Positions 1 to 44,095 of a stretch of DNA of 44,095 bases are shown here, piece after piece. The DNA is from Candidatus Abyssobacteria bacterium SURF_5 (lineage in GTDB: Bacteria > Abyssobacteria > SURF-5), in NCBI GenBank assembly GCA_003598085.1, contig QZKU01000101.1:1-44095 (forward strand), in the 5' to 3' direction. The notes beneath the pieces are model-generated. The model had not been told where the DNA came from and did no database searches. It was given only the letters and a program-made list of their open reading frames with translations. Both the position numbers and the translations under genes were made by a program. How positions within the stretch are numbered: position 1 is the stretch's first letter; the number at the start of each line of letters is the position of its first letter.

Positions 1-1
1 T

Positions 2-673
2 GAGTTTCTTACCCATGTTAGGCGATTGGTTTTGGATTTTGTGGTTGGACGCGTTCTCTCGGGTGATGAAGACCAGGTTCCGGACGATTCTGCCGCCGAT
101 CGTCTTGATGAACCTACCTCATATTATTTGTTACACCGGCATGATTTCGGCTTTGAGGAAGCTCCTGCCGGTTCATGTATCCTTTATGCTGTTTCATGTG
201 GCCTTTCGGACAGGGAACTTGCCGACACTTGGGATATTGTCAGCTTCACGAAAGGAAGCGCCGGAGAACAGAACGGCGAAGAAGGAATCGCTGAAGAAGC
301 GGCCGATTATGAATGTGAAGAAGAAAACGGCGCATCCGGAAGCAAGGTAAAGCTCAAGAGTTGGGTTCAACGAAAGCGAAAATCGCTCGGGCTTGAATCT
401 CCAAATGGAAAGCCTGTTCCCCTGATCGACCGCGTCCATTGCCTGATGCATCTCTGGAAAGCAGGCGATCTGCATAAAGTCGATGAATATCTTGATGATA
501 ACGCCTTGAGGAAGCAGGAGCTCTTCAAGCGCTTTGTGCAGGCGCTCATCGAATTATCTCCTCGCGGCAGTGAAGAGCGCTCGCTTCTGGAAAGTTTGAG
601 CAATCATATGGGGGCAAAGGGCGCAACGAAAGACGACAGGCAGGGAAAACTGGGGCTTCGGGATGCAGAATAG
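2..673 (+). CDS. DUF1156-type DNA methylase-like protein, C-terminal part (5' truncated by window edge)
   Basis: The frame is open from the first bases of the window, so this is the C-terminal 223 or so codons of a longer gene and no true start is visible. Visible features are a Y-Y-L-L-H-R segment, an acidic Glu-rich stretch around the middle, and a C-terminal helical part with IDRVHCLMHLW and a WKAGDL motif. This arrangement resembles the C-termini of DUF1156/COG1743 adenine-specific DNA methylases, whose last domain carries a similar 'D-hydrophobic-x-H-x-x-hydrophobic' helix. The catalytic part would lie upstream, outside the window. The stop is 8 bases before the DUF262/HNH gene, so they are probably co-transcribed. 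The family call rests on weak C-terminal similarity plus the neighbouring DUF499 gene, a common DUF1156 partner. Confidence 0.55.
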   Translation, partial: EFLTHVRRLVLDFVVGRVLSGDEDQVPDDSAADRLDEPTSYYLLHRHDFGFEEAPAGSCILYAVSCGLSDRELADTWDIVSFTKGSAGEQNGEEGIAEEAADYECEEENGASGSKVKLKSWVQRKRKSLGLESPNGKPVPLIDRVHCLMHLWKAGDLHKVDEYLDDNALRKQELFKRFVQALIELSPRGSEERSLLESLSNHMGAKGATKDDRQGKLGLRDAE

Positions 674-681
674 GGGGAGGT

Positions 682-2442
682 ATGCCGTTTCAGACACCGA
701 TAACGGTCAAAGAAGCTGTTGAATCAATCCATCAGAAGAAGTATCTGCTTCCCGCAATTCAGAGAGAGGTTGTTTGGGAGCCGGAACAAATTACGCGTTT
801 GTTTGACTCATTGATGCGCGATTATCCTATTGGTTCTTTCCTCTTCTGGCATGTTGACAGACAACGTGTCGGCAACTACCAATTCTATGAATTCGTTCGC
901 AAATATCACGAGCGAGATAATCCGCATAACCAAAAAGCCAACGTTGATGGGCAAAGTGACATTGTTGGGATTCTGGACGGCCAGCAACGTCTTACAGCCT
1001 TGTACATCGGACTGAAAGGTTCATATGCGTACAAGGAACCGCGCAAGAGATGGGATAATCCTCAAGCCTTTCCTGTCCGGAAATTGTACCTTGACCTACT
1101 CAACCCCAAAAAACAAGATGAACAGAGTGATGGCCTTTATAAATTTGCGTTTCTCACAGATGAAGAAGCGCGGCAGGCGGACACAAATGTTTTCTGGTTC
1201 AAGGTTGGGGAAATACTTAATCTTCACGAGCAGTTTGAAGTAAACAACTATCTGATCGATAACGCGCTGATGAATCGGGCGGACCAGGAGCAGGCAAAAT
1301 TCGCCAATAGAACGCTCTTCAAATTATGGAACACCGTTCACGATAGCACAATAATCAATTATTTCCTTGAAAGAGACGAAAGCCTGGATAAAGTGCTGAA
1401 TATTTTCATTCGGGTGAATAGCGGCGGTACCGTCCTGAGTTATTCTGATTTGCTTCTCTCGGTAGCTACAGCCCAATGGCAGAATAAGGACGCCAGAGAG
1501 GTAATCACCACGTTTGTCGATGAAATAAATAACACAGGAGACGGCTTTAATTTCGACAAGGACTTCGTCCTGAAAAGCAGTGTAGTGCTTACTGATACCA
1601 AAGACATCGCATTCAAAGTTGATAATTTTAATCGAGCGAACATGAGCAAGATTGAAAATGAATGGGAAGAGATCGAACGAGCGCTCCGAGCTGCTGTGAC
1701 GCTGGTCTCCGGCTTCGGGTATAGTAGAGATACCCTCACTTCCAATTTTGCAGTCATTCCCATAGCCTATTACTTGAAGAAAATCGGTTGTCCCAGTAAC
1801 TACGACACCGCCGAAAGATACGTCGAAGATCGTAAAGCGATTCGCCGTTGGCTAACCTTTTCTCTTGTGAAACGGGTATTTGGCGGTACGCCCGATTCTG
1901 TGCTCCGGCCAGTGCGGGAAGTTATCAAAGAGAATGGACAGGCTTTTCCTCTAAATCCAATCATCGAGAAATTCAAGGGGGCGCCGAAATCTATAGTATT
2001 CACAGAAGATGATATTGAGAATCTGCTCCAGCATAAGTACACCCAAAAGTACACGTTCTCGGTCCTTTCGTTGCTGTACCCTTCACTGGATTACAGAAAC
2101 AAGTTTCATGTCGATCACATCCATCCGCGCAGTTCCTTTACACCTGCCCGTCTCTTGAGACAGGGGGTTCAGGATAAGGATGTAAGCTCTTGCCTGTCGA
2201 ATTACGACATGGTCCCGAATCTGCAGTTCCTGGAAGGTGTGCCGAACCAGGAAAAAAGTAATACCCCGTTTGAAGAGTGGCTTGCTCAAACTTGTGGTTC
2301 TGCCGACACGAAAGCCTCTTTTATGAGTCGAAATTATATTCCCAACATGGATTTGTCTTTGGCCAAATTTCCGAGGTTTTTCGAAGCTCGCAGACTTCTC
2401 ATGCATGAAAAACTGAAGAGCGTGCTGATTGATGGTAATTGA
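682..2442 (+). CDS. DUF262 / HNH (GmrSD-like) endonuclease-family protein
   Basis: This 586-aa protein begins with a DUF262 ParB-like domain: Q-R-E-x-V-W at about residues 27-32, YPIGSFLFW at about 49-57, and the diagnostic D99-G-Q-Q-R103 motif. Its C-terminus holds an HNH-type metal site with D478-H479 and H481 in FHVDHIHPR, followed by an Asn-containing segment (PNLQF). Proteins with this layout (GmrS-like plus DUF1524-like halves) include type IV restriction enzymes that cleave modified phage DNA and use NTP hydrolysis in the DUF262 part. The ATG is preceded by a strong purine tract (AGGGGGAGG), very close to the start. It lies between a DUF1156-like gene and a DUF499 ATPase, so it is probably the effector nuclease of a multi-gene defence system. 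Motifs are intact and no truncation is seen. Confidence 0.85.
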   Translation: MPFQTPITVKEAVESIHQKKYLLPAIQREVVWEPEQITRLFDSLMRDYPIGSFLFWHVDRQRVGNYQFYEFVRKYHERDNPHNQKANVDGQSDIVGILDGQQRLTALYIGLKGSYAYKEPRKRWDNPQAFPVRKLYLDLLNPKKQDEQSDGLYKFAFLTDEEARQADTNVFWFKVGEILNLHEQFEVNNYLIDNALMNRADQEQAKFANRTLFKLWNTVHDSTIINYFLERDESLDKVLNIFIRVNSGGTVLSYSDLLLSVATAQWQNKDAREVITTFVDEINNTGDGFNFDKDFVLKSSVVLTDTKDIAFKVDNFNRANMSKIENEWEEIERALRAAVTLVSGFGYSRDTLTSNFAVIPIAYYLKKIGCPSNYDTAERYVEDRKAIRRWLTFSLVKRVFGGTPDSVLRPVREVIKENGQAFPLNPIIEKFKGAPKSIVFTEDDIENLLQHKYTQKYTFSVLSLLYPSLDYRNKFHVDHIHPRSSFTPARLLRQGVQDKDVSSCLSNYDMVPNLQFLEGVPNQEKSNTPFEEWLAQTCGSADTKASFMSRNYIPNMDLSLAKFPRFFEARRLLMHEKLKSVLIDGN

Positions 2443-2481
2443 TGTGCAAAACCCGCATCTGCAGAAGGAGATGAAAGACTC

Positions 2482-5400
2482 ATGAACAAGTTGCCTTGGA
2501 AGCCGTGGCACAAGGTTGTGAAACTGCGAGACGATTTGAAGAGCGGAAAGCTGACGCTGAACATGTTTGCCGCGGACCTCTATGAAGTTTCAATGCAGCG
2601 CGGGAAGCAGCCTGTCTATGAGAATCCAGAGTCCTTCTTCGCGCTCACGTATCCCACATATAACCTTCGACAGTTGGTCCGTGACGTCGTGCATCGGCTT
2701 GACGCCAAAAATGATAAGGCTGTTCGGCAGTTGGAACTGACCTATGGGGGCGGCAAAACCCACACGCTGATCACGCTTCGTCATCTTGTGCACGATCCCG
2801 ATTCATTGCCTAATCTTCCAGCGGTTCAGGAATTCGCTCAGGAATTCGGACAGAAGCCGCCGAAATGCCGCATAGCCAGCCTCTGTTTCGATAAGCTCGA
2901 TGTCGAGAAAGGGATGGCCGTTCTCGATCCCTCAGGAAACAAGCGGACGCTGCAACAGCCGTGGAGCGTGCTGGCGTACCAGATTGCCGGCGATGCCGGA
3001 CTCAAACTTCTGCACGCAAAGGGAAAGGCCGAAGAGCGCGACACTGCCCCTGCGGAAAATCTTCTTTCAGAACTGATCGAGATTCCCACGAAAGAAAACC
3101 TCGGCATGCTCATTTTGATTGACGAGGTGCTGATGTATGCCTGTGAGAAAGTTGCGCAAGACGGCGTATGGCGGACAATGCTGATTAATTTCTTTCAATA
3201 CCTCACGCAGGCTGCGACTAAAGTCGATCGCTGCTGTATCGTTGCCTCTTTGCTGGCGACGGACCCCGCAAAAAGCGATAGTTTCGGCCGTCAGTTACTC
3301 GGAGACCTTTACGACATTTTCCGGCGCCAGCGAGAAGAAGCCGTCGAACCGGTGGTAAAGGAAGACGTAGCGGAAGTACTCTGTCGCAGATTCTTTACTC
3401 CCGAATCCGTAAAAGACCGTGGAGCATTTCGGCAACATGTTGTGGCGGCGCTGAAAGGGATTCAGGCGGTCGATGAACAAACGAGAAAGCAAGGCGCCGA
3501 AGCGGAAGATCGCTTCCTCAAAAGCTATCCATTCCATCCCGATCTTACTGATGTCTTCTATGGCAAATGGACGACCATGAATCGCTTTCAGAGAACTCGA
3601 GGGGTGCTAAGGACCTTCGCGCTTGCTCTTCGTGAAGCCGAAAAATGGGACACGAATCCTCTCATTGGGCCTGCCATTTTCCTCACGGCGCCGGATCGGG
3701 AAGGTTTATCGGAAGCCACCAGAGAGCTTGTTACGGTGGCCGATACCGAAGAGTCGGAAGGAAAGAAACAGGCCTGGACAGGCATTCTTGATGGAGAATT
3801 CTACAGAGCGCGGCAGATACAGGATGAATCAGGCGCTCTCAAAAACCGTGAAATCGAGCAAGCCGTCGTGACCACTTTCCTGCATTCTCAACCGCCTGGA
3901 AATTCCGCAAAGACCAGAGACCTGCTTGTGCTTTTGAGTTCTGCTCGTCCCGATAAAATCGAACTTGAGAAGGGACTCTCCAGGTGGGCTCAGGTCAGCC
4001 ACTGGCTTGACGATTCGCATACGGGGGTGGCGGATGGTCAGTTGCCGACTACCTGGAAGATGGGAAACCGGCCAAACCTCACACAGATGCACACGGTTGC
4101 CGCCAGAAATATATCCGAAGACGACGTAAGGGCTCAACTGCTCGATGAGATAAGTAAGGTCAAACCTTTAAAGGATGGCGCATCGGCAGCCGGAGCGCTC
4201 GTGCACGTCCTCCCTCTGAAACCTAAAGATATAGCTGATGATGGGGCGTTTCATTATGCGATCCTTAATCCTTCAGCCGCTTCGGATTCCGGAAAACCCA
4301 GTGCGGAGGCGGTGAGATTTCTGGATGAGACAACGGGGCCGGACAAGCCTCGTGTTTACCGGAACGCCGTCATATTGCTGGTTCCCTCACGTGAAGGTGT
4401 AGATTTGGCGATGATGCGAGTCCGGGACAAGCTCGCATGGGAAATTGTGAGGGAGGAAATAAAGAAACAGCAAAAGGATGGCAACATCGATCCCGCCCGG
4501 GCGCATACATTGCAGATATATATAGACAAGGCAAGAGGCCGAGTGCCTGAGGCTATCAGGCAGGCGTACTGCATAGTGGTCACGGTGTCGGAGAAAAATG
4601 ACGCACAGGCTTTCAAAATTACTGTTTCCGAAGATTTTCATTTCAGCATCATCAAGAACGATAAACGCTCAAGGATACAGGATACGCCGATAACCGCGGA
4701 AGCGATTCTGCCCACCGGTCCGTATAATCTTTGGCGTCAAGGCGAGACATCGCGCAGAGTGAAGGATTTATCAGGAGCGTTTGCCCAACTGCCGCATCTT
4801 CCGAAAATGCTGAAAACGGCCGCGATTCTCGAAACATTGGCGGCAGGATGCGAGCAGGGAACCTTCGTGCTCAGACTGACAAGGCCTGATCATTCATTCC
4901 GTACCTGGTGGATGTCACGACCCGATGAAAACGCCCTGAATGATCCGGCGCTTGAGCTTGTTCTTCCCGAGGCCGCGGAACTTGCCGATCTCCCTCCTGG
5001 CTTGCTGGCTCCGGGCAAGCTGCCGGAACTTTGGAAAAACGATGAAATCACGCTGAAGCAAGCCTTGGATTACTTCAACGGGCAGAACGTGGTACAGGTT
5101 GATAGAGGAGACTATCAGGAACCTCTTCAGATACCAAAAGCTGAGACTAAAATAGTGAGTGATGCGGTCGCTGCGGCTGTCGAAAAAGGAGACATCTGGT
5201 TGATTTCCGGACCGGCCAGCCTGCTTGCCGAAACAATTCCGGCAGGCGTGCTGCAGGAAAAGTCGATCCTCTGCAGGCCTCCAGACTCTGTGCTTCCCGC
5301 GGAAATCCTGCCCGGAATTCTGCCGGATGCCTGGAAGAACGATAAAACGACGGCTTTTTCCATTGCTACCTCTTTATCCATGCAGAGAGGAAAGACGCTT

Positions 5401-5796
5401 CCTTGGAAAACTGTGAAAGACGCCATCTCGGCTGCCCTACAAGCCCGTTTTATAGAGACTGACGAAAAGTCCGGCGATTGGCCGTGCGATTTTTCCGCCG
5501 CCAAATCTGCTAAGTTCAAGGTCATCTCCGACGGTGGAAGCGCCGAACGACCAAAGGGAGGATATTCACCGGGCACAAACAAACTATTCGCTTCAGCAGA
5601 ATTGGAGCCCTCCCAAATTCAGGATCTGGGCGATATCATCCATGAAATCCTTGAAATCAAAGCCAAGAATAATTTTGAAATTAAATTCAACGTGCAAATC
5701 GAAATCGGTGACGGCAAACAAAAACCACCTCCAGAAGTAGCCGAAGAACTCAACAAGCTGCTCAAGAATGTAAAAGATGATTTTCAATTGCAGTAA
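2482..5796 (+). CDS. DUF499 AAA-like ATPase
   Basis: This 1104-aa protein has an unusual Walker A, TYGGGKTH (Y88-G-G-G-K92-T-H), and a Walker B ending ILIDE with D214-E215. That combination with this length is typical of DUF499 ATPases, which occur in defence islands beside DUF1156 methylases. The remainder is a large region with several winged-helix-like stretches, and the C-terminus ends in a short charged segment. An AAGGAG ribosome site lies about 10 bases before the ATG. The gap to the DUF262 gene is 39 bases, so it is likely co-transcribed. The expected role is an NTP-driven motor or sensor coupling recognition to modification or cleavage; this is inferred from family context. No frame damage is seen. 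Confidence 0.82.
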   Translation: MNKLPWKPWHKVVKLRDDLKSGKLTLNMFAADLYEVSMQRGKQPVYENPESFFALTYPTYNLRQLVRDVVHRLDAKNDKAVRQLELTYGGGKTHTLITLRHLVHDPDSLPNLPAVQEFAQEFGQKPPKCRIASLCFDKLDVEKGMAVLDPSGNKRTLQQPWSVLAYQIAGDAGLKLLHAKGKAEERDTAPAENLLSELIEIPTKENLGMLILIDEVLMYACEKVAQDGVWRTMLINFFQYLTQAATKVDRCCIVASLLATDPAKSDSFGRQLLGDLYDIFRRQREEAVEPVVKEDVAEVLCRRFFTPESVKDRGAFRQHVVAALKGIQAVDEQTRKQGAEAEDRFLKSYPFHPDLTDVFYGKWTTMNRFQRTRGVLRTFALALREAEKWDTNPLIGPAIFLTAPDREGLSEATRELVTVADTEESEGKKQAWTGILDGEFYRARQIQDESGALKNREIEQAVVTTFLHSQPPGNSAKTRDLLVLLSSARPDKIELEKGLSRWAQVSHWLDDSHTGVADGQLPTTWKMGNRPNLTQMHTVAARNISEDDVRAQLLDEISKVKPLKDGASAAGALVHVLPLKPKDIADDGAFHYAILNPSAASDSGKPSAEAVRFLDETTGPDKPRVYRNAVILLVPSREGVDLAMMRVRDKLAWEIVREEIKKQQKDGNIDPARAHTLQIYIDKARGRVPEAIRQAYCIVVTVSEKNDAQAFKITVSEDFHFSIIKNDKRSRIQDTPITAEAILPTGPYNLWRQGETSRRVKDLSGAFAQLPHLPKMLKTAAILETLAAGCEQGTFVLRLTRPDHSFRTWWMSRPDENALNDPALELVLPEAAELADLPPGLLAPGKLPELWKNDEITLKQALDYFNGQNVVQVDRGDYQEPLQIPKAETKIVSDAVAAAVEKGDIWLISGPASLLAETIPAGVLQEKSILCRPPDSVLPAEILPGILPDAWKNDKTTAFSIATSLSMQRGKTLPWKTVKDAISAALQARFIETDEKSGDWPCDFSAAKSAKFKVISDGGSAERPKGGYSPGTNKLFASAELEPSQIQDLGDIIHEILEIKAKNNFEIKFNVQIEIGDGKQKPPPEVAEELNKLLKNVKDDFQLQ

Positions 5797-5848
5797 GTAT
5801 TTGATATATATTTTCAAAGATCACCTTGTGCAAGAATAGGAAAAAGGG

Positions 5849-6715
5849 ATGAAGTATTTCAGCGAAAGAGAATATGGAGAACGGCCGCGGACTGAGGAAG
5901 AGATTCCACATGCTGTCTGGGGCGGCATCGTTGCGCTTGTTGAGGAATTAGTCACCAGAGGAGCATTCGGCCAGAGCTTTCCCGAAGAGTGCCCGGATGG
6001 TCAGGGTATAATCGGCACTAATGATAGGACTTTGTCTCTCTCAATTCAAGCAGAAATTCCCGGATTCAGTTTTCCATTGAATGCTGATGAAATTCCTGAT
6101 AATTTAGCACTCTTCGACTTTTTGGAATTCTGTCATTACCATGTTGCCGAACCTATAGAAGGAGGTTACCATAGTTTCTATAGGCATACACATCTTTCCT
6201 TCACATCGGGTGGTCAAGAAAGATTTCGTGAAAGAATAAACCGGATTTTTAGACGGAACGGTCTAGCTTACGAGCTTCGTGAAGACGGACAGGTGGAACG
6301 ATTGGCTCCCCCTGTCATTCAGGAAGCCCTCTCAGGAAGTATTTTCAAATCAGGAGATAGTAAACTAGATGAGTTGCTTGAAACTGCCCGGATCAAATTT
6401 CTAAATCCAAATCCTCAAATAAGGCGAGAGGCGCTAGAAAAGCTTTGGGACGCATGGGAGCGAATTAAAACGGTTGAACCTGGCAAAGGAAAGAGAGATT
6501 CTGCCTTAGTCATACTGAATAAAGCAGCGACAGAAACTAATTTCAGGGCGCTACTGGAAAAAGAAGCTCGCGAACTGACAGAGATAGGGAACCGTTTTCA
6601 TATCAGACATTCAGAAAAGGATCAGGTACCTCTCGAATCAGATAATTATGTTGATTACCTCTTTCACCGATTGTTCGCTATGATAACTTTACTGTTGAGG
6701 AGGAAATCGAAATGA
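5849..6715 (+). CDS. AbiJ/HEPN-like abortive-infection type protein
   Basis: This 288-aa protein has an N-terminal part starting YFSERE and a charged helical C-terminal part. The C-terminal region contains R249-F-H-I-R-H254, which fits the Rx4-6H signature of HEPN ribonucleases, followed by a hydrophobic helix near the end. The overall look (small N-terminal domain, then an all-helical domain with IGNRFHIRH) resembles AbiJ-type abortive-infection proteins; that assignment is from memory of the family and is not certain. It is soluble, with no signal peptide. The start has an AGGAAAAAGGG purine tract directly before the ATG. It follows the DUF499 gene after 52 bases and overlaps the next gene by 4 bases (ATGA), so the two are translationally coupled. 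Confidence 0.55.
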   Translation: MKYFSEREYGERPRTEEEIPHAVWGGIVALVEELVTRGAFGQSFPEECPDGQGIIGTNDRTLSLSIQAEIPGFSFPLNADEIPDNLALFDFLEFCHYHVAEPIEGGYHSFYRHTHLSFTSGGQERFRERINRIFRRNGLAYELREDGQVERLAPPVIQEALSGSIFKSGDSKLDELLETARIKFLNPNPQIRREALEKLWDAWERIKTVEPGKGKRDSALVILNKAATETNFRALLEKEARELTEIGNRFHIRHSEKDQVPLESDNYVDYLFHRLFAMITLLLRRKSK

Positions 6716-7038
6716 GCGGAAGAAGGAGGCGAGTGATAATACACCCAACCATCTGGAGCAACGGCAGCGGAACATATGGGATTGCAATTCCTGAACGTGA
6801 TCTGTGCCACTTTCCACGTCGGTGGACGAAAGTCTCTGTAGAAATTAATGGAGTTGTAGGCCGCTATCCGGTACGTTCTGATCTCCAGGATAACTTTTGG
6901 ACTACATGTTCAGAGCTTCGTGGAGGAGCAATAGGCCGATGGGTAAGAACGGAGGGTCTGACAACCTGGCCTCCCGGGAATCCTCCGACAGTGCGCCTAG
7001 AGCAAATTAGGGATAATCATTTCCGCTTGACCAGATAA
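6712..7038 (+). CDS. Small hypothetical protein coupled to the AbiJ/HEPN-like gene
   Basis: This 108-aa basic protein is not recognised. It starts with an Arg-rich patch (SGRRRRV), followed by alternating short hydrophobic segments suggesting a small beta-rich fold, with several Trp residues and a WPPGNPP turn. There is no signal peptide or membrane segment. Its ATG overlaps the stop of the upstream gene in an ATGA junction, which implies coupled translation and probably a functional partnership (antitoxin, nucleic-acid-binding or specificity subunit). No function is assigned. It is the last gene of the + strand defence-like block; a long repeat-rich non-coding stretch follows. Confidence 0.6.
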   Translation: MSGRRRRVIIHPTIWSNGSGTYGIAIPERDLCHFPRRWTKVSVEINGVVGRYPVRSDLQDNFWTTCSELRGGAIGRWVRTEGLTTWPPGNPPTVRLEQIRDNHFRLTR

Positions 7039-7595
7039 ACGATTTTCTTGAGGGCAGTCTTTCTTAAATTGGGGTCAATCTTTACTCTTGATGTTTTGAC
7101 GCGATGTGTTATCTCGAAGGGGTTCCGGGTTCCAAGTTCCAGGTTCCAAGTTCCAAGTTCAAAGTCGAGCCCTCACCTTAGTCCTCTCCCTCAGGGCGAG
7201 GAAATGAAGAGAGATTCTTTCCCCGGATCATGTCCGGGGTCAGAATGACACGCGAGGGGCGCGTCAGGGAAAATGCAGGCAGGATGCCTGCGCTACCATG
7301 AAAGGACAGTTTCAAGTTCAAGGTTTCAGGTTCAAAGTTTCGGGTTGGAAGATAAGAGAGATTCTTCCCCCGCGAGACGCGGGGTCAGAATGACACGCGA
7401 GGGGCGGGATCACGCCAAGGCGTGACTTCGGGGAGCTCAGTGTAGGCGCTTACGCTCAACGTGAAGAGGAAGATTGAGATGACCACGCGAGACGCGTGGC
7501 AGGCATGGCGGGACGCCGCGTGTTCTGGATTCCTGGCGGCAGCGGGGGCGCGACCCGAACGCAGCCGGGACATCCAGGAATGACGGCGGGGTCAT
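7039..7595. repeat. Gene-free stretch of mosaic dispersed repeats
   Basis: No credible gene lies here. The stretch holds a degenerate tandem of a GTTCCAAG-like 6-8-mer (about 7122-7163), then a CCCTCACCTTAGTCCTCTCC block (from about 7170), then an AATGCAGGCAGGATGCCTGCG block (from about 7270). It ends with GC-rich inverted pieces, including TTCCTGGCGG and its partner near 7573. The same blocks recur at 8170-8540 and 11590-11870 in a different order, so this is a dispersed modular repeat family rather than a decayed gene. Confidence 0.75.
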
Positions 7596-7799
7596 TTATT
7601 TGGCGGCTTGCTCTATCACGTCGAAAATGCGTTTGCTGATTTTCGGATGCAAAATCTTTCCCGCATGAAAGGGAATGATGATCCTTTTTCCGTCCTTCAT
7701 GTAGATTCTGTGACTGCCGCGACTCCGGATTAACTGGAATCCAGCTTTGAGGAGGAGGGTTTCCGCTTCTTGGGGAGTCAGACGCGGCTGTTTAGGCAA
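7596..7799 (-). CDS. hicA: HicA-type mRNA interferase toxin
   Basis: This 67-aa protein has the compact dsRBD-like HicA fold pattern: L-T-P-Q-E, a helix, KAGFQLIRSRGSH with the family's catalytic His at H30, RIY, then a basic IIIPFHAG strand. HicA toxins cleave mRNA and tmRNA independently of the ribosome and are neutralised by HicB. The length matches the family. It lies immediately downstream of the HicB gene and overlaps it by 8 bases, giving antitoxin-then-toxin order on the - strand. Family recognition is strong; activity in this host is untested. Confidence 0.88.
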   Translation of the reverse strand: MPKQPRLTPQEAETLLLKAGFQLIRSRGSHRIYMKDGKRIIIPFHAGKILHPKISKRIFDVIEQAAK

Positions 7800-8016
7800 C
7801 CTTTACCTCGATGGCGGTGGTGAGAATTTCCCGGCTAAGGCGCTCGGTGCGTTCGTCTTCCGATAATGTTTCCAGATAAAGCTCGATGGCTTCTCTTATG
7901 TTGTCGAGAACTTCCTCTAGTGATTCTCCCTGTGAATGGCATCCCTCAAGCTCGGGACAGTATGCAAAAAGACCCTGTTCGTCTTTCTCGACCACGACAC
8001 TCACTTTATATGGCAT
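7792..8016 (-). CDS. hicB: HicB-type antitoxin
   Basis: This 74-aa protein has the HicB pseudo-RNase H pattern: an N-terminal strand YKVSVVVEKDE, FAYCPELEGCHSQG, then a long amphipathic helix with EEVLDNIREAIELYLE. I chose the start at MPYKV because an AAGGAG ribosome site lies 7 bases upstream; an upstream in-frame ATG at 8055 lacks such a site. The role is to bind and neutralise HicA. The C-terminus is short and shows no obvious added DNA-binding domain, so autoregulation may rely on the core domain. Its stop overlaps hicA by 8 bases. A good promoter and a pair of direct heptamer repeats lie upstream. Confidence 0.88.
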   Translation of the reverse strand: MPYKVSVVVEKDEQGLFAYCPELEGCHSQGESLEEVLDNIREAIELYLETLSEDERTERLSREILTTAIEVKVA

Positions 8017-8068
8017 TTGGTTCTCCTTCTTGCCACCGTCCTGTCTGTAGTGCAATCGCCGACATTCG

Positions 8069-8086
8069 TCACGCGGGTATCACGCG
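8069..8086 (-). promoter_or_regulatory. Candidate HicB operator: direct heptamer repeats
   Basis: Two copies of TCACGCG (8069-8075 and 8080-8086) are spaced 11 bp start to start, about one helical turn. They fall around the expected transcription start of the hicBA promoter, where a bound repressor would block initiation. This is a pattern seen in sequence; no binding evidence exists. Confidence 0.3.
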
Positions 8087-8096
8087 ACGCATCCAC

Positions 8097-8125
8097 ATCA
8101 TATCATTGGGAATAAAGAAAATCAA
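8097..8125 (-). promoter_or_regulatory. Sigma-70-type promoter for hicBA
   Basis: On the - strand, TTGATT (8125-8120) and TATGAT (8102-8097) are separated by exactly 17 bases. This is a good match to the -35/-10 consensus and points at hicB, whose start codon is about 80 bases downstream. The UTR between them contains the direct repeats. Confidence 0.5.
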
Positions 8126-8724
8126 ATGGGCAGACTGGAGCCCAAAGGGGAAAGAGAAAGACCGGAGCCGGCAGTAACGGCAGTTCAAAGTTCCGGGTTC
8201 AAGGTTCAAGGTTCAAAGTCGAGCCGAAGCGGCGAGAGCAATGGAAAATCGAAAATCGACGATAGAGAGGAGGAGAAGTTCTTTTCAAGAGCCCTCACCT
8301 TAGTCCTCTCCCGATGGGAGAGGAGACGAAGAGAGATCCTTCGGCTGCGCTCAGGATGACCCCGCGAGCGGCGCGGTCAGGGAAAATGCAGGCAAGATGC
8401 CTGCGCTACCATGAAAGGACAGTTCCAAGTTCAAGGTTTCAGGTTCAAAGTTGAAAGTCGAGCCCTCACCTTAATCCTCTCCCGATGGGAGAGGAGACGA
8501 AGAGAGATTCTTCGCGCTCGCTCAGAATGACCCGCGGGGCGGACGTTTCCGATAAAGCAGAGGTTAGTGCATATTTTCGTGTCGTTTCGTGCGCTTTCGT
8601 GGCGAACAGTCTTCGTCATTCTTTGTGCCTTTGTGTCTTGGTGGTTCGATTACAGTCTTTCGGGCACGGTCCCGCGAGGCGCGGGATGCCCCTACATTGG
8701 CCGTTTCAAAGAGAGAGATTGTAT
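8126..8724. repeat. Second mosaic repeat stretch, no gene
   Basis: No credible gene is seen. GTTCAAGG-type tandem pieces occur from about 8170 and again near 8420, with two copies of the CCCTCACCTTA(A/G)TCCTCTCCCGATGGGAGAGG block (from about 8290 and 8463). The AATGCAGGCAAGATGCCTGCG block is also present (about 8385), with a TTCGGCTGCGCTCAGGATGA-type piece. A hairpin unit lies at 8658-8697, with outer stem GGGCA/TGCCC and inner stem CCCGCG/CGCGGG; a near-identical copy lies at 11497-11535. Confidence 0.75.
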
Positions 8725-9879
8725 CTACGGCATAGTGTCGCGGCCCTTCAGCAATTCATAGGCGATGTTGTTTCTCTGTATCTGGGCGGTGCCCCCGGCG
8801 ATTGTCCAGCCGCGCGCGAATCTGACCAGCCACTCCATCGGATATTCCTTCGAGTAGCCGTATCCGCCGTATATCTCGAGCGCCCTGTTGGTCACCTCGA
8901 CCGCCATCTCATTGGAGAACATTTTGGCGATGGCCGTCTCCAGACGCGACGGGAATCCGTCCTCGCCATTGATGAGGGCGCGATAGATGAGTAGCCGGGC
9001 CGCCTCGATCTTGACTTTCATCTCGGCGAGCATCCACTGGATGCCCTGGAACTTGCTGATCAGTTGGCCGAACTGCGCTCGCTCCTGCGAGTACTGCAAC
9101 GCCTTCTCGTAGGCGCACCGGGCGGTCACCAGCGACATGGTCGAGTTACCGCACCGCTCGGCGTTAAACGCCATCATCATTTTCTGGAACCCGTTGCGCT
9201 CGATGAGCACGTTCTCGGCGGGAACGATGGCATCCTCCATGAAAAGCTGATTCTGATTGATGCCCGCCATATTCGGCTCGGACTTGCCGATGACAAAGCC
9301 CGGCGTGTCCCGGTCGATGATGATGGCGCCGATCCCTTCAATTCCCTCGATCTCGCCGAACCGGCAGTACACCGCAAACGCCGTTGCGGTCTCGGCATTG
9401 CTGATGAAGCTTTTCGTGCCGTTTACTACATAATGGTCGCCGTTGCGGACGGCGCGGGTTGTCAGATGAGTCGCCGCCGAGCCGGCCTCCGGCTCGGTGA
9501 TCGAGATGGCCACATGCCCTTCTCCCCGGCAGACCGGCGGGATGTACTTCTGCTTCTGCCGCTCGGTCCCGTAACCCGCGATCGCCCTGATCGGGCCGAA
9601 GTTGGCGCCGAAGATGCTTTCGGCAAACAGCGGGTCGACCCTGCCGACTTCCTCCATAGCGATGATGGCGTCGACCGGGCTGCGCCCGCCGCCGCCGAAC
9701 TCCTCCGGAAGGGTCATTCCGAACAGGCCCATGTCGCGCATTTTATCCAGCAAGTTTCGGGGGATCGGCTCTCTGCCCTTGTCGCGGAAGCTGAAGGCGA
9801 CGGGACGGATGTCCCTTTCCGCGAAGGCGCGCACTGTCTTGCGGAGCATTTCCTGTTCTTCGTTCCACTTGAAATCCAT
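8725..9879 (-). CDS. Acyl-CoA dehydrogenase family protein
   Basis: This 384-aa flavoprotein is full length for the family. It shows an N-terminal helical domain, TEPEAGSA at 129-136, SFISNA, QERAQFG at 265-271, and the C-terminal EIYGGYGYSKEYP at 335-347. The start at MDFKW is chosen for its AAGGAGG site 7 bases upstream. In the usual IYEGT position, the catalytic Glu is replaced by Gly (I360-A-G-G-T364), while E241-R242 sits where isovaleryl-CoA and long-chain dehydrogenases carry their alternative catalytic base. It therefore probably uses E241. The substrate is unknown. It lies downstream of a gamma-CA-like gene and an SDR on the same strand, likely one operon for CoA-thioester metabolism. 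Confidence 0.9.
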   Translation of the reverse strand: MDFKWNEEQEMLRKTVRAFAERDIRPVAFSFRDKGREPIPRNLLDKMRDMGLFGMTLPEEFGGGGRSPVDAIIAMEEVGRVDPLFAESIFGANFGPIRAIAGYGTERQKQKYIPPVCRGEGHVAISITEPEAGSAATHLTTRAVRNGDHYVVNGTKSFISNAETATAFAVYCRFGEIEGIEGIGAIIIDRDTPGFVIGKSEPNMAGINQNQLFMEDAIVPAENVLIERNGFQKMMMAFNAERCGNSTMSLVTARCAYEKALQYSQERAQFGQLISKFQGIQWMLAEMKVKIEAARLLIYRALINGEDGFPSRLETAIAKMFSNEMAVEVTNRALEIYGGYGYSKEYPMEWLVRFARGWTIAGGTAQIQRNNIAYELLKGRDTMP

Positions 9880-10011
9880 TTTCCAGACCTCCTTGCTCTT
9901 GGTTCGCCGCCGTCCTGGCGCGCGTATCACAAGGCCACCGCTTTCCAGCGGGATATCAATTGTTGTCGACAAGCGCTGTCATCAACCCGTTTGTCTTTCC
10001 GAACTGATGGT

Positions 10012-10521
10012 TTACCCTCCCCTGTGCGAGCGGAATTTGCCATCATGATAATCTATCACGAGCTTCCTGTAAACATTACATGCGATTTCCGAATACTGCT
10101 TTTCTTCCTCTGTGGCCTCACGGATTCTCTTCGCCGGAACGCCCATTATCAGTGAACCGTTATCGAATGTCTGGTTGTAGGTTATCAGCGAGTGCGCGCC
10201 GACAACGCAGCGTTCGCCCAGAGCCACCCCCGACATCACTGTTGAATTCATGCCTATCATGGTCTTATCACCGATCCGGCACGACCTCAGAACGCATCCG
10301 TGTCCCACGGTCACGTGTGCTCCGACGACGACGGGCGCGCCGAGGTCGCTGTGAATGACGCAATTATCCTGAATATTGGAATCCTCGCCTATCAGCACCG
10401 CGCCCTCGTCTCCCCGGATTACGGCGCCGAACCAAATACTTGAGCCGGGCCCTATCTCGACGTCGCCCCAGATTTGAGCTCCCTCAGCCACAAAAACCGT
10501 CGGATGAATTCTGGGTTCCAT
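10012..10521 (-). CDS. Gamma-carbonic-anhydrase-like hexapeptide-repeat protein
   Basis: This 169-aa left-handed beta-helix protein is built of hexapeptide repeats (for example IGPGSS, IGEDSN, IGDKTM), as in the YrdA/PaaY/CaiE group. Two of the three expected zinc-ligand histidines are present (H57 in NCVIHSD and H74 in VTVGHG). The third, which lies five residues after H74 in the family, is Arg (R79). Zinc-dependent hydratase activity is therefore doubtful, though another ligand or a thioesterase-like role is possible. It sits 132 bases before the acyl-CoA dehydrogenase start and 96 bases after the SDR stop, all on the - strand, so an association with CoA-ester metabolism is plausible (PaaY-like proteins hydrolyse CoA esters). 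Confidence 0.85.
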   Translation of the reverse strand: MEPRIHPTVFVAEGAQIWGDVEIGPGSSIWFGAVIRGDEGAVLIGEDSNIQDNCVIHSDLGAPVVVGAHVTVGHGCVLRSCRIGDKTMIGMNSTVMSGVALGERCVVGAHSLITYNQTFDNGSLIMGVPAKRIREATEEEKQYSEIACNVYRKLVIDYHDGKFRSHRGG

Positions 10522-10617
10522 TCTTGGTGTCTCCTCCCGGCTCCTTGCGACACGTTCTGCAGTGCGAATATGGATCTGCGATGCGTGATAAACGATGCGA
10601 ACCCGGCATATTTCGGT

Positions 10618-11415
10618 TCAACTCTTCAGCGATTGTCCGCCGTCAACGACAATTGCTGTGCCGGTTATGAATTTTGCCTCATCCGACGCGAGGAACAGAG
10701 CGGCATATGCGACGTCCCATGCGTCACCCATGTGGTTCATCGGAACGGCCGTATTGCGCATGCGGATCAAATCGTCTCTATCCATTCCTGTCCGCTCCAG
10801 AATGGCCTCGATCGCCATTGGGGTATTGATGAAGCCGGGCATGATGCAGTTGCAGCGAACGCCCCGGTGTGCGTACTGCATTGCGATATCGCGCGTGAGG
10901 CCGTTGACGCCCGCCTTTGACGCGGTATATGCGACATACGGATACGGCGCGCAGCGGACCGCCGCCAGGGACGAGATGTTGACGATGGCGCCGCTTCCCT
11001 GTTTCTCCATGTAAGGAAGGACGTGCTTGCACGTAAGAAACATGCCCTTGAGATTAGTGCCGAAGACCTTGTCCCAGTCCTCTTCGCTTAACTCGACCGG
11101 GCCGCCTCCCTCGCCGATACCGACGTTGTTGTGGAGGATATCAATCCTGCCGTAGGTCTCGGCGCATGTGTCGGCCATGCGCTTGCAGTCGGCCGATTTG
11201 GTTATGTCGGCGCCGAATGCAAACGACTCGCCGCCATCGTCATCAATCATCTTCTTCGTTTCCATGGCCGACTCGAGCCGGTAATCCACCAGCATCACCT
11301 TTGCACCCTCGCGCGCGAAAAGGATTGCCGTTGCCCTGCCGTTGCCCATGGTCTCACCGGGTGTTGAACCCGCACCGACCACAATCGCGACCTTTCCTCT
11401 CAAGCGTTGACACAT
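10618..11415 (-). CDS. Short-chain dehydrogenase/reductase
   Basis: This 265-aa protein has a classical SDR layout: G14-A-G at the nucleotide-binding turn with an extended Gly-rich loop (STPGETMGNG), D44 after the second strand, N96-N97-V-G99, S148/S149, and Y163-x3-K167. The extended loop is typical of a subgroup annotated as 3-oxoacyl-ACP reductase-like or alcohol dehydrogenases of CoA pathways. The acidic D44 suggests NAD(H) preference. An AGGAG site lies about 7 bases before the ATG. It is the first gene of a probable three-gene operon with the hexapeptide protein and the acyl-CoA dehydrogenase, so a beta-oxidation-like step is likely. The substrate cannot be told from sequence. Confidence 0.9.
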   Translation of the reverse strand: MCQRLRGKVAIVVGAGSTPGETMGNGRATAILFAREGAKVMLVDYRLESAMETKKMIDDDGGESFAFGADITKSADCKRMADTCAETYGRIDILHNNVGIGEGGGPVELSEEDWDKVFGTNLKGMFLTCKHVLPYMEKQGSGAIVNISSLAAVRCAPYPYVAYTASKAGVNGLTRDIAMQYAHRGVRCNCIMPGFINTPMAIEAILERTGMDRDDLIRMRNTAVPMNHMGDAWDVAYAALFLASDEAKFITGTAIVVDGGQSLKS

Positions 11416-11916
11416 GATTGTTTCTCCTGGAAAAGCTGTGCCTGATTCAGAGTCACTTGTTCAACTCCCGCACGGTGGGTTTGCCCGATACAACGTCTTT
11501 CGGGCACGGTCCCGCGAAGCGCGGGATGCCCGTACGAGGGGCATTTTATCAGGTTTCAATAATCCATGTGAATCTGTGCGCTTCCGTGGCTTTGAATTAG
11601 TTCAACGTTCAAGGTTCAAAGTTCAAAGTTGGAAGAGAGAAGGGCAGATAACAGTCCACAGTCTTCCTGCGAAATGCGGGATGTAAGACTGACGGTTTCA
11701 AAGGGGGATCCTTCGGCTGCGCTCAGGATGACCCCGCGAGGCGCGGTCAGGGAAAATGCAGGCAAGATGCCTGCGCTACGTATTGAAGATGGTTCCAGGT
11801 TCCAGGTTTCGGGTTTCGAGTTGGCGGGTGTAGATGTTGCAATCGGGCGGGTTTGAAACCCGCCCCTACAGATTCGGTGACCAAGGACTGGTGTGTCCTA
11901 TGTGCCGCTTTCCCGC
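11416..11916. repeat. Third mosaic repeat stretch with strong hairpins
   Basis: There is no credible gene between the SDR and the glycyl-radical gene. The stretch contains a second copy of the 8658-8697 hairpin unit (11497-11535, differing at only a few bases), GTTCAAAG tandem pieces (about 11600-11630), and the TTCGGCTGCGCTCAGGATGA piece (about 11710). It also holds the AATGCAGGCAAGATGCCTGCG block (about 11755). Confidence 0.75.
11845..11865. repeat. Perfect 10-bp hairpin, repeat-derived
   Basis: GGGCGGGTTT and AAACCCGCCC flank a single G, giving a perfect 10-bp palindrome. It starts 52 bases past the stop of the glycyl-radical gene (read on the - strand). No T-tract follows, so a factor-independent terminator is not supported; a mobile repeat unit is more likely. 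Confidence 0.6.
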
Positions 11917-14328
11917 TCAGAAACACTGGCTGGTGCGCGCGATTATTGAATCCTGCAAGCCTTTGGACAGATCAACAAAATAGGCGCTGTAGCCGGCCAC
12001 GCGCACCAGAAGGTCCTGATATTTCTCCGGGTTTTTTTGCGCATCCAGGAGCTTCTCTCGGTCCACCACATTGAACTGAATATGGCTGATGCCGAGATCG
12101 CCCCACGACCGGATGTAATCCATGAAGACTTCTTTCATGTTGCCTTCGAGCGCCTGCGGCAGGAATTTCTGGTTCAACAAATGATTGTAGGTTTTCACGG
12201 TGCTGATCTTGGAAGCTGATTTCAGTACGGCCGTCGGCCCGTGCCGATCCATGCCGAAAACCGGCGCAAGCGTCGAGTCGGATAACGGTGTGCCGGCGCA
12301 ACGCCCTTCCGGAGTCGCCGGAACGGTAGCGCCAGCGGCGTAAGTCGCCGAGATGCCGCTGCCATCGCCCCGACACGCGTACCCGAAGCGCGTCTTGGCT
12401 TTCGCCATCGCCTCGGCTGTCCGGTGGTGAATCTCCGCCGCGACCGCGTCGGCATAGTCGTCGTCGTTGCCGTACTTGGGCGCATGCGCCATCAATTGGC
12501 GCACTTGCTCATATCCTTTCCAGTTCGCGGCCATCGCCTCAAGAAGAGTCTTCATCGAGACCTTCCTGTCTTCAAAGACGTTTTTCTTTATCGCGGTAAT
12601 CGCGTCCGCCACATTTGTCGGGCCGATGATGATGCACATGTGGGAGACCGGCGAAGGATAATCGAACTTCTTGCACTCTTTTCCCTGCTCGATGCAGCCT
12701 TCAAGAAGAGCGGAATAGAATGGCCGCGGCAGATACTTTTCGTGCAGTGCATGCGAGATGTTTTCGAGGGCGCAGAGGCGTCTGGCGAAAAACTCCACCT
12801 GTGTTATGTAAGCGCCGATCAAATCGTCGACCGATTTGAAGGTCAGCGGGTCCGGTGTCCGCGCGCCCACTTGGACGTCGTCCGACCATTGGCTCCTGCC
12901 CTGATTCAGGGCGTACCAGAGAGCAAGCGGCAGAACCAGTCCGCCGTAGGCCTTGCGGGAGACATTCTTGCCCGGTATCTCCAGATAGACGCAGCCGGTT
13001 ATCGCATAGTCGTTCGCGTCTTTTTCCGGAACGTCCCACTGCGCAAGCAAGGGCAGTATCGCTTTATCATTAAAGAAAGAGGGATAGCCGATTCCCGTCT
13101 TGATTACGTCAACCGCCTTCGACAGAAGCGCGCGCGGCGTGTTCTCATGATACCGCAGCGCGATGGTCGGCTCGGGCGACCGCATCATTTGCGCGCATTC
13201 CAGAACGAGGTAGGTCATCTCGTTCGTGACGTCGTTGCCCTCATCATCCAGCCCGCCGAGAGTGATCGCCTGCAGGGAAGCCACGCCCCCGTAAATAGAG
13301 GATAACGTGGGCGAATAGATCAAGCCGAGCTCATGGAATTTCACCCAGAGAAGCTGCAGCAGCTCGAGCGCCTTCTCGCGCGTGATCTTCCCGCTCTTGA
13401 GATCATTCTCATAATAGGGGCCGAAAACCTTATCGAAGCGCACGCCGATGCCCAGAGTGGAGTATTCGATGTAACGAACCACATGAAGCAGGAAAAAGGA
13501 CTGAAGGGCTTCATGCAGGGTCCGCGGCGGATATTCCGGAACTCGATCGCATATCTCCGCGATTTCCTCGAGGCGCGCCTTATGCTCCGCGTCGGCGGCC
13601 TGCGCCGCCTTCTTGCGAGCGAGGTCTCGATAGCGGTGAGCGTAGTTGATCACAGCCTCAAGGGCGATAACGACAGCCTGAAGGAAATCCTTTTGATCGA
13701 CATAATCCAGCGGCACCGTGCGATCGATCTGCGCCAGCCTCGCCTGTGCTTCTTCGATAAGACCCCTGACGCCCACCCGAAAGACTTTTTCGTAATCCGG
13801 GATTCCCAGCTCCGACCAGTGAGACCACGTCGCGGCGCCGCTATCGGGAAGTCTCCATGCCCCCAGCACCTTGCCCGTGAACGTCCTCTGTTGGATATCG
13901 CTCATGGACTTGCCGTCCCAGTAGGCTATCAGTTCATCCAGCGTTTTTCGGCCGGCATCGTCCAGCAGGGTCCGGCCCTCTTCCTCGTTCACGATCCGCC
14001 TCACCGAGCGCCATGCCATGTCTATTCCGAAGTAGAGGCCGTGCGGGGTGGAAACATTATTCCCGACGATCCGCTCATGATCCTGAATATACAGTTCCAT
14101 CCTGGAGAGAATCCGTTCGAGCGCCCTGGCGCGGCGGATGACCATGGGCCGGCCCTCGGTCTCTTTGTATGACTCTGTCAGGAGAACGGAGCGCTGCAAA
14201 TCGATTTTGATCTCCGGGCGGTACATGCCCCTGTCTGCGTCCTCTTTCCTGCCGCCCTGTCGTATGTTGCGCACCGCTTTCTTGGTTATTTTCGACCTTA
14301 TGTAGTCCGCGCTTAAGGCTGGAGACAT
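11917..14328 (-). CDS. Glycyl-radical enzyme, pyruvate-formate-lyase superfamily
   Basis: This 803-aa enzyme has both PFL-superfamily hallmarks. The thiyl-radical cysteine C446 is in ITGCVYLEIPG, and the C-terminal glycyl-radical loop is VRVAGYSAYF with G779. The start at MSPAL follows an AAGGAGG site 6 bases upstream; the longer frame upstream lacks one. In dehydratase and lyase subfamilies the Cys is usually followed by V-E (a general base at +2). Here E is at +4 (E450), so the subfamily and substrate stay open. The enzyme is oxygen-sensitive and needs a radical-SAM activase, which is not in the window. It is transcribed alone on the - strand, divergent from an amidohydrolase. Being full length with both radical sites intact, it is probably active. 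Confidence 0.88.
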   Translation of the reverse strand: MSPALSADYIRSKITKKAVRNIRQGGRKEDADRGMYRPEIKIDLQRSVLLTESYKETEGRPMVIRRARALERILSRMELYIQDHERIVGNNVSTPHGLYFGIDMAWRSVRRIVNEEEGRTLLDDAGRKTLDELIAYWDGKSMSDIQQRTFTGKVLGAWRLPDSGAATWSHWSELGIPDYEKVFRVGVRGLIEEAQARLAQIDRTVPLDYVDQKDFLQAVVIALEAVINYAHRYRDLARKKAAQAADAEHKARLEEIAEICDRVPEYPPRTLHEALQSFFLLHVVRYIEYSTLGIGVRFDKVFGPYYENDLKSGKITREKALELLQLLWVKFHELGLIYSPTLSSIYGGVASLQAITLGGLDDEGNDVTNEMTYLVLECAQMMRSPEPTIALRYHENTPRALLSKAVDVIKTGIGYPSFFNDKAILPLLAQWDVPEKDANDYAITGCVYLEIPGKNVSRKAYGGLVLPLALWYALNQGRSQWSDDVQVGARTPDPLTFKSVDDLIGAYITQVEFFARRLCALENISHALHEKYLPRPFYSALLEGCIEQGKECKKFDYPSPVSHMCIIIGPTNVADAITAIKKNVFEDRKVSMKTLLEAMAANWKGYEQVRQLMAHAPKYGNDDDYADAVAAEIHHRTAEAMAKAKTRFGYACRGDGSGISATYAAGATVPATPEGRCAGTPLSDSTLAPVFGMDRHGPTAVLKSASKISTVKTYNHLLNQKFLPQALEGNMKEVFMDYIRSWGDLGISHIQFNVVDREKLLDAQKNPEKYQDLLVRVAGYSAYFVDLSKGLQDSIIARTSQCF

Positions 14329-14464
14329 GATAATCCTCCTTGGCTTTGCCTGCGACTTTGATGGAGGCGCCCTTATGAGCAGATTATACGCGGCTTTTGA
14401 ATCGCATGCAAGCAGAGAAAGATATAAGAACACCTTCAACGGCAATTCCTCCGCGTTCGGCCAT

Positions 14465-14493
14465 TTGACTCTTATTTGTATCGGAAGTAGAAT
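14465..14493 (+). promoter_or_regulatory. Sigma-70-type promoter upstream of the amidohydrolase gene
   Basis: TTGACT (14465-14470), a 17-base spacer, and TAGAAT (14488-14493) match the consensus at 5 of 6 positions in each box. The box pair lies about 75 bases before the chosen amidohydrolase start, in the region between it and the divergent glycyl-radical gene. Confidence 0.5.
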
Positions 14494-14567
14494 TGTTTCT
14501 CATTGACAAACGTACCAAGCCGAGAAGAGACGAGAATGGATATTATGGATATCGAGGATGGATACTA

Positions 14568-16253
14568 ATGACCGGACTCCGGAAGTTTTCAAGGAAAGAA
14601 GCGCTATCGATCATGGGTGCATCTACACTCTTGCCGTTCTTGTTGAGCGGACAGAGGCAGGCATCCGCCGCAGATTTCGAGGCTAAATCTCCCACGCATT
14701 TTGTGGATGATTATCTTCCCGGCGCCGATTCCCGTGTCGAACTCAAGAATGGAAGGTTTATCGATGTCTATAACGGACGCTATCTTGAGGCTGGAACCAG
14801 CATAATCATCGAAGGCGGGAAAATCGCCGAAATATGCAGCTCACAGAATTCTTCTGGCTCCGCCGGCGCCGCTTTCAGCATCGACCTGAAAGGCAGAACC
14901 GTGCTTCCGGCGCTTTTTAACACGCACTGTCATATCGGCATGACCTTTCCGTCGCGCGTGATGAGCTTCCAAGACTTGATGCTCACCCGGAAATATCACG
15001 AACGGCAGATAGCCTTGAACATGAGCGGATGCCTCGCCCACGGCATCACCAACATCCGGGACGCCTGGCTGCCGGACCTGCGACTGACGAGGTCGCTCAA
15101 GGAGAGGATTTCCCGCGGTACGATGCGAGGCCCGCGGATTCTGCAATCGGTGGTGGTCGGTCCGCCGGAAGGATACCTGACCGGACATGTGGGCTTCATC
15201 GACGGGTTCATGCAATTGCTCCTCAAATTTCCATTTGTCGATTATGAGGAACCCGAGGCCGGGGGCGTGCTGTTTCCGATTGATGCAAGCGAGCAGCAGG
15301 TCAGGGATGCCGTGAACAGGGCGGTGGACGAGCGCGGCGCCGAATGCATCAAGATTGGAGAGCAGCGCGAGAATATGATTGATTACCAGCCGACTTTGAC
15401 GATCATGACAAGGCAACAACTGGCAGCCATCGCAGATCAGTCGCGCAAGAGGGGCCTGAAAAGTACGATGCATCATGTTTCCGTGGAATCGTTTCGCCGG
15501 GGAGTGGAATGCGGAGTATCCTCGCTTGCTCATGCTCCGTTTGATGACAAATTGACTGAGGCCGATATCCAAATGTTTAATGCATCGGACTGCTTTTTGG
15601 AGCCAACGGCGACCGTCGCATATGATTTATGCTGGAAAATCAAGGATGATCCGGTATCTGATCATCCTCAAATGGATTCGATAACTCGTTTCAGGGCCGC
15701 CAATCTTTCGGAGCTTGCCGACGAATATTGGGCGAACGGATTGAGCCGCAGCGTGAAAGAAGCCTCCGCCAGAATTGCGGAAGGAAAGCTCAAAAGCCTG
15801 GGCTTTTTCGATGTCACGGATTTCTACAAGTATTTTTCTCCCGTGATCGTGAACGGCGGTGAAAATGTGCGCATGCTGTATGAAAGCGGAGCCATTATGG
15901 CGGCTGGAAATGACGGCGGCGTTCCCATGGGCACTCCGGCCATGATTGGACATGAAATCAACATGCTGGATTTTACGTTGAACAACGATTCCGGTCAAAA
16001 CAAATTTCACGGGGCCGACGCCGTCAGAATAGCCACCATCAACAGCGCACGCGCGCTGGGGCTGGAAGATAAATTCGGCTCGATCGAGGCAGGCAAGATT
16101 GCGGACCTCGCAATAGTCGACGGAGACCCTCTTGAAGACGTTCACGTAATCGGCGCGCGAGTCGCTGCCCTCTTCATGGACGGCAAGCTCACGATAAATA
16201 ATTGCAACCTTGAAGTTGAAATTGGCGATCGACCACGTTCGCTGTCGCAGTGA
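14568..16253 (+). CDS. Exported amidohydrolase-family metallohydrolase
   Basis: This 561-aa protein begins with a basic segment (RKFSRKEA) and a hydrophobic stretch ending near A-S-A-A, resembling a Tat or Sec export signal. Only one Arg pair of the twin-Arg motif is imperfectly kept. The catalytic barrel follows with T-H120-C-H122, a possible bridging Lys in CIKIGEQ, histidines in TMHHVS and SLAHAPFD, and the active-site Asp in AAGNDGG. Near the C-terminus is the family's [21 protein letters not shown] segment. The closest layout is imidazolonepropionase or prolidase-like hydrolases acting on cyclic amides or peptides; the substrate is unknown. I chose the ATG at 14568 because GAGG lies about 9 bases upstream and the signal peptide then starts normally. 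The stop is 199 bases before leuS. Confidence 0.82.
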
Positions 16254-16359
16254 TATTCCCCCAGGAAGCGCCTGGACACCATTTCAATTTAATCCATTTG
16301 TTCGTCATGTGTTCCATTTAATTTCCGCAATTTCGCAAACGCACCAAGTTGATGATTTC

Positions 16360-16388
16360 TTGCTAAAAGAGCCGAAATATGGTACATT
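16360..16388 (+). promoter_or_regulatory. Possible promoter for the leuS-cell wall gene unit
   Basis: TTGCTA (16360-16365), a 17-base spacer, and TACATT (16383-16388) match 4 of 6 consensus bases each. It lies about 65 bases before the leuS start, in the only sizeable gap ahead of the long operon. The match is moderate. Confidence 0.3.
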
Positions 16389-16452
16389 AAAGCCTTGTAA
16401 GGGTTTTTTTGTCAAAGATATAGAAAGAAAAGCAGGCGATCAAGATTTGCTG

Positions 16453-18921
16453 ATGAACGACGAGTATAATTTCCGGGAAATCGAGCCGAAATGGCAGCGA
16501 TATTGGCGGGAAAACAAGCTGTTCAAGATGGATGAAAGCTCGCCAAAGCCGCCGTTTTACTGTCTGATGATGTTCCCGTATCCGTCGGCCGAGCTGCACG
16601 TGGGCCATGGGCGCAATTACATCATCGGCGACGTTCTGGCGCGTTACAAGTTCATGAAGGGCTTCAATGTGCTGGCGCCGATGGGGTGGGACGCCTTCGG
16701 GCTTCCGGCCGAGAACGCCGCGATCAAGAGAAACATACATCCGGCGGTCAGCACGTGGGAAAACATCCGCCGCATGAAGAAACAGCTCACGAACTGGGGC
16801 GTCGAGTACGACTGGGACCGCGAGTTCGCCTCGTGCGAGCCGCTGTACTGCAAATGGACGCAGTGGCTGTTCCTCCAATTTTACAAGAAGGGGCTTGCAT
16901 ACAAGAAGAAGGCGGCGGTCAACTGGTGCCCATCGTGTGCGACCGTGCTGGCGAATGAGCAGGTGATCAACGGCGAGTGCGAGCGCTGCGGAACCGGCGT
17001 GACCACGCGCGACCTGGAGCAGTGGTTTTTCAAGATAACCGCGTATGCCGAGGAACTGCTCGACATGAGCCATCTCGGGAACTGGCCCGAGCGCGTCAAG
17101 ACGATGCAGAGCAACTGGATCGGGAAAAGCCACGGCGTGACCATCCAGTTCAAGGTTGCGGAAACCGGCGAGCCTGTCCCCTGCTATACCACCCGGCCCG
17201 ACACCGTCTTCGGCGTTACCTATCTGGTGCTCGCGCCCGAACATCCTCTCGTCGAGAAGCTGACGCGCGGCACTGCGATTGAGAAGGAAGTCAGCGATTT
17301 CGTCGAGCGCTGCCGCCGGCTCGACCGGATCAAGCGAACATCGGCCGAACTCGAAAAAGAGGGCATGTTCATCGGCAAGCATATCCTTAATCCGGCCAAT
17401 GGCGAACGTGTTCCCCTGTGGATAGCGAATTACGCGCTGATGGAATACGGGACCGGCGCGGTCATGGCCGTTCCCGCTCACGACCAGCGCGACTTCGAGT
17501 TCGCAAAGAAGTACGGTTTGCCGATTCGCGTCGTGGTGCAAAAACCGGACGGCAGTCTCCATGAAGATACCATGACCGCCGCCTACGAAGATGAAGGCGT
17601 CATGGTCAACTCCGCCCAATTCAACGGCAGGCCGAGCGGCGAGACCATCGAGAAGATCGGCGTCTGGATGGAGGAAAAAGGCATCGGCACGCGCACTGTC
17701 AATTACCGCCTGCGCGACTGGCTGATCTCGCGACAGCGCTATTGGGGCGCGCCGATCCCGATTGTATATTGCGAGAAATGCGGAATGGTCCCCGTTCCCG
17801 AGGAGCAGTTGCCCGTCTATCTGCCGGAGGACGTCGAGTTCAGGCCGACCGGCGAATCTCCGCTCGCGCGCAGCGCCAAGTTCGTCAATACAACGTGTCC
17901 CGCCTGCGGCGGACCCGCCAGGCGCGAGACCGACACAATGGATACCTTCGTCGATTCGAGTTGGTATTACATGAGGTACCTCTCGCCGCACGACGAGCAG
18001 AAGGTTTTCGATTCGGCGCTGGTGAATAAATGGCTGCCGGTCGACCAGTACATCGGCGGCATCGAACACGCGATTCTGCACCTGATGTACTCGCGCTTCT
18101 TTACGAAAGTGATCCGCGATCTCGGACTGATCGATTTCCACGAGCCGTTCCACAACCTGTTCACGCAGGGCATGATCATCAAGGGCGGCGCGAAAATGTC
18201 GAAATCGAAGGGCAACGTCGTCGCGCCCGACCCGCTCATCGAAAAATACGGCGCCGACACGGTCCGCGTTTATACGCTGTTCATCGGCCCTCCGGACAAG
18301 GATGCCGAATGGAACGACCGCGCGGTCGAGGGCGCGTTCCGCTTCCTCAATAGAGTGTGGAGACTGATCGTTCCGCATGCGGGCCGCCTGCAGAACACAG
18401 ACGGAGCGATCCCGAAGGACCTGAATGAAACCGAGCGCGACCTGAGGCGCATTGCTCACGCTACGACAAAAAAAGTGACCGAGGATATCGAGGAACGCTT
18501 CCATTTCAACACCGCCATCAGCGCGTTGATGGAACTGGTGAACGCGCTGTATTCGGCGGATCTCGAGCAGGTTCGGCCGGTCGTGCTGAAAGAGATTTTC
18601 GAAAAGCTGGTGGCGTTGCTGTATCCGATGGCGCCGCACATAAGCGAGGAACTGTGGTCGCGCCTCGGGCACACGCAGAGCCTGCTTCGCGAAGCGTGGC
18701 CCGCATTTGATTCCCGCGCCATCAAAGCGGAAGAAATGGTCGTCGTCATCCAGGTTAACGGCAAGGTGCGCAGCCGCGTCACCGTCTCTTCCGATTCGAG
18801 CGAAGAGGAGCTGAAAAAGGCCGCGCTGAATGATTCGAAAATCGTGGATTTTCTCGACGCAAAAACAGTCGAAAAGGTGATTGTTGTCCCCAGGAAACTG
18901 GTGAATATTGTCGCGAAATAG
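16453..18921 (+). CDS. leuS: Leucyl-tRNA synthetase
   Basis: This 822-aa class I synthetase charges tRNA-Leu with leucine in the cytoplasm. It has the HIGH motif variant H49-V-G-H52, a Cys4 zinc finger (CPSC...CERC at about 161-180), and the CP1 editing domain with TTRPDT and a [12 protein letters not shown] segment. A second Cys cluster (CEKC...CPAC) follows, then the K581-M-S-K-S585 loop and a C-terminal anticodon-binding part ending in [10 protein letters not shown]. The length fits bacterial LeuRS. I chose the ATG at 16453 ([11 protein letters not shown]) because the sequence becomes family-like exactly there; the upstream ORF extension overlaps the amidohydrolase. The ribosome site is weak. 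The following gene overlaps its end. Confidence 0.97.
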
Positions 18922-21214
18922 ATCGGCACACAAAAGAGTTGCGGTTATTCTTCGGCCAAAGAGCATACGTTTGCTTGGAGCCGTCGCCCTCCTGCTCCTG
19001 ATCGGTTTCCGCTCCGGGCATGCCGATGCCACGGTCGCGCCCGAATACGCTGCCGGCTACACGATAGGCGCGGGTAAAAATCCCCACGACATCTTAGCGA
19101 CACGCGACGGCCGCTATGTTTATGTTGCGGGTTTCGGGGCGGATAATCTCGCCATTATCGATCTCGAGAAACAAAAAACCATTTCCACCGCTCCTGCCGG
19201 CGACGGCCCGATTGCGCTTGCCATTGCGAGTGATAACTCGTTCCTTGCAGTCGCGAATTTCTTTTCGAACGACGTGTGGTTTCTCGCGCCGCAAACGGAT
19301 ACCGTCGAATCGAAGATCGAAGTTGCAGAAGGTCCGATCGCGCTTGCCTTATCCGCCGACGACCGCACGCTGTACGTTGCGAATGTGACCGGGCGAAGCA
19401 TCAGCGTCATTGATACTGCCTCGCGTCAAGCCGCGGCGGTTTTTCCTCTTGAAGACTATCCGCAAGGACTGGCAATATCGCCGGACGGCAAACGCCTCTT
19501 CGTATCCATGCGCGAGCGCGGCTCGATTCTCGAATTGAACGCATCGACCGGCGAAATCGTTCGCAGCCTGACTACCGGCGGCTATCCGCGCGGACTTGCG
19601 CTTTCACCCGATGGCTCGCTCCTGTTTGCGGCCGATTACGAAGCGGGCGGTTTGATCGTTGCCGATACGGCCGCCTTCGTCGTAGCGCGTGAGGTGAAAA
19701 CGGGGGACGGAGCGGCTCGCGTCGCTGTCGCCCCTGAGGGCGAGAAGATTTTCGTCGTCAACTCAAAAGCGCGTAGCATCAGCATCATCAGGCTGCCGGA
19801 TTTTTCCATTTCGACGGTTGCGCTCGATTCGCGTCCTGCGGCGATCAGCTATGTTCCCGAGCGCCAGACAGCTTTTGTTTCCTTGAGCGACGCGAACGAG
19901 GTTGTGGCTTTAACCGCCAAAACGTCCCCGCCCCCATCGGCCGCCGTTTTTGAAGAGCCGGTCCAGGCGCTTCAGCCGCAGACGGCTCTCGCAGCGGCCG
20001 TGCCTGCGCCTGAATTCGCTCCGATCCTTGAGGACTCGATTTCTCTTCCGCCTGTGGCAGAAAAAGCTTCCTCCGCGACAGTCACACCATTAAAGGAACC
20101 GGGGAAACCGTCGCTCGCGCCTGTGGCCGATAGTGCTCGAAAGGAGACGCGCCCGGTGTCAGTCAAGCCTCCGAGCGGGGCCGGCGAACCGGTACTCGAG
20201 CCGAGCAAATGGGTGCATTCGGGACGCGCCGGCGCGGAGCGCAGAGAAATCGCGCGGCTGGTGCCGCCACTGGATGAAAAGACGGAACTGGTGGAACAGA
20301 AGCGAGGCGCGCTCGGGATTGGCGCATCCGCAATATTTATTATCAATGAGGATAGCCGCGAAATTTCGATCGTGGATGGGCGCTCGCTTGAACGAGTCTC
20401 GAGCCTGGTGCTCAAAGACCGGCCCGAAGGAATCGCCGTGGACGCGAACGGAAATCTCCTCTATCTCACCGTTCGATACAGTGACATGCTTTATGCGGTC
20501 GACATCCAGACGGGAGAAGTCCGCTCAAAAGTTGCGGTTGGCTCATATCCACGCGGCGTGGCGGTTCATCCGGACGGGCGGACGGTATACGTGGCAAACG
20601 AAAACGACGGGACCATCTCGCTGGTGAGCATGCCGGCCGGCGAAGTGAGCGGGGACGTTAAGGTCGGCGAAAAACCGATGTGCCTCGCCATTTCACCCGA
20701 CGGCAAAATGCTGTATTGCCTGAACGCGTTCTCGGGAACCGTCTCGATGATAGATACCGCCAAGCGTGAAATCGCATCCACAATCAAAGTGGGAAAGGCT
20801 CCCCGCTCGATAGCCGTCTCTCCCGACGGCCGCCTGTTTGTCAGCGACTCGATAGGCGATCAGGTGGTTGTTCTTCAGCCGGGAAAATTTGAAACGGCAT
20901 CTGTTACGGTTGGAGATCGTCCCGAAGACGTTGCCGTCTCTCCCGACGGCCGCTTTCTGTTCTGCGCAAATTTCCTGTCAGAGACGATATCTGTTATAGA
21001 TGCTAAAACTCTGTCGGTGGTTCGCGAAGTCCCGACAGGAAGCGGGCCGAGCGGGATCGCAGTCAGCCCGGACGGACACTACCTGTACGTTTCGAATCGG
21101 CTTGATAATACGGTGTCTGTAATGGACGCGCGGGATTGCGCTGTCCTTGAAACGGTTCCGATCGGCCAAGGGCCGACCCGGATGTTGGTCTTTGCAAGTC
21201 CCCACAAGAATTAA
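18908..21214 (+). CDS. Exported double YVTN/NHL-type beta-propeller protein
   Basis: This 768-aa protein has an N-terminal hydrophobic signal ([12 protein letters not shown]...A-D-A). Two sets of beta-propeller repeats follow, each blade showing the pattern S-P-D-G-x-x-hydrophobic-Y-V-A-N, as in YVTN surface-layer or WD40-like proteins. The first set covers about residues 45-335 and the second about 465-765. A Pro/Ala-rich low-complexity linker (about 337-460) separates them. It is probably periplasmic or surface-exposed and may be a scaffold or binding protein. The start is uncertain: the TTG at 18908 overlaps the end of leuS by 14 bases and no clear ribosome site is seen. The next gene starts 5 bases after the stop, so it belongs to the cell-wall unit. 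No enzymatic motif is seen. Confidence 0.8.
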
Positions 21215-21219
21215 ACTCC

Positions 21220-23073
21220 ATGGCCAAGCAGACTGGAAATATATACTGCGCTCGTGGAGTCGCCTTCGCGGCCATTTTGACTTCCGGCGCTGCCGCAATC
21301 CTCTCGTTGTTCCTGCTTTCAACCGAAGCCTTCGCGTGGGGACCACGCGCCCACTCTCAGATCGCTGAATTCGCGCTTTCTTCGTTGTCGGCCAGACACA
21401 GCAGAACTCTGCTGCTCTATAAAGAGGACCTGCTCGAGGGAGTTTCCAACGGGGTCGCCAACCGGCATGCACCCGGCGCCGACACCGATCTTACCGCAGA
21501 TATCCAACTGCTGATGCTCATCCCTCACAAGAATGAGAACCTTTCTCGTTATTTCGCATATCGACTGGGCGAACTCAGCGTAGTCGTCTCGGATTTCGCG
21601 CTGCCGCCCGCCCCGAGCAACGCCACAAACATCGAGATACGAAGAAAGCTCGAAGCGGATATCGACAGTGATGTGACCAATTACCGCGTTTATAATATCC
21701 AACCCGCCAATCTCACGTATCCGGTTCTCCATCTCGAGCGCGTCCGCAGTGAAGCGCAGAAATCGGAGAGCTTCGTGAAGACACGGTATCTGGCCGGTGG
21801 AGGATACAAAGCATGCAAGGACGACCTGATTGCGTCGGCGTTCCAGAATGCCGTCCAAACGGTTTCCAGTGTATGGGAAACCATTCTGTCGAGAGACCCG
21901 GCGCCTGGCTCAATCTCGCCGCCGATCCGGGTTATGTACTACACCAGTCAAATAAAGTTTGCGTCCGAACGCAATTATCTCGATGATATCGAATCGGCGC
22001 TTAAAAAATTGTCGGAAGAGGGGAGGAAAATTCCTCTCACCTCAACTTTTGTCGGAGATGCCTTCTTCAAGCTGCCGCCCGGCGACAAGACGAGGGACAT
22101 TTACGAGCTCGCCTGCGCCGTTGACCCGCAATCTTCGGCTATCGCAAATTGCCTGAAGCAATGCACCGAAAAGATGGCAAGAGCTCCGGTAGAAATTCAG
22201 CCGTCCAATGAAAAGAAACGCAGGCTTCCCCGTTACCTGTACGGCGAAAATGGAAAACCGCCGATTTACGTGTATCAGCACACCTCGGGTTTGCTGCTGC
22301 TCACGAGCAAGGTGAAAGACGTCGGCCCCGACTATGTGCTGCTGAACTTCGAGCCGATTAAGAAGATCACGAAGACCCAGGTCGTCCGCAAGGTCAAGAA
22401 TGAGCCGGAAGTCGAGGAGTTCGATCTCGAGGAAATCATTCGCTTCTATTCGAAAGATTATGGCCTGCATCCCGCCCTGGTCAAGGCCGTGATCAAGTGC
22501 GAATCCGACTTTGATCCGTTCGCGGTCTCTCATTGCGGGGCCCGCGGCTTGATGCAGCTCATGCCGATGACGGCGATGGAGATGCAGGTGCAGGATAGCT
22601 TCGATCCGGAGCAGAATATCGGCGGAGGCGTACAGTATCTGGCCCGAATGCTCGAACTGTTTAACAACGATCTGGAGCTCGCGCTGGCCGCTTATAATGC
22701 GGGGCCGGGAAGCGTCTTGAAATACGGAGGCATTCCTCCATTCAAAGAAACGCGGGCGTATGTGCCGAAGGTCATTTCTTATTACGAGCGATATAAGAGG
22801 AATTCGAAACCGGTGACGCTGAAAGTTGCTCTGAAGAAAAAGCCTGCGGCCGATTTTCTGCCGGAAGTCGAAGTCGTCGAAATGGTCGAAGTCGAAACCG
22901 TTGTGGCTTCGCCACCCCTGCCGCCGCCGCCTGCCGACAAGGTTATTGTCGTCCTGAAAAACGGAAACACGATGCGCGGCAATTCCTATGAGAAGATAGA
23001 AAACGGCATCAGGCTAATACTGGAAAACGGCTGGGTCGACATTAAAAGCGAGCACATAACGAAGATCAGTTGA
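21220..23073 (+). CDS. Lytic transglycosylase with SLT domain and N-terminal nuclease/phospholipase-like domain
   Basis: This 617-aa exported protein starts with a hydrophobic signal segment (to about residue 40). A region beginning WGPRAHSQIAE is reminiscent of zinc-dependent phospholipase C/S1-P1 nuclease folds, with conserved-looking Trp and His. The SLT (LysM-type transglycosylase) domain is at about 405-525: catalytic E428 in IKCESDFDP, then GLMQLMP and AYNAGPG. This domain cleaves the MurNAc-GlcNAc bond of peptidoglycan to give 1,6-anhydroMurNAc ends. The tail holds a small KNGNTMRG/GWVDIKS repeat-like domain. The stop overlaps the next gene's start by one base (TGATG). The anhydro products match the AnmK kinase found downstream. 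Confidence 0.85.
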   Translation: MAKQTGNIYCARGVAFAAILTSGAAAILSLFLLSTEAFAWGPRAHSQIAEFALSSLSARHSRTLLLYKEDLLEGVSNGVANRHAPGADTDLTADIQLLMLIPHKNENLSRYFAYRLGELSVVVSDFALPPAPSNATNIEIRRKLEADIDSDVTNYRVYNIQPANLTYPVLHLERVRSEAQKSESFVKTRYLAGGGYKACKDDLIASAFQNAVQTVSSVWETILSRDPAPGSISPPIRVMYYTSQIKFASERNYLDDIESALKKLSEEGRKIPLTSTFVGDAFFKLPPGDKTRDIYELACAVDPQSSAIANCLKQCTEKMARAPVEIQPSNEKKRRLPRYLYGENGKPPIYVYQHTSGLLLLTSKVKDVGPDYVLLNFEPIKKITKTQVVRKVKNEPEVEEFDLEEIIRFYSKDYGLHPALVKAVIKCESDFDPFAVSHCGARGLMQLMPMTAMEMQVQDSFDPEQNIGGGVQYLARMLELFNNDLELALAAYNAGPGSVLKYGGIPPFKETRAYVPKVISYYERYKRNSKPVTLKVALKKKPAADFLPEVEVVEMVEVETVVASPPLPPPPADKVIVVLKNGNTMRGNSYEKIENGIRLILENGWVDIKSEHITKIS

Positions 23074-25373
23074 TGCTATCGTTCATTCGCACCGCCAGGA
23101 AAATCCGTCCCCGTCGTTCCTCCTTCCTTCTTTTCCGGCCTTCCTTTCTTTTCATGCTGATTGTGTGCCTGCTCAGCGCGAGTGCTCTCTTGAGCTGTGG
23201 AAAAAAGCAGAATCCGCTCACAATCAAGATATGGGAGTATCCGCGCTGGCGCGAGGATGATCAATCGGTCGATCGCTTTTATTGGATCAAGCAACAGATA
23301 ACGGAGTTCGAGCGGCTCCATCCCGGCGTATCGATCGAGCTGACCGAGCTGACTTGGGAACACGGTGAAGATAAAAAAAAGATCGCCATCACCGCCGGCG
23401 TCGGACCGGATATCATAACAGGGGTTCTACCGGTCCAGCTTATCGAAGGTGGATTCATCGAATCCATCGATGATCACCTCACGCAAGAGGACCGCAGTGA
23501 TTTTCTCGCGCCGGCACTGGAATCCTTCACTTACAATGGCAGACTCTATGGAGTGCCCTGGTACGTCACCGGCTCGGTCCTGTTCGCAAACCTCGACTTG
23601 CTCGAGCAGTGCAAGCTGGAGCTTCCTCGGGACGGCTGGAACCATCCCGAATTTCTCGAGTTTACCCGGCGGCTCACGCGCTGCGGCGGCGACGGCCGCT
23701 CTGATGCCGCGGGATTTGCTTTCCTCTTGCGCCCCGGCGACACGGGGGTCTGGCCTTTCCTTTTTCCCGACGGAATGGCTTTAGATGAACAGATCTTACC
23801 CCGAGGCTTAGGCGATGCGGCCAACGCCACGTTTCTCTACAACCTTGTTCATGCGGCTCGAGTGGCCCCGGCCGACTGTGCGGCCTGGGACGCGGAGACT
23901 CTGTGGCAGCGCTTCGTCGCGCAAAAAAACATAGCGATCGCGCCCCTCGGTATCTGGGCAGTCCCGCGCCTACACGCATTGGGCGATTTCCGATTCGACG
24001 TGCTGCCGTATCCCGCTCCTTCAGGAAACGAGACGGCCGCACGGGCATTTATCGGCACATCCGGATTTGTGGTGCTGCGCCAGGACGACCCCCAAAAGCG
24101 CCGGCTGTGTATCGAATTCGCGAAGTTTCTCGTTCGTCCCGATGCGCAAAGAGACCTGAGGACATACGGGGTGATCCCTTCACGCCTATCTGCGGGAACA
24201 ATATATGCGGACGACGCAGTAATGTCGAAAGTCCAGCGGATTCTATCCGCCGGACAGACAGTACCGCGGCATGCTCAATGGGCCAAAATCGACGAAAAAT
24301 ATCAGAGAGAGCTCCAATTGGCTTTTCTCGGAGAAAAATCGCTGATGTCGGCAGTGGCTTCTGGCGGTAAGGAGATTGAAGCACTTATTAAAACGGCTCA
24401 CGAAAGACAAGCTCCCGAAGGATCCAAAGCATCCTTTAAATCCGTCGCGATTGCCACCGCCGCACTTTTTTGTGCAATCCTGCCCGTCTTGTACCTGGTT
24501 CGCCGCCGACTCGAATCACTTTCTGCCTACGCCTTTCTTTTCCCTGCACTTGCGATTTTTGCAGTTTTTCTGCTGTTTCCGCTTGTCTGGGTCCTACTGC
24601 TCACTTTCCAGGACTTCACTTTCGCACAGGCTCGACCGAGTTGGGTGGGATTTCGAAATCTTGCCGCGGCTGTCAATGACCCGGTATTCCGCCAAGCGGC
24701 GATAAATACCCTCGTCTATACCGTGGTCGTTGTGCCTGTCAATGTTGTCTCGGCTTTAGTGGTTGCGAGCCTGATCTGCCCGCTGTCAAACCGGGTGCGC
24801 GGATTCTTCCGGGGGGCCTATTATCTGCCGGGTGTCGCGTCGGTCGTGGTGTTGACAATGGCGTGGCGATGGATGTTCAATGAGAGTTTTGGAATCCTCA
24901 ACGCCGGTTTGGGATTTTTCGGTCTGCCCGGCGTGCACTGGTTGACCGATTCGCGTATCGCCTTGTGGAGCGTGATCTTAACCAGTATCGCACGGCCTCC
25001 AGGCGGACCGGTGCTCATCTATCTCGCTGCTCTTGACGCAATACCGAAATCGCTTTATGATGCGGGAGAATTGGATGGCGCGAGCGCATTCAGCAAATGG
25101 TGGCATCTCACTCTTCCATTGCTGCGACCGACAACGCTGTTTCTTGCGCTAACGATAACGATTGCCTCATTTCAGGTTTTTACCCAGGTTTTCATTCTGA
25201 CGGACGGTGGTCCGGGATATGCCACCGAAGTTGTCGCACATCGGATTTATACCGCGGCCATTCGAGATTTTGAATTCGGAGTGGCCGCCGCAATGTCGGT
25301 GCTCCTGTTCGCAATCATCATGCTGGCATCAATCGTGCAATACCGTTTTTTTAGATCTGACGTCGAATACTAA
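23073..25373 (+). CDS. ABC sugar transporter: binding protein fused to a MalF-type permease
   Basis: The 766-aa protein fuses two normally separate subunits. Residues 1-42 form a lipoprotein signal with lipobox LLSC (C42), followed by a family 1 extracellular solute-binding domain to about residue 430 (LTIKIWEYPRW, GPDIITG, YGVPWYV, MALD and C-terminal DDPQKRRLC segments). From about residue 455 there are multiple membrane segments of a MalF-like permease, with the EAA-loop DAGELDGASAF near 662. It couples to a second permease gene 18 bases downstream. No ATPase is nearby, so a shared MsmX/MalK-like ATPase encoded elsewhere is needed. Sitting in a cell-wall operon, it may import murein sugars or muropeptides (inference). 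The start at 23073 overlaps the upstream stop. Confidence 0.85.
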   Translation: MLSFIRTARKIRPRRSSFLLFRPSFLFMLIVCLLSASALLSCGKKQNPLTIKIWEYPRWREDDQSVDRFYWIKQQITEFERLHPGVSIELTELTWEHGEDKKKIAITAGVGPDIITGVLPVQLIEGGFIESIDDHLTQEDRSDFLAPALESFTYNGRLYGVPWYVTGSVLFANLDLLEQCKLELPRDGWNHPEFLEFTRRLTRCGGDGRSDAAGFAFLLRPGDTGVWPFLFPDGMALDEQILPRGLGDAANATFLYNLVHAARVAPADCAAWDAETLWQRFVAQKNIAIAPLGIWAVPRLHALGDFRFDVLPYPAPSGNETAARAFIGTSGFVVLRQDDPQKRRLCIEFAKFLVRPDAQRDLRTYGVIPSRLSAGTIYADDAVMSKVQRILSAGQTVPRHAQWAKIDEKYQRELQLAFLGEKSLMSAVASGGKEIEALIKTAHERQAPEGSKASFKSVAIATAALFCAILPVLYLVRRRLESLSAYAFLFPALAIFAVFLLFPLVWVLLLTFQDFTFAQARPSWVGFRNLAAAVNDPVFRQAAINTLVYTVVVVPVNVVSALVVASLICPLSNRVRGFFRGAYYLPGVASVVVLTMAWRWMFNESFGILNAGLGFFGLPGVHWLTDSRIALWSVILTSIARPPGGPVLIYLAALDAIPKSLYDAGELDGASAFSKWWHLTLPLLRPTTLFLALTITIASFQVFTQVFILTDGGPGYATEVVAHRIYTAAIRDFEFGVAAAMSVLLFAIIMLASIVQYRFFRSDVEY

Positions 25374-25391
25374 ATCCTCAGCTGGGCGCAG

Positions 25392-26213
25392 ATGAGATTC
25401 CGAAAAAATGAGGTCCTCTTGGTGTCGCTCCTCTTGCTGGGAGCAGTGATTTCGCTGTTTCCGGCATTGTGGATGCTGTATTCTTCGTTCCGCCCGAACG
25501 AGGAACTGAGCTCGATTCCGCCAATGCTCCTGCACCGGAGCCTGACGACGCAGAATTACGCGCAACTCCTTTCCAGCGCGCCTGTTATACGCTGGACAGT
25601 CAACTCCTTCTTCATCTGTGCAATCATTACACTCGGGCAACTGCTGTTCGATAGCATGGCGGGATATGCCTTTGCGAAAAAGAAGTTTGCCGGCCGCCAA
25701 TTGCTTTTCTGGCTGGTCATCGGGACTATGATGGTGCCGGTCCACATCCTGATCGTGCCGCTGTATATTATGATGGTCAAACTGCATCTTGTGGATACTC
25801 TTTGGGCCGCAATCCTGCCCGGGCTTGCGGGTTCATTCGGCATCTTTTTCATGAGACAGTTCATTTCCACGATTCCGACCGCTCTTGAAGAAGCCGCACG
25901 AATGGACGGCTGCAGCGAGTTCCAGGTTTTCTTTCGAATTATTCTTCCGCTGTGTGCACCCGCACTGGGAGTCCTCGCCATTTTCCTGTTCATATCGAAT
26001 TGGAATTCTTTTCTCTGGCCGCTCTTGGTGCTGAATAGCGCGCAAACATACACGTTAACTGTCGGGCTCGCGACTTTGCAGGATAAACAGACGCTAGATT
26101 ACGGCCTGCTGATGGCCGGCGCCGTGCTCGCTTCGCTTCCGATGTTCATTGTCTTCATAATGTTCCAGCGCTGGTTTGTGCAGGGAATGAGAATAGGTGC
26201 TATCAAAGGCTAG
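25392..26213 (+). CDS. ABC sugar transporter permease, MalG type
   Basis: This 273-aa polytopic membrane protein has about six membrane segments, an N-terminal segment starting RKNEVLLVSLL, and the EAA-loop EEAARMDGCSEF (about residue 163) that contacts the ATPase. It matches MalG-type inner-membrane permeases of carbohydrate ABC importers. It pairs with the upstream binding-protein/permease fusion to make the heterodimeric channel. The next coding sequence begins 19 bases later at a TTG codon. The substrate is not evident from sequence; the operon's enzymes suggest cell-wall sugars. Confidence 0.88.
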   Translation: MRFRKNEVLLVSLLLLGAVISLFPALWMLYSSFRPNEELSSIPPMLLHRSLTTQNYAQLLSSAPVIRWTVNSFFICAIITLGQLLFDSMAGYAFAKKKFAGRQLLFWLVIGTMMVPVHILIVPLYIMMVKLHLVDTLWAAILPGLAGSFGIFFMRQFISTIPTALEEAARMDGCSEFQVFFRIILPLCAPALGVLAIFLFISNWNSFLWPLLVLNSAQTYTLTVGLATLQDKQTLDYGLLMAGAVLASLPMFIVFIMFQRWFVQGMRIGAIKG

Positions 26214-26232
26214 AAACAGGGAGGAACCATCT

Positions 26233-28059
26233 TTGGCGCTGAAAAGGAATCATATTGTTTTTTTGCCGTTCGTCCTTTTGCTGTTTTTCGCGTGTGCCCG
26301 GCGGCAGACTGCTGTTGCGCCGCCTTCGCCAGTCGACGATGGACCGGTGGTCGAAGAGAGTTGTGTTGCGGAACCCGTTCCTGATCAGACCGCCGCAGAT
26401 GCAGATGCTTCCGACGTCGGAGAGGAGCTTATTGAGGCGGTGGATGAAGCGCTGATTGAAGAAGTGACTGATGAGGAGGCGGATGAAGGGACCGATGAGG
26501 AGATCCAGGTCGTCGAGCCGAAGAAGATCGAGCCGCGGGAAGCGTTCGTCGAACCTACCCTGAAAATCCAGATACTCAAGGAGGCCGACTCTATACTCGT
26601 AACAAGCGAATCAGAAATGTACCTGAATTTCGATAGCAAGACGATGAAAGTGGAGCCCGGCCGCCGGATTCGGTTCAGGTTGCGCAGCGCGCGTGTGGGC
26701 GTTCAAATGTATCCGGTCGGCGTTGCAACTTTTCGCGGGTCCGAATACGAGAAGGCCTTGCAGTTCGCCGAGAAATGGAAAAGCGACGGCTACACTGTGC
26801 GTCTCATTAAAGCGGGGGGTCCTTTCGTCCATGCCGACGGCTCGGTCATGGATACCACGGTCTATTGGGTGGCACTCGGCAGCTTCAAGAAGAAGGCGGA
26901 CGCCGAGGCTTTTCGGGATAAGATGAACAGGTGGGGCCATTCGGCCTGGATCATCGACGAAAGCGTACTTAATCCCAAGGGGAACATCGAGATTCTGGAC
27001 GGCACCGATACTGTCTATTCGTATGCCGATTCGCATGTCGCTTTGACTGCGGATCAGCCTATCGAGGTGCATAATGTCCCCTTCGGAGACGGCTTCTGGG
27101 TCTCGGGCAACTGCGAAAACAGGCGCTATATCAGCCCGCTCGAAATTTTCATCGATAAGCACGGCAAACTGTCCGCGATAAACCTGGTGACACTCGAGGA
27201 ATACGTGAAGGGCGTTGTTCCCGTGGAGATACGGCTGAACGCGCCGGATGAGGCGCTGAAGGTGCAGGCGATCGCAGCGCGCACGGAAGCGCTTGCCAAA
27301 CTGGGAATCAAACATGTGTTCGACCCGTTCGACTTTTGCGCTTCTCAGCATTGCCAGGAATTCGGCGGATTGGCGCGGCGCACTGTCCGAACCGATGCCG
27401 CAGTGGATGCAACGCGTGGATTGGTCCTCATGAGAGAGGGCCGGTTGATCGACGCCGTCTACAGCGCCAACTGCGGGGGACATACCGAACACAATGAAAA
27501 CGTCTGGAGCTCTCGCCCCGCTGCATCGTTGCGCGGCGTCTCTGAATTGTTCAGCAACCCTGAATCCTTCGACTCCCCGCTTAAAGATTCACAATTGGCG
27601 AGCTGGCTGAAATGCACGCCGCGCGCATACTGCGCCGATCCGCGCGCCGGCAGCTCAAAGAATTTTCGCTGGCATGTCAGCTTTACCGCAAAGCAGATGA
27701 ACGCCGCCGTCAACAAATACTACAAAGTCGGCACGGTGAAGGACATCAAAGTCCTCAAGCGAGGCGTGTCGGGGCGCGCCCTCAGAGTCAGAATCGTCGG
27801 CTCGCGCGACATCGCCGTCATTTACAAAGAGCTTGAGATACGGCGTGTCTTGGGCAAACTGAAAAGCACCATGTTCGTTCTGGAAATAAAAAAAGATTCG
27901 GCCGGGAATCCCGTCAGGTTCAATTTCCTCGGCGGTGGATGGGGGCACGGCGTCGGCATGTGCCAGGCAGGCGCCGAGGGAATGGCCCTCCAGGGATTCC
28001 AGCATGACGCGATCCTGAAACACTACTTCACCGGCGCTGAAATAGTCAAATTGTACTAG
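26233..28059 (+). CDS. SpoIID/LytB-type lipoprotein with SPOR-like region
   Basis: This 608-aa protein starts at a TTG, chosen because GGAGG lies 7 bases upstream; the alternative GTG at 26197 lies inside the preceding permease gene. Its N-terminus is a lipoprotein signal (LLFFAC). A Glu/Asp-rich linker follows (about 30-110). Next is a SPOR-like region, with TVRLIK and WVALGSFKKKADAEAF at about 190-240, that could bind glycan strands stripped of peptides. The SpoIID domain follows, with catalytic E332 in VVPVEI, ARTEALAKLG, and C-terminal GGGWGHGVGMCQAGAEGMA. SpoIID enzymes are lytic transglycosylases on denuded peptidoglycan. It is probably anchored at the inner or outer membrane, facing the periplasm. 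NamZ starts 7 bases downstream. Confidence 0.88.
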   Translation: MALKRNHIVFLPFVLLLFFACARRQTAVAPPSPVDDGPVVEESCVAEPVPDQTAADADASDVGEELIEAVDEALIEEVTDEEADEGTDEEIQVVEPKKIEPREAFVEPTLKIQILKEADSILVTSESEMYLNFDSKTMKVEPGRRIRFRLRSARVGVQMYPVGVATFRGSEYEKALQFAEKWKSDGYTVRLIKAGGPFVHADGSVMDTTVYWVALGSFKKKADAEAFRDKMNRWGHSAWIIDESVLNPKGNIEILDGTDTVYSYADSHVALTADQPIEVHNVPFGDGFWVSGNCENRRYISPLEIFIDKHGKLSAINLVTLEEYVKGVVPVEIRLNAPDEALKVQAIAARTEALAKLGIKHVFDPFDFCASQHCQEFGGLARRTVRTDAAVDATRGLVLMREGRLIDAVYSANCGGHTEHNENVWSSRPAASLRGVSELFSNPESFDSPLKDSQLASWLKCTPRAYCADPRAGSSKNFRWHVSFTAKQMNAAVNKYYKVGTVKDIKVLKRGVSGRALRVRIVGSRDIAVIYKELEIRRVLGKLKSTMFVLEIKKDSAGNPVRFNFLGGGWGHGVGMCQAGAEGMALQGFQHDAILKHYFTGAEIVKLY

Positions 28060-28066
28060 TGGAAGC

Positions 28067-29218
28067 ATGCACACTGCTCAGCCGGTCACACTCGGCGTCA
28101 GTCGCTTACTCCAATACGAGCGCAAACTGCTCGAGGGCGCCCACGTTGGCCTGATCGCGAATTCAGCCGCGAGAAATGAAAAAGGCGTCCCGACCGCGGC
28201 GGCACTGATCGGGAACGGAATCAATCTCAAATGCATTTTCGCGCCCGAGCACGGATACGATGTAAGCGCTCCACCCGGCCAGCATCTTGCCGATTCGATT
28301 GAGCCTGGTTCCGGCCTGCCGATCCGCAGTCTGTACGGCAGCGCAAAGGAGCCTACCGGCGAAATGCTGCGCGATGTGGATGCGCTTGTCTTTGATTTGC
28401 AGGATATCGGTGTGCGCTGCTACACCTATATCTGGACCATGGCGCTCGGCATGCGTGCCGCGGCAATGTACGGAAAATTGTTTGTTGTGCTCGACCGGCC
28501 GAATCCACTCGGGGGAATTACCATTCAGGGCCCGGTTCTGGATCCGCGGTTCGCTTCCTTCCTCGGGCTTTACCCGATCCCGCTGAGGCATGGGATGACG
28601 GCAGGAGAACTGGCCTTGCTGTTCAATAAAGCATTCGGAGTGGGCGCACATCTCGCTGTTGTCAAAATGCATGGATGGCGCAGGCGCCTGCTTTTTTCCG
28701 ACACCGGCCTCGCGTGGACGGCGCCCTCACCCGCAATAGTGTCGCCGGAAACCGCGCTACTGTATGCGGGCACGTGCCTGTTTGAAGGCGTTAATCTCTC
28801 CGAAGGGCGCGGCACATCCTCGCCGTTCCGCCTGATCGGTTCGCCGTGGCTCGATCCGGCGATCGTGAACAAGCTCGATCCGAAAACAATGGCAGGCTTT
28901 GCAGTTTCTCCTCAGCGTTTTACGCCTGCCGCCTCGAAATACAGCGGGAGAGAATGCGCAGGCATTGCTCTTGCCGCCGTCGACAAGAACGCTGCGGACC
29001 CGATTGCGCTTGCAGTCGAGCTGCTGTCGAAAATCACGGCGCGCCATTCTCGGGAGTTGCAGTGGAACGAACAACATTTCGATGCGCTTGCAGGAACGGA
29101 CTCGCTTCGGAAAGACATCCTCGCCGGGCAAACAACCGAAGAAATTCTGGGCGGATGGGTGAAAGACCAGCGTGAATTCGAAGCGTTGCGCGGACCATAT
29201 CTCTTATACGAGGGATGA
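28067..29218 (+). CDS. namZ: Exo-beta-N-acetylmuramidase family protein (DUF1343)
   Basis: This 383-aa protein has the DUF1343/NamZ hallmarks: VGLIANSAA, FAPEHGY, DLQDIGVRCYTYIWTM, VLDRPNPLGG, and EGVNLSEGRGTSSPF. NamZ-type enzymes remove MurNAc from the non-reducing end of peptidoglycan fragments. No signal peptide is seen, unlike the secreted Bacillus NamZ, so this copy is probably cytoplasmic and would act after import. It sits 7 bases after the SpoIID gene and 3 bases before NagZ, in a recycling operon. Confidence 0.85.
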   Translation: MHTAQPVTLGVSRLLQYERKLLEGAHVGLIANSAARNEKGVPTAAALIGNGINLKCIFAPEHGYDVSAPPGQHLADSIEPGSGLPIRSLYGSAKEPTGEMLRDVDALVFDLQDIGVRCYTYIWTMALGMRAAAMYGKLFVVLDRPNPLGGITIQGPVLDPRFASFLGLYPIPLRHGMTAGELALLFNKAFGVGAHLAVVKMHGWRRRLLFSDTGLAWTAPSPAIVSPETALLYAGTCLFEGVNLSEGRGTSSPFRLIGSPWLDPAIVNKLDPKTMAGFAVSPQRFTPAASKYSGRECAGIALAAVDKNAADPIALAVELLSKITARHSRELQWNEQHFDALAGTDSLRKDILAGQTTEEILGGWVKDQREFEALRGPYLLYEG

Positions 29219-29221
29219 CAA

Positions 29222-30769
29222 ATGACATCGTTGCGGGAAAGGATCGGCGAGCTCTTCATGATTGGATATCCCGGAACCGATCCGTCCGCCGCGAGCGACC
29301 TGATTCAGCGCCACCATGTCGGCGGTATCATCCTCTTCACCAGGAATATCCGCAATGCCGCTCACGCCCGCGAGGTCTGCCTGCATCTGCAGGAATTGCG
29401 CGCGCGGGTGAGCGATATGCCGCTCTTTATCGCGATCGACCAGGAAGGCGGCTGCGTCGCGCGGATAACCGAAGGGGTCACGATCTTCCCGGGCAACATG
29501 GCGCTCGGAGCGACCGGTTCAGAAGAATTCGCGCGACAGGCAGGACGGGTAACCGCGCGCGAACTCGCGGCGCTCGGCATCACCGTGAACTTTGCGCCGG
29601 TCCTCGATATCTCAACGCTTCCGCGAAATCCAGGCGTCGGAGCGCGCTCGTTCGGCTCCGATCCGGCGATGGTGAGCCGGCTCGCCTCAGCTATGATTTC
29701 CGGCTTGCAGGAGAACGGGCTCTGCGCCGCCGCCAAACATTTCCCCGGACTCGGCGAAGCAAGAATCGATTCGCACGACGATCTGCCAGTGGTCGATCAT
29801 CCTCGCGCGCGAATTGAGAAAGTCGAGCTGGCGCCCTTCCGGGCCGCTGTCAAAGCCGGAGTCGCTTTTGTGATGACCGCACACTGTTCGTTTCCCGCAT
29901 TGGATGAGACCGGTGCGCCGGCCACGTTGTCCGCACCTCTCTTGAAAGACCTGCTACGCGGCCGGATGAAATACGAAGGCGTCGTGATCACTGATTGCCT
30001 CGAGATGGGCGCCGTTGAAAAACGGTACGAGGCGCCGCAGTCGGCGCGACTTGCCTTTCACGCCGGAGCGGATATGCTGCTTATCTGTCACACTCGAGAA
30101 AAACAGGTCGCCGCAATCGATTCGCTCGCTCGCTCGGCCGAAACCGGTGAGATCGATGAAGAGAGAATTGATCAATCGTCGGCCCGAATCCGATCTATAA
30201 AAGAGAACCTGAAAAATATCCCGGCCGAGTCCGCTTATACTCCGCAGACAAAACTAAGCGAAGAGATCGCAGCACGGGCGGTGACACTGGTACAGAATGA
30301 AAACAATTTCGTTCCTTTGCGGCTGCGGCACTCGGATCGGCTGGTGGTGGTCACGCCGCGGTTCGAAGTGCTGACAAAGGTGGAGGACGCCGCTCAGCAC
30401 AACAAAGGATTCCTGAATGAGGTCAAGCGGTTCCATCAGAATCTCACACATCTCGAAATATCTGTCCGACCGGATGCCGGTGAAATCCGCCGGACAATTG
30501 AAAAATGCGCGAATGCGGATGTATTAATCATTTTGACATACAACCTCCATTTGAACCCGCCCCAGCGCGAGTGCGTGCAGGCTCTGCTTGACCTCGGGAG
30601 ACCGGCTGTCGTGGCCGCCGTTCGCGACCCGCACGATCTTGCCTTCATCTCGGGCGCCGAAGCGACCATTGCAACGTACAGCTTCCGCAAATGCTCATTA
30701 AAAGCGCTTGCGGGTGTGTTATTCGGGAAAATAAAAGCTGAAGGAAGTCTTCCGATACGGCTTCAGTAG
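29222..30769 (+). CDS. nagZ: Beta-N-acetylglucosaminidase, GH3 family NagZ
   Basis: This 515-aa GH3 enzyme has a catalytic TIM barrel with KH173FPG, the NagZ-specific DSH185 dyad loop (IDSHDDLPVV), and the nucleophile D258 in VITDCLEMGA. It releases GlcNAc from GlcNAc-anhydroMurNAc or muropeptides. It is longer than the about 340-aa proteobacterial NagZ; the extra C-terminal part (after about residue 340) looks like a GH3 C-terminal domain, as in Gram-positive NagZ. No signal peptide is seen, so a cytoplasmic role is likely. AnmK starts 3 bases downstream and uses one product. Confidence 0.9.
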   Translation: MTSLRERIGELFMIGYPGTDPSAASDLIQRHHVGGIILFTRNIRNAAHAREVCLHLQELRARVSDMPLFIAIDQEGGCVARITEGVTIFPGNMALGATGSEEFARQAGRVTARELAALGITVNFAPVLDISTLPRNPGVGARSFGSDPAMVSRLASAMISGLQENGLCAAAKHFPGLGEARIDSHDDLPVVDHPRARIEKVELAPFRAAVKAGVAFVMTAHCSFPALDETGAPATLSAPLLKDLLRGRMKYEGVVITDCLEMGAVEKRYEAPQSARLAFHAGADMLLICHTREKQVAAIDSLARSAETGEIDEERIDQSSARIRSIKENLKNIPAESAYTPQTKLSEEIAARAVTLVQNENNFVPLRLRHSDRLVVVTPRFEVLTKVEDAAQHNKGFLNEVKRFHQNLTHLEISVRPDAGEIRRTIEKCANADVLIILTYNLHLNPPQRECVQALLDLGRPAVVAAVRDPHDLAFISGAEATIATYSFRKCSLKALAGVLFGKIKAEGSLPIRLQ

Positions 30770-30772
30770 GAT

Positions 30773-31930
30773 ATGAAACGACTGATCGAAATCGCCGGAC
30801 TCCGCAAGCGGCTGGTCGTTGGCCTGATGTCCGGAACATCCGCCGACGGGATCGACGCGGCGCTGGTCGAGATCGAGGGCGCATATACCGATACGAACGT
30901 CCGCGTGCTCGAGTTCGAAATCTATCCGTATCCGGAAGAAATCGCCGGCGCGGCGAGAAATCTTAAGGATGGCCAAACCCGGCAAGTCTGCGAGATGAAT
31001 TTTCGGCTCGGCGAGCTCTTCGCGCAGGCGGCATTGAATATCATAGAGAAGGCCGGCCTGAAGCCGGCTGACGTGCATCTTATCGGGTCGCATGGACAGA
31101 CGATTTACCATCTGCCGGATGCTCCGCCGCCCGCTCGCTCGACGCTCCAAATCGGAGAGCCGTGCGTGATCGCCGAGCGTACCGGCATCGTTACCGTCGC
31201 GGATTTCCGCACGCGCGACGTCGCCGCCGGCGGATACGGCGCCCCGCTTATCCCCTACGCCGACTTCCTCCTGTTCAGAAAACCCGATAAGGTGCGGGCG
31301 CTGCAGAACATTGGCGGCATCGCTAATGTCTCCGTTGTTCCGCCGGCGCAGCAGGATGTGTTCGCGTTCGATACCGGCCCGGGCAACGCATTGGTTGATG
31401 AGTTCGTCCGCATAATCACCGGCTCAAAGGAACACTTTGACACAAACGGCGCTCGCGCAAGGAAAGGTCGCATTCAGAAAGATATCCTCGAGGACCTCCT
31501 CGAACATCCTTATTTCGACGCGCCGCCCCCGAAAACGACGGGCCGCGAGCTATTCGGGCGGGAACTTGCTCAAAAGCTTGCGGCCGCGACACCGGCGAAG
31601 AACCACGCCGACATGCTGGCAACGCTGACGGCGCTGACCGCGCATTCCATCAAGCTGAGCTATGAGCGATTCGTTTTCCCGAAAACGAATGTCGACGAGG
31701 TCATTCTCAGCGGAGGTGGCTGTCGGAATGTTTATCTGGTAGAATTACTGCAAAGGATTTTTGCGCCGATTCCCGTCACTCTTACCGATGCGTACGGTGT
31801 CTCGGCTGACGCGAAGGAAGCAATCGGTTTCGCGCTTCTCGCGAATGAAACGATAAGTGGAAACCCCTCCAATCTCCCTTCGGCGACGGGGGCATCACAC
31901 GCAGTTGTGCTGGGCAAAATCATCTTGTAA
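30773..31930 (+). CDS. anmK: Anhydro-N-acetylmuramic acid kinase
   Basis: This 385-aa ASKHA-fold kinase opens with GLMSGTSADGID (about 19-30), the family hallmark. It continues with IGSHGQTI, DFRTRDVAAGGYGAPL, FDTGPGNALVDE, and SGGGCRN. It converts 1,6-anhydroMurNAc to MurNAc-6-phosphate in the cytoplasm, the step after NagZ. The MurQ etherase for the next step is not in the window. An AGGAT sequence lies just before the ATG, and the gap to NagZ is 3 bases. Full length. Confidence 0.95.
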   Translation: MKRLIEIAGLRKRLVVGLMSGTSADGIDAALVEIEGAYTDTNVRVLEFEIYPYPEEIAGAARNLKDGQTRQVCEMNFRLGELFAQAALNIIEKAGLKPADVHLIGSHGQTIYHLPDAPPPARSTLQIGEPCVIAERTGIVTVADFRTRDVAAGGYGAPLIPYADFLLFRKPDKVRALQNIGGIANVSVVPPAQQDVFAFDTGPGNALVDEFVRIITGSKEHFDTNGARARKGRIQKDILEDLLEHPYFDAPPPKTTGRELFGRELAQKLAAATPAKNHADMLATLTALTAHSIKLSYERFVFPKTNVDEVILSGGGCRNVYLVELLQRIFAPIPVTLTDAYGVSADAKEAIGFALLANETISGNPSNLPSATGASHAVVLGKIIL

Positions 31931-31946
31931 CGGCTGGGGAAATCAA

Positions 31947-34352
31947 ATGAAAAAGAAAGCTGCATCTCGACTTCCTTGCATCTCTATTTCTCTCGTTCTT
32001 GCGAGTCTTACTCTCGGCGGCTGTGCGCGCCAGGTTGTCGTCACACCGCAAGCGGCTCTGGATTACGGCCAGATCACCCTTCGGCAGGCGCCACCGAACA
32101 TCGACGTGAGCGCACTGCGCGGCAGGCGAATTGTGCTCGATCCCGGTCACGGCGGCTCATTTGTGGGCGCGATCGGTCCGAACAATCTGCGCGAGGCCGA
32201 CGTGAACCTGGGTGTCGCGCTGTACCTGTGGGGGATGCTCACGCAGGCGGGCGCTGAGGTGCACCTGACCCGGACAGACGATTCGAACGTATACAAGGCT
32301 GCCGATATCGAAGTGAAAAAGGACCTGCATGCGCGCGTTGAATTCGCTCAGGCGCATGATCCTGATTTGTTCGTGTCGCTGCACCATAACGCCGACGTGC
32401 TTCCGGGCGCAAAGCGAAATTCGCTCGAGACGTATTTCAAAATGAAAGACCCCGGCCCTTCGCTCGACGCCGCACAGCATATACATAAGCAGCTTGCGCT
32501 CAGCCTGAATCAACCGGATAATGCGATTTTGCCCGGCAACTACCACGTGCTGCGCGAATTCGCCGGGCCGGCAGTTCTGGGCGAGCCCTCATTCATATCT
32601 CATGCCTTCAATGCATTCCGGCTGGGGCTCGCGCCCACGCAGCGAGTCGAGGCGCAGGCTTACTTCCTTGGAATAGCCGAATATTTTGCGAAGGGCGTCC
32701 CGAAAGTCGAGATCATCGAGCCTCTGGCGGCATCTCCCAACGACGCCCGCCCGATGATCGTGGCGCGGGTGACGGCGGACCGTGGAGTTCCGATTGATCC
32801 CGCCTCAATCGAGATGCGGATCGATGGCGCACCTGTTTCCGCCACGTTCGATCCGGCCTCTTCACTTGTTCACTACTTGCCCGAACGGCGATTCAGCAAC
32901 GGGAATCACACCGTCGATATCTCTTTGCGCAATGTCAATGGCAATGCTGCGCGAACGGCCGCAACGGAATTTGACGTCGTAATGCCGCCGGCATATATCC
33001 TTCTTGATACGAATATTCGCACGGTTCCGCTCAACAACAAACAGCAGGTGAGGCTGGCGGCAAAAATTTTTGATGCCGATGCCATGCCGATCGCCGATGG
33101 GACCCGAGCGGAATTCACCGCGAGCGAGGGGCTGTCCTCGCCGGCCGTCTCGTATACAACCGGCGGCGAGGCGATAGTGTACCTGGCTCCCGGTGGTGCG
33201 GGAGGGCCAAGGACAATCAACGCGTCCATTCGTGCCGGCGATCTGTCGCATAACGTCAACCTCTACGTGCGCGACGATGCGCCCTCCTTCTCGGTTTTCC
33301 ACGTGTTTGATGCGACACGAAACGCACCGGTCGCGAATGCCCTTGTCACCGTAGATGGCCGGCCGCTCGGCTACACCGACCGCGCGGGATATTTTGCCGC
33401 CGGCGCCGGAGAAATCAGCGGCTCTTTCCTCACCGTATCAGCTCCAGGATACATACCCAGAACCGTTGATTGCGCGAGCCTTGCGAAACCTTCCTTTGTT
33501 AAACTGAAGCCGATCGCCGACGGCCTCTTGTTCGGAAAGAAAATCGCGATCGACCCTCAGCTTGGCGGCGAGGAAAAAGGTCAGACCGGCCCCACCGGCG
33601 TTCGCTCGTCTGACCTGAATCTGCGGGCGGCCCGATATCTCGCGGAGTTTCTCAAAGCGTCAGGCGCTCAGGTCGTGCTCACGCGCGAATCCGATATGAC
33701 CGCGACACTGTTGCGCCGGGTGGAGCTTGCAGAGCAATCCGCCGCCGAACTCTTCATCTCTATCGGGCACGGAGGTCTTGTGCTGAGTCCATTGAACGGG
33801 GAATCCGCCGGGGCAGAAACGCGCCCGGCTGATGCCTATTCACTGCATTATCCAAACAGCAAGGACGGGGCGCGGCTGGCCGCCACAATTGCCGGGCATA
33901 TCGAAGTGCTCGGAGTTGCCCAACGGGCGCTGGTTCAACCGGCCACTGATTTCGTGCTGACGCATACGGCGGCGCCGGCAACCATTGTCGCGCTTCCCGG
34001 CCCGTCATCGGCCGAAACCGAAGACCGCCTCCGCGACCCCGACGTGGCGCGGCGAGAGGCATATGCCGTTTACTGCGGCATCCTTGAATACATCGGACTC
34101 GAAAAGGAGCGGACGGGTCGCCTCGTCGTTCGGGTGCGTGGGGAAGATAAGTCTGCTCCTGCCTTGATTACGCTCGATGGCGCGCTCACGGTCCGGTGTG
34201 CAAGCGGCAGCGACTTCACCTTCAGGTGCCTTGCGCCGGGAGAACACCGGCTGCAAGTCCTGACCGGCGGAAAGACAATTCAGGATTATACCGTTGTCAT
34301 AGAGGCTAATCAGACAGCCGTCGCGGAAGTGGTGATCACCGCTCTACAGTAA
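31947..34352 (+). CDS. N-acetylmuramoyl-L-alanine amidase lipoprotein with a second, degenerate amidase domain
   Basis: The start at MKKKAA gives a lipoprotein signal (lipobox LGGC); the longer frame overlaps anmK. The 801-aa protein has a first amidase_3 domain (about 50-245) with zinc ligands H68 (DPGHGG), E83 (NLREAD) and H146 (SLHHNA). This enzyme class cuts the MurNAc-L-Ala bond. A beta-rich middle region (about 250-530) includes Ig-like or carboxypeptidase-regulatory-like segments. A second amidase_3-like domain (about 535-715) aligns with the first, but its ligand positions read L539 (DPQLGG), S554 (RSSD) and G607 (SIGHGG), so it is probably inactive. A final small domain follows. It is probably periplasmic and membrane-anchored. 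It is the last gene of the cell-wall unit. Confidence 0.88.
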   Translation: MKKKAASRLPCISISLVLASLTLGGCARQVVVTPQAALDYGQITLRQAPPNIDVSALRGRRIVLDPGHGGSFVGAIGPNNLREADVNLGVALYLWGMLTQAGAEVHLTRTDDSNVYKAADIEVKKDLHARVEFAQAHDPDLFVSLHHNADVLPGAKRNSLETYFKMKDPGPSLDAAQHIHKQLALSLNQPDNAILPGNYHVLREFAGPAVLGEPSFISHAFNAFRLGLAPTQRVEAQAYFLGIAEYFAKGVPKVEIIEPLAASPNDARPMIVARVTADRGVPIDPASIEMRIDGAPVSATFDPASSLVHYLPERRFSNGNHTVDISLRNVNGNAARTAATEFDVVMPPAYILLDTNIRTVPLNNKQQVRLAAKIFDADAMPIADGTRAEFTASEGLSSPAVSYTTGGEAIVYLAPGGAGGPRTINASIRAGDLSHNVNLYVRDDAPSFSVFHVFDATRNAPVANALVTVDGRPLGYTDRAGYFAAGAGEISGSFLTVSAPGYIPRTVDCASLAKPSFVKLKPIADGLLFGKKIAIDPQLGGEEKGQTGPTGVRSSDLNLRAARYLAEFLKASGAQVVLTRESDMTATLLRRVELAEQSAAELFISIGHGGLVLSPLNGESAGAETRPADAYSLHYPNSKDGARLAATIAGHIEVLGVAQRALVQPATDFVLTHTAAPATIVALPGPSSAETEDRLRDPDVARREAYAVYCGILEYIGLEKERTGRLVVRVRGEDKSAPALITLDGALTVRCASGSDFTFRCLAPGEHRLQVLTGGKTIQDYTVVIEANQTAVAEVVITALQ

Positions 34353-34468
34353 GTTTATTGCTGGTTTCTTCAGAGTCCCCATTTAGGCCCTGAGCTTGAT
34401 AGGCATGTTGATGCACGCCGATCAGTTGAGCGGAGCGAAATCCCGCGCCTCGCGGTGTCATTTTGAAA
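34353..34468. other. Short gap between converging genes with a repeat remnant
   Basis: No gene lies here. Near 34428-34463 (read on the - strand) there is a decayed version of the TTCGCGCTCGCTCAGAATGA and CCGCGAGGCGCGGG pieces found in the mosaic repeat stretches at 7.2 and 8.5 kb. No convincing bidirectional terminator is seen. Confidence 0.4.
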
Positions 34469-35977
34469 TCACTTCTGCTGCTCGCGCAGGACGCCCTTCA
34501 GGATTTTGCCGGCCGGATTGCGCGGCAGCGCGTCGATAAACACGACGGATTTCGGAATCTTGTATCTCGCAAGCTTGCCCTCGCAGAACCGCTGAATCTC
34601 TTCTGCAGTAAGCGATTGGCCGGGCAGCGGGACAACGATCGCGCGCACGCTATCGCCCCACCGCTCGTCCGGGACTCCGATTACGCCCACCTCGCCCACC
34701 TTCGGATGCCCCATGATCACATTCTCGACCTCGGCCGGATACACGTTCTCTCCGCCGGTTATCAGCATGTCCTTCATTCGGTCGACGATGAAGATGTAGC
34801 CTTCGTCGTCCATCCTCGCAAGATCACCGGTATGGAACCAGCCGTCGGTAAAAGCGGCCTCCGTCTGCTCCGGCATATTCCAGTAGCCTTTCATGATGAC
34901 CGGCCCGCGCAGCATCAGCTCGCCGATGGCGTTTGGAGCGGCATCCCTGCCGCTGTCGTCCCACACACGCGCGTTGCAATGGAACATCGGCCTGCCGCAC
35001 GAGCCGAGCTTTCGCTCGTTATCCTCCGGCTCGAGAACGATGCCGGTGCCAGTGCTTTCCGTCATGCCGAATCCTTGACGAATTGTGACACCCCGCTCCA
35101 GATACTTCCGCAGAACTGGCACGGGACACGGGGCGCCACCGACAAAAAATGACTTCATCGAGCTGAGATCGTACTCCATGAAACTTGTCACCTGCGACAT
35201 GAATAGAAGCACCGCCGGCACTGCCAGCATTCCCGCGACGCGCTCGCGCTCGATTAATTGCAGCGCGTGCTCGGGATCGAAGTACCGCTGGAATATGATC
35301 GGCTGGCCGCGGTAGACCGTGGGCAACGCCTGCGTCGTGAGGCCGCCGACGTGAAACATGGGAATGCAGATGAGCGCGGGACCTTCGGAATTGCCATGCT
35401 GGATTGCATTGAGCGAGGCAAACAACACGTTGCCGTGCGTGAGGATCGCTCCCTTCGGCCGGCCGGTCGTTCCCGACGTGTACATGACGATGAGCGCCGT
35501 ATCGATTCCGGTCGGAGCCATGCGCGGCTCGGCGGCCGACGAGCGCGCGAGCAGCGCCTCATATGAGAGAAGCGGCTCCGCGGCGCTATCGCCCGTAATG
35601 ATGTAACGCTCCAGATTCACCCGCTGGCGCAGCTCTTCATACACGTGAGAAAACTCGCTGCCGCACACCAGCAGCTTTGCGCCCGAATCGTTCAGGATGT
35701 ACTCAAGCTCGGGCGGCGCAAGCCGATAATTCAGCGGAACCACGATCGCGCCCAGTTTCGCGAGCGCGAGCACAAATTCGATGTACTCGTTCGAGTTGAA
35801 CGAGAGAATGGCGGCGCGGTCGCCCTCCGCTATCCCGAGGCCCGAAAGCGCATGGGCCAACCGGTTCACGCGCTCGTTGAGCTGCGCGTATGTCAACCGT
35901 CTCTTGTCAACAACAACGGCTGTCGCCTCAGGTTTCCGAATTGCATGCTTATACACCCACTCACCGGCATTTACCAT
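34469..35977 (-). CDS. AMP-forming acyl-CoA synthetase
   Basis: This 502-aa adenylate-forming enzyme has the AMP-binding P-loop motif VMYTSGTTGRPKGA (about 165-178, K175), GFGMTESTGTG, the YWNMPEQT and DGWFHTGD segments, and the C-terminal catalytic Lys in PAGKILK. This is the long/medium-chain fatty acid or aryl-CoA ligase layout; the substrate cannot be decided. It activates a carboxylic acid with ATP and CoA. AGAGGGG lies just before the ATG. It converges with the amidase gene and is separated from the acyl-CoA dehydrogenase cluster by 23 kb, though the two could act in the same pathway. Confidence 0.92.
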   Translation of the reverse strand: MVNAGEWVYKHAIRKPEATAVVVDKRRLTYAQLNERVNRLAHALSGLGIAEGDRAAILSFNSNEYIEFVLALAKLGAIVVPLNYRLAPPELEYILNDSGAKLLVCGSEFSHVYEELRQRVNLERYIITGDSAAEPLLSYEALLARSSAAEPRMAPTGIDTALIVMYTSGTTGRPKGAILTHGNVLFASLNAIQHGNSEGPALICIPMFHVGGLTTQALPTVYRGQPIIFQRYFDPEHALQLIERERVAGMLAVPAVLLFMSQVTSFMEYDLSSMKSFFVGGAPCPVPVLRKYLERGVTIRQGFGMTESTGTGIVLEPEDNERKLGSCGRPMFHCNARVWDDSGRDAAPNAIGELMLRGPVIMKGYWNMPEQTEAAFTDGWFHTGDLARMDDEGYIFIVDRMKDMLITGGENVYPAEVENVIMGHPKVGEVGVIGVPDERWGDSVRAIVVPLPGQSLTAEEIQRFCEGKLARYKIPKSVVFIDALPRNPAGKILKGVLREQQK

Positions 35978-36347
35978 GGCATCCCCTCTTCTGGTGATAA
36001 ATGCTCATCTGTTAATAGATATGTAGAATTTGCGATCGATGATATCACAAATTGTTTGAGCACACAATCGCAAGACGGGCGGCAGTATTCGACAGTCCAA
36101 TTGTCTTCCGGAATCCTTTTTGATAAGCTAATAACCTGATAAAGAGCCGGAGGCCGCCGCAGTGACTCCCCCACCCATCGCTGGTCGGAAGGGCCGGCGG
36201 GAAAAGGCTTATTTATAATCCTGAATGCTGTAAATCTGAAATTCACCAGCGAGCGATGCAAATTCAAAACTGTCGGATGCAATTCTCAATGTCAAATCGA
36301 CGCCCCCCGCGTGTCAGGTCCACCTGCCTCAGGGGCAGGCCTTTGCT
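35978..36347. other. Intergenic region between divergent genes, no gene seen
   Basis: I see no credible small gene here. A short hairpin, CCTGCC (36323-36328) with GGCAGG (36334-36339), lies just upstream of the next ATG. AT-rich stretches around 36000-36060 may hold the promoter of the acyl-CoA synthetase gene on the - strand, but no box pair is convincing. Confidence 0.4.
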
Positions 36348-38738
36348 ATGAGACGCCTGTATAGCGCAGGGCTTGCGGCAGGCGCTTTTCTCGTCTTTGT
36401 AGCTGTTTGCCTGCACATCATGCGAGCGGCAGGCTCCACCCCCTATCCCACAGTCGCAAATGCGGACCTCTATGATTACTTCTACCCTTATCTCGTCTTC
36501 GCCAGAGAGACCATTGCGGCCGGTTCGTTGCCCTTATGGACGCCGTTTCAGGCAACCGGCAGCCCGGTCTTTGCGGCAATCCAAACGGGTCTCCTCTATC
36601 CGTTTAACTGGATCATTTTTCTTTTCGGTGTTCCCGCCGCTCTGACAATCGTGCATTTCCTCAACGTGATGGTAAGCGTTGCCGGCACAATTCTCTATGC
36701 GCGCCGCCTGGGGCTCAATGCGCCGGCGGTCGCCTTTGCGGCCGTCTGCGTCGGTTTCACCACGTTTACCAGAGGATTTCATCCCGCCACCGGCGCCACG
36801 ATCTGCTGGATGCCGCTCATTTTCTTCCTCGCGCATCGTCTGTTTGACAAGCCGGGATTTGCCGGCTGCGTGATGCTTGCGGCCGCATTGAGCATGAGTT
36901 TCCTTGGCGGAAACATCCAGTATCTCTATTATATGAGCGGCATTCTCGCCGTTTACTGCGTTTTCATCCTGCTGTTCTCCCGGAATGAATACCGGGTCAG
37001 GGGGCTGGCGCTCAGGTACGGCCTCTTTGTTCTGGCGTTCGTGCTGATGGCCGGATTGGTATCGATTCAAATGCTGCCGACGCTCGAGTTGGTGCACAAT
37101 TCTACCCGCGAATTGTCTCGCACATTTCCGGAAGGGAGCCCGTTCGATTATCTGCTGGCGGCCCCTCTTGCCATCCTGCTCGGCAATTTCACGAGCCTCA
37201 CGTTAATAGTTGCACTCGCATTCGGTTCGAAGAAACATCTGCGAATCGTTCTGCTTCTGGCAGCGCTGAGGGTATATTCCATCGTGTTTGTCTTGTCGAA
37301 GGGAATGCCTGCGATTTCATTTCTGGGGAATCTTCCGTTATCAGATACGTTCCGCTGGCACATACGCATGCTCGATGTCAGCATGTTCATGTTCTCGATT
37401 GTTGCCGCGATCGGCGTATCCTCTCTCTTTGACCGCGAGCCTTTCAGGATATGGGATCGAGCGAAAGGCAGGCTCAGCCTCTTTTGGTTTTTCATATCGG
37501 GCTTCACCCTCTATCTTCTGTATATGAATTTCAAGAGGTTTCTGCTCAATACCGAAAAGTTTTCGCTTTATCCATACCTGCTGTTCGCCGGCTTTCTTCT
37601 CTTTTTTTTCCTGATGATGCGGTCGCCCGGTTTCTCCGGCGTCGCGAAAAAGCGGGCGGCTTGGGCCGTCGCCATCCTTCTCTCTGCAGACTTTCTTTTG
37701 CCCATGTTCTCATTTCCGCCCGTTCCCGCCTTCGCTAAACCGCGACCGACAGGTTCACTCGAAGCGCAGTTGGAGTGGATCAGAAAGAATGCGGCCACAG
37801 AGCGGGTGTTGTTGATTCCGGGCGACAACTGGTGCACTCCGAACGTCGGTTCGATATACGGATTCTTTAATATCAATAGCTACGAAACGTTCACTCTCTC
37901 ACGATGGAAGAATTTCCTGCAGTTCGTGATGGGACCGGTTGAAATGGAGGCGAAGGACCTGACGTTTAATGGCGCCATAACCAGGAAGCATCTGGACGCT
38001 CTCATCCGTGACGCTCATATGACCGGCCTGACATCGTTGCGCTACCTGGTGGCGGCGGAATCGAGGTGGGGCGAGCTTGTGCAACGTGAGGCGGCGCAGA
38101 ATCCGGCATGGAAACCGCTCGCCGGCGACGCCGTTCCCGCGGATCTTCTAATGTTTGAAAATCGGATGGCGCTGCCCCGCACCTATCTCGTGAGCGTATA
38201 CGTGATCGCGCGCGACGAAACCGACAGCTTGCAGAAAATGAGAGAGCTTACCTCCGGCCGATCCAGTTCGGTCGTATTGGAAGGCGGCGCGCCGTCTTTC
38301 GCTTCAGCCGTCGCCACTGCAGATTTGGGGGAAATCGAGATAACCGGCTACGACCGGAATGAAGTCACGGTACATGCCGCTACCCGAAGGCCATGTCTGG
38401 CGGTCTTGACAGATACCTTTTACCCGGGCTGGGCCGCATATGTTGATGGAGCAAAGGCGCCGATCTGGCGCGCGAACTCGCTTTTCCGCGCCGTCGAGAT
38501 TCCGCCGGGCGAACACATGATCGCCTTCCGCTATGAGCCGGCCAGCCTCAGATGGGGGGCGAGAATCTCGGTGCTTACCGTCATCGGAATATTGATTGGC
38601 TTGTTCTTCGAGCACCGACTATGGAAAAAGAGGAAGAACCGGGAAGTCGCGCACGAAAAGCCGCAATCCGCCGCCGAATCCGCAGCAACTGTCCCTTCAG
38701 TATCAGGCCCAACATCAACCGGCGAACGCCTCGGCTGA
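36348..38738 (+). CDS. YfhO-type polytopic membrane protein
   Basis: This 796-aa protein has an N-terminal signal/anchor helix, then a long loop containing NADLYDYFYPY and SLPLWTPFQATGSP, as in YfhO and related GT-C-like membrane proteins. About ten membrane segments follow up to residue 460. A large extracytoplasmic region ends with PGWAAYVDG, IPPGEHMIAFRYEP and a last membrane helix. YfhO-family proteins are implicated in glycosylation of cell-wall polymers, with weak functional knowledge. The C-terminus is Ser/Ala-rich. The gene stands alone between divergent and convergent neighbours. A ribosome site is not clear. Confidence 0.8.
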   Translation: MRRLYSAGLAAGAFLVFVAVCLHIMRAAGSTPYPTVANADLYDYFYPYLVFARETIAAGSLPLWTPFQATGSPVFAAIQTGLLYPFNWIIFLFGVPAALTIVHFLNVMVSVAGTILYARRLGLNAPAVAFAAVCVGFTTFTRGFHPATGATICWMPLIFFLAHRLFDKPGFAGCVMLAAALSMSFLGGNIQYLYYMSGILAVYCVFILLFSRNEYRVRGLALRYGLFVLAFVLMAGLVSIQMLPTLELVHNSTRELSRTFPEGSPFDYLLAAPLAILLGNFTSLTLIVALAFGSKKHLRIVLLLAALRVYSIVFVLSKGMPAISFLGNLPLSDTFRWHIRMLDVSMFMFSIVAAIGVSSLFDREPFRIWDRAKGRLSLFWFFISGFTLYLLYMNFKRFLLNTEKFSLYPYLLFAGFLLFFFLMMRSPGFSGVAKKRAAWAVAILLSADFLLPMFSFPPVPAFAKPRPTGSLEAQLEWIRKNAATERVLLIPGDNWCTPNVGSIYGFFNINSYETFTLSRWKNFLQFVMGPVEMEAKDLTFNGAITRKHLDALIRDAHMTGLTSLRYLVAAESRWGELVQREAAQNPAWKPLAGDAVPADLLMFENRMALPRTYLVSVYVIARDETDSLQKMRELTSGRSSSVVLEGGAPSFASAVATADLGEIEITGYDRNEVTVHAATRRPCLAVLTDTFYPGWAAYVDGAKAPIWRANSLFRAVEIPPGEHMIAFRYEPASLRWGARISVLTVIGILIGLFFEHRLWKKRKNREVAHEKPQSAAESAATVPSVSGPTSTGERLG

Positions 38739-38765
38739 ATTCAGAAAGTATTTCGCTTATCCATT

Positions 38766-38793
38766 GTGGACTGTGGACTGTGGACTGTTGACT
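38766..38793. repeat. Short tandem repeat, four GTGGACT units
   Basis: Four 7-base units occur in a row; the last differs by one base (GTTGACT). The repeat lies between the converging YfhO-type gene and the next membrane-protein gene. Confidence 0.7.
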
Positions 38794-38796
38794 GAC

Positions 38797-40836
38797 TTAC
38801 TCGTCACTATCGTCGTAAACAAACACATGCCCTACACTGTAGTCGCCGTCGCCTCCAACCGGCCGAATCACAAGCCGATTGAACGGCTTCTTCCGGAGCG
38901 ATTCCGGCAGCAGCAGGTACCTGATCTGCAATGAATCCTGCTCCATCGCAGGCGCCGTCATCTCATCGAGGAGCGTGTCGCTCAGATAAAACGCGACCCG
39001 ATATTCATCGTTTCCGCTCGCCGCGATTTCCAGAACCTCACCTGCAGCGGGCGTGTCAAATTCCGCCGTCAGCTCGCCGTCGGCGGGAATCATTACCCTT
39101 CCCTCTGCGTCCCACGCCGTGCCGCTTTCCTTGTAGACGCTCAATGATGCCGGCATCGTCGGCGCATGAGGTGCTTTCCCGACCAGCGCAAGCGCGGGCG
39201 CCCGCAGAAAATTGCGGAACGCGACGTCGCTCTCCCTGTTGTAAACGTATACCTCGACTCCCGAACAATATTCCGATGCGGCAGGCTCGCCGAACCTCGA
39301 TTCCACCAGATTCCTTGTTTTCGGCGTGACCAGGATGAAATCGTATTTCGGAAATTTGCCACCTTCTCGCGCGGGCGCCGCCGAATACCACTGGCTGTTG
39401 TTGAGCCACCGGTGAAACGTCAGGTCTTCATCCAGTTGATTCACTCGTATGCCTGCCCTTGATGCCACCGATGCATATTTGGCTGACCAGTAATAGCCAT
39501 AGCCGTACTGCAAGTCATGCTCTTCCGCGAGTGCGTCCATACAACGGACCCATCCGGGATACGGAAACCGCAGGTCCTCCCACGAAAGGCTCGCCAGCGC
39601 CGGAACGACCTGAAAAAGCGCAATCACGACGATGGCCCCCGCCGCTATCCTTTGCGCGAGGAGCATGTGCTTCTGAAAGTGGCAGACAGCAAGCGCAATG
39701 ACAAACAGCGGCATGATGTAAAGCGGCTGGATATAGTAAACACACCAGAACCCCGGCCAGCGGAACGTAGCTATCGGCCCCGCCATCGTTCCGAGCATGG
39801 AGAGCATCGAAAAAACAATCAGGAACAGTAATCCATGAATCGGCTGGTATGATCGCTGTTCAACGTTCTTCCGAAAACCGAGCAGAACGCCGCGGTTCTT
39901 CACCAGCAGCGCAATCGAAACAGTCAGCCAGATAGCGGCTATCGCCGCGAAAATCGGCAAAAACCTTATATAGATAATCAGGCTCTGCCCGAAATCGATA
40001 GCGCTCGAAATCAGCTTGTCGAACGTGAACGTGTAACCCGCGAACGGATTGGAAATGAATAGAGGAGTCGCTGCTCGCAAGCTGTTCAGTATCAACACTG
40101 AGAAAATTGGGGCCAGCAGGATTAAGCCGGCGTAGACGAGACCTGTGCTAACGCGAACGAGCCGCAGAATCATGAAAATAACAAACGTAATCAGGAGCGG
40201 CAACAGGAATTGCGGCACCAGCAGCAGGTCTGATACGGCAGATAACACGGAAATAATGAGGAAGAGTATGGCCGATGTCGCCGAAACCCCTTTTTGCACG
40301 CCCCTGATGGCGATCGCAACCAACAAAAACCCAAACGGAATATGCCCATTATGATTCGCAAAATAAACGAAACGATAGATCAGGTTGGAATAGCCGGGAA
40401 TCAGCGCGATCGAAACCAGCAACAGGCCAGCCGCCAGCACCGTCACATAGCTCCGGAAAAAGTTCCCGCTCAGCAAGAACGCGAGATAAACGAGAATCGC
40501 CAAAAACAGAAAATAGAAGAGGATCGAGCACGCCGTAAACATGTGGCCCGGATCGGAAAAGAAATTCGCGACCGCAACGAACAGAGCTGCATCGGGGAAA
40601 AGATAAAGAGTGGAAACGTTCCAATGCAGCAGATCATAGTGATCTACGAATATATCCCGGTACAGGCTGACAAGAACGACTCCGTCGCTCTCGACGACCA
40701 GAAGCCATTTGCTGTTGCAGACAATGAGCCCGAGAAAAATTAGCAGCGGCAGGATAATCGATGCGAGGATCTTCAGGTACTGCGGCTTCTTTGAGGTCGC
40801 TCGATCTGCAGACTCTTGAATAGCGACCGCGTTCAT
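38797..40836 (-). CDS. Unassigned polytopic membrane protein with extracytoplasmic C-terminal domain
   Basis: This 679-aa protein was not recognised. It has a first membrane helix near residues 25-45 and a loop with ESDGVVLVSLYRD. About ten further membrane segments extend to about residue 400. A soluble C-terminal part then follows, ending in a beta-rich domain (VIRPVGGDGDYSVGHVFVYDD). The layout resembles GT-C glycosyltransferase-like membrane proteins, and the gene converges on a YfhO-type gene, so a role in surface polysaccharide is a guess. I chose the ATG at 40836; a longer frame starts at 40929, but its extra 31 residues look non-coding. No ribosome site is obvious. Confidence 0.65.
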   Translation of the reverse strand: MNAVAIQESADRATSKKPQYLKILASIILPLLIFLGLIVCNSKWLLVVESDGVVLVSLYRDIFVDHYDLLHWNVSTLYLFPDAALFVAVANFFSDPGHMFTACSILFYFLFLAILVYLAFLLSGNFFRSYVTVLAAGLLLVSIALIPGYSNLIYRFVYFANHNGHIPFGFLLVAIAIRGVQKGVSATSAILFLIISVLSAVSDLLLVPQFLLPLLITFVIFMILRLVRVSTGLVYAGLILLAPIFSVLILNSLRAATPLFISNPFAGYTFTFDKLISSAIDFGQSLIIYIRFLPIFAAIAAIWLTVSIALLVKNRGVLLGFRKNVEQRSYQPIHGLLFLIVFSMLSMLGTMAGPIATFRWPGFWCVYYIQPLYIMPLFVIALAVCHFQKHMLLAQRIAAGAIVVIALFQVVPALASLSWEDLRFPYPGWVRCMDALAEEHDLQYGYGYYWSAKYASVASRAGIRVNQLDEDLTFHRWLNNSQWYSAAPAREGGKFPKYDFILVTPKTRNLVESRFGEPAASEYCSGVEVYVYNRESDVAFRNFLRAPALALVGKAPHAPTMPASLSVYKESGTAWDAEGRVMIPADGELTAEFDTPAAGEVLEIAASGNDEYRVAFYLSDTLLDEMTAPAMEQDSLQIRYLLLPESLRKKPFNRLVIRPVGGDGDYSVGHVFVYDDSDE

Positions 40837-41139
40837 GAATACCGGCGGCGGGATGGGCGTCCGCCAAATCCCAGGCGCGGTGAGAGAAGGTTGGAATACG
40901 TCATAATCTCGATATTTCGGGCACGGCATGCCGTGCCTCTGCTTTATTCGCCAAATTCGATATGTTCGTGTAATTCGTGGTCAAACAACTCTTTTTTTCT
41001 GCGAAAATCTGCGCAATCTGCGGATCGAAAAATCTTCTTGATTTTCCCCTGTAAACTGTGGACCTCCGATTTTTAATTTGCGTCCATCGGCGGTTAGAAA
41101 AATCTGCGAAAATCTGCGCAATCTGCGGATAATCTCTTT
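40837..41139. repeat. Gap with a 28-base direct repeat, no gene
   Basis: No credible gene lies here. An exact 28-base repeat starts TCTGCGAAAATCTGCGCAAT and occurs at 40998-41025 and 41103-41130, itself built of ATCTGCG subunits. The second copy ends 9 bases before the tRNA-Sec 3' CCA end. Confidence 0.8.
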
Positions 41140-41238
41140 TGGCGGGAAGGTGCAGGAATCGAACCTACCCGGGACCGCTCTCACGGCCCCTAACCTGGAT
41201 TTGAAGTCCAGTGCCCACACCAGCAGGCCTACCTTCCC
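41140..41238 (-). tRNA. selC: Selenocysteine tRNA, anticodon UCA
   Basis: Read on the - strand, the gene has an 8-bp acceptor stem (GGGAAGGT with ACCTTCCC) followed by G and an encoded CCA. The anticodon arm is CTGGA-CTTCAAA-TCCAG, with TCA at 41204-41202. A long GC-rich variable arm and the T-arm loop GTTCGATTC follow. The long acceptor stem, long extra arm and UCA anticodon together identify tRNA-Sec; E. coli selC shares the same anticodon arm. The organism is therefore likely to read UGA as selenocysteine through SelA/SelB/SelD encoded elsewhere. Confidence 0.95.
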
Positions 41239-41699
41239 AAAAGTCCGCTGTTATTATAACAATCCGGTACGGGGTTTTCCAATTGCGACAGAGCATGGGC
41301 CTCAGATGAAGCCGATGGCGTTGGTAAGAAAGGGCATCCTATTCTTCCATAGATGGAGGAGGAGGAAGGAGCGGCTTCAAGATGCCCTAGAAGAGCGGGT
41401 ACATGAGTCGTGATGAGGGCCCACATGCGTTCCTGCTTAATCTCGCCGTATTCGTGAGCCAGCACGTTCCGCTGAGCGATCATCAAGCGCCAAGGGATTT
41501 CTGGGTGCGCCTGCTTAAATGTTTCCGAAACACGGCGCGCCGCTTCTCCGATGATCTCCACGCTGCGTTCGATCGCAAGCTGCAGCATCCGATCTCCGAG
41601 ATACTGGTGGTACTTGACGCCCGCAGTGAAGTCGCAGATAGATTGCGCCGCATCAAGGATATCCCAGATATACGCCGCATCTCGCTCTTCAGGCCGCAT
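41229..41699 (-). CDS. hepT: HepT-type HEPN toxin (DUF86) with unusual C-terminal extension
   Basis: This 156-aa protein carries a HepT helical domain with R77-N-V-L-A-H82-E-Y84, matching the RX4HXY motif of HepT RNases. In MntA/HepT systems the Tyr of this motif is AMPylated by MntA to neutralise the toxin. Family members are usually about 110-140 aa. Here the last 45 or so residues (after about HLEAAP) are Ser/Pro-rich and not family-like. The TAG stop (41231-41229) lies inside the tRNA-Sec gene, so the reading frame appears to have lost its normal end. It overlaps the MntA gene by 11 bases. Confidence 0.85.
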   Translation of the reverse strand: MRPEERDAAYIWDILDAAQSICDFTAGVKYHQYLGDRMLQLAIERSVEIIGEAARRVSETFKQAHPEIPWRLMIAQRNVLAHEYGEIKQERMWALITTHVPALLGHLEAAPSSSSIYGRIGCPFLPTPSASSEAHALSQLENPVPDCYNNSGLLGR

Positions 41700-41994
41700 A
41701 AATGACCTTTCGCGTGCTCAGGATGGAGTGGCGGCGGAAGGGATTTCTCAATCCGTCTCTTTCCACCAGATCCACCTCGCGGCCGAATATATCTTTCAAC
41801 TCGTCCTGCATCGCCACGAGGTCAAAAAGACTCCACGACGCATCCGACCCGAACGTTACGAGCACGTCCACATCGCTGTCAGCCCGAAAATCGTCTCGCA
41901 GAGCCGAACCAAAAAGCGCGAATTCGATAATCTTCCAGCGGCGACAAAAATCCGCAATCTGTTTTTCTGGAACGTTCAGTTTCTCGCCACCCAT
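41689..41994 (-). CDS. mntA: MntA-type nucleotidyltransferase antitoxin
   Basis: This 101-aa minimal nucleotidyltransferase has the G29-S30-x10-D41-V-D43 motif (GSX10DXD) and a later Asp in REVDLV as the third metal-binding carboxylate. MntA antitoxins neutralise HepT by adding AMP residues to its Tyr. A GGAAGA site stands just before the ATG, with GGAGG a little further upstream. It overlaps hepT by 11 bases in antitoxin-toxin order. An extended -10 promoter lies upstream. Active-site residues are intact. Confidence 0.88.
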   Translation of the reverse strand: MGGEKLNVPEKQIADFCRRWKIIEFALFGSALRDDFRADSDVDVLVTFGSDASWSLFDLVAMQDELKDIFGREVDLVERDGLRNPFRRHSILSTRKVIYAA

Positions 41995-42035
41995 TCTTCC
42001 GACGTCCTCCGGTAGATCTATCCCGAGTCCGCCTC

Positions 42036-42044
42036 ATTATAGCA
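42036..42044 (-). promoter_or_regulatory. Extended -10 promoter for mntA-hepT
   Basis: On the - strand the site reads TGCTATAAT, an exact TATAAT with the TGn extension. It lies about 40 bases before the mntA start. No good -35 box is seen, as expected for extended -10 promoters. Confidence 0.5.
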
Positions 42045-42162
42045 GAGACGTTGCGCGTCACGCCAGAGCCACACCGAAAAGAACAAGAACCGAAGATGTG
42101 CTCCATTCTTCACTTGTGCTCCTTCCTATCCATGCCGGCATGCCTTTTCTCTTTCCATTTTC

Positions 42163-42633
42163 CTAGCCTATCGCGAAAACCTCGATTCCCGCCCGGCGAA
42201 GGGTTTCTCCGGTGACGCCGTTGCGGTCGCAGGAGGGGCTGCCGCTCTTAAGATATGCTTTGTGTGCGCCGATGATTTGAGCGAGTTCGAGGGTGTATCT
42301 CGCGCCGACGATGTGAAATTCTGTCACGTCCTGGCCGGTCTCGGGGGCGATTAGTCGCGCCTTTCCGTCCAGAATGTCAGTCCCGGTTGCTTGTGCCAAC
42401 GACTCGCTTGTGCGCGGCGTCGGCATTCCTCCAAGCTGTTCGGGGCAGAGCGGGACGAGGACGTACCGCCTCTTCAGTCGTTCGAGGAGCGCGTCGCGCC
42501 GGCTCGCGCGCCGTCCATGCCAACGGCACGGGATGCCGAGCAGGCAGGCGCTGATGATTACCGGCTCTTTGGCGACGCCGCATTCTTCCGAGGAAAAGAG
42601 AAATCCCTGTGCTTCTCCGGAACTATCGGTCAT
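42163..42633 (-). CDS. DUF523 family protein
   Basis: This protein of about 156 aa matches DUF523 (YbbK-like): SACLLGIPCRWHG near the start, LVPLCPEQLGGMPTPR, and GSPSCDRNGVTGETL near the C-terminus, with three conserved Cys positions. No enzymatic role is firmly known. I chose the ATG at 42633; a TTG two codons earlier would overlap the previous gene by 4 bases. The N-terminal 27 residues before the conserved start are longer than usual and may reflect a wrong start. It follows the PAPS-reductase-like gene directly on the - strand. Confidence 0.82.
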   Translation of the reverse strand: MTDSSGEAQGFLFSSEECGVAKEPVIISACLLGIPCRWHGRRASRRDALLERLKRRYVLVPLCPEQLGGMPTPRTSESLAQATGTDILDGKARLIAPETGQDVTEFHIVGARYTLELAQIIGAHKAYLKSGSPSCDRNGVTGETLRRAGIEVFAIG

Positions 42634-42635
42634 CT

Positions 42636-43796
42636 TCAACTCTCAAGAATGATTCGTCGCCAGAACCGGTGTTTCCATCCCATACAGAATCGCAGATTCA
42701 GACATTTGCCGCAACGAATGCATCCTTCAATTTGAAGTGTCTTGGTCTTGCGGTCAAATTTCCGGCAAGGAAAGCATATTACTACGCAGTAGCCGCAGTC
42801 AAGACAATTTATCATCCTCTTGATAAGAGAATCCGCAATGGTTTCGGGAACATCCCAGAAGCGGATCATGTCTTTCTGACAAAACCAGTTACCCCTGACG
42901 GGCGTGAGATGTTTGGTGTTTATCCAAGCTTTATCACGTATTCGATATGATAATGCTCCATTCCGCAGCCGCCTCTTAAACGCGCCCACAGTGTTCTGTG
43001 CTCTTAATCTCTTCCAATGTACAAAACCGTGCTTGGCAATTTTTTCTTCCCTGGTCTTATGTTGTTTCTTGTCAGCTGATTTTTCGATTAAGCCGCTCTC
43101 AAAGATCAAGTTTTCTATCAGAGCATAATAGCGCTTATGAACTTCGGGAAAGCGATAACGGCCATAGATTTGGCTCTTGGCCTCTGGAGTATAGCAACAT
43201 ATGCAATATGTTCTTTCCAAGTGTTCATAAATGGGATTGAGGGGGAGACCATAACGTTCCTTCAGGATAGTTATTACCTCTTGCTTGCTAAAATCGAGAA
43301 TCGGGTTGAAACATGGCAAATCTAAGCATGTATATATTTCGAACGGCGAATGCAAGTTATGGCTATAATCGCTTCCGGATATCCCGCGGAACATTACCCC
43401 CGAGAGCGGACTGCGCGCTCCTTTTTTTTGGAGCCATTCCAAGAACCCTGTTCCTATAAGCAGTGGTCGACACCATGCCTCCTTTAAAGTTAGGAAACCA
43501 ATGCCACGATCAATGAGTTCGAAATACTGCAGGAAAGGCTTGACTATTTCAATATTGAAACCGAAAGCCCTCATGCCTTCAGCGTACTGCTCGTATTCCG
43601 GAAATTCAAGCTGGTGGTGTGAGTAGAGACAAGGCGGGCTTTCGGAGCCCACCGCTTCATAAAGCAACGCAGCGACGGCAAGACTGTCCTTTCCAGTAGA
43701 GAAGGCCACGAATCGATGTTTGCTGTCAAGCCGGGTCCACAATTCGCGCAGATGGGCCACAGTCGCCTTGACTTTATTTTCAAGGGGCTTATCCAT
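42636..43796 (-). CDS. PP-loop phosphoadenosine-phosphosulfate-reductase-like protein with ferredoxin-like tail
   Basis: This 386-aa protein has a PP-loop ATP-pyrophosphatase site S33-T-G-K36-D-S38, as in PAPS reductases and DndC-type enzymes, and a mid-protein CICCYTPEAKS segment. A Cys-rich C-terminus follows: C331-x2-C-x2-C337, C341, C344, and C359-x2-C-x2-C365, C371, suggesting one or two Fe-S clusters. The family includes sulfate assimilation enzymes and DNA or tRNA sulfur modifiers. The Fe-S tail argues for a sulfur transfer or archaeal-type PAPS-reductase-like role rather than a plain reductase. Its start overlaps the upstream gene by 8 bases, so the two are coupled. The exact reaction is unknown. 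Confidence 0.75.
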   Translation of the reverse strand: MDKPLENKVKATVAHLRELWTRLDSKHRFVAFSTGKDSLAVAALLYEAVGSESPPCLYSHHQLEFPEYEQYAEGMRAFGFNIEIVKPFLQYFELIDRGIGFLTLKEAWCRPLLIGTGFLEWLQKKGARSPLSGVMFRGISGSDYSHNLHSPFEIYTCLDLPCFNPILDFSKQEVITILKERYGLPLNPIYEHLERTYCICCYTPEAKSQIYGRYRFPEVHKRYYALIENLIFESGLIEKSADKKQHKTREEKIAKHGFVHWKRLRAQNTVGAFKRRLRNGALSYRIRDKAWINTKHLTPVRGNWFCQKDMIRFWDVPETIADSLIKRMINCLDCGYCVVICFPCRKFDRKTKTLQIEGCIRCGKCLNLRFCMGWKHRFWRRIILES

Positions 43797-44095
43797 TTGC
43801 CACCACGAGCAGCCGCTGAAGCACTTTGCCGGCTACAATTGACTTGTCCTTGCCCTTGATGCAGGTTTTCTTTGCATAAGATTCTATCTTTACTTGCAGT
43901 GGTTCTTTCATTGTCGGTGGAACCTTGACCGGCAGAATGACATATGATTCACCTGATTCTTCTTTGAGTTGCATATCGAACTTAGCCCAATCGAGTTCAG
44001 ACTCATTTTGGACACTTTGGGCTTGGGTTTGGTCAAAAATCTGCAAAAACCCCTTATTTTTTGGGGGTTCGATTTTCCGGAAGTCGAAATGTAGT
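43789..44095 (-). CDS. Unknown protein, C-terminal part (runs off window edge)
   Basis: The frame is open to the end of the window; an internal TTG at 44046 could be misread as a start. The visible 102 or so residues contain QAQSVQNESELDW, VILPVKVPPTMKEP, and a basic GKDKSIVAGKVLQRLL tail. There are no recognised motifs. It overlaps the PAPS-reductase-like gene by 8 bases and is probably translationally coupled to it, so it likely belongs to the same pathway. Function is not assigned. Confidence 0.55.
   Translation of the reverse strand, partial: LHFDFRKIEPPKNKGFLQIFDQTQAQSVQNESELDWAKFDMQLKEESGESYVILPVKVPPTMKEPLQVKIESYAKKTCIKGKDKSIVAGKVLQRLLVVANG

Follow-up and report, generated by a model that had tools for sequence, protein, structure and literature searches.

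Our analysis covers a window of 44,095 nucleotides, the whole of contig C101 of Candidatus Abyssobacteria bacterium SURF_5, and centers on two genes on its forward strand. We consider it likely that the 288-aa product of the first is a stand-alone abortive-infection (Abi) effector of the AbiJ-NTD4 family and a probable auxiliary or back-up component of an Hma defense operon, and that the 108-aa product of the second belongs to a separate, rare family and is coupled to it here without being a dedicated antitoxin or a subunit. The original prediction had described two coupled reading frames, and both were confirmed, at 5849-6715 and 6712-7038, with the ATG of the second (6712) overlapping the stop TGA of the first (6713-6715) in an ATGA. 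It had also placed them at the edge of a defense block. This is right for the right-hand side; the block itself is larger than the window and continues to the left on another contig, C53. A DUF1156 search of the source genome revealed a reading frame still open where C53 stops, and positions 1-99 of the window are identical to the last 99 bases of that contig (G000:C53 120223-120321; L108 12224-12322). The defense operon therefore extends leftward onto C53, and its joined order is HmaA, XRE/ImmA-IrrE, HmaB, HEC-05/GmrSD_N, HmaC/DUF499, AbiJ-NTD4, and the 108-aa gene:

On C53: HmaA helicase (E=4.9e-153)
L108 ~7948-9096, between HmaA and HmaB: XRE/ImmA-IrrE HTH-peptidase (best PADLOC matches RmrA, 2.9e-17, and capP, 2.9e-16)
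2-673, + strand: C terminus of the HmaB/DUF1156-type adenine methylase (remainder on C53, where HmaB matches with E=1e-116)
682-2442, + strand: GmrSD_N (DUF262) protein (Pfam PF03235, E=1.3e-32; PADLOC HEC-05, E=2.1e-236)
2482-5796, + strand: DUF499/HmaC AAA+ ATPase (DUF499, E=1.5e-16; HmaC, E=1e-72)
5849-6715, + strand: 288-aa AbiJ-NTD4 protein (N-domain ~3-161; five-helix, putatively HEPN-like C-domain ~165-288; invariant GNxxxIRHxE at 247-256)
6712-7038, + strand: basic 108-aa protein from an unnamed family, ATGA-coupled to the 288-aa gene

Across C53 and the window, HmaA, HmaB, and HmaC/DUF499 thus stand in one gene row, as in Hma, which was named and defined as a three-gene system in PMC8565338 and has been re-classified as type-1 BREX-related (PMC12839542). 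In contrast to that definition, the row here additionally encodes the XRE/ImmA-IrrE protein, the GmrSD-type HEC-05 nuclease, and the AbiJ-NTD4 and 108-aa proteins. The HTH-peptidase gene overlaps the HmaA stop, combines an HTH with an ImmA/IrrE-type peptidase, and is a possible regulator of the operon. Reading the translations, we found a C-terminal HNH-like HVDHIHP motif in the GmrSD_N protein and a Walker-A-like GGGKTH about 90 residues from the start of the DUF499 protein. Such a short stretch before the P-loop leaves no room for a fused N-terminal HEPN, unlike many type-1 systems, in which a HEPN domain is fused to the DUF499 ATPase (PMC12839542). Separate HEPN, HNH, and other nucleases have been described as auxiliary or back-up effectors in such systems (PMC12839542), and the separate, putatively HEPN-like protein encoded here beside the DUF499 core resembles them in this respect.

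Family membership of the 288-aa protein is clear in its N-terminal part, where Pfam AbiJ_NTD4 (PF18863) matches residues 3-161 (E=1.3e-14) with 55.4 bits against a curated cut-off of 34. Additionally, PADLOC PDC-S32 covers the full length of the protein (residues 1-283, E=3.5e-60), and an unnamed phage family, phrog_20667, also matches it (E=5.1e-59). The first two matches bear out the description of the gene as AbiJ-like, and AbiJ_NTD4 matched all 52 aligned homologues. By these profiles, the protein is a full-length member of an architecture known since 2013, in which AbiJ-NTD4 is fused to an AbiJ-type HEPN domain (Anantharaman et al. 2013, PMC3710099). It shares with that architecture the AbiJ_NTD4 match across the length of the N-domain, the PDC-S32 match over 283 residues, a helical C-domain, and a conserved histidine at the helix-3/loop position; it differs in that the arginine of Rx4-6H is unconserved in its branch, where the motif GNxxxIRHxE is invariant instead. 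The family is therefore already described, and an auxiliary role for HEPN proteins in these DUF499 systems has also been proposed (PMC12839542), although AbiJ is absent from the main text of that paper and the AbiJ-NTD4 fusion is not singled out there.

The C-domain was examined in an AlphaFold2 model built from a 52-sequence alignment (pLDDT 91.7). The model shows an alpha+beta N-domain followed by five C-domain helices (171-184, 189-206, 215-226, 230-249, and 265-286), in agreement with the helical C terminus expected for this protein. Its topology fits the HEPN layout given in PMC3710099, and from this topology and the literature a HEPN-like C-domain is plausible. The claim that the protein is HEPN-like stands to that extent, and fold comparison added nothing to it. 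Foldseek returned no significant structural match to the model in PDB and BFVD, the only HEPN protein among the matches listed being HepT of 6m6u at rank 5 with a noise-level E of 1.6. Furthermore, Pfam HEPN models matched the C-domain in none of the 52 members, and an hhalign comparison with four Ymh HEPN sequences, small and underpowered, was empty.

The string RFHIRH is indeed present at residues 249-254, and it had been read as a HEPN-type Rx4H with R249 and H254 as the catalytic pair. Shuffled versions of the protein contain a mean of 0.81 RxxxxH, and 92% of them contain some Rx4-6H; an Rx4H is thus expected by chance and marks nothing by itself. The family alignment is more informative. 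Among its 80 sequences, 79 extend into the motif region, and in all 79 G247, N248, I252, R253, H254, and E256 are invariant (G247-N248-x3-I-R253-H254-x-E256), together with L199, W200, E204, R205, K207, L243, and R274. By contrast, position 249 is variable (S in 40 of the aligned homologues, the rest mostly N, T, or Q), and no arginine is conserved at a spacing of 4 to 6 from H254. R249 is consequently no feature of the family, the canonical Rx4-6H arginine is unconserved, and of the proposed pair H254 is retained and R249 dropped. Some HEPN families keep the histidine and lose the arginine, and other basic residues possibly substitute for it (PMC3710099). Since the canonical arginine is unconserved, a different residue would have to serve in catalysis, with R253 as the candidate stand-in. 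The residues worth mutating are accordingly N248, R253, H254, and E256 rather than R249.

This absence of the canonical arginine, together with the lack of a significant fold or profile match for the C-domain, could also be read as a sign that the domain is an RNA-binding or structural helical bundle and no active HEPN RNase; some HEPN families are noted to bind RNA but leave it uncut (PMC3710099). We regard this as rather unlikely, because the invariant N, R, H, and E residues cluster at the position expected for a HEPN active site. In the model, G247-N248 end the penultimate helix (230-249), H254 lies in the loop that follows, and the invariant E204, R205, and K207 terminate helix 189-206.

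For the 108-aa gene, codon usage gives a log-odds of -0.18, like that of off-frame DNA, and its coding status is therefore credible through homology. The family was found in only five genomes, including the source genome, among the 1978 sampled over all genome searches. One relative is encoded by an alphaproteobacterium (G024; 32% identity, E=1.2e-4), and a profile search added three more, all in genomes sharing their phylum with a Chloroflexota locus (E=2.4e-24, 9.5e-24, and 5.0e-33), two of them with pairwise identities of 43% and 34%. The members share the pattern TxWxNG..GYG..D..F..W..V..FW..C.EL..IG.W..GL..WP.G.PP, with W15, N17, G18, Y22, G23, D30, F34, W38, F62, W63, L69, W77, W86, G89, P91, P92, and F104 in common. 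Relatives were found neither in plasmids, phages, PDB, and IMG/VR, nor by single-sequence patterns in genome contigs, nor in the genome samples drawn around G005, G013, G010, and G018. As had been supposed, the protein belongs to no named family: among the libraries scanned, neither Pfam nor NCBIfam nor PHROG has a name for it, none of the five members has a significant Pfam match, and no PDB chain matches it significantly. The family would deserve a database entry of its own. The accompanying description of a small, basic, beta-rich protein is correct as to charge (pI 11.2), whereas the beta-rich part is only weakly indicated, since the single-sequence AlphaFold2 model reaches a pLDDT of just 45.

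Whether the two genes form a dedicated pair, as the original prediction proposed, can be judged from co-occurrence. The homologous loci of the 288-aa protein number 90 (8 plasmid, 80 genomic, and 2 viral-contig loci, mostly at 40-58% identity), and none of them encodes a relative of the 108-aa protein. Conversely, no AbiJ or DUF1156 relative was found near the relatives of the 108-aa protein, and other Hma/DUF3780 queries gave noise-level matches there. The genes that adjoin these relatives are FtsK/RNase J-like, peptidase, PBP/SurE/IlvE, and Rieske-type, housekeeping names that were read from the translations. In G024, both proteins are encoded on the same 3.52-Mb contig, with the AbiJ-NTD4 gene (L088) at ~3.08 Mb and the small gene at 1.41 Mb, ~1.67 Mb apart. 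Since its relatives live apart from AbiJ-NTD4 genes, the 108-aa family is independent of AbiJ-NTD4, and by the refuting condition that the original prediction itself had set, homologues occurring without the partner, the idea of a dedicated partner is disfavored across all 90 loci.

A toxin-antitoxin pair, in which the 108-aa protein would bind and silence a HEPN-like toxin and the coupling would ensure stoichiometric synthesis, draws on the ATGA overlap, on GAGGAGG, a strong ribosome-binding sequence immediately before the 108-aa ATG, and on the small basic second gene, a common antitoxin layout. Against it stand the partner's absence from the 90 loci, where many homologues of the 288-aa protein are seemingly stand-alone, the unrelated surroundings of the 108-aa relatives, and the separation of the two genes in G024. 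Moreover, an ATGA-type overlap recurs in the same operon, between HmaA and the HTH-peptidase. Judged on these sequence comparisons, a dedicated toxin-antitoxin pair is unlikely, indeed improbable, and the 108-aa protein is probably a passenger and not the dedicated antidote of its neighbor. Less probable still, to the point of being a long shot, is that an unnamed family of basic ~100-aa proteins living freely elsewhere has been captured here as the coupled regulator of a HEPN-like effector guarding Hma; if true, this would make a three-layer defense operon in which HEPN proteins are controlled in a new way. The conspicuous ATGA coupling in this operon marks no conserved gene pair.

The surroundings of the 288-aa homologues bear on its relation to DUF499. 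In one locus, L011, a homologue with 53% identity begins 19 nt after a DUF1156 methylase gene and ends 8 nt before a PLD-helicase gene, inside an operon of the DUF499/DUF3780 type (type-2 DUF499). The window and L011 are the only ones among the 91 loci (the 90 homologous loci plus the window) with an AbiJ gene beside a DUF499 gene. It had been suggested that the two proteins are extra subunits of the DUF499 system; in the light of L011 the 288-aa protein may have such a place, as an auxiliary effector, and the part concerning the 108-aa protein found no support. The stronger form of the suggestion, that both are working Hma subunits needed for defense, with the 108-aa protein acting, for example, as a nucleic-acid-binding specificity factor, would account for two consecutive same-strand genes at the end of the Hma operon, for the AbiJ-NTD4 gene inside the L011 operon, and for the very basic character of the small protein. 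We find it improbable that this is so, given that the association with DUF499 is confined to two loci, the 108-aa protein is absent from L011, and Hma is defined by three genes (PMC8565338).

A better-founded alternative is that the AbiJ-NTD4 protein is an unrelated defense gene that landed beside Hma and works alone. The mixed neighbors of its homologues, the 52-nt gap that precedes the 288-aa gene, and the atypical codon usage of that gene (neutral as coding evidence) all fit this explanation, and with only 2 of 91 loci beside DUF499 the link to Hma may reflect nothing beyond defense-island clustering. This could well be the case, although we lean against it, because the 19- and 8-nt gaps between the L011 homologue and its flanking core genes argue for repeated recruitment. 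Because the 53% homologue lies inside a type-2 DUF499 operon, the 288-aa protein is best read as an auxiliary abortive-infection effector. Its N-domain would probably sense a phage or counter-defense signal, and the HEPN-like C-domain would then probably cut RNA by means of the invariant N248, R253, H254, and E256 and stop the cell. As the last defense gene product of a complete Hma operon, it would probably act as an auxiliary or back-up effector, serving a locus whose DUF499 ATPase is without the HEPN fusion of many relatives; the 108-aa protein, from its separate rare family, would merely happen to be coupled here, as neither antitoxin nor subunit. Together, the two loci cleanly illustrate how AbiJ-NTD4 effectors are recruited to DUF499-centered operons, with two cases in two operon types.

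Other neighbors of the homologues are varied. Upstream on the same strand, AbiEii was found in 9 of 53 cases, and AbiEii/AbiJ-NTD4 is a recurrent nucleotidyltransferase-toxin arrangement. Genes for a Gabija helicase and a type III methylase are among the further neighbors. ORFs of ~360-400 aa stand right before the AbiJ-NTD4 gene in L024, L031, L036, L037, L041, L044, L052, L053, and similar loci, which are listed by upstream ORF size and not by locus-by-locus assignment to AbiEii. The downstream side also varies, often with nothing closely coupled and elsewhere with a 210-aa protein; the neighbors there include AbiJ_NTD3 (7 of 43), Hypoth_Ymh (4 of 43), SspB (3 of 43), and pAgo (2 of 43). In an alphaproteobacterial group (L004, L049, L058-L061, and L069), the AbiJ-NTD4 gene overlaps by ~10 nt a gene for a 440-aa AbiJ_NTD3 protein, which has a weak DUF559 (nuclease-like) match. 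As a conserved coupled pair, AbiJ-NTD4/AbiJ_NTD3 is more convincing than the 288-aa/108-aa pair.

A promoter scan remained at chance level, and five terminator-like sites were found against 2.0 expected, all on the opposite strand. The source genome carries a second DUF1156 methylase (G000:C36:8141-8341, - strand), which suggests another DUF499-type system. Just downstream of the two genes lies a HicA/HicB-type toxin-antitoxin pair (7596-8055, - strand; HicA_toxin, 1.7e-13; HicB_lk_antitox, 1.7e-09), and farther along the contig ARAGORN identified a selenocysteine tRNA at 41140-41238 (- strand).

Follow-up and report, generated by a model that had tools for sequence, protein, structure and literature searches.

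Gene content of the block behind leuS

The window, that is, the whole stretch of 44,095 nucleotides that was analysed, corresponds to contig C101 of a genome of 5.1 Mb and 98.5% completeness. On its forward strand lies leuS, the gene for leucine-tRNA ligase (16453..18921, +; TIGR00396; likely start 16453), followed on the same strand by nine genes that span positions 18908-34352. From leuS to the amidase gene that ends the block, the intergenic distances are -14, 5, -4, 18, -17, 7, 3, 3 and 16 bases (negative values are overlaps). The widest gap inside the block is 18 bases, and the final value of 16 is reckoned to the likely amidase start at 31947. This gap table bears out the original prediction, made from the window's sequence alone, of a nine-gene block behind leuS with gaps under 20 bases. 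At the level of sequence, the nine genes are confirmed as a genuine predicted operon; leuS is the first gene of the conserved block and stands outside the pathway. Across the region, predicted promoters (8 found, 7.9 expected from shuffled sequence) and terminators (20 found, 22.0 expected) were as numerous as in the shuffled controls. For comparison we used a sample of three genomes of the phylum (G000, G001 and G002), which represent three genera of one family and are 91-98% complete.

Family profiles support the SLT, SpoIID, amidase, NamZ, NagZ and AnmK assignments of the original gene list, which had left the first gene of the operon without a name. This gene encodes a YVTN beta-propeller protein (18908..21214, +) with a hydrophobic N-terminus, for which TIGR03866 (328.7 bits against a cut-off of 287.3) and TIGR02276 are both above cut-off. 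The protein is probably exported, and its identity is 39% in G001 and 43% in G002. The propeller has no step in the route proposed below, and this was counted against our best explanation. A hydrophobic N-terminal segment is also present in the SLT enzyme, the importer, the SpoIID protein and the amidase, and in three of these five proteins a lipobox-like Cys was read by eye. Such a segment is absent from NamZ, NagZ and AnmK, all three of which had been predicted to be free of signal peptides.

The second gene encodes an SLT lytic transglycosylase (21220..23073, +; PF01464, 99.3 bits) with its SLT domain at residues 406-513. The motifs GLMQLMP and AYNAG are present in all three genomes, and the catalytic Glu was read by eye (CESDF, AESDF). 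A lipoprotein-like SPOR-SpoIID protein is encoded further down (26197..28059, +), with PF08486 and TIGR02669 above cut-off; its SPOR region covers about residues 170-258 and the SpoIID/LytB region about 322-618. The SPOR profile PF05036 (cut-off 21) gives 28.4 bits in G002, 24.1 in G001 and 19.6, just under the cut-off, in the window. In an AF2 model of the protein, the mean pLDDT of the nine blocks within residues 171-260 ranges from 55 to 84 and is 77 or more in six of them; most of the remainder is poor (mean pLDDT 47). Foldseek on this model returned nothing at E 0.001 or better. When the SPOR model was re-aligned, the top five structures were 6ozd, an exported protein of Burkholderia (Z 10.1), CwlC (8.4), two RlpA SPOR entries (8.1 and 8.0, the former with denuded glycan) and DedD, whose Z of 7.7 falls in the range below 8 that, by the tool's own warning, may reflect a common arrangement. 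Profiles and model together indicate a SPOR domain in the SpoIID protein. In the available text of the respective papers, SPOR domains bind stem-free glycan and stem peptides abolish this binding (PMC6895207), and one homologue of SpoIID is described that cleaves denuded glycan and, in vitro, cooperates with an amidase (PMC6635528).

The last gene encodes a lipoprotein-like N-acetylmuramoyl-L-alanine amidase (31947..34352, +) with two stretches matching PF01520. Its first Amidase_3 domain has the metal-site-like motifs DPGHGG, HHN and LGEP in all three genomes. The second domain is probably inactive, since DPQxGG replaces DPGHGG there, again in all three.

Between the SLT and SpoIID genes lie the two genes of an ABC importer. 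Subunit 1 (23070..25373, +) is a fusion of 767 residues, composed of a lipoprotein-like sugar-binding domain at about residues 46-450 (SBP_bac_8, 82.7 bits; SBP_bac_1 also matches), an extra membrane helix at about 454-479 and a MalF-type permease at about 481-767. The MalF half scores 23.6 bits with BPD_transp_1, just below the Pfam cut-off of 26.4, and matches a GlcT-type model (107 bits) and a UgpA-type model, both below their own equivalog cut-offs. Binding protein and first permease form one polypeptide in all three genomes, the G001 copy being cut by contig ends. The extra helix would fit a binding domain placed outside together with the usual orientation of MalF. Subunit 2 (25392..26213, +) is a MalG/UgpE-type permease (PF00528, 79 bits) with 75% identity in both G001 and G002. 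The two genes thus provide the sugar-binding protein and the MalF and MalG permeases of a MalFG-type (CUT1) importer. An AF2 model of the fused importer was set aside (mean pLDDT 36), and a scan of genome contigs with the fused importer as query confirmed no relative.

By family profiles, none of the nine genes of the operon encodes an ATPase. All three genomes have an orphan MalK-type ATPase (G000:C145:38466-39551 in G000), the G001 copy sharing 62% identity with that of G002 and 58% with that of G000, and no ABC permease gene was recognised beside it in any of the three, with the G002 contig ending just behind it. In G001 no other protein matches at E 1e-40, and no other has OB_MalK. A separate MalE-F-G-K set was seen by eye in G000 and G002 and was not found in G001, so that there the orphan protein is the only candidate seen. 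We take it as the candidate ATPase of the importer; that the operon itself encodes none was counted against our explanation.

The three remaining genes encode the inside parts. NamZ (28067..29218, +), of the exo-beta-N-acetylmuramidase family and without signal sequence, contains both the NamZ_N and the NamZ_C domain (PF07075, 246.1 bits; PF20732, 150 bits), which places it in the family and predicts its activity. NagZ (29222..30769, +; PF00933) is a GH3 beta-N-acetylglucosaminidase, also without signal sequence, that passes the equivalog PRK05337 (230 bits against a cut-off of 207). It has in all three genomes the loop KHFPGxGxxxxDSH, which we take to be the Asp-His loop motif of NagZ, and its best solved match is 6k5j. 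AnmK (30773..31930, +; PF03702, 363.5 bits), a 1,6-anhydro-N-acetylmuramic acid kinase, passes the equivalogs NF007148 (482 against 387) and NF007142 (435.9 against 435); with other AnmK models it stays below the cut-off, even with the one that scores best (488.9 against 599). Each of the three genomes has one AnmK match, and the best PDB rows are levoglucosan kinase and then AnmK.

Conservation in the phylum and search for known recycling components

In a tblastn search with the window proteins, leuS and the nine genes appeared in identical order in the three genomes. The block is on one contig in G002 and divided between the ends of two contigs in G001, and its proteins other than leuS share 39-75% identity among the genomes of the phylum. 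None of the eight window genes tested from upstream of the block was found beside it in G001 or G002, where about 2.5 kb and 13 kb, respectively, are visible upstream of leuS. Among the twelve flanking window genes tested, only a downstream AMP-ligase adjoins the block, and it does so in G001; in G002 a weaker match (35%) is found at another place on the contig, whose end follows directly after the amidase gene.

We looked in the same genomes for the components of known recycling routes. AmpG (TIGR00901) gave no match at E 0.001 in any of the three, with matches in 5 of 14 control genomes, two of them over the cut-off. PTS_EIIC (PF02378), presumably the family of MurP, was likewise found in none of the three and in 7 of the 14 controls. 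The gene order and the absence of AmpG and MurP had been proposed as checks of the original prediction, and both turned out in its favour; the combination that would speak against it, AmpG present and the operon not conserved, does not hold, with no AmpG in the three genomes and the order kept in all of them. The idea of an ABC importer as an alternative route stands as far as AmpG and PTS_EIIC are concerned. The list of known importers on which it was built, AmpG and MurP, is incomplete, as an ABC importer of muropeptides, YejBEF-YepA of Agrobacterium, has been published (PMC9790009, as far as its available text goes).

MurQ, not visible in the window according to the original prediction, was also not recognised genome-wide: TIGR00274 gave no match above its cut-off of 302 in the three genomes (best 38 bits), with 5 of the 14 controls above it and the MurQ proteins of the comparison loci L074, L096, L097 and L187 at 389-416 bits. 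Eight loci with weak matches were fetched, and by eye seven of them looked GmhA-, GlmS- or KdsD-like, as other SIS proteins would. For MurU (NF045761), no protein of the three genomes was above cut-off, and neither was any in the 14 controls. Caulobacter, one of these controls, is listed with a MurU in the available text of PMC11980594. The cut-off is thus too strict to call MurU absent, as no control passed it, Caulobacter included. The best MurU match in G000 reaches 244 bits as RmlA, against 78 as MurU, and the contigs of the ten stronger APH matches (E 1e-10 or better) are free of MurU-like matches, so that no AmgK-MurU pair was seen. No MurNAc-6-phosphate consumer was thus recognised in the three genomes, with MurQ not above cut-off and the AmgK-MurU pair not seen. 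For this reason the product of AnmK has no known fate here, and we counted this against the proposed route.

Related importers in other phyla

GTDB contigs were scanned for NamZ, and the best 80 of at least 576 confirmed relatives were used, with up to 10 kb on each side. A MalG relative was found near NamZ in 7 of these best 80 loci; an importer seldom adjoins NamZ, which was counted against our explanation. The Chloroflexi locus L107 contains NamZ, a GntR-UTRA regulator, AnmK, SBP, MalF and MalG. In L079 (Anaerolineae) we found NagZ, NamZ, SBP, MalF and a MalG truncated where the contig ends, and in L082 (Bacillota) SBP, MalF, MalG and NamZ with a divergent NagZ. L097 (Neobacillus) has in one row an RpiR-type regulator, SBP, MalF, MalG, MurQ, a PF00144 protein, NagZ and NamZ. 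In L096 (Virgibacillus) one strand carries a PF00144-like protein, NagZ and NamZ, and the other an RpiR-type regulator, MurQ, SBP, MalF and MalG. A further cluster, L187, carries a BadF-type kinase, AnmK, MurQ, a PF00144 protein, SBP, MalF, MalG and an ATPase; PF00144 is, we assume, the family of AmiE. In L092 a second importer and NamZ are about 2 kb apart, with an acetyltransferase-like gene between them and an RpiR-type regulator behind NamZ; this ambiguous locus was first labelled as not linked and then dropped from the trees. L152, with its importer on the other strand and another gene between, was labelled as not linked.

The window MalG was also compared with 49 NamZ-bearing genomes drawn from the best 80 NamZ loci; 24 of the genomes gave a total of 84 matches. 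The importers at ranks 1, 2 and 4 are those of L107 (with NamZ and AnmK), L082 (with NagZ and NamZ) and L187 (with AnmK and MurQ). Twenty contexts were fetched around these 84 matches, some of only 5-11 kb, and in the other 17 tblastn found no NamZ, AnmK or MurQ and one distant GH3 match. The closest importers that we examined outside the phylum sit beside NamZ, NagZ, AnmK or MurQ.

Trees were built from near matches of the window importer and from NamZ neighbours, and they describe these proteins rather than importers at large; the SBP tree took loci with an SBP match at E 1e-5, plus L107, L096 and L097, which were added by coordinates. In the MalF tree (support 99/98, 29 rows) and in the SBP tree (84/93, 21 rows), one branch separates seven core importers (the three of the phylum, L079, L082, L107 and L187) from all other rows. 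The same holds for six of them in the MalG tree (76/96, 28 rows), where the incomplete MalG of L079 is missing; in the MalG and SBP trees the core clade stays below the starred level of support. The importers of L096 and L097 fall outside this clade, though they are part of MurQ clusters. Because of these two loci, the trees suggest that a "cell-wall importer" is not one lineage and that importers of this kind were probably recruited on more than one occasion. Treating L096 and L097 as unlinked loci was rejected, since in both a MurQ over the cut-off adjoins the importer; under that superseded labelling, the linked rows needed two changes in the MalG tree.

These neighbourhoods bear on what the importer carries. 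MalFG-type importers are generic, and the solved structures nearest to the binding domain are sugar- and maltose-binding proteins (E 9e-13 or weaker); DasABC-MsiK, moreover, is described as an ABC importer of chitobiose that works with a shared ATPase (PMC6167110, available text). The importer might accordingly take up another sugar (maltose-type, chitobiose or GlcNAc) and be merely inserted in a cell-wall operon. We hold this to be very unlikely, given that the gene order is kept across the three genera, that the closest importers examined in other phyla are also in peptidoglycan-sugar clusters, and that neither AmpG nor PTS_EIIC was found in the three genomes.

The same neighbourhoods also raise the matter of purpose. 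In L097, L096 and L187, similar importers lie beside a MurQ over the cut-off, in the first two also with an RpiR-type regulator beside MurQ, and the clusters look catabolic. The operon could then serve, by the same chemistry, to obtain food from the peptidoglycan of neighbouring or dead cells instead of recycling the cell's own wall. This seems to us rather unlikely: the nine genes include no recognisable regulator, outer-membrane transporter or secreted muramidase, the association of SPOR with SpoIID would point to the cell's own septal glycan, and the anhydro-specific AnmK would suit self-made anhydro ends.

Proposed route, cargo and known systems

We think it likely, from gene content and context, that the operon serves peptidoglycan-sugar salvage, with peptide-free glycan being imported through the ABC sugar importer. 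The surface-tethered amidase would strip stem peptides outside the inner membrane, and SpoIID, held by its SPOR domain on bare strands, would together with the SLT enzyme cut the bare glycan to short saccharides, some of them with 1,6-anhydroMurNAc ends. The fused binding domain would capture these saccharides, which MalF and MalG, powered by the MalK-type ATPase encoded elsewhere, would move to the cytoplasm. There, NagZ and NamZ would alternately trim GlcNAc and MurNAc from the non-reducing end, and AnmK would convert anhydroMurNAc into MurNAc-6-phosphate.

The presumed cargo follows from the amidase and SPOR-SpoIID outside, NamZ inside and an importer of sugar type, which together make peptide-free glycan the likely substrate; peptide-free sugar chains would be the intermediate that links the outside and inside enzymes. 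A cargo of this kind would also explain why the operon has no AmpD step. The order of events in the original prediction, with enzymes acting outside, then import, then splitting and phosphorylation inside, is retained here, and its anhydro-muropeptide cargo is replaced by peptide-free glycan. SLT enzymes do act on ordinary peptidoglycan, and stem-bearing muropeptides could be imported as originally proposed if a cytosolic amidase, so far unseen, removed their peptides. We regard this as improbable, as the importer is of sugar type (SBP_bac_1/8, MalFG), the amidase of the operon has an export signal and NamZ, as described, acts on MurNAc that is free of peptide.

The proposed salvage of peptide-free glycan shares with the E. 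coli AmpG-NagZ-AmpD-AnmK pathway the use of lytic transglycosylase products and the presence of NagZ and AnmK inside, and differs from it in that no AmpG was found, the amidase step lies outside and NamZ is added. In the DasABC-MsiK system of Streptomyces, MsiK is a shared ATPase encoded by a separate gene away from DasABC, and we know of no cell-wall enzymes encoded beside DasABC. That system resembles ours as an ABC importer of an amino-sugar disaccharide with its ATPase and differs in its cargo, a chitin product (PMC6167110, available text). YejBEF-YepA is closer in function, being an ABC importer in the place of AmpG in peptidoglycan recycling, but its cargo is muropeptides and its SBP gene lies apart from the core (PMC9790009, available text); by this description it is set apart from a MalFG-type sugar importer with the SBP fused to MalF and encoded in one operon with the enzymes. 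An amidase (AmiA) and SpoIID acting on glycan strands are likewise described in Waddlia, a non-sporulating bacterium, and the available text of that paper describes no importer or recycling operon alongside them (PMC6635528).

A review of 2026 names AmpG, MurP, MurT and peptide ABC systems, and its available text names no sugar-type ABC importer for wall glycan (PMC13204101). A literature search over titles and the start of abstracts, in a collection with most subscription journals outside it, returned no MalFG-type importer of peptidoglycan glycan, the nearest hit being PMC6167110. Uptake of peptidoglycan fragments by an ABC importer has a precedent in YejBEF-YepA; that the sugar-type variant of recycling is new is plausible. 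The uptake of wall sugars in bacteria without AmpG or MurP is a largely open question, for which the operon offers a testable importer, a probable ATPase and a cargo prediction, with relatives in Chloroflexi and Bacillota records. If our reading is true, recycling would follow either of two logics: the peptide is carried in with the sugar (AmpG, YejBEF), or it is stripped off before import. Only tentatively, and with more doubt than confidence, do we extend it to a family of MalFG-type importers for stem-free glycan in several phyla, which would form a route free of AmpG and MurP and would imply a hitherto unknown use of MurNAc-6-phosphate independent of MurQ.

Among these MalFG-type importers, the tethering of the binding domain to the permease is seen in this phylum. 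A binding domain fused to a MalF-type permease is reportedly also found in Bdellovibrio, where Licht et al. (2019) are said to have described a MalE-MalF fusion; that protein is part of a maltose importer, whereas here the fusion lies within a cell-wall operon. In Bacillus subtilis, ybbC is presumably namZ, and NagZ and NamZ are exported there, unlike the signal-less enzymes of this operon. The B. subtilis cluster murQ-murR-murP-amiE-nagZ-ybbC likewise places NagZ and NamZ beside a wall-sugar transporter, but with MurP (PTS) and MurQ (PMC5061867, available text) in place of the ABC importer and AnmK seen here, where no MurQ was found. A NamZ without signal is not special to importer clusters: by a crude test, 38 of the best 80 NamZ loci have a NamZ without hydrophobic N-terminus.

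Transporters in other gene sets

In B. subtilis the transporter of the gene set composed of MurQ, an RpiR-type regulator, PF00144, NagZ and NamZ is the PTS protein MurP. In its place, a MalEFG-type ABC importer lies within the corresponding sets of Neobacillus (L097:791-11149) and Virgibacillus (L096:6046-17257). According to our trees, these two importers belong to a lineage distinct from that of the window's importer. In a cluster from Planctomycetota (L074:29-6770), a sodium:solute symporter accompanies NamZ, AnmK, MurQ and a GKRP-type SIS protein, which hints at a further kind of transporter.

Within the phylum, both the window's own genome (L015:5826-9946) and G002 (L016:7619-11874) also encode a MalE-F-G-K set as a separate importer; no counterpart of this set was found in G001, the third genome. 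Among the importer loci compared, L187 and L092 lie on a single record, NZ_VTQV01000002.1, labelled Bacillus subtilis; its genome gave 17 MalG matches at E 1e-40, and the species label may be wrong.

The SLT protein and the second amidase domain

No Pfam family was matched at E 5 by the first ~400 residues of the SLT protein (window 21220-22400). The protein aligns nearly end to end with counterparts in both other genomes of the phylum, at 53-55% identity. In the second Amidase_3 domain of the last operon gene (window 33500-34200), DPGHGG is replaced by DPQxGG in all three genomes, and this is perhaps a binding or regulatory domain.

The window outside the operon

Adjoining genes for GmrSD_N, DUF499 and AbiJ_NTD4 proteins (window 682-6715) form a stretch that looks like anti-phage defence. 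The reverse strand carries a pyruvate-formate-lyase-like glycyl radical enzyme (window 11917-14445) and a selenocysteine tRNA (window 41144-41238; RF01852, 67.5 bits).
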